This document shows, one piece after another, positions 1 to 64,000 of a DNA stretch of 64,000 nt. The DNA is from Alitta virens (taxonomy: Eukaryota > Annelida > Polychaeta > Phyllodocida > Nereididae), in NCBI GenBank assembly GCA_932294295.1, contig OW028576.1, positions 26,667,227 through 26,731,226 on the forward strand, in the 5' to 3' direction. The notes below the pieces were generated by a model that was given only the letters and a program-made list of their open reading frames with translations, searched no databases and was not told the DNA's origin. Position 1 is the first letter of the stretch; each line of letters starts with the position of its first letter. The translations under genes and the position numbers were made by a program.

Positions 1-3000
1 GAGAAGGGAATTAACATACAACATCCATAAATCGCAGGCAGTTTCCTTTTTAGGCAATGTCAAATCTTTTAAGAGGTGGCAAATGTTGGACACTGCCATG
101 TCGGGAGTGAACATGAATAGGGGTGGGAATGGATCGCATTCATGGAATTGATTCACAAACATTTTCACTCTATTTTTAACTTCTACCAATTCCATGGAAT
201 TACTTATCACAGGAGGTTTGGGTACATGGTATTTTTTATCAGTTGTTTTCCTTTCAAAAACCATAGCTTTCTCCATCGCTTCTATATAATCTTTTAAGAC
301 TTCAGCCTCTTCACATTCTTTCATTGTAGGAGCATATTTGTTTTCTGGCTTTATTCACCACATTTCAGGCATAGCTGTGACATGTAATTTGTTGATATCA
401 GAATTTATTTCTTTATTCCGCCTCGAGTTGTGTTTACTTTGCCAAGCCTTATTATCATGACATAACCGAAATCGACGGTCTTGTTCCTGTTGGAATTTAA
501 TGCATTTTGGCGAAGCTAGAAATGTATTTAGTATCTTTAATATACCATTGCCAGCTTGAACACTAGAATTACGGAAAATATCAATGAACATAGGCGCCTT
601 GTAAATTTCTACCCCTTCAATTTTGCACCACTCAATGGCTCGTTTCGTAGCTAACGTTTTTGGATTTTCGATGTCCCCCACTTTTTCTTTGCTCTTTAGC
701 CACTCCACAGGTAGCAAACAATTGCCTTGTTTAATTCTTTTCCGTTCATCAATCATCTTTTCTTTAATCTTAGCCCTTGTATTGAGAGCAAGAGCAACAG
801 TTCATAGTGCTAGCAGTAATATCATAACACAACTCTGTAATGGTTCTAGAAAGGATTTCCTGGTGGTGAAGTTCGAAGAATGCCAAATCATATGTTTCTA
901 AAAAATTTGAAAAGGCCATCAAAATCATGACGCATTAGCAGTTTTATTCCAATAAATTGACAGCATGACTTCAAAATTGTTGTATCGGCTTTTTTTCCAG
1001 ATATACCACATTTGTGTAAGGATACTGTAAGATCTGGTAATATTTTCACACCCGCATAGCATTTTTTGGCAAAGTTGAACAATGACAAAAATACTTTCTC
1101 GAACTCCAAATAACATGGTTTAGGAAAGAGAGGACAAATATTTTTATTCCCAAAATTTACTTCCTCTATGAAAACATTGGCTTCCTCTATGAATTTTTTG
1201 ATGATGTCGGTAACATTGGTTTCTCTTGGATTGAAGTTGTAATATTGTGCCATGCTACCAAAATCTAGACAATCTTTCTGGTTGGGTAACAGGGTCAAAA
1301 AACTGAATCAGTATCTCCATTAATAACTGCCATGCCCTTTGTAGCCGCTAACTGCGCTAAGGTCCTTACTTGTTGACGACCTATATGGGTAATAGCATCA
1401 CCTACGAGGCTGCAGAAGCGCATGGTCCCCCCATAAGTTGAATTATTTACGGCTTTTACTGCTAATTGATATAATTCATATATCAACCAATCTTGCATGT
1501 TATTGTCTCGCTTAGCTTCATCCCTTAATTTTTTGTAGAAAGTCCTAGCTTTTTCCATGTCTCGTGAAGATTTGTTCAAGATTGACTTGTAGTATGATTC
1601 AGTGGCAAAAAACACGTCATAGTTCACAATACCGTAACTGACACTAAACTTGCAATTTCTGGGATTATCCTTGCCAAAGACACCCGCTTTACACCTACCA
1701 GGGCATGCGTGTGTAACAATAGGCTGTACATTTTCCAAAGAAATCTTATGGTAGTCTTGTCCCTCTTTGAGTTGTAAATTTTCAATGTCCTTCCAGTCAA
1801 TCAGCGATGTGCAACAAATATTGTAACCAGCCATTATTGAAGGATATTGGGATTTGAAATCTAATGTAGTGCAAGGTATATAGTAACAGCCATAAACATC
1901 AGGAATAGTGGTCCCTCCAGGCGGTCTAAGTTCAGGGTAGTCGTTATCCAAATTCCACATGTGGTTTGGTACCCACAATCTATTTTCTTTTCTCACTTGG
2001 CCAATATCCGGTGTAAGCAAATTTTCTTCATATCCTAATCTATCCACCAGTGAAACAACCCTCTTAATGCATAATTCCAGGTAAAGTTCTCGTTCGTTCA
2101 AACCTATAAGTTCGCTAAGAGTCAAATAGAATAGGCATAACTTTTTGACACGAACCAACTTTTCTAACAATAAAGTATTTATCATATTATAAACAGCCAG
2201 TTTTATTTTATCCCCGAGGAGCCATGTATCAAATAGTTTTTCATAACTAACAGCCTCATCCTTATATTTATTGTATCCCAAAAGAGTTTCGGCTGCTTCG
2301 TCCAATTTACAACCTCTATTTTTGTCACCAACAAATTTCATAACATCAACTAGAATAACATAGTCCATACAAATACTGTCAATTTTCCTTGTGGCCTTCC
2401 AAAAGTTAGAAGGTGTGTATGTATGCAGTTCTTCTTCAACAGTGTCTTCATCTTGTTCGTATTCTTCATCATCTGCTTCTTCTAACAAAGTCGGTGCATG
2501 GTTATGATGAGTAGTACGATCCCTTTCTTCTAAGATTTGGTCACAGTAAACTCCCACACCATAACTTTTGTAATTACTTGCCTTGTAGTTGTGTGCCAAG
2601 CGCGCTGTACCTTGGTCTTCCCGTGACGTAAAGCTATATTTTATTGATCTAAACTGTGAGAAATCCTGATGACCTTCCTTTTTAAATTTATTGTGTCTTT
2701 GAGCTAAGAATGGTAGGTCATACTTGAAACCATTGAAAAAACAAATAAATGAACACTGACATCGCAGGACATATCTAGGAAACTGTTCTAATAAGCAATT
2801 TTCAGTTTCAAAGAAATGAATGAAAAATGTTTCATTCTCTTTCATGTTTGTGAAAGATGACTGATCAAACTGGCTTTTTATCAATTCAATTACCTTTTTT
2901 ATGGGACAATGACGATGGGCCTGTGCGATTTCTACATTAGGTGGCATTCTAAGAAACAGGACGTATTCTAGTGGTTCTGGGTCGTCATGATTAAAGATCA

Positions 3001-4245
3001 TTGTCGAAATCGATATTACACTTTCTTCCTTAACAACATGGGGTTTATAATCAGATTCAATATCAAAAGCCAACCATCTCCTTTTATTGGATATACTGCG
3101 TGTTAGATTTTGCAAATAATGGCTTCGCTCTTTTTCTGTATGAACCAATACATTATGCTGCCAGAAACATTTCAATGAAGCTCTGGCATCGTATGCAAAC
3201 TTTAAAAGTTGAAAATAAACAACGGTTATTGCCTGGTGTAGATCGATACCATCAATTTTGATGTTTTCATCATCTATATAACCACCACATTGTTTAACCA
3301 GACTGGAAAATTGAGTATACTGTAATTTTTCCACTATGTAGAATATACGTCCCAGTATACTAGTTTTGAGCTGACGCCATGTCCAATATTCAGAAAGCGC
3401 ATATTTAGTGCAAAATTGTGTCTCTACTTTCTCCATTTCCTTTTTGATAACATTTTGTGTTGGGCGATTGGTAACCATTCGCATAATAGGTTCTATACAG
3501 TTGCCCCAGATATTCTGGAACACTTTTTCGGGTTGTAATACACCTCGAAACGGATTGAGTACCTCTCTTTTATTGTCAAATATCAATTCTCTATAATGTA
3601 CTTGTGTTTCAAAATGAGCTCCCCTATCAACAACATCTATGGGCACATTGGTCTTCAAGCGTTCAACAACTGGGATTTTCTTAGCGTTAAAAAAATGTGT
3701 GTCCTGACCTAGACCAATTCCATGTATGACTTTTTGTCAATGCAAGACATTTCCTCTCTGTTGAGTGACATAATGCGTTCTCGAAACGTATTTACGTTTG
3801 AATGCCCATTTATGTATAATTTCAAAAACAGTTTTGAACCAAGGCATGCTTTTTTGTATGGACGTTTATATACTAATTTCATGTCCCTAATGGAATGTAA
3901 ATTCATGTCCTGTAAATATGCAAGTATTTCTTGTCTATAGGCAACATTTGCCCATTTGCTGGGCATATCCATGGTGAATTGTAGATAAACCATTTTACGC
4001 AAGCCATACACATCCACAAAACATTGTTTTTCTCCATAAACAGAAGGGCTGTCATCCTTTGGTTGAAAGCATGTAAAAACTAAAGGCTGATTAAAATCGT
4101 AGTGGTTTCCTGTATTTACCAAATGAGAATTGTCCTTTTTACATTTCTGTAAGACGTTTTGATTGATTCTTGAGTGATTATTAAAGGCTGGAACACAACA
4201 ATTCGTGTAGCACCACCAATTCTTGTGTGGATTTGGTAAGTTCAT
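1..4245 (-). pseudogene. Family B DNA polymerase, interrupted, running off the left edge
   Basis: Replicative DNA polymerase with 3'-5' exonuclease. Reading right to left, an N-terminal piece (4245-3709, ATG start) is followed in another frame by the main piece (about 3736-1295). That piece has Exo I (Asp-Ile-Glu, about residue 199), an Exo II-like YDLPFL, an Exo III-like Tyr-x3-Asn, palm motif A (DFKSQYPSI), motif B (NNSTYGG) and motif C (GDTDS). The frame breaks at a T6 run directly after motif C. The thumb continues at 1298-888 (AKKCYAG, the family's KKxY element), then in other frames to 355. There TGA occurs in frame, and the same frame stays open to base 1 (117 codons). An AATAAA overlaps that TGA (350-355, minus), so the gene might instead end there. 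At least four breaks point to a pseudogene or endogenous copy. The polymerase call is firm; the herpesvirus link comes from the neighbours. Confidence 0.87.
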
Positions 4246-4787
4246 TTTGTAGGTTCAATGGTTCTAACACAAAATGATGCTGCGTTATCTCTCACAAGTG
4301 TATCGGTAATGGTAAAGGAATCAATTCCTCCTAGTTGATTAGGTGGGAAAAATAATCGAAAGCGAATAAATTTCTTCTTATTTGTAATATTTGTCCAATC
4401 AGTATCAATGATTACAGTAGTGGATGATAATAATAAGTCATTCCACAGCCCCTCCGTATAGTAATTTGTAATGCTATAAGCTATTGCAAGCTCCCTGTTT
4501 GCCCTTCGAAGTCTTAAAGTTTTTGACCAATAGAACATGTGGGTTTCTGCCAGTAGCTTCAATACTATTACCTTTTCAGGCGTAATTCCATTGACCTTAT
4601 TAGTGACCCCATTCACGTAAGACAATTCTCTACTTATGTCCAGCACCCGAAGGACTGTCCTGTCAAAAAGAAAAGATTGGTATGGTGCCTTCTTTGGAAA
4701 TATAGGAATAATATTAGGTCTAGAATTCCAAAAGTTGGTCCCTCTTACGTTCCATTGGGAGGGTAATGGATCTTTAATGGTATGCAT
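4242..4787 (-). CDS. Unidentified 181-aa protein upstream of the polymerase
   Basis: Intact ORF with an ATG start. Its TGA overlaps the ATG of the polymerase N-terminal piece (ATGA arrangement), so the two are probably co-transcribed and may be translationally coupled. The protein is soluble-looking, with no signal peptide, membrane segment or motif that I recognise. Basic and aromatic residues are spread throughout (for example LRLRRANRELA in the middle, FIRFRLFFPP near the C-terminus). It could be a polymerase-associated factor or a detached N-terminal extension of the polymerase; nothing in the sequence decides this. Confidence 0.6.
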   Translation of the reverse strand: MHTIKDPLPSQWNVRGTNFWNSRPNIIPIFPKKAPYQSFLFDRTVLRVLDISRELSYVNGVTNKVNGITPEKVIVLKLLAETHMFYWSKTLRLRRANRELAIAYSITNYYTEGLWNDLLLSSTTVIIDTDWTNITNKKKFIRFRLFFPPNQLGGIDSFTITDTLVRDNAASFCVRTIEPTK

Positions 4788-4918
4788 TTGTGAAATAAAT
4801 GTGTAGTGTGGAATCCAGGCTTATTTAAATATTCATTTTCCAATCCGAGAGTTGCTTGATCAGTAATGATTGGTCAGGAATGAGAGGAGGGGAGGGGATT
4901 GGCGGTTGTGCCACAGGG

Positions 4919-4969
4919 ATTACATTTTCATGGACATTACATTTTCATGGACATTACATTTTCATGGAC
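4919..4969 (+). repeat. Three tandem copies of a 17-bp repeat
   Basis: Three exact copies of ATTACATTTTCATGGAC. They lie just downstream of a G-rich stretch (4884-4899) and between the divergent starts of the 181-aa gene and the Rep-like gene. Each copy contains an ATG; 17 is not a multiple of 3, so the three ATGs fall in three different frames and only the last (4964) opens the Rep-like frame. This may be a promoter or leader element. Confidence 0.9.
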
Positions 4970-6148
4970 AACATGAAGCCAATCAAGATGTATGAGTCAA
5001 GAAGGCTGCACTCAGAAAGATGGAATAAACATATACTGGGGAGACAAGATTATGGAAATGCATTTTTGATAACATTTTACCATTTTAAATCGAGTATGAT
5101 GTTGTTTATGGATCATCTAAAGAAGGTCGAATTACCGACATGGATAGAGGAGTGCATCATTGCACTTCATCCTCCGGACGAAATAGTAGACATTGACCAC
5201 ATACATGTGTTTGTGAAGACTTTGTGTATAATTGAATTGCAAGTGGTAATAGAAAGTCTGTGCAAAGAATTCAAGCATGATTCAGACGACAGGTTATGTT
5301 CCGAGTGGACCGAAATACCTAGTGCTTCCATCGAAGATTATGAGAATTATTTGCATCGAGGTTGTTTGTCTCCTGACAAAGATTGTTGTGTGAGAAAAAA
5401 GGGTAAAGAACCCTTGGATTTATTTAAAGCTGCCAAATCATTTGTGTCATCAAGGAACTCGTCACTCACGTTTCTACAATGGTATCTAAGCAGATGCGCT
5501 GAAGACCATCGTTTTGTGGGTCAAAAATCTGTTCTGAAAGAATTAGTGGATGATATGGCCTATGCACTACACCACAGTTTTTGGAATTACACAACCGAAT
5601 TGCCGAACTTGTATGGCTATCAAGAAATGCTCTGTGATCATGTTGTCACACCTGGGGAAAAAGATATTTTATTTTTGTACGACAAGTATGGCAACACTGG
5701 TAAGACATCTTTTACAAAATTCTTCAAAACCCGTCATCCCGATGTAACAGCAATACTATACAGTGGAAAGAAAGAGTATGTTTTTGAAACTTTATCCCAA
5801 GGTTACGGCAAAGGATTAAAATTTATATTTTTCGATTTGTCCAAACAAGAAGCAAGCGATTTTGATGTTGATGTTCTGACACAAATTACAGATGGTTTAG
5901 TAAGACATGGTCAAAAGGAGCTTGTATTGAATAACAAGGTGAAAGTGGTTGTGTTTTTACCAATCTTAATCAAATTTCAAGACATCAGCTTCGATAGATG
6001 GGATTTATATCAGATCATACCTAATGATCCAGAGGAAAATCCCCAAAATGATAAGGATTATGTAGCAACACATATCAAGGATTGCTGGAACACGAGTGAT
6101 AATACTCAAGAGATATCCGACCCAGAAGATGAAGGAACGGATGTGTAG
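4964..6148 (+). CDS. Rep-like SF3 helicase (CRESS/parvovirus type), first copy
   Basis: About 394 aa from the ATG at 4964. ATG 4880 is also in frame, but it precedes the 17-bp repeats. The C-terminal half has an SF3 helicase layout: Walker A GNTGKTS (about residues 243-249), Walker B-like KFIFFDL about 45 residues later, then a hydrophobic strand (VKVVVFLPI) where motif C lies. This arrangement is typical of Rep proteins of circular ssDNA viruses and of parvovirus NS1. No rolling-circle HUH nickase motif is evident in the N-terminal half, so it may act only as an ATPase or helicase. The tail is acidic. An AATAAA follows at 6297-6302. A parvovirus Rep homologue in a herpesvirus has a precedent in HHV-6 U94. 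The family call is motif-based; function is inferred. Confidence 0.72.
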   Translation: MDNMKPIKMYESRRLHSERWNKHILGRQDYGNAFLITFYHFKSSMMLFMDHLKKVELPTWIEECIIALHPPDEIVDIDHIHVFVKTLCIIELQVVIESLCKEFKHDSDDRLCSEWTEIPSASIEDYENYLHRGCLSPDKDCCVRKKGKEPLDLFKAAKSFVSSRNSSLTFLQWYLSRCAEDHRFVGQKSVLKELVDDMAYALHHSFWNYTTELPNLYGYQEMLCDHVVTPGEKDILFLYDKYGNTGKTSFTKFFKTRHPDVTAILYSGKKEYVFETLSQGYGKGLKFIFFDLSKQEASDFDVDVLTQITDGLVRHGQKELVLNNKVKVVVFLPILIKFQDISFDRWDLYQIIPNDPEENPQNDKDYVATHIKDCWNTSDNTQEISDPEDEGTDV

Positions 6149-6489
6149 TAAAATGTTTCTTTCAGTTCTTGGGGAAAAAATTAACTAAAATATTTTAAAA
6201 AAGAAGATATATATATATGTATATGTCATATATAACCTAACACTGTTCATATTATTATTGGTGTTAACATTGTACATTGTGAAAATACTCCCAACAAATA
6301 AAGACTATTCATAAGAGTCATTTATTGTCAGTAGTTGTTTCTGTCATAATTCTGGGGCCATGAAGAAAGCCCTAATCACCCACCCATGAAGAAAGCAAAT
6401 TTTACTAATTGTTTCTTACCTATTCCAGTGTTTTAAAAATTGCATTTATATTAAGGATCAATGGTAAATGAATATATTTACCCAAGAAA
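6149..6489. other. Intergenic region with a poly(A) signal and an AT microsatellite
   Basis: Holds a short TA-rich stretch (about 6208-6236), a plus-strand AATAAA at 6297-6302 that probably ends the Rep-like transcript, and the AT-rich leader of the fusion protein gene. No ORF or RNA gene was seen. Confidence 0.6.
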
Positions 6490-8541
6490 ATGAATTCATT
6501 TAGGATAATATATCTTTGCATCATAATTAGTTGTTCCGTTGTTAAAGGAGCAGATGTTTCAACTATGCCAGAATTCATTCCTCGCATCAACTGGGGAGTG
6601 ATTTTTACTAAAGTTGGAGCACTTTTGAATGGAGTATCGAAATATAGACATACTTTTGCCGTTCCGATTCCATCAGTAGCTTTCAGAAATCTAAATTCTA
6701 TACCATGTGATACCAGTTTGCTCCATCATTCACATTGTACAGCTTTGAATACTTTAATAACGGAAGTTAATGATGTATACTCTGAAGAATTCCAATCCAT
6801 GAATACGAAGGTGAACGATATTTTAATCGGAGTGGATCCAATACAATCTTCTGCACCACGAAAAAAACGCGAGGCGCGTTTAACCGCTAACTTTTGCAAA
6901 AATGGGGGGGTGATTGGAGAAATTGACAATGGTATCTTGAGTTCAATTGGCAGAATGTTTAGTGACATGTTTGGTGCACCAACATATGATGATATCAAGA
7001 TAATTGATAAGCACATTTGCGAATTGTCAGATGTAACAGAAATTAATTCCCGCGAAATTGTAAAATCAAACGAAAGACTATCATCGATCTCTCAAGTGAT
7101 TACTAATAGAATGGATGTTTTACAAACAGGAATGCTCAATATGGACAACAGAATAAGTGAGACCAGAGAACGTCTGGCAGAAGTTGCAACAAAAATGGGA
7201 TTGGCATTAGGAAATCTTTCACTGAGAATGAATGAAATTGAAAGAGCCCAGGAAGCTACGTATTTATTCTTGGGAAACCTGCAGAGATATCAGGCTGTTG
7301 TGACTCAACATGTGAGATACACAAACCAATGGTTGTTGGGTATGAATAGGTTGATGGAGGGTTATATTCCCCCTGAAATAATAACAGTAACAGATGTTGA
7401 AAATGTCCTGGATTTCGTAGATCGTGAGGTTATTAGTAAAAACCCCACTTCAGAAATTGTCAACCGCAATCCTTCATTTTATTATCAAGTTCGATCCACA
7501 GCTTATGCAAGAACAAAGGACTATGTTTACATTACGTTAAGTGTTCCATTGAAATCTATAGGGGGTACTCTCGGGGTGTACCGAATAGGCAGGACGCATA
7601 TTCCTACAGCCCAACACCATAATTCTTCAACTTTTATTAAAAATGTACCCGATTTTTTAGCTTTAACACCTAATAACATGTATTATATAGAGTTACCAGT
7701 TGCTCATTACGCATCTTGTAGAGGGGAAGGCATTAAAGTATGTCCTACTGAAAGAGCTCTCCAGGGTATCAACAAATTAACATGCGCTGCTGCTGTGTTT
7801 GTAGACAACAAAGCGGAGGCACTTAAAAGATGCGACATTCGTTATGAACACACCGACATGCCACCCCAGGCTGTGAAGCTTAATGAATCTTCATACTTAA
7901 TTCACTCTGAATATCTGAAACAGAAGGATGTTTGGACTTTGACCTGCTTTAATCTTTTCAAAAAAATTGTGAAATCTATTCATCCTTGCAACACTTGCAT
8001 TGTAACAGTGCCTTGCGGTTGTTCATTAGATGGGGGGGACTTTTTCATTCCTAAAGATCTAACAGGTTGTGAGATCAATCAAGAAGACGATGAAATGACT
8101 ATGGTGTATCCATTGAATCTTCCTGTTTTAACAACACTATATTCTGCAAAAGATATCGCACACATAGGTGGAAACACTATGCACAGCAATCTGTTGCAAA
8201 ACAATTCTCTGGCCCTGAATGATTTAGTATTTAATATAACACAGAGCGATTGGGACACTGTAGTCGCAGTAGATGAAAAATACCAAGTCGATTTAAAAAA
8301 GTTGATTAAACAGCAAAAAGCAAATGCAACAGTTTATTCACATAGAGCAGAATACTTTTTAAAGAAAGCCAGAGACTTTAGTGACTTGAGCATGGCGCAC
8401 ATAAACGATTTAAAAAACCAGGTAGGGGGGACATTTTTTAAGGCTTTCAATCCTTCAACCGTAATTGGTGGGATAAGCATGTTTTGGATTGTAGGTGGCA
8501 TGGCTATTATTTTGTCTTTATATAATATTTGCCGGTCATGA
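6490..8541 (+). CDS. Class I fusion glycoprotein, baculovirus F / errantivirus Env-like
   Basis: An intact 683-aa ORF with an ATG start. It has a signal peptide (about 1-20), a furin-type site RKKR (about 124-127), then a Gly-rich stretch that could serve as fusion peptide. A long heptad-like helical region follows (about 165-270), then a cysteine-rich domain (the YYIELPVAHYASC region with spaced Cys) and a C-terminal membrane anchor (about 660-680) with a very short tail. This layout matches the F protein/insect retrovirus Env family, which mediates membrane fusion at entry, rather than herpesvirus gB. The reading frame crosses two G7 tracts and one G6 tract. It is one of the few long genes here with no break, so it is either recently acquired or still under selection. 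Confidence 0.72.
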   Translation: MNSFRIIYLCIIISCSVVKGADVSTMPEFIPRINWGVIFTKVGALLNGVSKYRHTFAVPIPSVAFRNLNSIPCDTSLLHHSHCTALNTLITEVNDVYSEEFQSMNTKVNDILIGVDPIQSSAPRKKREARLTANFCKNGGVIGEIDNGILSSIGRMFSDMFGAPTYDDIKIIDKHICELSDVTEINSREIVKSNERLSSISQVITNRMDVLQTGMLNMDNRISETRERLAEVATKMGLALGNLSLRMNEIERAQEATYLFLGNLQRYQAVVTQHVRYTNQWLLGMNRLMEGYIPPEIITVTDVENVLDFVDREVISKNPTSEIVNRNPSFYYQVRSTAYARTKDYVYITLSVPLKSIGGTLGVYRIGRTHIPTAQHHNSSTFIKNVPDFLALTPNNMYYIELPVAHYASCRGEGIKVCPTERALQGINKLTCAAAVFVDNKAEALKRCDIRYEHTDMPPQAVKLNESSYLIHSEYLKQKDVWTLTCFNLFKKIVKSIHPCNTCIVTVPCGCSLDGGDFFIPKDLTGCEINQEDDEMTMVYPLNLPVLTTLYSAKDIAHIGGNTMHSNLLQNNSLALNDLVFNITQSDWDTVVAVDEKYQVDLKKLIKQQKANATVYSHRAEYFLKKARDFSDLSMAHINDLKNQVGGTFFKAFNPSTVIGGISMFWIVGGMAIILSLYNICRS

Positions 8542-8721
8542 TAATTGACTTTTTGATTAATAACAGTTTGAGAGCAACTGTTACCGGAGACGGTTGAAGA
8601 GAACAGAGATAAACAAGACTGATGGATTAACGACTTTTTTGGTATTACAAGGAAATTGTCTATTTGCCCCTACTGAAAGTTCCCCAAGATATGCCTAGCG
8701 TATTGTAACGCCATCACTAAC

Positions 8722-11700
8722 ATGAACGGATGCGGCAGCTGCGTATGGCTGGTAATATATACATCGTTTTGCATATTGTTCGATGTCAGTTCAGCATTTA
8801 AAGTCGAATGGTTAAGGAATATTTCGAGATTTGGGTATGACAGTGTGTATATAACATGTAGGAGTGAAATTACAGGAATTCAAACATCGTCACAGTTTTT
8901 AGAAACCGTTATTTATGTTGGAAAAAATTAGAGCGATTTGCCAATCATTCTAACATTCAATACTTCGGCTAGGACAGCAAAAATATGTACAAAATCGCTA
9001 CAGGTAAACTTTTCAGACTCTACATTAACACATAATAATGGGGATGAAACTGTGTCTGCAAGAACAAGATACCGCCTGTCTGAATGCGCATATAATACGA
9101 ATAGCTCTACACATTCTGTGGACATAAACATTGAAATTTCGCCAGTTACAGATAAGGACATGTTCACCATGGAATGCCTCACAAGTTTGCGCAATGGGTC
9201 CGTTTTTTCTGCAGAACCCTGGAAACTCAATATAGCACCTCGATGGCCTACCAACATTCCTCCCCAGAATAGAAAGCCTATATTGCGGATTTTACCCTAT
9301 AGGGAGGGAACACCAATGAAGCTAGCATGCATCATACCCAATTTAAATGAGACGGATCTAAAACCACCAGTGGATCGAGATTCACAGTTGCCACAATTTC
9401 ATTTGTCTATAACTAGGATAAGAAATAATCAGACTAAAGCTGGTCGTGTCATGAGAGATATTTATGGGCGATTCTCTTACACCACAAGCAAGGCATATGT
9501 TCAAGGGGTACCTCAGAGAGAATGTACAGCTTCCACAGCAAATGAACCAGTAATACAATGTTATGGTGAAGAACCCTATTCAGACTATGAAAATGTTGGT
9601 TTTAGCAGTAAATGTTGTGACACATCTTCCTTACTGGACAATTTAATGTCAATGGATCCATTTGGCATAGACAAGACCAATATATTTTGTGGTTTGCATA
9701 GTTTTTCAAAAATTTTTAAGCTCGCTAATTCTACCAGAAATATAAATCCCCAAAATGTAACAGCCATAAATGGTCATGACATTCCTAGTTTTGATGCAGA
9801 ACACATATTGATTACTTTATGTCAGTCTTTGGCGGGAGTAGGCATGCGGTACTCTACAGCTTTGCAAAAACTATTTGATGTAGTAGAATACAATAATCGG
9901 TGGGAAACAAGGATAGAATGTGCCAATGCTACAAATTCATCTGTAGTTTTTTTAATGGATGATGCATGTAACTCTACATCTGATACACAAGTAACGTGTT
10001 CACAACCAAAAGGTACATATCAATTTTACATGACGCCAACTGATAGGTGGAAAAATGTAAATATAACGAGCAAAAACATCTATGACTCTGCGCCAATCAG
10101 CACTCACTATATATGTTTTTATGGCGAAAGAAATACACCAGCGAAAACATTGTCTATATTAGGTAATAGAAGTGGTTTTGTAGAGATGGACAATCGAGTT
10201 GTTCTTGGTCAATTATCAACAAAACTGTTAGATAAAAGACCTGATGAAAGTATTCTTCGTACACAGATGAGAACAAGTTGTGCTTGTAGACAAGCAATCA
10301 ACTTATGCAAAGTAAACCATACAACTGGAGTGTTAGGGTACATGGTCATGGATGAAAAGGACATATGCGGAACTGATTCATTTTATTGTGATGCTATGGG
10401 TAGACTTTCAAGACAAACAAAATTTACAGAACTTGTTCTGAAACACATCTGCTATGGAGAAATCAAGAACATTACATATTTGAGAGGACTTTCTAATAAA
10501 TATCTACCACAACCCCAACTGAAAATAGATAAATTTGAGAATGTTTTATCTAATAATGATATATACGCAAAAATTGTGTGCAGTAATTTAGTTGAGGAAT
10601 GTGTAAGAAAAACCGAGTACGTTTTTATTAATATATCAAGAGGAGCCGCAATTAAGACTTCCATAATATACAATATCAATGAGAATACATCAGAATGGGT
10701 AAATACTCAGAAGCAGAGGACTGTAATTACTAAAAGCCCCAATGCAGATAGTCCAGCTATTTTTGTACAGTACAACACTTTCGGAGCATTGGAATATTTA
10801 GTTAAAAAATCATTCTTGCTGGAGCACATAAATGTTAGAATAGCTTGTAGCACTCCACTCGTCACTAGTGAAATAGCGTTCGCAAGACATGCACATTTTC
10901 AACCCAAATGTAGCATTAATGAAGATTCAGTAGATTTGAAAAAGTCACACAATGAAAAGATCATTTCTTGCACCAGTAGGTATGGGTACAATAACTGCAG
11001 AAAACAAGTCATTCAATTGAGTGTAACGAGTAAAAAACACAATTACAAATTAATTGGAATTTGTAACAACTCGACAGTAAATGTAACAACACCAGATGCT
11101 ACTGGAATACTAAAGGAGGATAAAGAATATGTTTTCCACTTGAATTTCAAAAAAGAGCAGGAAATAGTTGGTAGAGGGTATTGCGTAAAGTTTGAAAACA
11201 ACTCAAAAACCCTAACATTCTTTTTGTCAGATGCCATAGAATCGGATGGCACCGAGGTAAAATGTGAAAGCCTTAGTCTTCCAGAAGGAGTGAGTGTTGC
11301 TGTGGATTCACCATTGGATAATATGGAAGTGACGGATTGCATCAGACGACCATTTATGTTCAAACCCATAGCTAATTTTGAAAAACCAGATATACTTAGC
11401 TGTTTATTACCAAATTGGTTATCACATTCTATGTGTCCCGAAAAGAACAGTATTGTATCACATAATATTTCTCTATACTTTAGAGCAGCCCCATATCTAG
11501 AAAATCGTCATCTCGCAGTCTTAACCACTAATGGTTCCTGTGTGTCCCATGCAGGTGTATCTTGCAAATCGAATGATAAAGGAAATATATTGCTTGAAGT
11601 CGTTCTAGGAAAGCTCATTCAAAAGTATAAACACGATAATGAAAAAATGATGGTGTCTTGTTCAATGGAAGGTACTGCACTAAGGAGCAGTCTGTCATTC

Positions 11701-11868
11701 GTAGCTAATGTAAGTGTGGAAAACCCGATCCAACGAGAAAAAGGACAAACTCTAGTTGATACTTTATTCATAGTTGGGATTTGCATAGCTGTGCTGATGC
11801 CAGTAATAACATGCATAATTCTATGTTTTACCAAAATAACACCAGAAAATCAAAATTATATTTCTTAA
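8722..11868 (+). pseudogene. Large type I membrane glycoprotein with one in-frame stop
   Basis: The frame starts at ATG 8722 with a signal peptide (hydrophobic core about residues 8-24). TAG at 8929-8931 (codon 70) interrupts it, and it then continues in the same frame for 976 codons from 8938 to TAA at 11868. The remainder has many cysteines, many N-glycosylation sequons, and a C-terminal membrane segment (about 20 residues from 11770) with a short tail. The cysteine and beta-strand texture suggests repeated immunoglobulin-like or similar extracellular modules, but I cannot name a family. It lies directly after the fusion gene on the same strand, so it may be an attachment or accessory envelope protein. 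Apart from the TAG the frame is intact. A poly(A) signal follows at 11934-11939. Confidence 0.7.
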
Positions 11869-11933
11869 CAAATGCAGAATATTCATAAAGCTGCACATTT
11901 TGTCTTTGTCATTAATGTTTTATTATGCCTCGA

Positions 11934-11939
11934 AATAAA
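11934..11939 (+). terminator. Poly(A) signal AATAAA for the glycoprotein gene
   Basis: AATAAA lies 65 bases after the glycoprotein stop codon, on the same strand. Confidence 0.55.
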
Positions 11940-12103
11940 AGAACATAAAATGAATAGATTGTCATTTATTTGAATTTCTGGTCCAAGAACCATCCATTAT
12001 AATACTGCAGTTGTAGCTTAGCGTTGTGGTCATGGTGTGAGCAGAATGTTGTCCTGGCACATGTTTGGTGCAATGGTTAATGGTGATAAAGGCACCGAAA
12101 GAA

Positions 12104-12526
12104 TTAGTGACATTCTGGGGCCTTAATCCTGGGCCTTTGTGCAGTAGTGCGTGATCCCTGTGATGTTCCTGGGGTGGGGACGTCGGGTTTGTTGGTGGTG
12201 CCATCTTGTTCGGTGCCAAGGTCAGCGTTGGTCCTCCGCATAGGGCTGATTTGTTGTGTCCTGCACTGTAAGGGTTTAAGAGGTCCACAGCCTCCTGGCA
12301 TAAGAAGCTGCCCAGGGGTGGCAGACTTCTTGATGAGTTGTTTGATGGATGCCGCATCCAACTTGTTCATTGTTCCGTAGCTATTGAAGCCTTTGCCAAT
12401 GAGCAAATCTTTTATTGTGTCCAACAGTTCGTACTCCTGGCTATATTTGGACCAACTCCCAACTGTCAGTTTGGTTATCTCCCAGGGTAGATAAGATCCG
12501 ATTTTGTAAAGTTTAAAGTCAAAGTT
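12104..12526 (-). CDS. GC-rich orphan ORF, unidentified
   Basis: Open for 141 codons between stops; the only good ATG is at 12370, giving an 88-aa product. Composition is richer in G and C than any neighbouring gene, and the C-terminal part is Pro/Gly/Thr-rich. No domain was recognised. The lack of an early ATG and the odd composition suggest an exon or a remnant of a transposon ORF or host gene rather than a viral gene. A CTG microsatellite lies just upstream on its sense strand. Confidence 0.3.
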   Translation of the reverse strand, partial: NFDFKLYKIGSYLPWEITKLTVGSWSKYSQEYELLDTIKDLLIGKGFNSYGTMNKLDAASIKQLIKKSATPGQLLMPGGCGPLKPLQCRTQQISPMRRTNADLGTEQDGTTNKPDVPTPGTSQGSRTTAQRPRIKAPECH

Positions 12527-12541
12527 TTAGTAGAGAGCACA

Positions 12542-12543
<2 letters not shown>

Positions 12544-12578
<35 letters not shown>
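12544..12578 (+). repeat. CTG trinucleotide microsatellite
   Basis: Eleven uninterrupted GCT units plus GC. It is the longest simple trinucleotide tract in the window. Confidence 0.95.
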
Positions 12579-12606
12579 AAGCGAATGCAAAGAACTGACC
12601 ATGCAG

Positions 12607-12667
12607 AGGGGTGACTCAAGGAGCTCCATTAAATCACGTGACCTTGTAGTCACGGTCAGTCACCCCT
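12607..12667. repeat. Short inverted repeat
   Basis: AGGGGTGACT at 12607-12616 pairs with AGTCACCCCT at 12658-12667. A perfect TCACGTGA lies between the arms. It could form a hairpin or bind a dimeric regulator; no flanking duplication was seen. Confidence 0.6.
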
Positions 12668-12829
12668 GGCCAATCAAAGCCCCTGTCTATCTCTGATTCA
12701 AAAATGCTTATGAACTTGTCTTGAAGTCTCATGAAACTCCTCGCAATAGAGATGAAAAACCATAGCAGCTGGATCATTATGACACGTTTGTTGATATAAA
12801 CGAGATGGCACTTTATGATAATATGTCAT

Positions 12830-15800
12830 TCATTGTCTGTACATGTAATATGACGACAATAAACTTATTCTTTTCATTTGCTTTTCCCTTTGAATCCTGT
12901 CTTGCATTGTTTCTTCAACATTTGCAGCCATCGTCACATTGGATACCTTGAGTATAGACACATCAGTGGTCCTTGTCATGGCAACAAGCTGATCACTCTT
13001 TCCAATTTTTTTAAAATTGAGAAACACATAACCTTGGTGGGTTGAACCTTGACAAGCCGCAACAGTGGAAGCCACAACCCCATAAATTGGATTCATACAT
13101 CCAAACATTACAGCTGATTCCATTCGCTTAACTTTCATGTTTTCTTTTTCCCAGTCGTAATTGTCTATGTCATTTAAAGGCTTGTCACAATAAAGAATTA
13201 CATCATTATATGTTTTCAAAATGATATCAGAAGTTTCCACTTTGTTCAAGTTATTGAAAGGACGAGGCATATTCAACAGTTCTCCACCCAGCGTAGTAAA
13301 CATACTGTTGATCAGATTTGACTGTGGTACTAAGGCATCTGCCATATTGGCTCGCATCATTAAGCCAAATTTGGCTGAATTGTTATTGTTTTCAGAAAAT
13401 ATGGACGACCAACGAGCCTGACAAGTAAGATTCGGTTGTGTGGTTACGAGGAGCGTATCTTGTAGCAACAATGTGCAGATAGTTTCTGCATAGAATTCGG
13501 GCTGATACGTCTCCAATGCCATTGAAACAGCAGTGACGGGCTTTATGTTGGATGTATAATTCTTTGTGTAAGCCTTTTCTCTATTAAAAAGGGACCGAGG
13601 ATATACCACTTGCGACCTCAGTGCCATTTGCTCCAATTCTTTGTTCTTGTCGTTTAACCATTTCGCCGTACACCTACTGTGACCGGTATCAATAATTTTA
13701 ATGTCACCTTCATTGGTGAGATGTAGACTCTTTAGTGATAAGGGTCTGTTTTGATATCTCAAATATTTGTACAAGGGGCTTGTGTCAATGTAAATGGACA
13801 ATTTGACATCCGTGAAGAAGCCACTGTTTTCACACTTTGTACACATTTTTGTAACTAAAGGCAATAATTTCATTGCCAATTGCTCAATACTGCTGGCATC
13901 TTGCACTTGTGACTTTATTGACACCTCGTACATGTTAATCAGTCGTTCATATTCGTGGAATAAGTCCATCGAGTCATTATTTCTCTCTCGCAAATTAACT
14001 TCATCCCCGTTCACATAATCTTGATACCATTCCCAATATTTTTCTATAACGCCACCGTATATCATAGTCTTAAATGCATTAGGTGCGTGTATATTAAACA
14101 CAGTGTTCTGCATTAAATCTCTTAAAGTACAGTTTATTCCAAAAAACGACACCTGCGCATTGTATCTTTCGAGTGAAAATGAGGCATTTTTGACTAAATA
14201 ACATTTCCTGGCAAAAGCCATGTACAATATTCTTGCCTGAGTATTGTGTTTCAAACTTTCCTCCAGATTATCATAATTTGGTTTGGCATGCTCCAAAACT
14301 ATATCGGCATAAGGTATGTATTTCATTTCACCATACTGATCAACAACTTTAGCTCCATCTAGATACGTTTCAGCAAGTTTTATGCCACACTGCAATTTTT
14401 TGGCAATGGCTTCAGCATGCTTTCTTTTAATATGGTGTTCGTTTAAGCTCAGCAAATCCTGAGCTCGTCCCACTATATAGGTGATTCCATTGATATCATT
14501 AGGTTTGTTTTTATGAATCAGGTCGTCATCTTGAGCATAGTCTTCCACTATAACTTTTGTTCCATCTGATGCTCTCCGTATTTTTCTCACTCTTGAATTT
14601 ACATTAGAATCCGACATTAATTTGTCATAAGCAATATTTTCTCGAACATTCTTGTCAAACATTCGTCTGAAGGTAAAATGGCACCAGTTTCAAGAGATTC
14701 TAAAACCTCCTCTACTTCTTCCGGAATGACTTTCCTTTTCGTTTCCTTTTTTGTGTTCTTTACTTGAAACAGTTGTTGATGAGCAACAGTAATTTGTTCT
14801 TCAGTTTGTTTATGGCACCCAATATCATCTCAATCAAAATTACAATTTTGTTGCGAAGTTTCAAAATCCTGATTGTAATTACTGTACAATTTGTATTTCT
14901 CCATCCACATTCCAATTCTATTATTTCCCGCTTGTTTTTCAGATAAGTTTGACAAAAATTCTTCATGCACAATTGATGATGAAGGATTAATTTCAGTTAA
15001 TAAATCCGCTATGTACACAAAATCAGTTACTGGTAATAACTGTAGCGGGGAATTGAAACAGTTTGTCACTTTGTTGGTATATTCGGAAACATCACGGTGT
15101 TTTCTATACAATCGAATCACTTCAGGATAATGTCCTGGATCATCTATGAGTGACGAATGTATTTCGTGGTTATACATTGACAGATACGTGTAAGGACTTA
15201 ATGGCAATGATCGTTCCAAAGTTAAACATGTCACCCTGCAAGCTTGAACATCTAATGACTTAAATTCATTTTTTGCTCTTCTGAAAAACTCTGAAGTGTA
15301 GGCTAAAACATTTTCCTTATCAGCTAAATGTGCGGGCTTCGAACATACTTGCAGACATGATGCTTCTGAACCAATGGCTGAAGACTGAGCTGTGCTTCCA
15401 GAAGAAATGATTATAGGTACACGAGTAAATATGTAAGGCGGTTCATAAATAAACACCATTATCATTGTCAGCAATTTCCTTAGATCACTGTACATGGAAG
15501 GTGCCATTCCATCTTCTTCATACAACACAACAGGAAACAACACAGGCATCGGAGGAGGTCTGATTTTCTTAGTCCTTCTCATCATTTGAGCAAACAATCG
15601 ATAAGAGTCTTGGTTCCTTATAGTATTAGACATTTGAACATTGGAAAAAGTGGTATTAGATTTGGCACATTTTGTGCCACCATTATCTAAATATTTGAAG
15701 AAATCTTCATAGTATTCCTTTAAAACTTCTGGTATTAAAGCTCCATCAGTGAAGTTTGAATGGTTTGGATCAGTCACTGTTAGTCTAAAAGTTGATGAGC

Positions 15801-16539
15801 CTCGTTTGTGAAAGTCCATTAAAATTTCATTGTGACACATGCATACAATAGGCCAAAGTTTTTTAGCTGCTAATGTCATATGGGCCCTCGTAAGTTTTTC
15901 AGCGTACACTTTATCATGCAAAGCTGTCATGTCAGATATTAGTTTTTTATAAGAGTCTTCTAAGTCAGTATCTTTCTTAATAGTTTCAATTAACTCTCTC
16001 ACCTCCTGTTTACTATAAGTTTTCTTGAACATCTTACAAATTGTATCATTATCAATCACATGTGTCATTCCTTCTGGAATTGTGTCGTTATTAGCATACT
16101 CCAAATATGTATCAGTACCTTTACGTGCATAGGAAGTTGCAATTCCATCGGGCAACTTTCTCAAAAAGGTGTTCATAGAATAGGATTTGCCGCAACCGGC
16201 ATCTCCTTATGTTAAAATTATAGAAATCGGAAGAGGTTCTGATGAACTCCAACTCTCTGGCATGTCATCAGTCTTCCCAGTAGAAAGATACATGTCAAAC
16301 CATTTTTTCCACTTCACAAGATAATCCACAAACTTTTGGTGGCCATACTTGTTTAAAATTTTTTGTTCTTGCCGTTTTATGAATATTTCACAGTTTTTAA
16401 TAAAAGCATAATCAGCATACGCATAGTAATTGAATCTTTTTTTCCTGTTCTCTGTATCTTCTGTGTTTTTTGTCTGACATTCTGTAATTCTGTCTGAGAG
16501 AATAACTCGATTCGTCCTTTCTTGTAGGCTTTCTTTCAT
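12830..16539 (-). pseudogene. SF1 helicase, herpesvirus UL5-like, interrupted
   Basis: Probable helicase subunit of a helicase-primase. The frame opens at ATG 16539 and meets TAA at 16207-16209, immediately before a Walker A motif GDAGCGKS, then continues in the same frame. Motif Ia-like and III-like regions follow; the latter (VPIIISSGSTAQSSAIGS) resembles the UL5 GSPTQT segment. TGA at 14830-14832 is again in frame with open sequence after it. Near 14665 the frame changes, and 14662-12830 carries the C-terminal motifs V (ACQGSTHQG) and VI (LVAMTRTTD). The order and wording of motifs fit UL5 better than generic Pif1. Two stops and one frameshift inside conserved regions argue for decay. Its 5' end overlaps the preceding gene by 128 bases. 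Confidence 0.72.
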
Positions 16540-17221
16540 AATTACGATCTTTTACTGGTCTCTTTAAATGATAATTGTTGTCAGACATGGGGTTAGATCC
16601 TTTCTGATTGGATACTTTAAAGCCAAATATATCCTTAGCAATAGATGTAATATAAGCTTTTATGTTTGTTAAGTGACTAAAAGGGACCTCAACTACATCA
16701 CAACCATACTGTGTAACGGCATCTCTCTGTATGTCTTTCAAATGAAGTTCATCAGCTATGTTGTCATCTATATATAGTCCAACACTTTTTTCGTACACAA
16801 CATGAATTAGGTTCTCGAATGACACAGGACTGTTATTAATACCCACTTTGTCAGCATAATCAAAGCAAAATCTCGGTGAACATATTATAACAATAGGGCA
16901 AGACCAACTTAGTAAAGCTGAAGCAACTTGTTTACAAAAAGTTGTCATTTCATGCCTTTTAGGTAACCAGTCATGGTTGGACTTCGCATACAGTAACACT
17001 ACATTTGGAAATAACTCCTTAAAAATGTTAGCGATCTGCTTTTTAGAATAAACAATATTTTCGAAAAGTTCTAAAGCATATACACCTTTCAAACGTTTGA
17101 AATTTATTGGCGGACGTTCGTTGCATTGGTCACGGCATCTATTGTTGTGCCATTGTCCTAAAGTTACATACTGAGGTCGTGCTCTATTGTTGAAGTTTAA
17201 GTTCATTTCTATTTTTCTCAT
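16412..17221 (-). CDS. Unidentified 269-aa protein
   Basis: An intact frame. The longest version starts at TTG, and the first ATG is at 17221. The N-terminal two thirds look like an alternating alpha/beta fold with strongly hydrophobic strands (NVVLLYAKS, PIVIICSPRF). The C-terminal 60 residues are highly basic and hydrophilic. It overlaps the 3' end of the upstream gene by 38 bases and the start of the helicase frame by 128 bases, so the three are probably one transcription unit. An alternative is that it is an N-terminal domain of the helicase separated by a frameshift. No family recognised. Confidence 0.5.
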   Translation of the reverse strand: MRKIEMNLNFNNRARPQYVTLGQWHNNRCRDQCNERPPINFKRLKGVYALELFENIVYSKKQIANIFKELFPNVVLLYAKSNHDWLPKRHEMTTFCKQVASALLSWSCPIVIICSPRFCFDYADKVGINNSPVSFENLIHVVYEKSVGLYIDDNIADELHLKDIQRDAVTQYGCDVVEVPFSHLTNIKAYITSIAKDIFGFKVSNQKGSNPMSDNNYHLKRPVKDRNYERKPTRKDESSYSLRQNYRMSDKKHRRYREQEKKIQLLCVC

Positions 17222-19043
17222 AATTAATGTTTCCAAATAAGAATGTGGGTAACATATGATGTCTTGAGGTTACTTTAAATACTGGTCCAGTCAATATATG
17301 CTTGCTTTTTGCTATACCTTTTAGGTAAACGAGTGTCTGTGCAATTTGAAAGAGAAATGGCAGTGTGCAAGTATGATTTTTTTTGAAAAAGTTGTCCGTA
17401 TCATAAAACATCCGGCGTTTGTTACAAATACAAAACACTGTGCAATTTGCACTGTTATGCTTTATCAAATTCGATGTTTCTTTTTGTGTTTCAGATCCAA
17501 GTTTAGCCAGGAATTCCGCCATGAAAGGCAATTTCACATTTGACCATTCATTTAATAGTGAATTAATAACCTCAGGTCTGAATTGATTTTTTTGTAAATC
17601 TAATGTATTTAAGACATCTGACTGTTTCGAAGCAACAGACGTGTGGCGGAGTCTTTTCCTACCTTTTCTTCTCACATCGTGTATTGTTTGTTTTCCCTTC
17701 TTCATCGCTTCTTCACATTCATTTGCAGTTCCATAGGTAAATTTGGTGCCAACAGCATCATCACCAGTCATTAAGATTCCATTATCTTCTGGATAGTAAC
17801 CCATACCAATATCCACCATTTTCCTTAAACTCATAGACACTAAATCTTGTAAAACAATTCTGATATGAGGTGAAATAGAAAGGGTGCACCATAAACATTG
17901 ACTTAATCCTCCTCGTAATACCTTAAAACCAGTAATGTTTTTGTCATTGCACATTTCATGAAAGTCATATAAAGTGAACAATTGACGTAAAACTACATTT
18001 CCCTCATCACGACAAACTTTGCTGTATCGTTTCCATAATTCCTCTAGATCATTGTCGTCACTGTTGTTTTGTAAAGGGGACAATTCCCCTTCAACGGCCA
18101 AAAGAGGTGCAATTTGTTGCACCAAGTTGTTATGATTTTTTGGTTTCACGCTTAGTAAGTGAGAAACTGTATCATCGTTTGGACGCGTGATTGCGGGTTG
18201 GTGAGTCATATAAGATGGCTTACTGTAGAAATTTTCGAGACTCAAATGATGGAAAACCACCCATTCTGGAGATACTAAAGGTCTGGCATCCACATTTAGT
18301 GAATGAGTCATGGCAACTGTATCATAGCAACCTGTGTTTGCGTAAATGCAGCGAGAACCATTATCTTCATCAAACCCAAAGCATCCGCCTTTCCTTAAAT
18401 TACTTATCATTATGTGGTATATCGATTCCAGGGTCTTAACAGAAACTTTGACATATTGTCCTCCTTCATCATCAGCATCATGAACCTCATCATCATCATC
18501 ATCCTCATCATCAGCTTCATCGTCAGCTTCGTCATCTTCATCAGCTTCATCATCATCACAATTACAATTGTTCCTGTTATCCTTAATATCATCATAACCT
18601 AATTGTTTTATTTCACATAATATATTTATTGCATCTTTTAGAACAGAAGTTAACACCTGTGATTGTGTTTCGTTTGCAATAGTACAACTGTTCAACATCA
18701 AATGTTGAAAAATTGATTCCATATCTACATAATGAATGTCTGCTGGTAACAAATGAAAAGTGTGTATGATAAAGTACCAAACCAATACTATTCCTGTACA
18801 TGAAAGAGGCATTCTGAGTGCAAATTGTTGAACCTTCTTCAGTTTAGATTTTAAATGTGTATCTTCAGATTGAGAAATAGCGAACAGACAATAAGAACAC
18901 ACCTTTTTGGAACCATTCCTGTTACGCCAAAATTGGCAATAAGTTTTTACGGCATGTATGAATTTACTATTAAACTCTGGAGAAAGTATTTCCGTGATGA
19001 AAGTAGTGATTGCTTTGTTAAAATTTAAAATGTTACCATCCAT
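17184..19043 (-). CDS. Unidentified 619-aa protein with an acidic linker
   Basis: The first ATG is at 19043; the longer frame begins with GTG. A Cys-x2-Cys pair lies near residue 50, a very Asp/Glu-rich stretch of about 30 residues lies near 18470-18560, and an Arg/Lys-rich segment (RRKGRKRLRH) lies about two thirds of the way in. No enzyme motif was recognised. It sits upstream of the helicase genes on the same strand and is transcribed away from the plus-strand gene at 19084, leaving only 40 bases between the two starts. A role in the helicase-primase or a structural role is possible but unsupported. Confidence 0.55.
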   Translation of the reverse strand: MDGNILNFNKAITTFITEILSPEFNSKFIHAVKTYCQFWRNRNGSKKVCSYCLFAISQSEDTHLKSKLKKVQQFALRMPLSCTGIVLVWYFIIHTFHLLPADIHYVDMESIFQHLMLNSCTIANETQSQVLTSVLKDAINILCEIKQLGYDDIKDNRNNCNCDDDEADEDDEADDEADDEDDDDDEVHDADDEGGQYVKVSVKTLESIYHIMISNLRKGGCFGFDEDNGSRCIYANTGCYDTVAMTHSLNVDARPLVSPEWVVFHHLSLENFYSKPSYMTHQPAITRPNDDTVSHLLSVKPKNHNNLVQQIAPLLAVEGELSPLQNNSDDNDLEELWKRYSKVCRDEGNVVLRQLFTLYDFHEMCNDKNITGFKVLRGGLSQCLWCTLSISPHIRIVLQDLVSMSLRKMVDIGMGYYPEDNGILMTGDDAVGTKFTYGTANECEEAMKKGKQTIHDVRRKGRKRLRHTSVASKQSDVLNTLDLQKNQFRPEVINSLLNEWSNVKLPFMAEFLAKLGSETQKETSNLIKHNSANCTVFCICNKRRMFYDTDNFFKKNHTCTLPFLFQIAQTLVYLKGIAKSKHILTGPVFKVTSRHHMLPTFLFGNINYEKNRNELKLQQ

Positions 19044-19083
19044 TTTCACTAAGATTCGTTCTTTCTTTATTAGATTGGCGTCA

Positions 19084-20981
19084 ATGTGGATCACTAATCA
19101 CTTGGATACTATTGAAATTACAAGAGATGGTTTGAGAACGAAGTCTTTATCGTATGCAGATATAGATGAAAAAATCCGAGAAGCGGTGTTTTTAGTTGGT
19201 TGTGATGAAGATTGGAACAATCAGGCTCAATTAATAGAGAATAATATAGAAAATAACATTAAACATCTAAATGAGGTAACAGCGATGCTAATGAACATGG
19301 GGTTGTCTACTTCTCAAGCAAGTACAATGCTTTACATCCTTTGTTGTAATAAAGATATTTCTGAAACAACACGCCGGGAGTTAGTTGAATTATACAAAGA
19401 ATACACGATTTTAGAACCCTTTTGCTTAGAGGGTGAAAACAATTTTCCTTTCAAAGGCATGAACGAAGTATTTCAGACATCTCGTATGGAAAAAATTGCA
19501 AGATTTTATGTGTGTATACAATCGTGTCTACCGGTAAATAAAGATAGCATGCAATTAGAAAATTCTTTATCAGAGGCCATATGTCAAATGAAAGAGGGTA
19601 AAATGAAGGCAGGATTGTTACAAGCATCAGGTGTCATCAGACCAGATGAGCATTTGAAAGAGGCTGAGATAGATGGGCCGGCACAACCTTTACAATATAA
19701 GCCCGAAACATTTCATGCCAGAGAGTCACAGGACAAACTTCCTAGAAAGAGCTTTAAAAAAACTACTGCAAGTTTGTGTTATTAGAGAACCAATTATGTC
19801 AAGTCTGAAAAAAATATACTATGTTGTTGACAATGATTCTTCAACATATGTGGATATAGTTATGGAGGAAATAACAAAGTTAGCTATAATTCCAGCTTGT
19901 ACAACCGAGGATATGTTACTGTTCATTCATCCTAGCATTTCACTGAATGGTGACGAAAGCAGAAATTGTGTCTTTATAAACGAAATTTTTTTCACACGAC
20001 CAGATTGTTTATGTTTGCCGAAGAATTGGAAATTGACTTTACAAACTTTAACACTTACTGGAAATATCCCTAGTAATCAGACAGTCTCGAGTATTTCAAA
20101 ATCTGCAATATTTTTTGGTAGAAATTTATTTTTGGCAGGTAAAATTTTGGGTTTGACAGAAGAGCAACTCTCAGCACCGAACAGTACCTTTCCAAAAATC
20201 CAATCCATAGATAAAAAAGAGCATAAGTGGGTAACATTTAAGGATCTTCATGAATCATTTGTACACGTTCTTAGCGAAAGGACAGTACAAATATGGATCT
20301 TGTCCAGATTTAATGAAAATCTGGCTTAAAGGGAAGAGAGCTACGCGTGCCATATTTCTGCCTGATTTTACAAGTATGTTGTACACGTTGGGATGTCCGA
20401 GAGATGGTCTCATTTCTCATGTGAAGGGAAGCACATTTATCGTGAACAATGCTTGCTTTAAGTGGTTAACCGAAAATGCTTCAACTTCAATAGAAGATAT
20501 ACAGGATTTCAAATGCAATGACACAATTATCATACGGCTAGGTCACTGGGATATAATACCCGCTTTCATTGTAGACACAAATGAACAAGAGCCAACAATC
20601 AAATTAAGCCCCAGCACAGTATTCATAGAGCAATATGTGGACAAAGCTGTCAGGGGCGGACAATGGGTAAAATCGCCTGAATTGAAAACCTTAGATGTTG
20701 GAGACCCTTACGAGTTCTACATTCGATTGTTTAACATCATGTGGAATAAAAAGAAACATATTTTCTATGATGAGGACATAGACCCGCTTACAGACACCGT
20801 GATAGATGACAGGTTTTTCCACGAAAAAATGTCTGACTTCATGTGGAAAGGCACAGATAAAGTGACAGTAACTTCCTGTTGTCTCAATTTCGGGAATGAC
20901 TATGGCAATGAACAGTATATTAACATACCACTTGTCACTTGTTGCGTTCATAGACAACGCTTTCCCAGTGAGGCTATATAA
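19084..20981 (+). pseudogene. Unidentified gene, frameshifted into three pieces
   Basis: Three overlapping frames follow one another without a gap: 19084-19785 (ATG start), 19673-20329 and 20250-20981. Each switches to the next frame within an overlap of about 80-110 bases, and together they span about 630 codons. The simplest reading is one gene with two frameshifts, although three small overlapping genes cannot be excluded (20250 is an ATG). The first part is helical and acidic; the last part has beta-rich segments with several Cys. I do not recognise the family. It lies between two divergently arranged minus-strand genes. Confidence 0.5.
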
Positions 20982-21061
20982 AGATCAGCAATACATCAAT
21001 TGTATCTTGTAATGTCAGGAAAATGTAGTATTTCATGACTTTTTTCCCCCTTTCAATTGCT

Positions 21062-21073
21062 CCCCCCCCCCCC
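21062..21073 (+). repeat. C12 homopolymer
   Basis: Twelve cytosines in the short gap between the converging ends of the 19084-20981 gene and the primase. Confidence 0.9.
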
Positions 21074-21183
21074 ATGGAAGAAAAACGATAACAATATTTG
21101 TAGCTTTATCATATTTATTTACCAATTAAAGAACATGTAAGAATTTCTTGTGTCATGTTTGCATTTACGACATAATTGACAGA

Positions 21184-24100
21184 TCACAAATTATTCATTG
21201 TAATTTTCAGCATTTCCAACAATTCCTGACCAATGATGTTTTCACATCTTAAAAACTCTATTAAGAATGTTTGACTCTGAGAAGCATAAATAAATTTACT
21301 TTCAGCATTTACTTTGATACAAGCTAAGTACATATTGTTCTTAGAATTGACAACCAAAATGCCCGGATCATTATTGGGAAGATACATAAAGACCTTTCTT
21401 GTTCCATGCATGAAACTGCTTCCTTTATAATATAAATAACCCCCCAGTGCGGAATGTACTATTTCTTGTGTGGTGAGTGGAACATCCTTGTCATCAATGA
21501 CCTCGTCATCGTATTCTCCGAACATTTCTTCTTCATTTATAGCTCTTTCAACTTCCAATATACGTATTTTAGATCCAGTAAAATTGATTTTGAAAAACTG
21601 TTCAATGTCAGTTTGTAATAGAGGACATATACACACATTAGGCATAGAAATTACCAGTTGGGGCAATATTTGACCAGATGTTGTCCATTGCTTACAGGAA
21701 CTTTTGAAGCAGCGAGACTGAAACAATCTAAATCTTACACCGTTTACTGAAAACCCCACAGTTACGACAACACCCGTATTGCTTCTAGTTCTGTGAGGCC
21801 GGAGAATGCAAAGCGGTAGGGTTAAACCGCTTTATCCTGTCACTAAATTAATAGTTTCATTATTCCAATCTATAATGAAATGGGACATTGTTTTAATGTG
21901 CTTTATGAACAGTTGATCGTATTTTTTGTCTTGCATTCCAGTAGCACATTCTAAGTGTTCAACGAGCTTTTTTTTGCCATCACTATTGGTCCACAAGTCA
22001 TTAACAATGCTTAATAGCAAAAGACTGGGATCATGACTCGGTTGAAACACTACCATTTGGCGATTTAAAGCTTGCGCTTTATCGTTAACTTTGGTTTTGT
22101 AAGTCTGAAAGGCCATTTTGTTCATTACATCCTTTTCTAAAGAGTGAAAAAAGGCCTCATCTCTGATGTCGCACATGCCTTCTATGGTATTCACAATTTC
22201 TCCAAATAAAATATGTTCTCCATTGTCATCAACAAAGGGTGCATGTACGGTAAGCTGGGTAAGATTTACCTCATTACTAGGAATTGTAGAATAGACCATT
22301 TCTAATTTCTTCGACCCATCCCGTTTCACTTGATAAGGACATCTCAAGCAATGGCCTTGTAGAGCATTTAGTTGCGCAGGTAGTGGCTATATTGCTGTGT
22401 CATAGACTTGGTAACTTTTCGCCTGTGAAGTAAAACCTATAGTATTCGGATAAATGTGTCGAACGATGTCCAGCAACATAGCCATATCTTTGCAGGCCTT
22501 AGCAGTAAAAACCAACCCTTTTGGCAACTTGGCGTGATGGTGCATTCCAATTTTGTCTTCAAACCCCTTTAATGCAAAGACCATATGCCATTGAATTTTA
22601 CTGCCCGGAAATATTTTACTAAATATCATATCAAAACAAGACACAATATCTTTGGCCAGTTGGCATATGTCATTATTTGTTTTGCAGTTTAGATACAAAT
22701 CAATGTCGGCCACAAAAGAGGACCAATGAAGATTACTTTGCAAATACTCATTAGATTTTCCTTGAAACATGTTTTCTGCTATGAGATTATCCAAGTCAGC
22801 TGATCCATCCTTGCTACCAAAAACGGGTGCAATCCGCATGTAATTCATCCCAGTTTCAGTTGGTGTTGCCCAAATGGGCGTGCAATAATCTACTGCTTCC
22901 CTCAACCGGTCAACTATGAGATTGCCATTGCGAATAAAAGATCCTGTGCGCATAATTTTTGGAGACAATCCATAAAAGGGTAAAGCAGGAACACGATTTG
23001 ATGACAATGCCCCTAATTTTTCTACTCTATATAGCAAAGGTTGCGATTCATTTCCGCACTGAATGATATTTATATACTGGTTTATATTTCCATATAAGCG
23101 TAAGAAATTTTTTTTACCACCAAGATATAATGGTTTTGCTTCCTCATATATTTTTGTCAAAATGATAGGAGGGTTCATGTCTTGTTCTAACAATAATTTT
23201 CTCTTTCATGACTCCATTTTATTACTGCCTCACAATCGTCTATGGAACTGGGTACAGTTGCAATAGAGTTCTCAGTAAATGTTGTAAGCTGGTAACTTGC
23301 AAACAAAGGGAACATTCTAAATTTGTACCTGACATCCTGCATTGCACGTGTTAGAACATTACTGACAGTTTCTTTATTTGACTGCACAGCAGCCCATTTC
23401 GTTTTGTAAGCAGAAACAAGCATATGACACAAACCAGCACAGGCTCCAGTTAATGCTGCCATTAATCCATGGTAATGATCTTCAATTTTCATTTCATTTC
23501 CAATATTGTTGCAACATAGTATATTCTTTAATTTGGGACTATAGTCATAGTGAATTCTTAAATCCCTGAGCATAGTACACATGATGTCAGATCTAAATTA
23601 CTTTCCTTCTTCCAGCGCAGATTTATATGGAAAAATAACCACATATGTTCTAAAGGCGTCATTTTTCTTTGACCAGAACCCTGATTATCCTCCGTATTCC
23701 ATAGTCCCACCATTTGACCCCACGTACTAATTATGTTTTGTATGGGCAAAGAAGATAGTAAAAAAGTTGTAGAAGGCAAAGCAGCGGTTGTTTCTTGTGC
23801 ACATTTGATATTTTTAATTTTCTCAACAGCAATGTCCCATAGATTATCCAATGAATGGCCAAAATCATCCCCCTCAAGGTGATCATTCATTGTGATGATA
23901 TCTGTCTCGGTTAACCATATCACTTGAATGAAGCCTTCACTTATGTCTCTGTTGAAAAATTCACCACTAATGATGATTTCGTTTCTTTTTCTTTGACAAC
24001 AGTTGAACAACAATATACCAAATGGTATGCTCTGCAAAGATAACTGGGCTTCGGCCAGTATTGCCTCCAAGATAATAATACCTGTAATGTATTCTGGCAA

Positions 24101-24325
24101 GTCAGCATGTTTATGTATATAATCTTGACAAGCTATATGAGGCAGCAATAACTTGTAATATTCGTCTGGGGCAGCAGCAGCCCCTTTAGGTGATCTTGCA
24201 AATTTGTAAGAGCTTTCCAGGAAAACTGCTGGATGTAGGGAAGTAAATATGGCTCGTCCGAACAATAGATTTTGTAAGAATCTAGTCTGCAGAATATTTT
24301 CGCTGTTCTTGCCATCTCCACTCAT
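21184..24325 (-). pseudogene. UL52-like archaeo-eukaryotic primase, interrupted
   Basis: Primase subunit of a herpes-type helicase-primase. It starts at ATG 24325. Successive frames are 24325-23558, 23582-23187 and 23193-22387, with two short-overlap frameshifts. TAG at 22387-22389 and TAA at 21832-21834 are then both in frame with continuing sequence to 21184. The third piece holds the catalytic Asp-x-Asp (VADIDLYL) and, after it, KIGMHHHAKLP, the Lys/His nucleotide-binding strand of AEP primases. The last pieces carry the Arg-rich RCPYQVK-type segment and a Cys/His then Cys-x4-Cys arrangement (RCFKSSC), matching the UL52 C-terminal zinc motif. Total length, near 1,045 codons, is close to herpesvirus UL52 proteins. 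The breaks imply it cannot make a full protein as read here. Confidence 0.72.
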
Positions 24326-24425
24326 GCTTCATGTGTATAGTGTTGTCACTATATGTTCGAACGAAGCAGTGTGTTCAAATCCATGGAACAGGGTATATGA
24401 ATAATGCATGCCCCGCACACCTCCT

Positions 24426-24437
24426 CCCCCCCCCCCC
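24426..24437 (+). repeat. C12 homopolymer upstream of the primase
   Basis: Twelve cytosines about 100 bases upstream of the primase ATG, followed by TTCATGGGGGTGG, whose G5 run could pair with the tract. It has the same length as the tract at 21062-21073 beyond the other end of the primase. Confidence 0.9.
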
Positions 24438-24465
24438 TTCATGGGGGTGGCCACTTACATTTCTT

Positions 24466-25247
24466 TTATGGCCAATCCAGTTCGTGGCTGTTCTCTGCTA
24501 CTAAGTGAAGTCTATCTATTTGAATAAGTTCTATTAATGGATCGTATACCAATGTCGTGTAGGCGAGTTTCCATTGCTGAATTTCATTTTTACAGTTACT
24601 GTGAACCTCCATACATTTTTCAATATCATGTATTATGTCCTTATAGCAGGCATCTGCCAATCTTTGTAAACAGACCGGTTTCTGACCAACATGTGTGATA
24701 AGATCGGGTCAGGAAAGATACTCGAAAAATTCTGGTTCACTGAAGCACCTCCCTACTCCCAAGCCCTTTTCGTTGCTGTCTTTTCATCACCAAATCTAAC
24801 ATTTATTATTTTTACTATATCTTGAAGCTCATGATAAGTTATGAGTTTTTCTGCTTTGGTGGATGCCACACTGCTCAGATTGTGTGGGACTAGATCTCTT
24901 TCAAGGGTGTTGTTCTTAAGAACTAAAGAATCCAAAGCCACACTCCAAGCTTTTCCCTTTTTGATGCTAGTGTCAGTATTATATAGCGTCATTGCGATTT
25001 CCTTTAAAGAGACTTTTAAACCAAGAAGAGAATAATTTTTGTTACCAATGTATTCATCCAGATAAGTAGACAAAACTCCCCTATTTACCTTTAGAGGCCG
25101 AAATTTCACATCGAGCAATTCTTTGATTATTTTTATAATCTGGAAAGCAGCGCAAACTTTTTCACTCGAATCCGTATGTTTAACTCTGGTTAACAAATCG
25201 CGCTGAATAATTTTCCAATTTCGCTTGTAAAATGGTATTCTTTCCAA
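24466..25247 (-). pseudogene. Disrupted 3' continuation of the second Rep-like gene
   Basis: Two fragments in frames different from the Rep-like ORF upstream. One is 25247-24753, 164 codons opening with TTG and overlapping the upstream ORF by 58 bases. The other is a frame that ends at 24466, is broken by TGA near 24713, and has no ATG. Both are alpha-helical and charged with no recognised motif. They probably represent the decayed C-terminal region of the Rep-like protein, or a separate lost gene. Confidence 0.35.
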
Positions 25248-25951
25248 AATTTAGGGTCTGTGGCATGCGCGATTTCGTCATTGATATCCCCATCTAAGCA
25301 ATGCACATAAAACCTTTCCTCTAATTGTTGGACCACTTCTCCGGTAACAAAGCGTCTTTGTAAAGTATTGTTGTAATTACCATATAACCCATATGGTGAC
25401 TCGTTGGATAATATTATAATTTGTACATCCCTTCTAGGATTAAACGATTCACCATAATGTTTACGGTTCAGTTTAACAGATTGTGCGCAACCACCTGTCA
25501 AATTCTTCAAAATTTGTAACTTGAGTCTGTTTTCGTGACCGTATTCATCCATGATTAAAAATTGTGCTGTTTCTGAGTTGCCCGTCCAGTTGTTAAGATC
25601 CCCGACAAATTCGGCATTGTGTTGTTCGCAAAACAGCTGTAAACTGTAGGATTTACCATAATTAGGGTGGTGAGAATATATCCAGTAATGTTTCTTTTTA
25701 ACATTTAAAACATTTTTGGTGCTTATAATTGTTACTCTGTATAAATTAGAGTCTTCAGCAATATCATATGCATTTGTTGCAGGATTGAATTTTCTTTTTT
25801 CAAAATCTATGATGTGATACTGGCCAGTTTCCAGATCTTTTTTCTTTTGTTTGACAGAGTCTTGATCTTCAAGTGTTGAAATTTGGTGATTCAATGATAC
25901 ATCATAGTCTCCCTGCTGGATAAAATTATGTTTTTTTGGAAAACTACTCAT
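25190..25951 (-). CDS. Rep-like SF3 helicase, second copy
   Basis: 253 aa from ATG 25951. The SF3 ATPase core is clear: a Walker A variant HHPNYGKS (about 93-100), Walker B FLIMDEYG about 35 residues later, motif C with a sensor Asn (QIIILSNES), and an arginine-finger-like TLQRRF. The Asp-Glu-Tyr Walker B and Ser-Asn motif C are better matches to CRESS/circovirus-type Rep than those in the first Rep-like gene. No HUH endonuclease domain is visible upstream. The ORF may be the intact part of a longer gene whose 3' region (24466-25247) is frameshifted. It lies just left of the CARD array on the same strand. Confidence 0.72.
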   Translation of the reverse strand: MSSFPKKHNFIQQGDYDVSLNHQISTLEDQDSVKQKKKDLETGQYHIIDFEKRKFNPATNAYDIAEDSNLYRVTIISTKNVLNVKKKHYWIYSHHPNYGKSYSLQLFCEQHNAEFVGDLNNWTGNSETAQFLIMDEYGHENRLKLQILKNLTGGCAQSVKLNRKHYGESFNPRRDVQIIILSNESPYGLYGNYNNTLQRRFVTGEVVQQLEERFYVHCLDGDINDEIAHATDPKFWKEYHFTSEIGKLFSAIC

Positions 25952-26137
25952 CTTGGAGATTTTACTAGCAATGTTTTCTTGTGCAAAAGTCTCTCCTGAA
26001 GTAAAGAGAACTTTTGTCTCACATCCATCAGGAAAATATTGCTTTCAACCAACAAAAGTGGAGTTTGAGTGAGAGACTCGTTTTGGACAAACAGTAAGAG
26101 ATAATATATCTTGCAGTGTTTTGCATCCACTATTTAA

Positions 26138-26410
26138 TTAAATGGGTTGTTCACTATTAAAAAGTAAATTTCCATCGTGTAGTAAAATTGTTGAGACTTT
26201 TCTTTTTTTAATGAAATTGGTCAGTTTTTCCCCAATACTTGAAGAATCCACATCTTGTTGATTTAACTGTACATGAATATTTCTAGCGCAAATAGGGCTC
26301 TCCTCTGACTGGCATTGTACCAGATCCATGTGCACCTCTTGTCTCTGCGAGCCACAAATGAAATAAATTCTGTGTACATGCCCTAACAAGGATTCATTGC
26401 AGACCATCAT
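26138..26410 (-). CDS. 100-aa-family ORF, leftmost copy with a different C-terminus
   Basis: 90 aa from a double ATG. It is the only copy whose last residues after GNLL (FNSEQPI) come from unique flanking sequence, so it probably preserves the pre-duplication C-terminus. No AATAAA lies close downstream. Function unknown; see the copy at 29807-30109 for a description of the family. Confidence 0.5.
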   Translation of the reverse strand: MMVCNESLLGHVHRIYFICGSQRQEVHMDLVQCQSEESPICARNIHVQLNQQDVDSSSIGEKLTNFIKKRKVSTILLHDGNLLFNSEQPI

Positions 26411-26515
26411 TGATATTTTTGTGTGTTAATTTCATAACACATTATTGAACCGCTGGGTCCCGGGGAAAGTAAGAAGTATTACTTCTGATGAAACTCTTTG
26501 GCCAAGGTTTCTCCT

Positions 26516-27714
26516 TTGTCGAACAAGAGTGCAATTAGTCTATTATGTACCGTTTATACATCACTGTTAAAATTATTGTAAATAAAGAATGTTTGTAAAA
26601 AATATATCTATTTGTTTGCTTTTTGTTGTTGTGAAGGGAAATTGGGTTCATACTAGGGACACATATTCACAAGACCAGTCCAAATAAATTAATCCAGGCA
26701 TAAGTCAGAGTTTTATTGTATGTGTGTTATTGTTTAACGCCTAATCAGAACCTCAGTGGGTTATGTAGAGGCTCGCTAGGTTAAGATTAATTATCTATAT
26801 TTGGTGGTAGAAACCAGAAGTATGTAAAAAAATTGTCTGCCTTGGATATCTTGTGAAGAGATGTTTTAAGGTAGTAGCTTCAAACAAAGTCTTTTAATGC
26901 ATTGTAATTGGATGCAATCTAATAAAAATAAGTTTGATTTTAAGGGGGTACCGACAACTCTGGCATACCGGTGCCAGTTCACTGACTAAATGGTGTAAAT
27001 GGTAAGTTTTGAATGTCCTATGAGGCATATGTGATATATTCCTTGACATAGTTTTATTAATAGAGACATTTTTTGAGTGACAGTGCTGAAAAATCACAAG
27101 CTATGAATGCTATAGTGGGCTTCTCGGTTGACACAAGTTTGCATAAAATATAGGTTTATAACAGAATGAAAAAACAGGTTCTTGTATATGATGTAATCTG
27201 AGTTGCTAACATATCAGCGTCATAATAGAAATAGATAATCACCCCTGGTAGGTGGCGCCCTTTTACATTTAATGCATATAAAAGACTGATAAACATAGCG
27301 AGCAACATATTGTCAGAGTGCCCGTGTGTGAGCTGACAATACAGGGACAAATATCGTTAGTATTTGACAGTACATTTACTGTAATACACCCTCTGTGTGC
27401 ATTCTGACACCATTGATGAACTGCATAGGAAAAGTGTGCTATTCAATTACCCTTACTTATGTGAGGAGATCAACTTTGTGCCATTGTTATTTGCAGTTTT
27501 TGAGAGGAAACTTGTCGATGAAAATACAGTAAGATTTCTGTTACAACCACAGAGGAAAGCAATTGACGATCTACTATATATGTTGATGCGTAGAGGACCT
27601 CATGCTTGGGAGGAGCTTCTGTCAAGTCTGTCAGCCATAGGCCAGCGACACATTTTTGAGCGATTGTCGGAAACTGCTCATATTATTGCAAAAAATGAAG
27701 ACATAAGCTTGGCG
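26516..27714 (+). repeat. Inverted partial unit at the left end of the array
   Basis: This 1.2-kb block is the reverse complement of the unit segment running from the CARD1 coding region to the 3' end of the 100-aa ORF. It is flanked by two direct copies of the same roughly 90-base sequence (from TTTCATAACACATTATTG to GGTTTCTCCTT, about 26425-26515 and 27715-27805). Confidence 0.85.
27412..27713 (+). pseudogene. Truncated, inverted CARD1 fragment
   Basis: Plus-strand copy of the first CARD only. The usual ATG in ACCATGG is ATT here, and homology stops abruptly after the CARD1 linker at the inversion junction. The upstream palindrome (27367-27382) has one mismatch. It cannot encode a normal product. 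Confidence 0.8.
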
Positions 27715-28238
27715 TATTTCATAACACATTATTGAACCGCTGGGTCCCGGGGAAAGTATGAAGTATTACTTCTGATGAAACTCTTTGGCCAAGGTTTCTC
27801 CTTCAGGAAAAGTGATTAAAGACTACACACAATGAAATGCAGTTTGGGCAGAATTTATTTCTAATAACACAAAAATAAATGCGCGCACAAAACATAAGCA
27901 AACAGTTCGATATACAAAGTGATACATATATAAAACTTAAGTAAAGTTTTAAGGATACATTATAAAGTTTAAGTCACTGCAGTTCACCAAGCAAAGTTGT
28001 TTCGATTAAGGTGCTGGAAGGATTGGAGGGGGTAAAAGTTGTCCTGACGTAAATAAATGTGTTGCTGCTGCTGCGAACGAAGCGATGCAAAGATGGGCAG
28101 GGGACGCCAATTAAGCAGATTAGCGGGTAGATTAGCTTGGAGCGCTGGAGTAGGTCTCTAAACATTAACAATCCAGAAATGATACGTTGACAACATCATC
28201 AACGCGAAGAATCCGACCTTATAACGTGTCTCTTATTC

Positions 28239-28934
28239 TCAATCCCATAACTCTTCTTCTTCCAGACGAAATCCCAATTCAGACACACGGACATCTGGAT
28301 TGTGTTTGTATATCTCCTCTGTCTCCCTTAATCGGCGTACCACTTCATTCTTATTGATTGCTTCCAAGCTTGACAAGAATCCTGACCATACATTTGGACC
28401 TGCGCGTTTCACGTGACACACAAGTTCAAAACATGTTTTCATGGATACATTTTCTGTTGATGAAATATCAATAATCCAATTTTCTTTAACCACACCTTTT
28501 CCGATTAAAGTATAACACAATTGTTTCAGGCATGGTGTAAGTTGTTCCATCAGGTATGTCATGTTCAGCCGCAAACATTCCTTGTGGAACTTTTCCAGGC
28601 AGTATGGCTTTTCCAAACATTCTTCAAAATCCGCTTTGCTTATGTCTTCATTTTTTGCAATAATATGAGCAGTTTCCCACAATCGCTCAAAAATGTGTCG
28701 CTGGCCTATGGCTGACAGACTTGACAGAAGCTCTTCCCAAGCATGAGGTCCTCTTTGCACCAAAATGTCTAGTAGATCGTGAGTTGCTTGCTCCTCTGGT
28801 TGTAACAGAAGTCTTACTGTATTTTCATCGACAAGTTTCCTCTCAAAAACTGCAAATAACAATGGCACTATGTTTATCTCCTCACATAAATAAGAGATAT
28901 TTATTCGCACACTTTTCCTATGCAGTTTATCCAT
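28239..28934 (-). CDS. Dual-CARD protein, unit 1 (diverged CARD1)
   Basis: 231 aa from an ATG in perfect Kozak context (ACCATGG); the longest frame adds five codons from a GTG. CARD1 covers about residues 1-95. It has an N-terminal helix, a leucine core (YLCEEINIVPLLFAVFERKL) and the signature RGPHAWEELLSSL with a GQ before the last helix. CARD2 covers about 110-215, with KQLCYTLIGKGVV, then RAGPNVWSGFLSSL. The tail is acidic. CARDs are six-helix death-fold domains that bind other CARDs in caspase, NLR, RIG-I/MAVS and Bcl10 signalling. With no effector domain, the product is most likely a decoy or adaptor. CARD1 differs from units 3-11 at about 16 positions, CARD2 at one. Transcription is probably driven from the TATA-like box and palindrome to its right. 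Confidence 0.88.
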   Translation of the reverse strand: MDKLHRKSVRINISYLCEEINIVPLLFAVFERKLVDENTVRLLLQPEEQATHDLLDILVQRGPHAWEELLSSLSAIGQRHIFERLWETAHIIAKNEDISKADFEECLEKPYCLEKFHKECLRLNMTYLMEQLTPCLKQLCYTLIGKGVVKENWIIDISSTENVSMKTCFELVCHVKRAGPNVWSGFLSSLEAINKNEVVRRLRETEEIYKHNPDVRVSELGFRLEEEELWD

Positions 28935-28961
28935 GGTGTCAGAATGCACAAAGGCGGTTTT

Positions 28962-28977
28962 ACAGTAAATTTACTGT
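28962..28977. promoter_or_regulatory. 16-bp perfect palindrome upstream of the CARD gene (type site)
   Basis: ACAGTAAATTTACTGT, fully self-complementary, lies 27 bases upstream of the CARD ATG. The same site recurs upstream of every CARD gene in the array (for example 38683-38698), is split by the retrotransposon in unit 10, and has one mismatch in the inverted fragment. A TATA-like CATATAAAAG (minus strand) lies roughly 100 bases further upstream. It is probably an operator or a transcription start element. Confidence 0.65.
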
Positions 28978-29806
28978 CAAATACCAACGATATTTGTCCC
29001 TGTATTGTCAGCTCACACACGGGCACTCTGACAATATGTTGCTCAATATGTTTATCAGTCTTTTATATGCATTAAATGCAAAAGGGCGCCACCTACCAGT
29101 GGTGATTATTTATTTCTATTATGACGCTGATATTTTAGCAACTCAGATTACATCATATACAAAAGAACTCTTGTGTGATACTATTTTCCAAGAGTATGAC
29201 AACCCAAAAGAACCAGGTTAAACCTATATTTTATGCAAACTTGTGTCAACCGAGAAGCCCACTATAGCATTCATAGCCTTTGATTTTTCAGCACTGTCAC
29301 TCACAAAATGTCTCTATTAATAAAACTATGTCAAGGAATATATCACATATGCCTCATAGGACATTCAAAACTTACCATTTACACCTTTTAGTCAGTGAAC
29401 TGGCACCGGTTTGCCAGAGTTGTCGGTGCCCCCTTAAAATCAAACATATTTTTATTAAATTGCATCCAATTACAATGCATTAAAAGACTTTGTTTGAAGC
29501 TACTACCTTTAAACATCTCCTCACAAGATATCCAAGGCAGACAATTTTTTTACATGCTTCTGGTTTCTACCACCAAATATAGATAATTAATCTTAACCTA
29601 GCGAGCCTCTACATAACCCACTGAGGTTCTGATTAGGCGCTAAACAATAACACACACACAATAAAACTCTGACTTATGCCTGGATTAATTTATTTGGACT
29701 GGTCTTGTGAATATGTGTCCTTAGTATGAACCCAATTTTCCTTCACAACAACAAAAAGCAAACAAATATATATATTTTTTACAAACATTCTTTATTTACA
29801 ATAATT

Positions 29807-30109
29807 TTAACAGTGATGTATAAATGTTACATAATAGACTAATTGCACTCTTGTTCGACAAAGTAAATTTCCATCATGTAGTAAAATTGTTGAGACTTTT
29901 CTTTTTTTAATGAAATTGGTCAGTTTTTCCCCAATACTTGAAGAATCCACATCTTGTTGATTTAACTGTACATGAATATTTCTAGCGTAAATAGGGCTCT
30001 CCTCTGACTGGCATTGTACCACATCCATGTGCACCTCTTGTCTCTGCGAGCCACAAATGAAATAAATTCGGTGTACATGCCCTAACAAGGATTCATTGCA
30101 GACCATCAT
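29807..30109 (-). CDS. 100-aa array ORF of unknown function (type copy)
   Basis: 100 aa starting MMVCNES, with ATGATG as start. It has several Cys and His, mixed beta-strand and helix character, a conserved basic segment FIKKRKVSTILLHDGN, and no signal peptide or membrane helix. The last 19 residues (from CRTRV) are encoded by sequence from the far end of the repeat unit, so this C-terminus was created by the tandem duplication. AATAAA follows just after the stop, on the sense strand. A 15-bp near-palindrome lies about 65 bases upstream of the start. Conservation across copies equals that of the surrounding DNA, so coding status is plausible but not proven. I do not recognise the family. Confidence 0.5.
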   Translation of the reverse strand: MMVCNESLLGHVHRIYFICGSQRQEVHMDVVQCQSEESPIYARNIHVQLNQQDVDSSSIGEKLTNFIKKRKVSTILLHDGNLLCRTRVQLVYYVTFIHHC

Positions 30110-30650
30110 TGATATTTTTGTGTGTTAATTTCATAACACATTATTGAACCGCTGGGTCCCGGGGAAAGTAAGAAGTATTACTTCTGATGAAACTCTTTGG
30201 CCAAGGTTTCTCCTTCAGGAAAAGTGATTAAAGACTACACACAATGAAATGCAGTTTGGGCAGAATTTATTTCTAATAACACAAAAATAAATGCGCGCAC
30301 AAAACATAAGCAAACAGTTCGATATACAAAGTGATACATATATAAAACTTAAGTAAAGTTTTAAGGATACATTATAAAGTTTAAGTCACTGCAGTTCACC
30401 AAGCAAAGTTGTTTCGATTAAGGTGCTGGAAGGATTGGAGGGGGTAAAAGTTGTCCTGACGTAAATAAATGTGTTGCTGCTGCTGCGAACGAAGCGATGC
30501 AAAGATGGGCAGGGGACGCCAATTAAGCAGATTAGCGGGTAGATTAGCTTGGAGCGCTGGAGTAGGTCTCTAAACATTAACAATCCAGAAATGATACGTT
30601 GACAACATCATCAACGCGAAGAATCCGACCTTATAACGTGTCTCTTATTC

Positions 30651-31346
30651 TCAATCCCATAACTCTTCTTCTTCCAGACGAAATCCCAATTCAGACACAC
30701 GGACATCTGGATTGTGTTTGTATATCTCCTCTGTCTCCCTTAATCGGCGTACCACTTCATTCTTATTGATTGCTTCCAAGCTTGACAAGAATCCTGACCA
30801 TACATTTGGACCTGCGCGTTTCACGTGACACACAAGTTCAAAACATGTTTTCATGGATACATTTTCTGTTGATGAAATATCAATAATCCAATTTTCTTTA
30901 ACCACACCTTTTCCGATTAAAGTATAACACAATTGTTTCAGGCATGGTGTAAGTTGTTCCATCAGGTATGTCATGTTCAGCCGCAAACATTCCTTGTGGA
31001 ACTTTTCCAGGCAGTATGGCTTTTCCAAACATTCTTCAAAATCCGCTTTGCTTATGTCTTCATTTTTTGCAATAATATGAGCAGTTTCCCACAATCGCTC
31101 AAAAATGTGTCGCTGGCCTATGGCTGACAGACTTGACAGAAGCTCTTCCCAAGCATGAGGTCCTCTTTGCACCAAAATGTCTAGTAGATCGTGAGTTGCT
31201 TGCTCCTCTGGTTGTAACAGAAGTCTTACTGTATTTTCATCGACAAGTTTCCTCTCAAAAACTGCAAATAACAATGGCACTATGTTTATCTCCTCACATA
31301 AATAAGAGATATTTATTCGCACACTTTTCCTATGCAGTTTATCCAT
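30651..31346 (-). CDS. Dual-CARD protein, unit 2
   Basis: The protein is identical to unit 1 (231 aa, diverged CARD1). The whole 2412-base unit is almost identical at nucleotide level, which implies a very recent duplication. Confidence 0.88.
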   Translation of the reverse strand: MDKLHRKSVRINISYLCEEINIVPLLFAVFERKLVDENTVRLLLQPEEQATHDLLDILVQRGPHAWEELLSSLSAIGQRHIFERLWETAHIIAKNEDISKADFEECLEKPYCLEKFHKECLRLNMTYLMEQLTPCLKQLCYTLIGKGVVKENWIIDISSTENVSMKTCFELVCHVKRAGPNVWSGFLSSLEAINKNEVVRRLRETEEIYKHNPDVRVSELGFRLEEEELWD

Positions 31347-32218
31347 GGTGTCAGAATGCACAAAGGCGGTTTTACAGTAAATTTACTGTCAAATACCAAC
31401 GATATTTGTCCCTGTATTGTCAGCTCACACACGGGCACTCTGACAATATGTTGCTCAATATGTTTATCAGTCTTTTATATGCATTAAATGCAAAAGGGCG
31501 CCACCTACCAGTGGTGATTATTTATTTCTATTATGACGCTGATATTTTAGCAACTCAGATTACATCATATACAAAAGAACTCTTGTGTGATACTATTTTC
31601 CAAGAGTATGACAACCCAAAAGAACCAGGTTAAACCTATATTTTATGCAAACTTGTGTCAACCGAGAAGCCCACTATAGCATTCATAGCCTTTGATTTTT
31701 CAGCACTGTCACTCACAAAATGTCTCTATTAATAAAACTATGTCAAGGAATATATCACATATGCCTCATAGGACATTCAAAACTTACCATTTACACCTTT
31801 TAGTCAGTGAACTGGCACCGGTTTGCCAGAGTTGTCGGTGCCCCCTTAAAATCAAACATATTTTTATTAAATTGCATCCAATTACAATGCATTAAAAGAC
31901 TTTGTTTGAAGCTACTACCTTTAAACATCTCCTCACAAGATATCCAAGGCAGACAATTTTTTTACATGCTTCTGGTTTCTACCACCAAATATAGATAATT
32001 AATCTTAACCTAGCGAGCCTCTACATAACCCACTGAGGTTCTGATTAGGCGCTAAACAATAACACACACACAATAAAACTCTGACTTATGCCTGGATTAA
32101 TTTATTTGGACTGGTCTTGTGAATATGTGTCCTTAGTATGAACCCAATTTTCCTTCACAACAACAAAAAGCAAACAAATATATATATTTTTTACAAACAT
32201 TCTTTATTTACAATAATT

Positions 32219-32521
32219 TTAACAGTGATGTATAAATGTTACATAATAGACTAATTGCACTCTTGTTCGACAAAGTAAATTTCCATCATGTAGTAAAATT
32301 GTTGAGACTTTTCTTTTTTTAATGAAATTGGTCAGTTTTTCCCCAATACTTGAAGAATCCACATCTTGTTGATTTAACTGTACATGAATATTTCTAGCGT
32401 AAATAGGGCTCTCCTCTGACTGGCATTGTACCACATCCATGTGCACCTCTTGTCTCTGCGAGCCACAAATGAAATAAATTCTGTGTACATGCCCTAACAA
32501 GGATTCATTGCAGACCATCAT
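32219..32521 (-). CDS. 100-aa array ORF, copy 3
   Basis: Protein identical to the copy at 29807-30109. Confidence 0.48.
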   Translation of the reverse strand: MMVCNESLLGHVHRIYFICGSQRQEVHMDVVQCQSEESPIYARNIHVQLNQQDVDSSSIGEKLTNFIKKRKVSTILLHDGNLLCRTRVQLVYYVTFIHHC

Positions 32522-33062
32522 TGATATTTTTGTGTGTTAATTTCATAACACATTATTGAACCGCTGGGTCCCGGGGAAAGTAAGAAGTATTACTTCTGAT
32601 GAAACTCTTTGGCCAAGGTTTCTCCTTCAGGAAAAGTGATTAAAGACTACACACAATGAAATGCAGTTTGGGCAGAAGTTATTTCTAATGACACAAAAAT
32701 AAATGCGCGCACAAAACATAAGCAAACAGTTCGATATACAAAGTGATACATATATAAAACTTAAGTAAAGTTTTAAGGCTACATTATAAAGTTTAAGTCA
32801 CTGCAGTTCAGCAAGCAAAGTTGTTTCGATTAAGGTGCTGGAGGGATTGGAGGGGGTAAAAGTTGTCCTGACGTAAATAAACGTGTTGCTGCTGCTGCGA
32901 ACAAAGCGATGCAGAGATGGGCAGGGGACGCCAATTAAGCAGATTAGCGGGTAGATTAGCTAGGAGCGCTGGAGTAGGTCTCTAAACATTAACAATCCAG
33001 AAATGATACGTTGACAACATCATAAACGCGAAGAATCCGACCTTATAACGTGTCTCTTATTC

Positions 33063-33759
33063 TCAATCCCATAACTCTTCTTCTTCCAGACGAAATCCCA
33101 ATTCAGACACACGGACATCTGGATTGTCTTTGTATATCTCCTCTGTCTCCCTTAATCGGCGTACCACTTCATTCTTATTGATTGCTTCCAAGCTTGACAA
33201 GAATCCTGACCATACATTTGGACCTGCGCGTTTCACGTGACACACAAGTTCAAAACATGTTTTCATGGATACATTTTCTGTTGATGAAATATCAATAATC
33301 CAATTTTCTTCAACCACACCTTTTCCGATTAAAGTATAACACAATTGTTTCAGGCATGGTGTAAGTTGTTCCATCAGGTATGTCATGTTCAGCCGCAAAC
33401 ATTCCTTGTGGAACTTTTCCAGGCAGTATGGCTTTTCCAAACATTTTTTTAAAATCCGCCAAGCTTATGTCTTCATTTTTTGCAATAATATGAGCAGTTT
33501 CCGACAATCGCTCAAAAATGTGTCGCTGGCCTATGGCTGACAGACTTGACAGAAGCTCCTCCCAAGCATGAGGTCCTCTACGCATCAACATATATAGTAG
33601 ATCGTCAGTTGCTTGCCTCTGTGGTTGTAACAGAAATCTTACTGTATTTTCATCGACAAGTTTCCTCTCAAAAACTGCAAATAACAATGGCACAGAGTTG
33701 ATCTCCTCACATAAGTAAGGGTAATTGAATAGCACACTTTTCCTATGCAGTTCATCCAT
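33063..33759 (-). pseudogene. Dual-CARD gene, unit 3, frameshifted after CARD1
   Basis: The A run in the linker after CARD1 is A7 on the sense strand (A6 in intact units), so translation from ATG 33759 leaves the CARD2 frame. It ends at 33310 with a roughly 40-residue unrelated tail, giving about 149 aa with CARD1 only. CARD2 remains open in the other frame (33440-33063) but lacks an early ATG. One private change in CARD2 (Val-Glu-Glu where others have Val-Lys-Glu). Confidence 0.82.
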
Positions 33760-34654
33760 GGTGTCAGAATGCACACAGAGGGTGTATTACAGTAAATTTA
33801 CTGTCAAATACTAACCATATTTGTCCCTGTATTGTCAGCTCACACACGGGCACTCTGACAATATGTTGCTCGCTATGTTTATCAGTCTTTTATATGCATT
33901 AAATGTAAAAGGGCGCCACCTACCAGTGGTGATTATTTATTTCTATTATGACGCTGATATATTAGCAACTCAGATTACATCATATACAAGAACCTGTTTT
34001 ATCCCACAAAAGAACACTTGTGTGATGCTTTTTTCCAAGAGTATAACAACCCAAAAGAACCAGTTTAAACCATTATTTCATTCTGGTATAAACCTATATT
34101 TTATGCAAACTTGTGTCAACCGAGAAGCCCACTATAGCATTCATAGCTTGTGATTTTTCAGCACTGTCACTCACAAAATGTCTCTATTAATAAAACTATG
34201 TCAAGGAATATATCACATATGCCTCATAGGACATTCAAAACTTACCATTTACACCATTTAGTCAGTGAACCGGCACCGGTATTACAATCAAACATATTTT
34301 TATTAGATTGCATCCAATTACAATGCATTAAAAGACTTTGTTTGAAGTTACTACCTTAAAACATCTCTTCACAAGATATCCAAGGCAGACAATTTTTTTA
34401 CATGCTTCTGATTTCTACCACCAAATATAGATAATTAATCTTAACCTAGCGAGCCTCTACATAACCCACTGAGGTTCTGATTAGGCGTTAAACAATAACA
34501 CACACACAATAAAACTCTGACTTATGCCTGGATTAATTTATTTGGACTGGTCTTGTGAATATGTGTCCTTAGTATGAACCCAATTTCCCTTCACAACAAC
34601 AAAAAGCAAACAAATAGATATATTTTTTACCAACATTCTTTATTTACAATAATT

Positions 34655-34957
34655 TTAACAGTGATGTATAAATGGGACATAATAGACTAATTGCACTCTT
34701 GTTCGACAAAGTAAATTTCCATCGTGTAGTAGAATTGTTGAGACTTTTCTTTTTTTAATGAAATTGGTCAGTTTTTCTCCAATACTTGAAGAATCCACAT
34801 CTTGTTGATTTAACTGTACATGAATATTTCTAGCGCAAATAGGGCTCTCCTCTGACTGGCATTGTACCACATCCATGTGCACCTCTTGTCTCTGCGAGCC
34901 ACAAATGAAATAAATTCTGTGTACATGCCCTAACAAGGATTCATTGCAGACCATCAT
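34655..34957 (-). CDS. 100-aa array ORF, copy 4
   Basis: 100 aa. Cys-Ala-Arg and YYVPFIHHC variants distinguish it from copies 2-3. Confidence 0.48.
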   Translation of the reverse strand: MMVCNESLLGHVHRIYFICGSQRQEVHMDVVQCQSEESPICARNIHVQLNQQDVDSSSIGEKLTNFIKKRKVSTILLHDGNLLCRTRVQLVYYVPFIHHC

Positions 34958-35498
34958 TGATATTTTTGTGTGTTAATTTCATAACACATTATTGAACCGC
35001 TGGGTCCCGGGGAAAGTAAGAAGTATTACTTCTGATGAAACTCTTTGGCCAAGGTTTCTCCTTCAGGAAAAGTGATTAAAGACTACACACAATGAAATGC
35101 AGTTTGGGCAGAAGTTATTTCTAATAACACAAAAATAAATGCGCGCACAAAACATAAGCAAACAGTTCGATATACAAAGTGATACATATATAAAACTTAA
35201 GTAAAGTTTTAAGGCTACATTATAAAGTTTAAGTCACTGCAGTTCACCAAGCAAAGTTGTTTCGATTAAGGTGCTGGAGGGATTGGAGGGGGTAAAAGTT
35301 GTCCTGACGTAAATAAACGTGTTGCTGCTGCTGCGAACGAAGCGATGCAGAGATGGGCAGGGGACGCCAATTAAGCAGATTAGCAGGTAGATTAGCTAGG
35401 AGCGCTGGAGTAGGTCTCTAAACATTAACAATCCAGAAATGATACGTTGACAACATCATAAACGCGAAGAATCCGACCTTATAACGTGTCTCTTATTC

Positions 35499-36195
35499 TC
35501 AATCCCATAACTCTTCTTCTTCCAGACGAAATCCCAATTCAGACACACTGACATCTGGATTGTCTTTGTATATCTCCTCTGTCTCCCTTAATCGGCGTAC
35601 CACTTCATTCTTATTGATTGCTTCCAAGCTTGACAAGAATCCTGACCATACATTTGGACCTGCGCGTTTCACGTGACACACAAGTTCAAAACATGTTTTC
35701 ATGGATACATTTTCTGTTGATGAAATATCAATAATCCAATTTTCTTTAACCACACCTTTTCCGATTAAAGTATAACACAATTGTTTCAGGCATGGTGTAA
35801 GTTGTTCCATCAGGTATGTCATGTTCAGCCGCAAACATTCCTTGTGGAACTTTTCCAGGCAGTATGGCTTTTCCAAACATTTTTTTAAAATCCACCAAGC
35901 TTATGTCTTCATTTTTTGCAATAATATGAGCAGTTTCCGACAATCGCTCAAAAATGTGTCGCTGGCCTATGGCTGACAGACTTGACAGAAGCTCCTCCCA
36001 AGCATGAGGTCCTCTACGCATCAACATATATAGTAGATCGTCAGTTGCTTGCCTCTGTGGTTGTAACAGAAATCTTACTGTATTTTCATCGACAAGTTTC
36101 CTCTCAAAAACTGCAAATAACAATGGCACAAAGTTGATCTCCTCACATAAGTAAGGGTAATTGAATAGCACACTTTTCCTATGCAGTTCATCCAT
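35499..36195 (-). pseudogene. Dual-CARD gene, unit 4, frameshifted after CARD1
   Basis: Same A7 frameshift as unit 3. The CARD1-only product ends at 35746. There is an Ala-to-Val change just before the run, shared with units 5, 7 and 9. The poly(A) hexamer downstream of the CARD gene is altered (AATAAC), as in units 3 and 9. Confidence 0.82.
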
Positions 36196-37112
36196 GGTGT
36201 CAGAATGCACACAGAGGGTGTTTTACAGTAAATTTACTGTCAAATACTAACCATATTTGTCCCTGTATTGTCAGCTCACACACGGGCACTCTGACAATAT
36301 GTTGCTCGCTATGTTTATCAGTCTTTTATATGCATTAAATGTAAAAGGGCGCCACCTACCAGTGGTGATTATTTATTTCTATTATGACGCTGATATGTTA
36401 GCAACTCAGATTACATCATATACAAGAACCTGTTTTTTCCCACAAAAGAACACTTGTGTGATGCTTTTTTCCAAGAGTATAACAACCCAAAAGAACCAGT
36501 TTAAACCATTATTTCATTCTGGTATAAACCTATATTTTATGCAAACTTGTGTCAACCGAGAAGCCCACTATAGCATTCATAGCTTGTGATTTTTCATCAC
36601 TGTCACTCACAAAATGTCTCTATTAATAAAACTATGTCAAGGAATATATCACATATGCCTCATAGGACATTCAAAACTTACCATTTACACCATTTAGTCA
36701 GTGAACTGGCACCGGTATGCCAGAGTTGTCGGTGCCCCTTTACAATCAAACATATTTTTATTAGATTGCATCCAATTACAATGCATTAAAAGACTTTGTT
36801 TGAAGCTACTACCTTAAAACATCTCTTCACAAGATATCCAAGGCAGACAATTTTTTTACATGCTTCTGATTTCTACCACCAAATATAGATAATTAATCTT
36901 CACCTAGCGAACCTCTACATAACCCACTGAGGTTCTGATTAGGCGTTAAACAATAACACACACACAATAAAACTCTGACTTATGCCTGGATTAATTTATT
37001 TGGACTGGTCTTGTGAATATGTGTCCTTAGTATGAACCCAATTTCCCTTCACAACAACAAAAAGCAAACAAATAGATATATTTTTTACAAACATTCTTTA
37101 TTTACAATAATT

Positions 37113-37415
37113 TTAACAGTGATGTATAAATGGTACGTAATAGACTAATTGCACTCTTGTTTGACAAAGTAAATTTCCATCGTGTAGTAAAATTGTTGAG
37201 ACTTTTCTTTTTTTAATGAAATTGGTCAGTTTTTCCCCAATACTTGAAGAATCCACATCTTGTTGATTTAGCTGTACATGAATATTTCTAGTGCAAATAG
37301 GGCTCTCCTCTGACTGGCATTGTACCACATCCATGTGCACCTCTTGTCTCTGCGAGCCACAAATGAAATAAATTCTGTGTACATGCCCTAACAAGGATTC
37401 ATTGCAGACCATCAT
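37113..37415 (-). CDS. 100-aa array ORF, copy 5
   Basis: 100 aa; Cys-Thr-Arg and LLCQTRV variants, shared only with the copy at 42028. Confidence 0.48.
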   Translation of the reverse strand: MMVCNESLLGHVHRIYFICGSQRQEVHMDVVQCQSEESPICTRNIHVQLNQQDVDSSSIGEKLTNFIKKRKVSTILLHDGNLLCQTRVQLVYYVPFIHHC

Positions 37416-37956
37416 TGATATTTTTGTGTGTTAATTTCATAACACATTATTGAACCGCTGGGTCCCGGGGAAAGTAAGAAGTATTACTTCTGATGAAACT
37501 CTTTGGCCAAGGTTTCTCCTTCAGGAAAAGTGATTAAAGACTACACACAATGAAATGCAGTTTGGGTAGAATTTATTTCTAATAACACAAAAATAAATGC
37601 GCGCACAAAACATAACTAAACAGTTCGATATACAAAGTGATACATATATAAAACTTAAGTAAAGTTTTAAGGCCACATTATAAAGTTTAGGTCACTGCAG
37701 TTCACCAAGCAAAGTTGTTTCGATTAAGGTGCTGGAGGGATTGGAGGGGGTAAAAGTTGTCCTGACGTAAATAAACGTGTTGCTGCTGCTGCGAACGAAG
37801 CGATGCAGAGATGGGCAGGGGACGCCAATTAAGCAGATTAGTGGGTAGATTAGCTAGGAGCGCTGGAGTAGGTCTCTAAACATTAACAATCCAGAAATGA
37901 TATGTTGACAACATCATAAACGCGAAGAATCCAACCTTATAACGTGTCTCTTATTC

Positions 37957-38653
37957 TCAATCCCATAACTCTTCTTCTTCCAGACGAAATCCCAATTCGG
38001 ACACACGGACATCTGGATTGTCTTTGTATATCTCCTCTGTCTCCCTTAATCGGCGTACCACTTCATTCTTATTGATTGCTTCCAAGCTTGACAAGAATTC
38101 TGACCATACATTTGGACCTGCGCGTTTCACGTGACACACAAGTTCAAAACATGTTTTCATGGATACATTTTCTGTTGATGAAATATCAATAATCCAATTT
38201 TCTTTAACCACACCTTTTCCGATTAAAGTATAACACAATTGTTTCAGGCATGGTGTAAGTTGTTCCATCAGGTATGTCATGTTCAGCCGCAAACATTCCT
38301 TGTGGAACTTTTCCAGGCAGTATGGCTTTTCCAAACATTTTTTTAAAATCCACCAAGCTTATGTCTTCATTTTTTGCAATAATATGAGCAGTTTCCGACA
38401 ATCGCTCAAAAATGTGTCGCTGGCCTATGGCTGACAGACTTGACAGAAGCTCCTCCCAAGCATGAGGTCCTCTACGCATCAACATATATAGTAGATCGTC
38501 AGTTGCTTGCCTCTGTGGTTGTAACAGAAATCTTACTGTATTTTCATTGACAAGTTTCCTCTCAAAAACTGCAAATAACAATGGCACAAAGTTGATCTCC
38601 TCACATAAGTAAGGGTAATTGAATAGCACACTTTTCCTATGCAGTTCATCCAT
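37957..38653 (-). pseudogene. Dual-CARD gene, unit 5, frameshifted after CARD1
   Basis: A7 frameshift; the CARD1-only frame ends at 38204. It carries a Gly-to-Glu change in CARD2 (WSEFLSSL) shared with unit 7, and an Asp-to-Asn change in CARD1 of its own. Confidence 0.82.
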
Positions 38654-39570
38654 GGTGTCAGAATGCACACAGAGGGTGTTTTACAGTAAATTTACTGTCA
38701 AATACTAACCATATTTGTCCCTGTATTGTCAGCTCACACACGGGCACTCTGACAATATGTTGCTCGCTATGTTTATCAGTCTTTTATATGCATTAAATGT
38801 AAAAGGGCGCCACCTACCAGTGGTGATTATTTATTTCTATTATGACGCTGATATGTTAGCAACTCAGATTACATCATATACAAGAACCTGTTTTTTCCCA
38901 CAAAAGAACACTTGTGTGATGCTTTTTTCCAAGAGTATAACAACCCAAAAGAACCAGTTTAAACCATTATTTCATTCTGGTATAAACCTATATTTTATGC
39001 AAACTTGTGTCAACCGAGAAGCCCACTATAGCCTTCATAGCTTGTGATTTTTCAGCACTGTCACTCACAAAATGTCTCTATTAATAAAACTATGTCAAGG
39101 AATATATCACATATGCCTCATAGGACATTCAAAACTTACCATTTACACCATTTAGTCAGTGAACTGGCACCGGTATGCCAGAGTTGTCGGTGCCCCCTTA
39201 CAATCAAACATATTTTTATTAGATTGCATCCAATTACAATGCATTAAAAGACTTTGTTTGAAGCTACTACCTTAAAACATCTCTTCACAAGATATCCAAG
39301 GCAGACAATTTTTTTACATGCTTCTGATTTCTACCACCAAATATAGATAATTAATCTTAACCTAGCGAGCCTCTACATAACCCACTGAGGTTCTGATTAG
39401 GCATTAAACAATAAAACACACACAATAAAACTCTGACTTATGCCTGGATTAATTTATTTGGACTGGTCTTGTGAATATGTGTCCTTAGTATGAACCCAAT
39501 TTCCCTTCACAACAACAAAAAGCAAACAAATAGATATATTTTTTACAAACATTCTTTATTTACAATAATT

Positions 39571-39873
39571 TTAACAGTGATGTATAAATGGTACATAATA
39601 GACTAATTGCACTCTTGTTCGACAAAGTAAATTTCCATCGTGTAGTAAAATTGTTGAGACTTTTCTTTTTTTAATGAAATTGGTCAGTTTTTCCCCAATA
39701 CTTGAAGAATCCACATCTTGTTGATTTAGCTGTACATGAATATTTCTAGCGCAAATAGGGCTCTCCTCTGACTGGCATTGTACCACATCCATGTGCACCT
39801 CTTGTCTCTGCGAGCCACAAATGAAATAAATTCTGTGTACATGCCCTAACAAGGATTCATTGCAGACCATCAT
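39571..39873 (-). CDS. 100-aa array ORF, copy 6
   Basis: 100 aa; encodes the same protein as copies at 34655, 44486 and 49401. Confidence 0.48.
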   Translation of the reverse strand: MMVCNESLLGHVHRIYFICGSQRQEVHMDVVQCQSEESPICARNIHVQLNQQDVDSSSIGEKLTNFIKKRKVSTILLHDGNLLCRTRVQLVYYVPFIHHC

Positions 39874-40414
39874 TGATATTTTTGTGTGTTAATTTCATAA
39901 CACATTATTGAACCGCTGGGTCCCGGGGAAAGTAAGAAGTATTACTTCTGATGAAACTCTTTGGCCAAGGTTTCTCCTTCAGGAAAAGTGATTAAAGACT
40001 ACACACAATGAAATGCAGTTTGGGTAGAATTTATTTCTAATAACACAAAAATAAATGCGCGCACAAAACATAAGCAAACAGTTCGATATACAAAGTGATA
40101 CATATATAAAACTTAAGTAAAGTTTTAAGGCCACATTATAAAGTTTAAGTCACTGCAGTTCACCAAGCAAAGTTGTTTCGATTAAGGTGCTGGAGGGATT
40201 GGAGGGGGTAAAAGTTGTCCTGACGTAAATAAACGTGTTGCTGCTGCTGCGAACGAAGCGATGCAGAGATGGGCAGGGGACGCCAATTAAGCAGATTAGT
40301 GGGTAGATTAGCTAGGAGCGCTGGAGTAGGTCTCTAAACATTAACAATCCAGAAATGATATGTTGACAACATCATAAACGCGAAGAATCCAACCTTATAA
40401 CGTGTCTCTTATTC

Positions 40415-41110
40415 TCAATCCCATAACTCTTCTTCTTCCAGACGAAATCCCAATTCAGACACACGGACATCTGGATTGTCTTTGTATATCTCCTCTGTCT
40501 CCCATAATCGGCGTACCACTTCATTCTTATTGATTGCTTCCAAGCTTGACAAGAATCCTGACCATACATTTGGACCTGCGCGTTTCACGTGACACACAAG
40601 TTCAAAACATGTTTTCATGGATACATTTTCTGTTGATGAAATATCAATAATCCAATTTTCTTTAACCACACCTTTTCCGATTAAAGTATAACACAATTGT
40701 TTCAGGCATGGTGTAAGTTGTTCCATCAGGTATGTCATGTTCAGCCGCAAACATTCCTTGTGGAACTTTTCCAGGCAGTATGGCTTTTCCAAACATTTTT
40801 TAAAATCCGCCAAGCTTATGTCTTCATTTTTTGCAATAATATGAGCAGTTTCCGACAATCGCTCAAAAATGTGTTGCTGGCCTATGGCTGACAGACTTGA
40901 CAGAAGCTCCTCCCAAGCTTGAGGTCCTCTACGCATCAACATATATAGTAGATCGTCAGTTGCTTGCCTCTGTGGTTGTAACAAAAATCTTACTGTATTT
41001 TCATCGACAAGTTTCCTCTCAAAAACTGCAAATAACAATGGCACAAAGTTGATCTCCTCACATAAGTAAGGGTAATTGAATAGCACACTTTTCCTATGCA
41101 GTTCATCCAT
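40415..41110 (-). CDS. Dual-CARD protein, unit 6
   Basis: 231 aa, intact A6 linker. There is a His-to-Gln change in the CARD1 GPxAW signature (GPQAW), unique to this copy. Its upstream TATA-like box is changed (GCATATTAAAG on the sense strand), so expression may differ from other units. Confidence 0.87.
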   Translation of the reverse strand: MDELHRKSVLFNYPYLCEEINFVPLLFAVFERKLVDENTVRFLLQPQRQATDDLLYMLMRRGPQAWEELLSSLSAIGQQHIFERLSETAHIIAKNEDISLADFKKCLEKPYCLEKFHKECLRLNMTYLMEQLTPCLKQLCYTLIGKGVVKENWIIDISSTENVSMKTCFELVCHVKRAGPNVWSGFLSSLEAINKNEVVRRLWETEEIYKDNPDVRVSELGFRLEEEELWD

Positions 41111-42027
41111 GGTGTCAGAATGCACACAGAGGGTGTATTACAGTAAATTTACTGTCAAATACTAACAATATTTATCCCTGTATTGTCAGCTCACACACGG
41201 GCACTCTGACAATATGTTGCTCGCTATGTTTATCAGTCTTTAATATGCATTAAATGTAAAAGGGCGCCACCTACCAGTGGTGATTATTTATTTCCATTAT
41301 GACGCTGATATGTTAGCAACTCAGATAACATCATATACAAGAACCTGTTTTTTCCCACAAAAGAACACTTGTGTGATGCTTTTTTCCAAGAGTATAACAT
41401 TCCAAAAGTACCAGTTTAAACCATTATTTCATTCTGGTATAAACCTATATTTTATGCAAACTTGTGTCAACCGAGAAGCCCACTATAGCATTCATAGCTT
41501 GTGATTTTTCAGCACTGTCACTCACAAAATGTCTCTATTAATAAAACTATGTCAAGGAATATATCACATATGCCTCATAGGACATTCAAAACTTACCATT
41601 TACACCATTTAGTCAGTGAACTGGCACCGGTATGCCAGAGTTGTCGGTGCCCCTTTACAATCAAACATATTTTTATTAGATTGCATCCAATTACAATGCA
41701 TTAAAAGACTTTGTTTGAAGCTACTACCTTAAAACATCTCTTCACAAGATATCCAAGGCAGACAATTTTTTTACATGCTTCTGATTTCTACCACCAAATA
41801 TAGATAATTAATCTTCACCTAGCGAGACTCTACATAACCCACTGAGGTTCTGATTAGGCGTTAAACAATAACACACACACAATAAAACTCTGACTTATGC
41901 CTGGATTAATTTATTTGGACTGGTCTTGTGAATATGTGTCCTTAGTATGAACCCAATTTCCCTTCACAACAACAAAAAGCAAACAAATAGATATATTTTT
42001 TACAAACATTCTTTATTTACAATAATT

Positions 42028-42330
42028 TTAACAGTGATGTATAAATGGTACGTAATAGACTAATTGCACTCTTGTTTGACAAAGTAAATTTCCATCGTGT
42101 AGTAAAATTGTTGAGACTTTTCTTTTTTTAATGAAATTGGTCAGTTTTTCCCCAATACTTGAAGAATCCACATCTTGTTGATTTAGCTGTACATGAATAT
42201 TTCTAGTGCAAATAGGGCTCTCCTCTGACTGGCATTGTACCACATCCATGTGCACCTCTTGTCTCTGCGAGCCACAAATGAAATAAATTCTGTGTACATG
42301 CCCTAACAAGGATTCATTGCAGACCATCAT
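42028..42330 (-). CDS. 100-aa array ORF, copy 7
   Basis: Protein identical to the copy at 37113, exactly two units (4915 bases) away. Confidence 0.48.
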   Translation of the reverse strand: MMVCNESLLGHVHRIYFICGSQRQEVHMDVVQCQSEESPICTRNIHVQLNQQDVDSSSIGEKLTNFIKKRKVSTILLHDGNLLCQTRVQLVYYVPFIHHC

Positions 42331-42871
42331 TGATATTTTTGTGTGTTAATTTCATAACACATTATTGAACCGCTGGGTCCCGGGGAAAGTAAGAAGTATT
42401 ACTTCTGATGAAACTCTTTGGCCAAGGTTTCTCCTTCAGGAAAAGTGATTAAAGACTACACACAATGAAATGCAGTTTGGGTAGAATTTATTTCTAATAA
42501 CACAAAAATAAATGCGCGCACAAAACATAAGCAAACAGTTCGATATACAAAGTGATACATATATAAAACTTAAGTAAAGTTTTAAGGCCACATTATAAAG
42601 TTTAGGTCACTGCAGTTCACCAAGCAAAGTTGTTTCGATTAAGGTGCTGGAGGGATTGGAGGGGGTAAAAGTTGTCCTGACGTAAATAAACGTGTTGCTG
42701 CTGCTGCGAACGAAGCGATGCAGAGATGGGCAGGGGACGCCAATTAAGCAGATTAGTGGGTAGATTAGCTAGGAGCGCTGGAGTAGGTCTCTAAACATTA
42801 ACAATCCAGAAATGATATGTTGACAACATCATAAACGCGAAGAATCCAACCTTATAACGTGTCTCTTATTC

Positions 42872-43568
42872 TCAATCCCATAACTCTTCTTCTTCCAGAC
42901 GAAATCCCAATTCGGACACACGGACATCTGGATTGTCTTTGTATATCTCCTCTGTCTCCCTTAATCGGCGTACCACTTCATTCTTATTGATTGCTTCCAA
43001 GCTTGACAAGAATTCTGACCATACATTTGGACCTGCGCGTTTCACGTGACACACAAGTTCAAAACATGTTTTCATGGATACATTTTCTGTTGATGAAATA
43101 TCAATAATCCAATTTTCTTTAACCACACCTTTTCCGATTAAAGTATAACACAATTGTTTCAGGCATGGTGTAAGTTGTTCCATCAGGTATGTCATGTTCA
43201 GCCGCAAACATTCCTTGTGGAACTTTTCCAGGCAGTATGGCTTTTCCAAACATTTTTTTAAAATCCACCAAGCTTATGTCTTCATTTTTTGCAATAATAT
43301 GAGCAGTTTCCGACAATCGCTCAAAAATGTGTCGCTGGCCTATGGCTGACAGACTTGACAGAAGCTCCTCCCAAGCATGAGGTTCTCTACGCATCAACAT
43401 ATATAGTAGATCGTCAGTTGCTTGCCTCTGTGGTTGTAACAGAAATCTTACTGTATTTTCATCGACAAGTTTCCTCTCAAAAACTGCAAATAACAATGGC
43501 ACAAAGTTGATCTCCTCACATAAGTAAGGGTAATTGAATAGCACACTTTTCCTATGCAGTTCATCCAT
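42872..43568 (-). pseudogene. Dual-CARD gene, unit 7, frameshifted after CARD1
   Basis: A7 frameshift, CARD1 frame ending at 43119. The Gly of the CARD1 RGP signature is changed (RREPHAW), which is likely to disturb the fold. Confidence 0.82.
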
Positions 43569-44485
43569 GGTGTCAGAATGCACACAGAGGGTGTTTTACA
43601 GTAAATTTACTGTCAAATACTAACCATATTTGTCCCTGTATTGTCAGCTCACACACGGGCACTCTGACAATATGTTGCTCGCTATGTTTATCAGTCTTTT
43701 ATATGCATTAAATGTAAAAGGGCGCCACCTACCAGTGGTGATTATTTATTTCTATTATGACGCTGATATGTTAGCAACTCAGATTACATCATATACAAGA
43801 ACCTGTTTTTTCCCACAAAAGAACACTTGTGTGATGCTTTTTTCCAAGAGTATAACAACCCAAAAGAACCAGTTTAAACCATTATTTCATTCTGGTATAA
43901 ACCTATATTTTATGCAAACTTGTGTCAACCGAGAAGCCCACTATAGCCTTCATAGCTTGTGATTTTTCAGCACTGTCACTCACAAAATGTCTCTATTAAT
44001 AAAACTATGTCAAGGAATATATCACATATGCCTCATAGGACATTTAAAACTTACCATTTACACCATTTAGTCAGTGAACCGGCACCGGTATGCCAGAGTT
44101 GTCGGTGCCCCCTTACAATCAAACATATTTTTATTAGATTGCATCCAATTACAATGCATTAAAAGACTTTGTTTGAAGTTACTACCTTAAAACATCTCTT
44201 CACAAGATATCCAAGGCAGACAATTTTTTTACATGCTTCTGATTTCTACCACCAAATATAGATAATTAATCTTAACCTAGCGAGCCTCTACATAACCCAC
44301 TGAGGTTCTGATTAGGCGTTAAACAATAAAACACACACAATAAAACTCTGACTTATGCCTGGATTAATTTATTTGGACTGGTCTTGTGAATATGTGTCCT
44401 TAGTATGAACCCAATTTCCCTTCACAACAACAAAAAGCAAACAAATAGATATATTTTTTACAAACATTCTTTATTTACAATAATT

Positions 44486-44788
44486 TTAACAGTGATGTAT
44501 AAATGGTACATAATAGACTAATTGCACTCTTGTTCGACAAAGTAAATTTCCATCGTGTAGTAAAATTGTTGAGACTTTTCTTTTTTTAATGAAATTGGTC
44601 AGTTTTTCCCCAATACTTGAAGAATCCACATCTTGTTGATTTAGCTGTACATGAATATTTCTAGCGCAAATAGGGCTCTCCTCTGACTGGCATTGTACCA
44701 CATCCATGTGCACCTCTTGTCTCTGCGAGCCACAAATGAAATAAATTCTGTGTACATGCCCTAACAAGGATTCATTGCAGACCATCAT
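44486..44788 (-). CDS. 100-aa array ORF, copy 8
   Basis: Same protein as the copy at 39571. Confidence 0.48.
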   Translation of the reverse strand: MMVCNESLLGHVHRIYFICGSQRQEVHMDVVQCQSEESPICARNIHVQLNQQDVDSSSIGEKLTNFIKKRKVSTILLHDGNLLCRTRVQLVYYVPFIHHC

Positions 44789-45329
44789 TGATATTTTTGT
44801 GTGTTAATTTCATAACACATTATTGAACCGCTGGGTCCCGGGGAAAGTAAGAAGTATTACTTCTGATGAAACTCTTTGGCCAAGGTTTCTCCTTCAGGAA
44901 AAGTGATTAAAGACTACACACAATGAAATGCAGTTTGGGTAGAATTTATTTCTAATAACACAAAAATAAATGCGCGCACAAAACATAAGCAAACAGTTCG
45001 ATATACAAAGTGATACATATATAAAACTTAAGTAAAGTTTTAAGGCCACATTATAAAGTTTAAGTCACTGCAGTTCACCAAGCAAAGTTGTTTCGATTAA
45101 GGTGCTGGAGGGATTGGAGGGGGTAAAAGTTGTCCTGACGTAAATAAACGTGTTGCTGCTGCTGCGAACGAAGCGATGCAGAGATGGGCAGGGGACGCCA
45201 ATTAAGCAGATTAGTGGGTAGATTAGCTAGGAGCGCTGGAGTAGGTCTCTAAACATTAACAATCCAGAAATGATATGTTGACAACATCATAAACGCGAAG
45301 AATCCAACCTTATAACGTGTCTCTTATTC

Positions 45330-46025
45330 TCAATCCCATAACTCTTCTTCTTCCAGACGAAATCCCAATTCAGACACACGGACATCTGGATTGTCTTTGT
45401 ATATCTCCTCTGTCTCCCATAATCGGCGTACCACTTCATTCTTATTGATTGCTTCCAAGCTTGACAAGAATCCTGACCATACATTTGGACCTGCGCGTTT
45501 CACGTGACACACAAGTTCAAAACATGTTTTCATGGATATATTTTCTGTTGATGAAATATCAATAATCCAATTTTCTTTAACCACACCTTTTCCGATTAAA
45601 GTATAACACAATTGTTTCAGGCATGGTGTAAGTTGTTCCATCAGGTATGTCATGTTCAGCCGCAAACATTCCTTGTGGAACTTTTCCAGGCAGTATGGCT
45701 TTTCCAAACATTTTTTAAAATCCGCCAAGCTTATGTCTTCATTTTTTGCAATAATATGAGCAGTTTCCGACAATCGCTCAAAAATGTGTTGCTGGCCTAT
45801 GGCTGACAGACTTGACAGAAGCTCCTCCCAAGCATGAGGTCCTCTACGCATCAACATATATAGTAGATCGTCAGTTGCTTGCCTCTGTGGTTGTAACAAA
45901 AATCTTACTGTATTTTCATCGACAAGTTTCCTCTCAAAAACTGCAAATAACAATGGCACAAAGTTGATCTCCTCACATAAGTAAGGGTAATTGAATAGCA
46001 CACTTTTCCTATGCAGTTCATCCAT
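45330..46025 (-). CDS. Dual-CARD protein, unit 8
   Basis: 231 aa, intact linker. One Val-to-Ile change in CARD2. It carries the same altered TATA-like box as unit 6. Confidence 0.87.
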   Translation of the reverse strand: MDELHRKSVLFNYPYLCEEINFVPLLFAVFERKLVDENTVRFLLQPQRQATDDLLYMLMRRGPHAWEELLSSLSAIGQQHIFERLSETAHIIAKNEDISLADFKKCLEKPYCLEKFHKECLRLNMTYLMEQLTPCLKQLCYTLIGKGVVKENWIIDISSTENISMKTCFELVCHVKRAGPNVWSGFLSSLEAINKNEVVRRLWETEEIYKDNPDVRVSELGFRLEEEELWD

Positions 46026-46942
46026 GGTGTCAGAATGCACACAGAGGGTGTATTACAGTAAATTTACTGTCAAATACTAACAATATTTATCCCTGTATTG
46101 TCAGCTCACACACGGGCACTCTGACAATATGTTGCTCGCTATGTTTATCAGTCTTTAATATGCATTAAATGTAAAAGGGCGCCACCTACCAGTGGTGATT
46201 ATTTATTTCCATTATGACGCTGATATGTTAGCAACTCAGATAACATCATATACAAGAACCTGTTTTTTCCCACAAAAGAACACTTGTGTGATGCTTTTTT
46301 CCAAGAGTATAACAACCCAAAAGAACCAGTTTAAACCATTATTTCATTCTGGTATAAACCTATATTTTATGCAAACTTGTGTCAACCGAGAAGCCCACTA
46401 TAGCATTCATAGCTCGTGATTTTTCAGCACTGTCACTCACAAAATGTCTCTATTAATAAAACTATGTCAAGGAATATATCACATATGCCTCATAGGACAT
46501 TCAAAACTTACCATTTACACCATTTAGTCAGTGAACTGGCACCGGTATGCCAGAGTTGTCGGTGCCCCCTTACAATCAAACATATTTTTATTAGATTGCA
46601 TCCAATTACAATGCATTAAAAGACTTTGTTTGAAGCTACTACCTTAAAACATCTCTTCACAAGATATCCAAGGCAGACCATTTTTTTACATGCTTCTGAT
46701 TTCTACCACCAAATATAGATAATTAATCTTAACCTAGCGAGCCTCTACATAACCCACTGAGGTTCTGATTAGGCGTTAAACAATAACACACACACAATAA
46801 AACTCTGACTTATGCCTGGATTAATTTATTTGGACTGGTCTTGTGAATATGTGTCCTTAGTATGAACCCAATTTCCCTTCACAACAACAAAAAGCAAACA
46901 AATAGATATATTTTTTACAAACATTCTTTATTTACAATAATT

Positions 46943-47245
46943 TTAACAGTGATGTATAAATGGTACATAATAGACTAATTGCACTCTTGTTCGACAAAGT
47001 AAATTTCCATCGTGTAGTAAAATTGTTGAGACTTTTCTTTTTTTAATGAAATTGGTCAGTTTTTCCCCAATACTTGAAGAATCCACATCTTGTTGATTTA
47101 ACTGTACATGAATATTTCTAGCGCAAATAGGGCTCTCCTCTGACTGGCATTGTACCACATCCATGTGCACCTCTTGTCTCTGCGAGCAACAAATGAAATA
47201 AATTCTGTGTACATGCCCTAACAAGGATTCATTGCAGACCATCAT
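46943..47245 (-). CDS. 100-aa array ORF, copy 9
   Basis: 100 aa with Gly-to-Cys in the ICGSQ segment (ICCSQ). Confidence 0.47.
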   Translation of the reverse strand: MMVCNESLLGHVHRIYFICCSQRQEVHMDVVQCQSEESPICARNIHVQLNQQDVDSSSIGEKLTNFIKKRKVSTILLHDGNLLCRTRVQLVYYVPFIHHC

Positions 47246-47786
47246 TGATATTTTTGTGTGTTAATTTCATAACACATTATTGAACCGCTGGGTCCCGGGG
47301 AAAGTAAGAAGTATTACTTCTGATGAAACTCTTTGGCCAAGGTTTCTCCTTCAGGAAAAGTGATTAAAGACTACACACAATGAAATGCAGTTTGGGCAGA
47401 AGTTATTTCTAATAACACAAAAATAAATGCGCGCACAAAACATAAGCAAACAGTTCGATATACAAAGTGATACATATATAAAACTTAAGTAAAGTTTTAA
47501 GGCTACATTATAAAGTTTAAGTCACTGCAGTTCACCAAGCAAAGTTGTTTCATTTAAGGTGCTGGAGGGATTGGAGGGGGTAAAAGTTGTCCTGACGTAA
47601 ATAAACGTGTTGCTGCTGCTGCGAACGAAGCGATGCCGAGATGGGCAGGGGACGCCAATTAAGCAGATTAGCGGGTAGATTAGCTAGGAGTGCTGGAGTA
47701 GGTCTCTAAACATTAACAATCCAGAAATGATACGTTGACAACATCATAAACGCGAAGAATCCGACCTTATAACGTGTCTCTTATTC

Positions 47787-48483
47787 TCAATCCCATAACT
47801 CTTCTTCTTCCAGACGAAATCCCAATTCAGACACACGGACATCTGGATTGTCTTTGTATATCTCCTCTGTCTCCCTTAATCGGCGTACCACTTCATTCTT
47901 ATTGATTGCTTCCAAGCTTGACAAGAATCCTGACCATACATTTGGACCTGCGCGTTTCACGTGACACACAAGTTCAAAACATGTTTTCATGGATACATTT
48001 TCTGTTGATGAAATATCAATAATCCAATTTTCTTTAACCACACCTTTTCCGATTAAAGTATAACACAATTGTTTCAGGCATGGTGTAAGTTGTTCCATCA
48101 GGTATGTCATGTTCAGCCGCAAACATTCCTTGTGGAACTTTTCCAGGCAGTATGGCTTTTCCAAACATTTTTTTAAAATCCACCAAGCTTATGTCTTCAT
48201 TTTTTGCAATAATATGAGCAGTTTCCGACAATCGCTCAAAAATGTGTCGCTGGCCTATGGCTGACAGACTTGACAGAAGCTCCTCCCAAGCATGAGGTCC
48301 TCTACGCATCAACATATATAGTAGATCGTCAGTTGCTTGCCTCTGTGGTTGTAACAGAAATCTTACTGTATTTTCATCGACAAGTTTCCTCTCAAAAACT
48401 GCAAATAACAATGGCACAAAGTTGATCTCCTCACATAAGTAAGGGTAATTGAATAGCACACTTTTCCTATGCAGTTCATCCAT
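47787..48483 (-). pseudogene. Dual-CARD gene, unit 9, frameshifted after CARD1
   Basis: A7 frameshift, CARD1 frame ending at 48034. Intact TATA-like box and palindrome; downstream AATAAA altered as in units 3 and 4. Confidence 0.82.
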
Positions 48484-49400
48484 GGTGTCAGAATGCACAC
48501 AGAGGGTGTATTACAGTAAATTTACTGTCAAATACTAACCATATTTGTCCCTGTATTGTCAGCTCACACACGGGCACTCTGACAATATGTTGCTCGCTAT
48601 GTTTATCAGTCTTTTATATGCATTAAATGTAAAAGGGCGCCACCTACCAGTGGTGATTATTTATTTCCATTATGACGCTGATATGTTAGCATCTCAGATT
48701 ACATCATATACAAGAACCTGTTTTTTCCCACAAAAGAACACTTGTGTGATGCTTTTTTCCAAGAGTATAACATTCCAAAAGTACCAGTTTAAACCATTAT
48801 TTCATTCTGGTATAAACCTATATTTTATGCAAACTTGTATCAACCGAGAAGCCCACTATAGCATTCATAGCTTGTGATTTTTCAGCACTGTCACTCACAA
48901 AATGTCTCTATTAATAAAACTATGTCAAGGAATATATCACATATGCCTCATAGGACATTCAAAACTTACCATTTACACCATTTAGTCAGTGAACTGGCAC
49001 CGGTATGCCAGAGTTGTCGGTGCCCCCTTACAATCAAATATATTTTTATTAGATTGCATCCAATTACAATGCATTAAAAGACTTTGTTTGAAGCTACTAC
49101 CTTAAAACATCTCTTCACAAGATATCCAAGGCAGACAATTTTTTTACATGCTTCTGATTTCTACCACCAAATATAGATAATTAATCTTAACCTAGCGAGC
49201 CTCTACATAACCCACTGAGGTTCTGATTAGGCGTTAAACAATAACACACACACAATAAAACTCTGACTTATGCCTGGATTAATTTATTTGGACTGGTCTT
49301 GTGAATATGTGTCCTTAGTATGAACCCAATTTCCCTTCACAACAACAAAAAGCAAACAAATAGATATATTTTTTACAAACATTCTTTATTTACAATAATT

Positions 49401-49703
49401 TTAACAGTGATGTATAAATGGTACATAATAGACTAATTGCACTCTTGTTCGACAAAGTAAATTTCCATCGTGTAGTAAAATTGTTGAGACTTTTCTTTTT
49501 TTAATGAAATTGGTCAGTTTTTCCCCAATACTTGAAGAATCCACATCTTGTTGATTTAGCTGTACATGAATATTTCTAGCGCAAATAGGGCTCTCCTCTG
49601 ACTGGCATTGTACCACATCCATGTGCACCTCTTGTCTCTGCGAGCCACAAATGAAATAAATTCTGTGTACATGCCCTAACAAGGATTCATTGCAGACCAT
49701 CAT
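49401..49703 (-). CDS. 100-aa array ORF, copy 10
   Basis: Same protein as the copy at 39571. Confidence 0.48.
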   Translation of the reverse strand: MMVCNESLLGHVHRIYFICGSQRQEVHMDVVQCQSEESPICARNIHVQLNQQDVDSSSIGEKLTNFIKKRKVSTILLHDGNLLCRTRVQLVYYVPFIHHC

Positions 49704-50244
49704 TGATATTTTTGTGTGTTAATTTCATAACACATTATTGAACCGCTGGGTCCCGGGGAAAGTAAGAAGTGTTACTTCTGATGAAACTCTTTGGCCAAGG
49801 TTTCTCCTTCAGGAAAAGTGATTAAAGACTACACACAATGAAATGCAGTTTGGGTAGAATTTATTTCTAATAACACAAAAATAAATGCGCGCACAAACCA
49901 TAAGCAAACAGTTCGATATACAAAGTGATACATATATAAAACTTAAGTAAAGTTTTAAGGCCACATTATAAAGTTTAAGTCACTGCAGTTCACCAAGCAA
50001 AGTTGTTTCGATTAAGGTGCTGGAGGGATTGGAGGGGGTAAAAGTTGTCCTGACGTAAATAAACGTGTTGCTGCTGCTGCGAACGAAGCGATGCAGAGAT
50101 GGGCAGGGGACGCCAATTAAGCAGATTAGTGGGTAGATTAGCTAGGAGCGCTGGAGTAGGTCTCTAAACATTAACAATCCAGAAATGATATGTTGACAAC
50201 ATCATAAACGCGAAGAATCCAACCTTATAACGTGTCTCTTATTC

Positions 50245-50940
50245 TCAATCCCATAACTCTTCTTCTTCCAGACGAAATCCCAATTGGGACACACAGACAT
50301 CTGGATTGTCTTTGTATATCTCCTCTGTCTCCCATAATCGGCGTACCACTTCATTCTTATTGATTGCTTCCAAGCTTGACAAGAATCCTGACCATACATT
50401 TGGACCTGCGCGTTTCACGTGACACACAAGTTCAAAACATGTTTTCATGGATACATTTTCTGTTGATGAAATATCAATAATCCAATTTTCTTTAACCACA
50501 CCTTTTCCGATTAAAGTATAACACAATTGTTTCAGGCATGGTGTAAGTTGTTCCATCAGGTATGTCATGTTCAGCCGCAAACATTCCTTGTGGAACTTTT
50601 CCAGGCAGTATGGCTTTTCCAAACATTTTTTAAAATCCGCCAAGCTTATGTCTTCATTTTTTGCAATAATATGAGCAGTTTCCGACAATCGCTCAAAAAT
50701 GTGTTGCTGGCCTATGGCTGACAGACTTGACAGAAGCTCCTCCCAAGCATGAGGTCCTCTACGCATCAACATATATAGTAGATCGTCAGTTGCTTGCCTC
50801 TGTGGTTGTAACAAAAATCTTACTGTATTTTCATCGACAAGTTTCCTCTCAAAAACTGCAAATAACAATGGCACAAAGTTGATCTCCTCACATAAGTAAG
50901 GGTAATTGAATAGCACACTTTTCCTATGCAGTTCATCCAT
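50245..50940 (-). CDS. Dual-CARD protein, unit 10, promoter separated by a LINE
   Basis: 231 aa, intact. The retrotransposon insertion begins 33 bases upstream of the ATG and pushes the palindrome half and TATA-like box about 1 kb away, so this copy has probably lost its normal promoter. Confidence 0.86.
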   Translation of the reverse strand: MDELHRKSVLFNYPYLCEEINFVPLLFAVFERKLVDENTVRFLLQPQRQATDDLLYMLMRRGPHAWEELLSSLSAIGQQHIFERLSETAHIIAKNEDISLADFKKCLEKPYCLEKFHKECLRLNMTYLMEQLTPCLKQLCYTLIGKGVVKENWIIDISSTENVSMKTCFELVCHVKRAGPNVWSGFLSSLEAINKNEVVRRLWETEEIYKDNPDVCVSQLGFRLEEEELWD

Positions 50941-50972
50941 GGTGTCAGAATGCACACAGAGGGTGTATTACA

Positions 50973-51962
50973 TATATATAGATTTTATTGACATGTAAAA
51001 TATCATAAATGATACATATGTCATTCAGTTAAAAGATAACATGAAAGAGACATTAATGTAAGTACAGAAAGCAATAAAATTTCAATAATCAAGGTTCCAG
51101 CCACCAAGTTAACTTATAATACGTGTTTAAAATCCACATACACAATAGAAAAAAAATACAAGCCGCTAATAAAAACATTTCACTCTCAAAGTCCAAAACA
51201 TGACAAGCACATCATAACTAATAAACTAATAAACTAAATTAATAACTGTGTGGATACAGGAGATGGTTTTCTCTACACATCAGCTTGAAGGAGAAACTTT
51301 CCTAAACTAATTAATAACTCAGGTTCCTTGTTTGTCATTATTGCTGTAAACTTAGTTATATCATCTAGAGACAAGAAGTTGTTAATAAATTTAGTTGCAT
51401 TCAAAAAAAGGTTAACACGGTGTTGCTCATTACCAGGACAGACAATCAAACAGTGAATTTCGTCTTCTACAAAGTTTAACGTACACTTTTCACATATTCT
51501 ATTTGGAGCAGGAATTATTGGTTTATGGTGTCGACCTGTTTCAATCTTCAGGCTATGTGAACTTGTCCTAAATCTAGCTATTTTAGTTAACACTTTGCGA
51601 ATTTGTTGCAATTCAAGATAAGGTTCTATTCTACAATCAGTTTTAAATAGTTTATATGTCCTAAGTTTTGGTTGTTGTGAACTGTCATTTATTGCATTTA
51701 TAAGTCGCTCATGTTCGGCTTCATAGAGTCTTAGTTTCACTGTGTTAGAGATATTATCAATGTCAAAGTTTCTGAGGTTACTAATATCATATTCAATGTT
51801 GCAGTTATTTAATACATGACACACTTTACTGAACCAGTTATTTCCATTTACTGCATTCACATAAATTTCCTTCTGAAAATTTAAACATTTCTTAAGTAAA
51901 CTGTCATCAGGTGCTCTTTCCAATCTTATCCAGTAATTCACCATTCTAATTTTCTGTCTGAC
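50973..51962 (-). mobile_element. 5'-truncated non-LTR retrotransposon (LINE)
   Basis: A 990-bp insertion flanked by a 6-bp target-site duplication ATTACA (50967-50972 and 51963-51968), absent from the ten other units. Minus-strand orientation: coding region right, 3' end left with AATAAAATC and a TA-rich tail. It lies inside the 16-bp palindrome of unit 10. As no other unit carries it, it arrived after the array expanded. Confidence 0.88.
51273..51944 (-). CDS. C-terminal fragment of LINE ORF2 (reverse transcriptase polyprotein)
   Basis: 223 codons matching the end of non-LTR retrotransposon ORF2 proteins. It has the RFRTSSHSLKIETGR-type segment followed by a Cys-x2-Cys...His-x4-Cys zinc-knuckle-like motif (CEKC, then HCLIVCPG). 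The reverse transcriptase and endonuclease domains are missing because of 5' truncation, so it is non-autonomous. Such elements are common in marine invertebrate genomes. Confidence 0.75.
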   Translation of the reverse strand: MVNYWIRLERAPDDSLLKKCLNFQKEIYVNAVNGNNWFSKVCHVLNNCNIEYDISNLRNFDIDNISNTVKLRLYEAEHERLINAINDSSQQPKLRTYKLFKTDCRIEPYLELQQIRKVLTKIARFRTSSHSLKIETGRHHKPIIPAPNRICEKCTLNFVEDEIHCLIVCPGNEQHRVNLFLNATKFINNFLSLDDITKFTAIMTNKEPELLISLGKFLLQADV

Positions 51963-52853
51963 ATTACAGTAAATTTACTGTCAAATACTAACAATATTTA
52001 TCCCTGTATTGTCAGCTCACACACGGGCACTCTGACAATATGTTGCTCGCTATGTTTATCAGTCTTTTATATGCATTAAATGTAAAAGGGCGCCACCTAC
52101 CAGTGGTGATTATTTATTTCTATTATGACGCTGATATGTTAGCAACTCAGATTACATCATATACAAGAACCTGTTTTTTCCCACAAAAGAACACTTGTGT
52201 GATGCTTTTTTCCAAGAGTATAACAACCCAAAAGAACCAGTTTAAACCATTATTTCATTCTGGTATAAACCTATATTTTATGCAAACTTGTGTCAACCGA
52301 GAAGCCCACTATAGCATTCATAGCTTGTGATTTTTCAGCACTGTCACTCACAAAATGTCTCTATTAATAAAACTATGTCAAGGAATATATCACATATGCC
52401 TCATAGGACATTCAAAACTTACCATTTACACCATTTAGTCAGTGAACTGGCACCGGTATGCCAGAGTTGTCGGTGCCCCCTTACAATCAAACATATTTTT
52501 ATTAGATTGCATCCAATTACAATGCATTAAAAGACTTTGTTTGAAGCTACTACCTTAAAACATCTCTTCACAAGATATCCAAGGCAGACAATTTTTTTAC
52601 ATGCTTCTGATTTCTACCACCAAATATAGATAATTAATCTTAACCTAGCGAGCCTCTACATAACCCACTGAGGTTCTGATTAGGCGTTAAACAATAACAC
52701 ACACACAATAAAACTCTGACTTATGCCTGGATTAATTTATTTGGACTGGTCTTGTGAATATGTGTCCTTAGTATGAACCCAATTTCCCTTCACAACAACA
52801 AAAAGCAAACAAAGAGATATCTTTTTTACAAACATTCTTTATTTACAATAATT

Positions 52854-53156
52854 TTAACAGTGATGTATAAATGGTACATAATAGACTAATTGCACTCTTG
52901 TTCGACAAAGTAAATTTCCATCGTGTAGTAAAATTGTTGAGACTTTTCTTTTTTTAATGAAATTGGTCAGTTTTTCCCCAATACTTGAAGAATCCACATC
53001 TTGTTGATTTAGCTGTACATGAATATTTCTGGCGCAAATAGGGCTCTCCTCTGACTGGCATTGTACCACATCCATGTGCACCTCTTGTCTCTGCGAGCCA
53101 CAAATGAAATAAATTCTGTGTACATGCCCTAACAAGGATTAATTGCAGACCATCAT
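52854..53156 (-). pseudogene. 100-aa array ORF, copy 11, early nonsense mutation
   Basis: Codon 6, GAA in every other copy, is TAA here (T instead of C at the corresponding plus-strand base in GGATTAATTGC). The rest of the frame is intact. Confidence 0.8.
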
Positions 53157-53697
53157 TGATATTTTTGTGTGTTAATTTCATAACACATTATTGAACCGCT
53201 GGGTCCCGGGGAAAGTAAGAAGTATTACTTCTGATGAAACTCTTTGGCCAAGGTTTCTCCTTCAGGAAAAGTGATTAAAGACTACACACAATGAAATGCA
53301 GTTTGGGTAGAATTTATTTCTAATAACACAAAAATAAATGCGCGCACAAAACATAAGCAAACAGTTCGATATACAAAGTGATACATATATAAAACTTAAG
53401 TAAAGTTTTAAGGCTACATTATAAAGTTTAAGTCACTGCAGTTCACCCAGCAAAGTTGTTTCGATTAAGGTGCTGGAGGGATTGGAGGGGGTAAAAGTTG
53501 TCCTGACGTAAATAAACGTGTTGCTGCTGCTGCGAACGAAGCGATGCAGAGATGGGCAGGGGACGCCAATTAAGCAGATTAGTGGGTAGATTAGCTAGGA
53601 GCGCTGGAGTAGGTCTCTAAACATTAACAATCCAGAAATGATATGTTGACAACATCATAAACGCGAAGAATCCAACCTTATAACGTGTCTCTTATTC

Positions 53698-54393
53698 TCA
53701 ATCCCATAACTCTTCTTCTTCCAGACGAAATCCCAATTGGGACACACGGACATCTGGATTGTCTTTGTATATCTCCTCTGTCTCCCTTAATCGGCGTACC
53801 ACTTCATTCTTATTGATTGCTTCCAAGCTTGACAAGAATCCTGACCATACATTTGGACCTGCGCGTTTCACGTGACACACAAGTTCAAAACATGTTTTCA
53901 TGGATACATTTTCTGTTGATGAAATATCAATAATCCAATTTTCTTTAACCACACCTTTTCCGATTAAAGTATAACACAATTGTTTCAGGCATGGTGTAAG
54001 TTGTTCCATCAGGTATGTCATGTTCAGCCGCAAACATTCCTTGTGGAACTTTTCCAGGCAGTATGGCTTTTCCAAACATTTTTTAAAATCCGCCAAGCTT
54101 ATGTCTTCATTTTTTGCAATAATATGAGCAGTTTCCGACAATCGCTCAAAAATGTGTCGCTGGCCTTTGGCTGACAGACTTGACAGAAGCTCCTCCCAAG
54201 CATGAGGTCCTCTATGCATCAACATATATAGTAGATCGTCAGTTGCTTGCCTCTGTGGTTGTAACAAAAATCTTACTGTATTTTCATCGACAAGTTTCCT
54301 CTCAAAAACTGCAAATAACAATGGCACAAAGTTGATCTCCTCACATAAGTAAGGGTAATTGAATAGCACACTTTTCCTATGCAGTTCATCCAT
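53698..54393 (-). CDS. Dual-CARD protein, unit 11
   Basis: 231 aa, intact. Private changes: Arg-to-His before GPHAW and Ile-to-Lys before GQ. Palindrome and TATA-like box are intact, so with units 1 and 2 it is one of three copies with both a complete frame and a complete promoter region. Confidence 0.87.
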   Translation of the reverse strand: MDELHRKSVLFNYPYLCEEINFVPLLFAVFERKLVDENTVRFLLQPQRQATDDLLYMLMHRGPHAWEELLSSLSAKGQRHIFERLSETAHIIAKNEDISLADFKKCLEKPYCLEKFHKECLRLNMTYLMEQLTPCLKQLCYTLIGKGVVKENWIIDISSTENVSMKTCFELVCHVKRAGPNVWSGFLSSLEAINKNEVVRRLRETEEIYKDNPDVRVSQLGFRLEEEELWD

Positions 54394-55316
54394 GGTGTCA
54401 GAATGCACACAGAGGGTGTATTACAGTAAATTTACTGTCAAATACTAACAATATTTATCCCTGTATTGTCAGCTCACACACGGGCACTCTGACAATATGT
54501 TGCTCGCTATGTTTATCAGTCTTTTATATGCATTAAATTTAAAAGGGCTCCACCTACCAGTGGTGATTATTTATTTCTATTATGACGCTGATATGTTAGA
54601 TTACATCATATACAAGAACCTGTTTTTTCCCACAAAAGAACACTTGTGTGATGCTTTTTTCCAAGAGTATAACAACCCAAAAGAACCAGTTTAAACCATT
54701 ATTTCATTCTGGTATAAACCTATATTTTATGCAAACTTGTGTCAACCGAGAAGCCCACTATAGCATTCATAGCTTGTGATTTTTCAGCACTGTCACTCAC
54801 AAAATGTCTCTATTAATAAAACTATGTCAAGGAATATATCACATATGCCTCATAGGACATTCAAAACTTACCATTTACACCATTTAGTCAGTGAACTGGC
54901 ACCGGTATGCCAGAGTTGTCGGTGCCCCCTTACAATCAAACATATTTTTATTAGATTGCATCCAATTACAATGCATTAAAAGACTTTGTTTGAAGCTTCT
55001 ACCTTAAAACATCTCCTTACAAGATATCCCAGGCAGACAATTTTTTTACATGCTTCTGGTTTCTACCACCAAATAAAGATAATTAATCTTAACCTAGTGA
55101 GCCTCTACATAGCCCACTGAGGTTCTGATGAGGCGTTAAACAATAACACACACACACACACACAATAAAAACTTTTGTGGAAATAATTTTCACTCACATA
55201 TATGCCTTGATTAATTTATTTGGACTGGTCTTGTGAATATTTGTCCTTAGTATGAACCCAATTTCCCTTCACAACAACAAAAAGCAAACAAATAGATATA
55301 TTTTTTACAAACATTC

Positions 55317-55322
55317 TTTATT
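55317..55322 (-). terminator. Poly(A) signal at the array edge
   Basis: TTTATT on the plus strand is AATAAA on the minus strand. Here it lies downstream of the nucleotidyltransferase gene; in every internal unit the homologous hexamer follows the 100-aa ORF instead. Confidence 0.6.
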
Positions 55323-55385
55323 TACAATAATTTTTAAAGTGATATATAAATGGTACATAATAGACTTATTGCACTATTGTTCAAC

Positions 55386-55503
55386 ATCCACTGATATGTC
55401 CATTTTCTTTAATTTATCTAGACATGCGTTCAACCAACTTTTTGGTTGGCCAAAATGTCAAACTTGCATTTTCTAACAACATAATGTATCCAGTTGGCGT
55501 CAG
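55386..55503 (-). repeat. Partial, internally deleted duplicate of the nucleotidyltransferase 3' end
   Basis: Contains a diverged copy of 55503-55574 joined directly to a copy of about 55660-55705, leaving out the roughly 85 bases between. It lies exactly between the array edge and the real gene end. Confidence 0.75.
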
Positions 55504-56285
55504 GCATCCACAGGTCTGTCCATTTTCTTCAGTTTATCTAGACATGCGTTTAACAAACTTTTTGGTTGGCCATAATCTTGTAATCTGGATAAATACTTCA
55601 ATTTTCTATGACAAACTTCTTCCACTTCTTTCTTCCCTTTCAATTGTAATTTGGTCGTAAAACTTGCATTTTTTAACCGTACAAGGTATCCAGTTGGCGT
55701 CAGGCAAACAGAAACAAGATCCATGTCAAATAAGTCAATTAATGTCTGACAAGCTTCCATCTGTGTTCCTGGATATTTATCAAAAACAGCCGTTAAAACC
55801 ACGTTGTAATCTATTTCTTGGTCAATATCAGGATAATAGACATAAATTCTCATTGAAACCAACTTGCAGAAACCATATGACAATTTTTCAAATATTGGAG
55901 ATATTGTACATCCTTGATCTTCAAAATATTCTGTCATCCTGCGTTTCAATGACATATCGTAGAGTTCATTCTCTATAGGACACCGACAAAGGATGAATAA
56001 ATCGACGTCTTCATATCCCTTTGTTATTCTTTCCAGGTAACAAGGATAACCACCAGATATTATGGTGTGATAAGTTGTATTTTGTGCGTTCGTTATTTCA
56101 TTTAGCCTACCATAGAAACTCAAGATATTTTCAAACCTTTGTTTCTCCTTCTGGTGATGAATAACAACAGGTACGAATTTTTGTCTCCTTCCATGACAGA
56201 TGATTCGCTCCAAGAAATCTTGCCATGTTTCATCACCCTGTGTATGCTCTCCATGTAAAACTTTAAAAAATGACGTTAAATCCAT
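55500..56285 (-). CDS. Putative nucleotidyltransferase-fold protein
   Basis: 261 aa from ATG 56285. A Gly-Gly pair (IISGGYPCYLERI) precedes EDVDLFI, an Asp-x-Asp motif, and a later strand carries a third acidic residue (QEIDYNVVL). This GG...DxD...D pattern is the signature of the minimal nucleotidyltransferase superfamily (which includes OAS/cGAS-like and CCA-adding enzymes). No partner domain is present and the substrate cannot be told. A pyrimidine-rich block (56383-56408) lies upstream. It borders the array, and its poly(A) signal lies in array sequence, so it was probably the original right-hand neighbour of a single-copy CARD gene. Confidence 0.5.
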   Translation of the reverse strand: MDLTSFFKVLHGEHTQGDETWQDFLERIICHGRRQKFVPVVIHHQKEKQRFENILSFYGRLNEITNAQNTTYHTIISGGYPCYLERITKGYEDVDLFILCRCPIENELYDMSLKRRMTEYFEDQGCTISPIFEKLSYGFCKLVSMRIYVYYPDIDQEIDYNVVLTAVFDKYPGTQMEACQTLIDLFDMDLVSVCLTPTGYLVRLKNASFTTKLQLKGKKEVEEVCHRKLKYLSRLQDYGQPKSLLNACLDKLKKMDRPVDA

Positions 56286-56448
56286 TATTCAATGTAATAA
56301 GGAACAAGTCTTAATCCAACCGTTGACCAGACTTATGATAATTTTTGTCTCATCCTCTTTCCTTTATATGCAGTGTGTAAACTCCTCCCCCTATCCCCTC
56401 CCCCTTTCACAGCAAGCCATGTATGCTATTGTGTGTTGAAAAACCCAT

Positions 56449-58047
56449 TCACATTTCTTCCTCTCTAGGATAGTCCATTTTATGTAATTTGAGTTTTTTT
56501 GAAAAGTTGGCAAAGCCATGAGCTGCCATGTAAACAGGACCTTTACATCTGCGTGAATGCTTGCAAGACAATTTTTTATGAGAACTATCATAATTTGGGT
56601 CACTTTCACAACTGAGTTTTCTATTTCTGAATATAGCCATAGTCTTTGCGTTTTTATATTTGTGACTAACCAGTGATTGGTCTTCATTTATTGCGACTTT
56701 GTCTGTATTCAAATGTTTCTGGCAGAATGCACCAGATTGTGCGAAGTTTTGTCTGCTTATCTGTAGTTTTTTCAAAACAGGAATGAGTTTTCTCTCATAA
56801 AATCTCATTTGCTCTTTTTTTGTCATATTTCTAGTTCCTTCTTTCCAACATAAAAGTTCGCATAATGCTGAAACGTGGGATGCTAATAACCCATTAGATT
56901 GTACTTCCAATTGTGAACTCATGTTTACCAATGCTATATCAATCAGTGCCACATTGTTGTCTTGCAATAATTTATTCCCAATTTTACATATGACGGGTAA
57001 AACTTGTGATCCCCTAACGGCACTACAATTAAAACATCTATCGTATACTTGCATTTCATTTTTTTCGTATATGGGATTTAAGCATTTCATTCTATGTTTG
57101 AGATCACTTGTGCTAAATTGACTCTTATATTTATGGTATGTACTTCTATTATACAAAACATCGTTTTCAGAACAAAATTTGCATGAACAATGTAATGCGT
57201 TCATGATGTCTGGATATTTCTTAGTGTTCGAATTTCCCTCCATAACATGATTAGAAGAGTAGCCCACAATATATTTATGAGTTTTGAATTGTGATTTAGA
57301 CAATAGTGGGAAAACATCGCTTTTAAGAGCTTTCTTTTTAAAGGTAACTTCATTACGAACGGCAGATATTATGCTGTCAACAGTTATAGCGTTATTATTT
57401 TCCTCGTCTGGTACCATGCGAGGTATAACTCTCGTTTCTTGATTCCGGCACCTGTACCAAGCAGCCATAGAACGTAAATTAACAGCTAGTTCGGGTAACC
57501 CTCTTGGCATATTAATGTTAACTGTACAAGTTTCATCAGATGCACGATAATGAGCAAGATAGGAATTACCCATATCCACGAGTTTGTACCTCGCTATGGT
57601 TGCCTTTGTGTCACATTTGCTAACTTCTTGGAGAAAACTGTTGACCATTGACTTATTGGCTTTATTTTCTACATTAATACTCCCAGTTAGTGACATAAGT
57701 CGGGAGGCATTCTCTATCATCAACACACAACTGAATACCTTGATTTTATCGAAAAGTACAATTGCTGTGTTAATATTACAAGAAGTTTTGTCATCTTTTG
57801 GTATCTGTCTCCAAATATTTTCTTCTTCATCATATCCTATTCGACCTGTGGTTTGATAGAAGCTGCCCGACAGCATTCTTTGAGCATATTCGAGTCGCAC
57901 ATCTTTCCTTTGTAGATTTTGTCCTGCATTTAGCTCAATGGGCGACCAGTGCCGTTGTCCGTTTGATGTTATTTTCACAATATTATGCCTCGTTTGTTCA
58001 GCATCATTGGCACTGAATACTTCTTGAAGAGTCTTTTCTAAATCCAT
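56449..58047 (-). CDS. Cysteine-rich protein, unidentified
   Basis: 532 aa from the first ATG (58047); the longer frame begins with TTG. Several Cys pairs suggest zinc binding: CSCKFC, RCFNC, CELLC, and FCQKH followed by CKHSRRC near the C-terminus. The tail is basic. A herpesvirus UL32-type packaging protein is one possibility because those proteins carry several CxxC motifs, but I see no specific match. It diverges from the plus-strand gene starting near 58100 with about 50 bases between. Confidence 0.5.
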   Translation of the reverse strand: MDLEKTLQEVFSANDAEQTRHNIVKITSNGQRHWSPIELNAGQNLQRKDVRLEYAQRMLSGSFYQTTGRIGYDEEENIWRQIPKDDKTSCNINTAIVLFDKIKVFSCVLMIENASRLMSLTGSINVENKANKSMVNSFLQEVSKCDTKATIARYKLVDMGNSYLAHYRASDETCTVNINMPRGLPELAVNLRSMAAWYRCRNQETRVIPRMVPDEENNNAITVDSIISAVRNEVTFKKKALKSDVFPLLSKSQFKTHKYIVGYSSNHVMEGNSNTKKYPDIMNALHCSCKFCSENDVLYNRSTYHKYKSQFSTSDLKHRMKCLNPIYEKNEMQVYDRCFNCSAVRGSQVLPVICKIGNKLLQDNNVALIDIALVNMSSQLEVQSNGLLASHVSALCELLCWKEGTRNMTKKEQMRFYERKLIPVLKKLQISRQNFAQSGAFCQKHLNTDKVAINEDQSLVSHKYKNAKTMAIFRNRKLSCESDPNYDSSHKKLSCKHSRRCKGPVYMAAHGFANFSKKLKLHKMDYPREEEM

Positions 58048-58099
58048 GCCATTTAAAAAAACACCACTTTCAACTTCTTCTGGAAAAAAAGACACCAAT

Positions 58100-61000
58100 A
58101 TGATCAGTACGATTGTCAAGTCAACTGTGAGACAGTCAGAACTTGGATGGTCTTATTATGGTCGCCTAGACATTACCCCACAAAAAATGTGGTGGAATGA
58201 TTGGGCTCGAGGAAACATGCACGATGTCTGCTCAAAAATAAATGTTGTCTGGAACCCAATCAATCTCATTACCTCAGGTGTGGTCATGGTCAATTTCAAC
58301 ATAACAAAAGTAGAATACAATGTAATTGTCCCAAAACACCCTTTATTCTATAGTGTATGTGCAAGACGGTGATTCGTCAAATAACATGATGTCGCATGAA
58401 AACATAGCTCATTATAAAGCCGACCCAAATTGTTATAGTGACCTTCCAATTCACCTCACATCATGGATAACGGGTTTATTGGGTTTACATCATGATGTAG
58501 CCATCTGGAATGATCTTTTAGAAACTGAAGAGCATTTCCAATGGTTGAATGAAATGAAAGGAGCAAAACTAGTTGACCAGTCATCAGTCTGGGATGTATT
58601 TGTCACTTCTTATTCAACCCACGTAAACACCAGCGAAACTAAGCAAAATGCCTACAAACTGGCCGTGACCGATACAATGAAATTGAAGAAAGAATCAGAT
58701 TTAAATGTGGTTCTCAATGAGTTTCAAAGGAAAATAATTACCGCTAAAAGGGATTTCTCTACGATGCTAGAACTGCTTAATAATGAGTCAATAGGTAACA
58801 TTGATGGTGTAAGAGCATTAGAACATGCTAGAAAGATTTACACAGAATTTCCACCCAAGCTTTCCAGTGAAACAAGTGAAATAAGTTTTTGGAGAGTGGT
58901 ACTAAATTTGTGGAACAAATATCAATCCACTTCGCAAAATGCTGAGAAAATAATAGTGCAGCTACCTGACAATAATTTCAACTATAAACAAGCATGTATT
59001 AGGTGTCATGGCCTTTTAAAAGAGCAATTTACGAACTCGGATTTGGGTGCATTATCAACAATTGTGTCGAAGTTACACGTTGTGCCTGATGAAACAGTAA
59101 TAAATTACAATAAATGCACAATTAAAAACAGAGACCTTAAAACCATACTCGCTGTGTACATGGCCAACAAGAAATTACAAGAGTCAATGGAACGGAAACG
59201 AATAGAAAAGGCAAAAGCATTTTGCGAAGGGAAAATATTGCAATGGAATTGGCCCCAATTGTTAAATCTTGCAGAATATCACAAAATGGTTACAACAGTA
59301 AAGCAATACTCAAACATTTCTCTGGAAGAACTAATTGAAAAACAGTTAATGTATGAGGAGAAAGGAGGATTCGTGTATAGGAAAGAAATGGGATATCAAT
59401 CCTTAGTCAGAAACGACCTATCAATCGATTTTTATATAGAAAAACTGACCAAATATATGACAGATACAAACCAAACCATGGAAAAAAATCTATGCTTTCA
59501 CATTGAACAGTTATTTACAGATTTAGATTACTGGACTGTCAACGAGTGGATTTTAAAAGTTAGAAATGAACTAGATACTCTGATATCAATGTTCATTTTG
59601 CTTGATGAAACAGGAATAAAAAACTCAGAGAAGTTCACTTTTGTGGAGGTTTGGCCTTGTAAAATTGAGTCTTGGCCTAAAACGGGCTATTTTTCCAATC
59701 AAAAAGATGTGGATGACTATGTTTTGTCGTTGTCCAATTTCAATAAAGTCTATCTAAAAAAATGGCCATACTTTGTGGAGGATTTTACAACTGAATATAG
59801 ACAAAATAAAATATTTAATGAATTAATGAAGAAACTTAACATTAAGTGGTTAAAGAATGTTGTTGAAACATACCGAAATGGACAAAAAAAAATTCTGATG
59901 GTTGAGAATAAGTATAAAGACACCATGGATGGGCTTGCATCCCAGTTTGAACACATAAAAACATTGACCGGGATATTCCAGCTTGTAGTAAAATCCTGTT
60001 TTTCCAAAGAAAATACAATGAAAAACAACAAAAATGATTTTGGAATCTTATTGACAGGGAGTTTGTAGACAAAAAGCCAGGTATATTTCTAACATTGAGC
60101 AAGTTAACAAACAGAGAAACCATTTTATCCAATATTTTGCTAAACAAATGGGATGTAACCTTACAGGAAGATAAATTGTTATCAGATAAAATTGTCGATG
60201 GGGCATTTTACATTTTGAAAAGAATGAATGAAACTACAGGAAAAGAGATAATGGACACCTTTCAAGAGAAACTTATTGAAGTTATTGGTAATATGACGTC
60301 CAACTGGAACGATAAATTTAAAGACATTGACAGAATTGTTGATTGGAATTATGATGTAGATTTTAGGGGGGAAAATGTTCAGCATCATGACGATGCAGGT
60401 GGTAGCGATGATGGCGATAATTGTGATGAAGTCAGTATAGAAAGTGGCATGTTTCACAAGTTACCTACAGAATTTCAGGCAGTTATAGTCTATATAACAA
60501 GAGTTTATGGTATGGAGACCTTCAAAACGAATATTTTTAACTGGTTAGTAGATGGTAAATGCAGGTGGAGAGTGTGTGGCCACCTAGATCCAAAAAAAGC
60601 CGCTACAAGTCACGCTCTCACAAAGGGTATTCTCGAAATCGGGTTTCAGACCAAGCATCTAGATTTTTTGGATTTGTGACCACACTTTTGCTTACTTTGG
60701 TGGATTTACATTGGATAGCACGAGATTCGTTTACATGTGATATTAACAATTTAGCTGAAAAGTTGCTTTGCCTGGTGATGTCTCACATGGACTTGTATTG
60801 TGTAGTCGCTCCAAAAATAGAGGGAATTCAAAATCACTATGCATCTTCTTTGATAAAATTGGACTTGTTAGAAGCTGTGCAGTATCCATCCAATCAAAAC
60901 TTATATAGTGCTTTACATTCCTTTCTTCTGCCCAAAAATGCAGCAAATTCTGTAGAAGTGACTGGCTTCCTGCTTAAAAAGTGTTTCAAAACGGTCGATA

Positions 61001-62016
61001 TAAAGTTCATCGAAATGTGCCTGTCTGGGAAAATGTGGGAGGAGTTTACACAATTGTGGGAATCATGGAAATTGATGTGGAATACTCCAGGAAGGAACCT
61101 TATAATTTCTATAAGTAATAATGAATTATTGCATTGGTCTGATGACATTACCGAATACACTTTTGCCCCTCTACTATATGAAGCAAACGATGAAATTAAA
61201 ACATTTATTTCAAAATACGATAACAACAGAAACGTGAAAGTATTGTTTAAAACCCCAGCATCGTATATGCCTAGTTTTCCATCCATTTTTGAAGAAGTAG
61301 ACATACACAGCGAATTAGAAAATTTAACAGATAAAATGGGTGGTTTATACATAGACGATGAATTTGAAGATCATTATATATATAATGGCCCAGCCTACCA
61401 GAAGATTTATGAAGTAATTCAGTATGCACGCATGTATTATCTAAACAAATATCAGTCAGAAAATGATTTCAAAAATTATTATATACGAAATTTGATAATC
61501 TCAGTTGATAGTATGCTTAGAGAAAGAGAAGAAAAGGAGACTGACAATCTGGCGGACATTCATTCTGTCCTGACAGATGGCGGGGAAATTGAAAACGGCA
61601 GTCATTCATCCATTAAAAGTGACAGTGATGACAATGATGACAATTGTGACTTAACAAGCAACATTGAAAGTGAAAACGACAGCCATCCATCTGGTGAAAA
61701 TGACAATTTAACAAGCGCCAGGGAAATTCAAATCAACAGCAGTGCATCTTTGGAAAATGACAATGAGGTCAAGTTTGATGTAACAGAGGATGGGAAGACT
61801 GGTGACGATGATGAGCATGACAATGATGAAGCGAGTCAATCTCGGCAAACCACAGAAGAGGGTGATGGAAAACATGTTACATCACAAAACGTTACAGACG
61901 ATATATTGCCAATCGAAAAGGAACCACAGAAATATAAAGCTAACACCAAAAATCTGGAGCGCCATTTGCGTTCCCTTCTTCAGATGACACGGATATTTAA
62001 AAAATGGCGAAAATAG
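58100..62016 (+). pseudogene. Long helical protein gene, frameshifted, acidic C-terminus
   Basis: Pieces in changing frames: 58100-58372 (ATG start), 58386-60068, 60095-60679, and 60559 (or nearby)-62016, together about 1,300 codons. Each piece begins within or just after the end of the previous one, as expected for one gene with three frameshifts. The N-terminal 900 residues are mostly charged helices with scattered Trp. The end has a Ser/Asp/Glu/Asn-rich low-complexity region (about 61560-61860) and a basic terminus. No motif recognised; a large tegument-like or structural protein is plausible. Its last codons overlap the start of the next gene by 13 bases. Confidence 0.5.
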
Positions 62017-63605
62017 AAACAATGGTGAAGGATGTCTGTTACACTATTATCGATCTAAAGACAGATATCGTGTATGAGTGTGGTTTATACAGGCCTTGCA
62101 ACCAACCGATGTACAACAATCTAATTGACAACAATCCCTTCCAATATGGAACTAAGGCATGGTTAAATTTATTCCAAACACCTGGATTGCTAATTGTATT
62201 TGATAAAATTTTAGACGCAATGAACCTATCACTCGTTATACGGGGTGAAGATGTGGTTTGTAATGCCAAATGCGTACACGCTCTGAGAATTTGCAGTTAC
62301 TTCTTACAAACAACAATAGTGTCGCAATTTGATGTGGACAATCCGATGTCCCCTCTATTCCAAAGCGGTTTCCTTTTGACGAATGTTATTAAAGCTTTAT
62401 TCACGAAAGACGTGATAGGGGGACGAAAAATCAATCAGTTAGAAAAAAGATTAACTAAAATGATAGATGAAACACATTCCAGACACTACACACTGCAGAG
62501 CAAATACAGGTTTAGATTCGTCTATTCGTTCTACACCAATGTTAAAAAAGGCATCAACAAAACCATCAATGACTTAATCACTGAACGATGGCAGAATGCA
62601 TTGGCAGATGTTTTCAGAAACATCGGGCCAGACACAAATTACGCTCGCCGAGTTGCTGTTCATAAATTGATCTTACACCAGTGTACTAAATTGACTGCCG
62701 CGCAATTGTTAAATTTCAACAAACTCTTGTGTGAATGTACAGAGAAATATGATGACCTAAAGTTGTGTGCAGACAATATTTATCTCATGTCAAGTGTTAG
62801 TTCAATGGGTCGTAGTCGTTTATATGTGAAACTAATAGAGGTTAACCCACATAACTGTAAATGTTTCGCCAAATGCGTTGGACCCATAGGGGCGACCAAC
62901 TTGGAGGAGAGGGTATGGCAATCTTTTGAGCTACACTGTGGTATTATGGTATGCGGTGCTTGTTGTCTGGCACCCAATGTTGAGAATACTGCCGCAAATA
63001 AACCTAGGAAATGTTATTCCTCAACTACACCGGAAATGATAACTTGCGCCGTTGATGGTTGCAGCACATATAAATTTGTACGTTTAGTTGTATCAGATGC
63101 AAGAATCTCAAAAGATGGCCGAATTCATACAAGATATTCACATAGAGTATATACCACAAACGCTTTAAATCTATTTTACGCATTAAGTGGTAAGAAAAAG
63201 GAGGGTCCTCAGGGACGCATCTACGGTGTGTGTTATGAGGGGAAGAGGACTTGTACTAAAAGATTCGCATCGAAGGACCGTCTACCAACTGATACAACAC
63301 ACTGGACACGTTGTAGAGAGTGTAAAGAAATGAATGAGGAATATGGTGCAAAGTCTTCATTATCATTAAACCCGCAAAGTCAAGACATTACCTGTTTACG
63401 TCTTTGGTACCAGAAAAACTCGAAGTTTGATAAAACATCTATGTGCAAAGGATGTAAAATAGCTGCTTTGTGCACACATTTAGACCAAGAACTGTATAAT
63501 CAGCTAGTACGAGGTAGCACTCTGTTTCAAAGCATATTAAATCGTGTCTATAAATTATTTCATTTAAGACAATGGTTGGGTACACCATCAGCATGGATGT
63601 GGTAA
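62004..63605 (+). CDS. Cysteine-rich 533-aa protein, possible zinc-binding packaging factor
   Basis: Intact, ATG start overlapping the upstream stop by 13 bases. About 20 Cys sit in the second half in clusters: CKCFAKC, CGACC, CAVDGC, CRECKEMN and CKGCKIAALC, alternating with His residues. The N-terminal half is helical. The clustered CxxC/CxC arrangement in a protein of this length recalls herpesvirus UL32-family DNA-packaging proteins, but the match is by texture only. AATAAA overlaps its stop codon (63605-63610). Confidence 0.55.
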   Translation: MAKIETMVKDVCYTIIDLKTDIVYECGLYRPCNQPMYNNLIDNNPFQYGTKAWLNLFQTPGLLIVFDKILDAMNLSLVIRGEDVVCNAKCVHALRICSYFLQTTIVSQFDVDNPMSPLFQSGFLLTNVIKALFTKDVIGGRKINQLEKRLTKMIDETHSRHYTLQSKYRFRFVYSFYTNVKKGINKTINDLITERWQNALADVFRNIGPDTNYARRVAVHKLILHQCTKLTAAQLLNFNKLLCECTEKYDDLKLCADNIYLMSSVSSMGRSRLYVKLIEVNPHNCKCFAKCVGPIGATNLEERVWQSFELHCGIMVCGACCLAPNVENTAANKPRKCYSSTTPEMITCAVDGCSTYKFVRLVVSDARISKDGRIHTRYSHRVYTTNALNLFYALSGKKKEGPQGRIYGVCYEGKRTCTKRFASKDRLPTDTTHWTRCRECKEMNEEYGAKSSLSLNPQSQDITCLRLWYQKNSKFDKTSMCKGCKIAALCTHLDQELYNQLVRGSTLFQSILNRVYKLFHLRQWLGTPSAWMW

Positions 63606-63610
63606 ATAAA
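63605..63610 (+). terminator. Poly(A) signal overlapping the stop codon
   Basis: TAAATAAA: the last A of the stop codon is the first A of AATAAA. The next gene's ATG is nine bases later, so transcripts must overlap. Confidence 0.5.
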
Positions 63611-63618
63611 AGGAGAAA

Positions 63619-64000
63619 ATGTCAAATTTGATATTTGTGCCAAAAATGGTTGGAAATAATTCATACCTGGGTTCTTTCGAAGTACCTTTAGAATGGAGGG
63701 TAAATCATAATATAGGAATACAAAAGAAAGAAAAAAGCTTGATCTGCGTTGTGAAAGGGGCGAAACTCGCTCCTCAGGATTTAGATGCATTGCAACTATT
63801 CGATACCTATTATAATGCTGGAAATTCTAAACTTGTTTTTGAGGAAAATAAGCTTATTCTTTACATAGAGGAAATGACATTACCGTTAGAACTTACTGAT
63901 GCAGATATTTATCATTTGTTGAGCAACTGCTACAAGACCCTAGCATCAAGAGGAACTGATTACAGTGATGATACCTACAATCTTTATTTTGAAAGCAACT
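63619..64000 (+). CDS. Unidentified gene, 5' part only
   Basis: ATG 63619 opens a frame without stops to the window edge (127 codons). The product begins MSNLIFVPKMVG and looks soluble, with mixed strands and helices; no signal peptide or motif recognised. It starts 13 bases after the preceding stop on the same strand, so it is likely co-expressed. Confidence 0.55.
   Translation, partial: MSNLIFVPKMVGNNSYLGSFEVPLEWRVNHNIGIQKKEKSLICVVKGAKLAPQDLDALQLFDTYYNAGNSKLVFEENKLILYIEEMTLPLELTDADIYHLLSNCYKTLASRGTDYSDDTYNLYFESN

Follow-up and report, generated by a model that had tools for sequence, protein, structure and literature searches.

A tandem array of twin-CARD genes in a decaying endogenous virus-like element of Alitta virens

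Layout of the CARD array

The window (the whole stretch of 64,000 nucleotides that was analysed) contains an array of 11 direct units of about 2.4 kb at positions 26161-55386, which as a whole was given no strand. Self-BLAST and comparison of the edges showed that both ends of the array lie at the same unit phase, in agreement with the eleven direct units reported by the initial annotation. The lengths of the units are 2412-2480 bp, except for unit 1, which includes an inverted patch of 1.2 kb, and unit 10, which includes an insert of about 990 bp. The identity among the direct units is 95.6-99.9%, far above chance. Tandem Repeats Finder, with a period limit of 500, did not pick up the array.

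All units are on the minus strand. Six of them contain an intact ORF of 231 aa with two CARDs (2xCARD): unit 1 (26161-29859, ORF 28239-28934) and unit 2 (29860-32271, ORF 30651-31346), both of the first type, unit 6 (39624-42080, ORF 40415-41110), unit 8 (44539-46995, ORF 45330-46025), unit 10 (49454-52906, ORF 50245-50940) and unit 11 (52907-55386, ORF 53698-54393), which is of the last type. The five others are unit 3 (32272-34707, ORF 33310-33759), unit 4 (34708-37165, ORF 35746-36195), unit 5 (37166-39623, ORF 38204-38653), unit 7 (42081-44538, ORF 43119-43568) and unit 9 (46996-49453, ORF 48034-48483). They carry a run of seven T (T7) instead of six (T6), and the frame is lost after CARD1. 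The two CARDs initially attributed to every unit are thus encoded by 6 of the 11.

A TATA box is present in nine units (TGCATATAAAA, positions 29061-29071 of the minus strand in unit 1, about 133 nt upstream of the CARD start). It is missing in units 6 and 8 and is separated from the ORF by the insert in unit 10; a promoter and a 2xCARD ORF that are both whole and adjacent are found only in units 1, 2 and 11. A TATA motif common to the array and the right-hand gene has one match outside the array and was not used as evidence. The patch of unit 1 (26517-27719, plus strand) is part of a unit in inverted orientation and includes a 5' fragment of the CARD ORF; it shows 4-bp overlaps at both junctions and also exists in copy B of the element (see below). 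The insert of unit 10 (about 50974-51962, minus strand) is bordered by a 6-bp target-site duplication (ATTACA) and contains an ORF (51273-51944) without match in the Pfam scan; from its appearance by eye, we take it to be a 5'-truncated non-LTR retrotransposon.

Identity of the CARD protein

Two whole proteins were scanned with Pfam and matched the CARD family (PF00619) with 40.5 and 38.1 bits, in two stretches each, for a gathering score of 23.9 bits. No other domain was above the cut-off in these two proteins, which bears out the absence of an effector domain noted at first. When domains were submitted singly, a CARD match at E up to 1 was obtained for three of five pieces, and the frameshifted form of 154 aa had no Pfam CARD match. 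Searches of the PDB by sequence with the CARD protein, with its near-identical copies or with CARD2 alone gave no CARD match. The profile built from CARD1 and CARD2 together was the only PDB query that yielded CARDs, with RAIDD, caspase-9 and Dronc among the 12 matches listed. The full-length AF2 model was poor and was set aside; the model of CARD2 was fair, displayed the helical bundle of the death fold and matched CARDs by fold. Profile search and structure prediction, both suggested by the initial annotation, agree on the CARD assignment.

CARD1 is hypervariable. An enrichment of its changes on the predicted helices 1 and 4, at 10/18 (p 0.004) and 9/20 (p 0.04), comes from a post hoc comparison with helix limits drawn by hand from the CARD2 model. 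A public protein (P0001) corresponds to the T7 form; it equals the copies of the window except for the start residue and was not counted as independent. Five weak relatives of the CARD protein occur elsewhere in the genome (contigs C4 at 8.02 Mb, C6 at 20.46 Mb and C12 at 0.97 Mb), with 28-48% over parts of the protein.

Genes flanking the array

At the left end of the window, Pfam detects a gene of a family-B DNA polymerase (1-3658, minus strand) that is broken by frameshifts and a stop. Its ORF matches the DNA polymerase B, an exonuclease and a phage-polymerase profile; the polymerase B family is not restricted to viruses. The relatives of this polymerase are two anonymous proteins, at 58% and 46%, followed by weak cellular polymerases. 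The scan of IMG/VR with six genes of the element and the prokaryote scan gave no relative. By its sequence, the polymerase would mark a virus lineage with no named member among the sequences searched.

The other genes were mostly recognised by eye. An envelope-glycoprotein-like ORF (6490-8541, plus strand) has a signal peptide, a basic cleavage site and a C-terminal membrane helix, without Pfam match. In a stretch of higher G+C, a 610-aa ORF (12830-14662, minus strand) is a candidate structural protein with neither Pfam match nor IMG/VR relative. One or two genes, primase-like by eye only (21184-24328, minus strand), are interrupted in the window by two in-frame stops and two frameshifts and display long open stretches in copies B and C. 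The left-hand gene (24753-26410, minus strand) has motifs resembling those of superfamily-3 helicases, by eye only. It is broken in the window and forms a single frame of 600 aa in copy C, running on into the repeated unit; its 5' part (26161-26410) is found again in the units, where it forms a small ORF. The right-hand gene (55500-56285, minus strand) is nucleotidyltransferase-like by eye, with no Pfam match above cut-off and no PDB match. The helicase-, primase- and nucleotidyltransferase-like genes gave nothing above chance in Pfam and PHROGs, and the two helicase-like ORFs and the nucleotidyltransferase-like ORF had no credible match in the PDB. Apart from the polymerase and the CARD genes, none of the element ORFs scanned had a Pfam match above cut-off. 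ORFs for LRR, LRR+TIR and retroelement proteins are found nearby.

Three decaying copies in the host genome

Since the window lies within a 50.5-Mb contig (G000:C4) of a 671-Mb genome, the element is an endogenous virus-like copy in the host chromosome. It occurs at three places on this contig, named A (the window), B and C, with 11, 3 and 2 CARD units, respectively, and the same element genes border the array on both sides in each copy, which upholds the virus-like flanks first described.

We counted 18 gene breaks, of which none is common to A and C; the probability of this absence varies from 2e-7 to 0.36 according to the assumption made. The pN/pS is 0.76 (0.53-1.10), and the proviral genes decay without clear purifying selection. 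The CARD ORF is frameshifted in 5 of 11 units of A and 1 of 3 of B. Outside this frameshifted lineage it is open (6/11 in A, 2/3 in B and C2), also in C1 except for the last two residues. Among the 69 homopolymer runs of at least six bases in the 11 units, the T6/T7 site is the sole one-base length difference, and the T7 form occurs together with other variants and is found in copy B too; these observations weaken sequencing error as the cause of the breaks. Four breaks adjoin runs of 6-7 bases, where single sequencing errors may have occurred.

Age of the duplications

Units 3-10 of copy A differ from each other by 0.3-1.5%, the orthologous units of A and B by 0.65-0.9%, and A11 from C2 by 1.97%. 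Judged by distance, the common ancestor of units 3-10 is younger than the A-C split and falls in the time of gene decay, although the weak nodes of the tree leave room for another order. In this tree, C2 groups with A11 and B3, beside A6, A8 and A10, so that several units may be old. By the tree, two diverged CARD types are older than the A-C split. Given that A and C have no break in common, the CARD types were probably duplicated in the live virus, with at least two units present in the virus phase. A large share of the eleven units seems to stem from copying that took place later, in the host.

The initial annotation proposed that the array may be a dose-dependent decoy. As a gene accordion, the array would have supplied more CARD decoy in the live virus under pressure from the host, and integration would have preserved that state. 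We consider this reading unlikely. Arrays of the K3L gene in vaccinia virus illustrate the principle (PMC6115191, in the excerpts used here), and it gains from the antiquity of at least two CARD types and perhaps of the units grouped with C2, and from a divergence of A3-A10 comparable to that between A and B. However, the mutual differences of A3-A10 are below that of A11 and C2, the sibling copies have only 3 and 2 units, five of the 11 units are frameshifted, and the TATA box is lost in two of the six whole units and displaced in a third. Because the expansion towards eleven units is younger by distance, an eleven-fold effect of dose is unsupported. The numbers 11, 3 and 2 rather suggest that copy number drifts by unequal exchange.

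Origin and function of the array

The reading that we prefer, with a probability of about 0.6, is that of a viral CARD gene which was duplicated in the live virus, then integrated, copied to three sites and left to decay. A virus with a large dsDNA genome, from a family not yet characterised, would have carried, between two viral genes, an intronless gene for a protein made of two CARDs only. In the live virus, one or more tandem duplications would have copied a segment made of the 5' part of the left-hand gene and of the CARD gene, the latter with a TATA box of its own; the first CARDs of the duplicates would have diverged strongly. The virus would have integrated on one animal chromosome, where duplication of the provirus, rather than re-integration, may have produced the sites A, B and C; since then its genes would have decayed and the array would have changed in copy number, presumably neutrally. 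The 2xCARD protein would most likely have acted as a soluble CARD-only decoy capping the CARD-CARD assembly of the host. A tentative extension of this reading is that the virus family possesses diversifying twin-CARD antagonists, in which CARD2 is steadier and the fast-changing CARD1 faces the host, that different copies address different host CARDs, and that the provirus, close to LRR/TIR genes, keeps a record of the arms race.

The target of such a decoy would more probably be of the caspase or adaptor type (apoptosome, RAIDD-caspase). The other target, one of those put forward initially, is signalling of the MAVS type, on which the protein would act by mimicking the twin CARDs of RIG-I and MDA5. 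It appears improbable, as no RLR CARD figures among the 12 profile matches listed and Apaf-1 and caspase-9 rank above the RLR CARDs by fold, within a gap of about 1-2 Z. The nearest solved CARDs are those of RAIDD and caspase-9 by profile and of Apaf-1 and caspase-9 by fold, with small margins.

We give little credence to a co-option by the host, which would have expanded the proviral array, close to LRR/TIR genes, into a cluster of CARDs with an antiviral or immune-regulatory role. The neighbourhood and the open CARD ORFs described above are compatible with it, but no purifying selection on the CARD ORFs was seen after the A-B split (N 13 and S 2 over A1-B1 and A11-B3). The divergence is short, so the open ORFs may simply be unbroken as yet, and both the frameshifted units and the lost promoters speak against a maintained function. 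We likewise give little credence to a giant self-replicating transposon with the CARD gene as cargo: among the element ORFs scanned, neither a capsid nor a terminase nor any further structural hallmark was recognised, but these ORFs contain no transposase or integrase either, glycoprotein-like ORFs are discernible by eye, and the polymerase is present at three related genome places only, unlike that of an active transposon.

The initial alternatives of a host CARD cluster invading or surrounding virus-like DNA, or of a misjoined contig, would draw on the five weak relatives and on the single assembly behind the window. The cluster is rejected because the repeated unit begins inside the neighbouring element gene; both array edges are also in the same phase, and the best relative outside the provirus reaches 40 bits, against 454-539 bits for the copies that are whole in the provirus. 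Since two more sites show this arrangement, with element genes to either side of the array, a misjoin is very improbable, as judged from the assembly rather than from reads. Provided that the assembly is sound, both alternatives are refuted.

Comparison with known systems

RIG-I, MDA5 and NOD2 possess tandem CARDs ahead of a helicase or NACHT-LRR sensor. The present protein shares with them two CARDs in a row but stops after CARD2, and the DExD/H helicase of the RIG-I-like receptors has no counterpart in it above the cut-off. The MAVS-like protein of Clandestinovirus (database label) is a further viral protein whose name refers to a CARD adaptor, but its 105 aa correspond to the length of one domain and the fold match is weak (E 3.7). 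The viral fold matches shown include annotated CARD proteins of lymphocystis disease viruses and Cod iridovirus, all weak. Viral CARDs of the ranavirus type are single and of about 90-100 aa, a description that the two CARDs and 231 aa found here do not fit.

The following comparisons are based on excerpts of the cited papers. GIV-CARD, a ranavirus (iridovirus) protein of 91 aa, inhibits apoptosis and lowers the activity of caspase-8 and caspase-9 (PMC4457926). It is also a viral CARD-only protein without effector domain; it has one CARD, whereas here tandem CARDs are encoded by several gene copies. In addition, the polymerase of the element is not close to that of a named virus, and IMG/VR yielded no relative. 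Bivalve iridovirus 1, a large DNA virus with an invertebrate host, likewise has a CARD gene (BiIV1_006R) similar to host sequences, but this CARD is joined with a RHIM (PMC12452177); the terms "duplicat" and "tandem" have no occurrence in the main text of that paper. The endogenous nimaviruses of crustaceans have large dsDNA genomes and lie integrated in the DNA of their animal hosts, as proposed for the element, and the opening of the abstract does not mention a CARD array (PMC10871703).

In vaccinia, also a large DNA virus, the K3L gene is tied to the immune defence of the host and forms tandem arrays in which variants become homogenised from copy to copy; their copy number was followed under selection during infection, whereas the present array belongs to a decaying provirus (PMC6115191). 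With three related copies, the virus and host phases of a gene amplification are in principle separable, which calls for caution when gene arrays in endogenous viruses are read as adaptive dosage. In the excerpts of the literature, the viral CARD proteins found are the single-CARD genes of iridoviruses and one CARD+RHIM gene. If our reading is correct, a twin-CARD gene that was duplicated and diverged in a different large DNA virus would make CARD signalling a repeated viral target in an animal lineage.

Organization of the CARD array

Self-comparison of the window revealed a tandem array whose edges, at 26161 (left) and 55386 (right), lie at an identical unit phase, so that the array comprises 11 units (A1 to A11). 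The unit length is 2412-2480 bp, except in unit 1, which contains an inverted patch of 1.2 kb (26517-27719) with 4-bp overlaps at both ends, and in unit 10, where an insert of about 990 bp with a 6-bp duplication (ATTACA) is located between the promoter and the ORF. The 231-aa protein (2xCARD, counted from the ATG) is encoded on the minus strand. The initial annotation had attributed two CARDs to each of eleven units: the eleven tandem units are retained, but the CARD ORF is whole in only 6 of the 11 copies, the five others leaving the frame after CARD1 (T7 in place of T6). As T7 is linked to further variants among the units and is also found in copy B, another copy of the element on the same contig, it is no read error. 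A TATA box is present in 9 of the 11 units (absent from units 6 and 8) and, in eight, the stop is followed within 520 nt by a poly-A-type signal (absent from units 3, 4 and 9).

A segment of the unit measuring about 325 bp (29346-29660 in unit 1, with its equivalents) is about 86% identical to a stretch (L013:937-1261) situated some 20 kb to the left of the window, in copies A, B and C (L-numbers designate separately numbered stretches of the contig around the copies). The 3' end of the right-hand gene (55500-56285) recurs, incomplete and degenerate, between this gene and the array (55385-55505), as recognized by eye and also in BLAST.

Genomic setting of the three copies

The genome compared represents 671 Mb in 23 contigs, and the window corresponds to C4:26667227-26731226 (C4, 50.5 Mb). 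Among the best 150 of 160 candidates, the 2xCARD protein has at least 24 matches scoring 216 bits or more, every one of them at one of three C4 sites, and at least five weak matches elsewhere (28.5-40.3 bits). All three sites are bordered by element sequence, and the polymerase matches are confined to them, apart from a 24-residue scrap on C3. Of five pieces of copy B (24.87 Mb) compared with copy A, that of the window, four are 99.2-99.8% identical and the fifth, cut by a scaffold gap, 96.1%; copy C (26.26 Mb) displays 97.6-99.3% identity with A in 9 of 9 pieces. The gap (200 N, L010:5977-6176) directly follows the last window-matching base of copy B (58644) and cuts B at this point. The outer ends of this element were not located.

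To the right of A, LRR ORFs are localized at about 7 kb from the window, within a stretch whose counterpart at C is 98% alike, and again at about 20 kb; to the left of B, LRR and LRR+TIR ORFs occur at about 55-63 kb from its window-start equivalent. The LRR+TIR genes, together with CARD-like genes, point to an animal host. Those near A and B include long uninterrupted ORFs (L034:1176-2954, L017:570-1412, L031:3113-5503 and L031:7031-9001). The provirus thus appears to sit within or next to a host cluster of Toll-like-receptor type, which may have been duplicated along with it. The flank common to A and C looks like host DNA, which favours duplication of an integrated provirus over separate integrations.

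Copy C carries an inverted repeat with arms of at least about 3.8 kb meeting near L037:2865 (L036-L038, about 5-14 kb past the window-end equivalent), one arm of which is matched by A. To the left of copy C is a satellite-like array of repeats of about 1.74 kb, more than 99% identical (L048 and L049, about 43-54 kb before the window-start equivalent). Near B, about 17-29 kb to the left of its window-start equivalent (L029 and L043), there are LTR-retrotransposon ORFs (protease, RT, RNase H, integrase), which are unmatched in the A and C stretches compared.

The array as part of a virus-like element

The array has the same neighbours at all three sites. In copy C, the left-hand gene forms an open frame of 600 codons (equivalent to 24534-26322 of the window) and extends into the stretch repeated by the units; the unit therefore starts inside an element gene. 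In copy A this frame is broken and appears as a separate 90-aa ORF. The common phase of both edges is expected of an in-place tandem duplication. On these three grounds we reject a contig misjoin, as far as one assembly allows, and also a host CARD cluster around the element, the alternative proposed in the initial annotation.

A viral nature of the element is suggested by the polymerase (9.9e-23 against a phage-polymerase profile) and by the dense, mostly unknown ORFs, among which neither a capsid nor a terminase was recognized. Two long ORFs (6490-8541 and 8938-11868) with signal-peptide- and membrane-anchor-like ends resemble envelope proteins by eye, with no Pfam match.

Age of the CARD types

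The tree of the units groups A1/A2, B1 and C1 as a first type (support 0.97) and A11, B3 and C2 as a last type (support 0.80). By this tree, the two types are thus older than the A-C split. A3, A4, A5, A7, A9 and B2 have the T7 frameshift in common, yet form no single clade (node supports 0.13-0.99). Outside the CARD ORF, the first and last types differ by 3.6% (A2-A11), 3.8% (B1-B3), 2.8% (A2-C2) and 2.2% (C1-C2), A11 and C2 by 1.6%, and the flanks of A and C by 1.27% (187/14,782).

Comparison of the open frames over the A-C flanks gave 11 A breaks in open C frames and 7 C breaks in open A frames, for some of which the change may have occurred on either side; no break common to A and C was seen in these frames, the junction near 19700 being left out. 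Divergence of the two types after decay had set in would predict 1.0-15.6 shared breaks. For an array clock 1 to 3.3 times that of the flank and either break count (the earlier count being 16), the probability of zero shared breaks is 2e-7 to 0.023 (A2-A11 or B1-B3), 0.0003 to 0.11 (A2-C2) or 0.022 to 0.36 (C1-C2); the measured clock ratio is 2.5 for A-B and 1.3 for A-C. These probabilities favour, without proving it, a duplication of the CARD unit while the element genes were under selection. After the split, these genes show no clear purifying selection (pN/pS of 0.76 (0.53-1.10) for A-C and 0.82 (0.27-2.52) for A-B).

Units A3-A10 mutually differ by 0.3-1.5%, against 1.97% for A11 and C2, and so look younger than the A-C split. 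The weakly supported unit tree, which does not settle their age, sets C2 beside A11/B3, next to A6/A8/A10. Several of them may be older than the A-B split.

Variation of the CARD domains

In comparisons of A2 and C1 with C2 or A11, and of B1 with B3, CARD1 differs at 9-11% of its nonsynonymous sites, versus 2-4% for the noncoding DNA of the unit. This excess is significant in five pairs, mutually non-independent (p 5e-4 to 3e-8). CARD2 is never significantly above noncoding DNA and is below it in A2-A11 (p 0.004). The synonymous sites of CARD1 are likewise raised (6-12%, 4-8 changes; N vs S p 0.47-1), so that diversifying selection is indistinguishable from the import of a diverged patch. The changes in CARD1 are enriched, in a post hoc test, on the predicted helices 1 and 4 (10/18, p 0.004, and 9/20, p 0.04), a face called type Ib in CARD pairs. 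No constraint on the CARD is seen after integration, with N 13 and S 2 across A1-B1 and A11-B3.

The 5' fragment of the left-hand gene that the units repeat forms a 100-aa ORF in units 2-10 (e.g. 29807-30109), open in 9 of the 10 repeats outside the left edge. Its changes are mostly synonymous, in small counts (seven pairs, 83 codons: 0-2 changed at N and 1-4 at S), indicating that not all reading frames of the unit vary like CARD1.

Possible function and comparison with known viral CARD proteins

The gene duplicated in the array encodes CARDs alone, one variable and the other steadier, and has a TATA box of its own. GIV-CARD is described as inhibiting apoptosis and lowering caspase-8 and -9 activity (PMC4457926). 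The 2xCARD protein could compete for the surfaces of host CARDs and block CARD assembly; two linked CARDs would either bridge two partners or bind with higher avidity. If expressed, the frameshifted copies would produce CARD1 and a tail of about 44 aa.

The polymerase matches two anonymous close relatives (58% and 46%), after which come cellular polymerases scoring no more than 54 bits. Among the matches listed in the open-licence PMC literature there was neither a viral twin-CARD gene nor a CARD array. The viral CARD proteins among these matches include single-CARD iridovirus proteins, whereas the protein described here has two CARDs. The CARD gene of a bivalve iridovirus, also among them, combines a CARD with a RHIM, in contrast to the twin CARD of the A. 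virens element.
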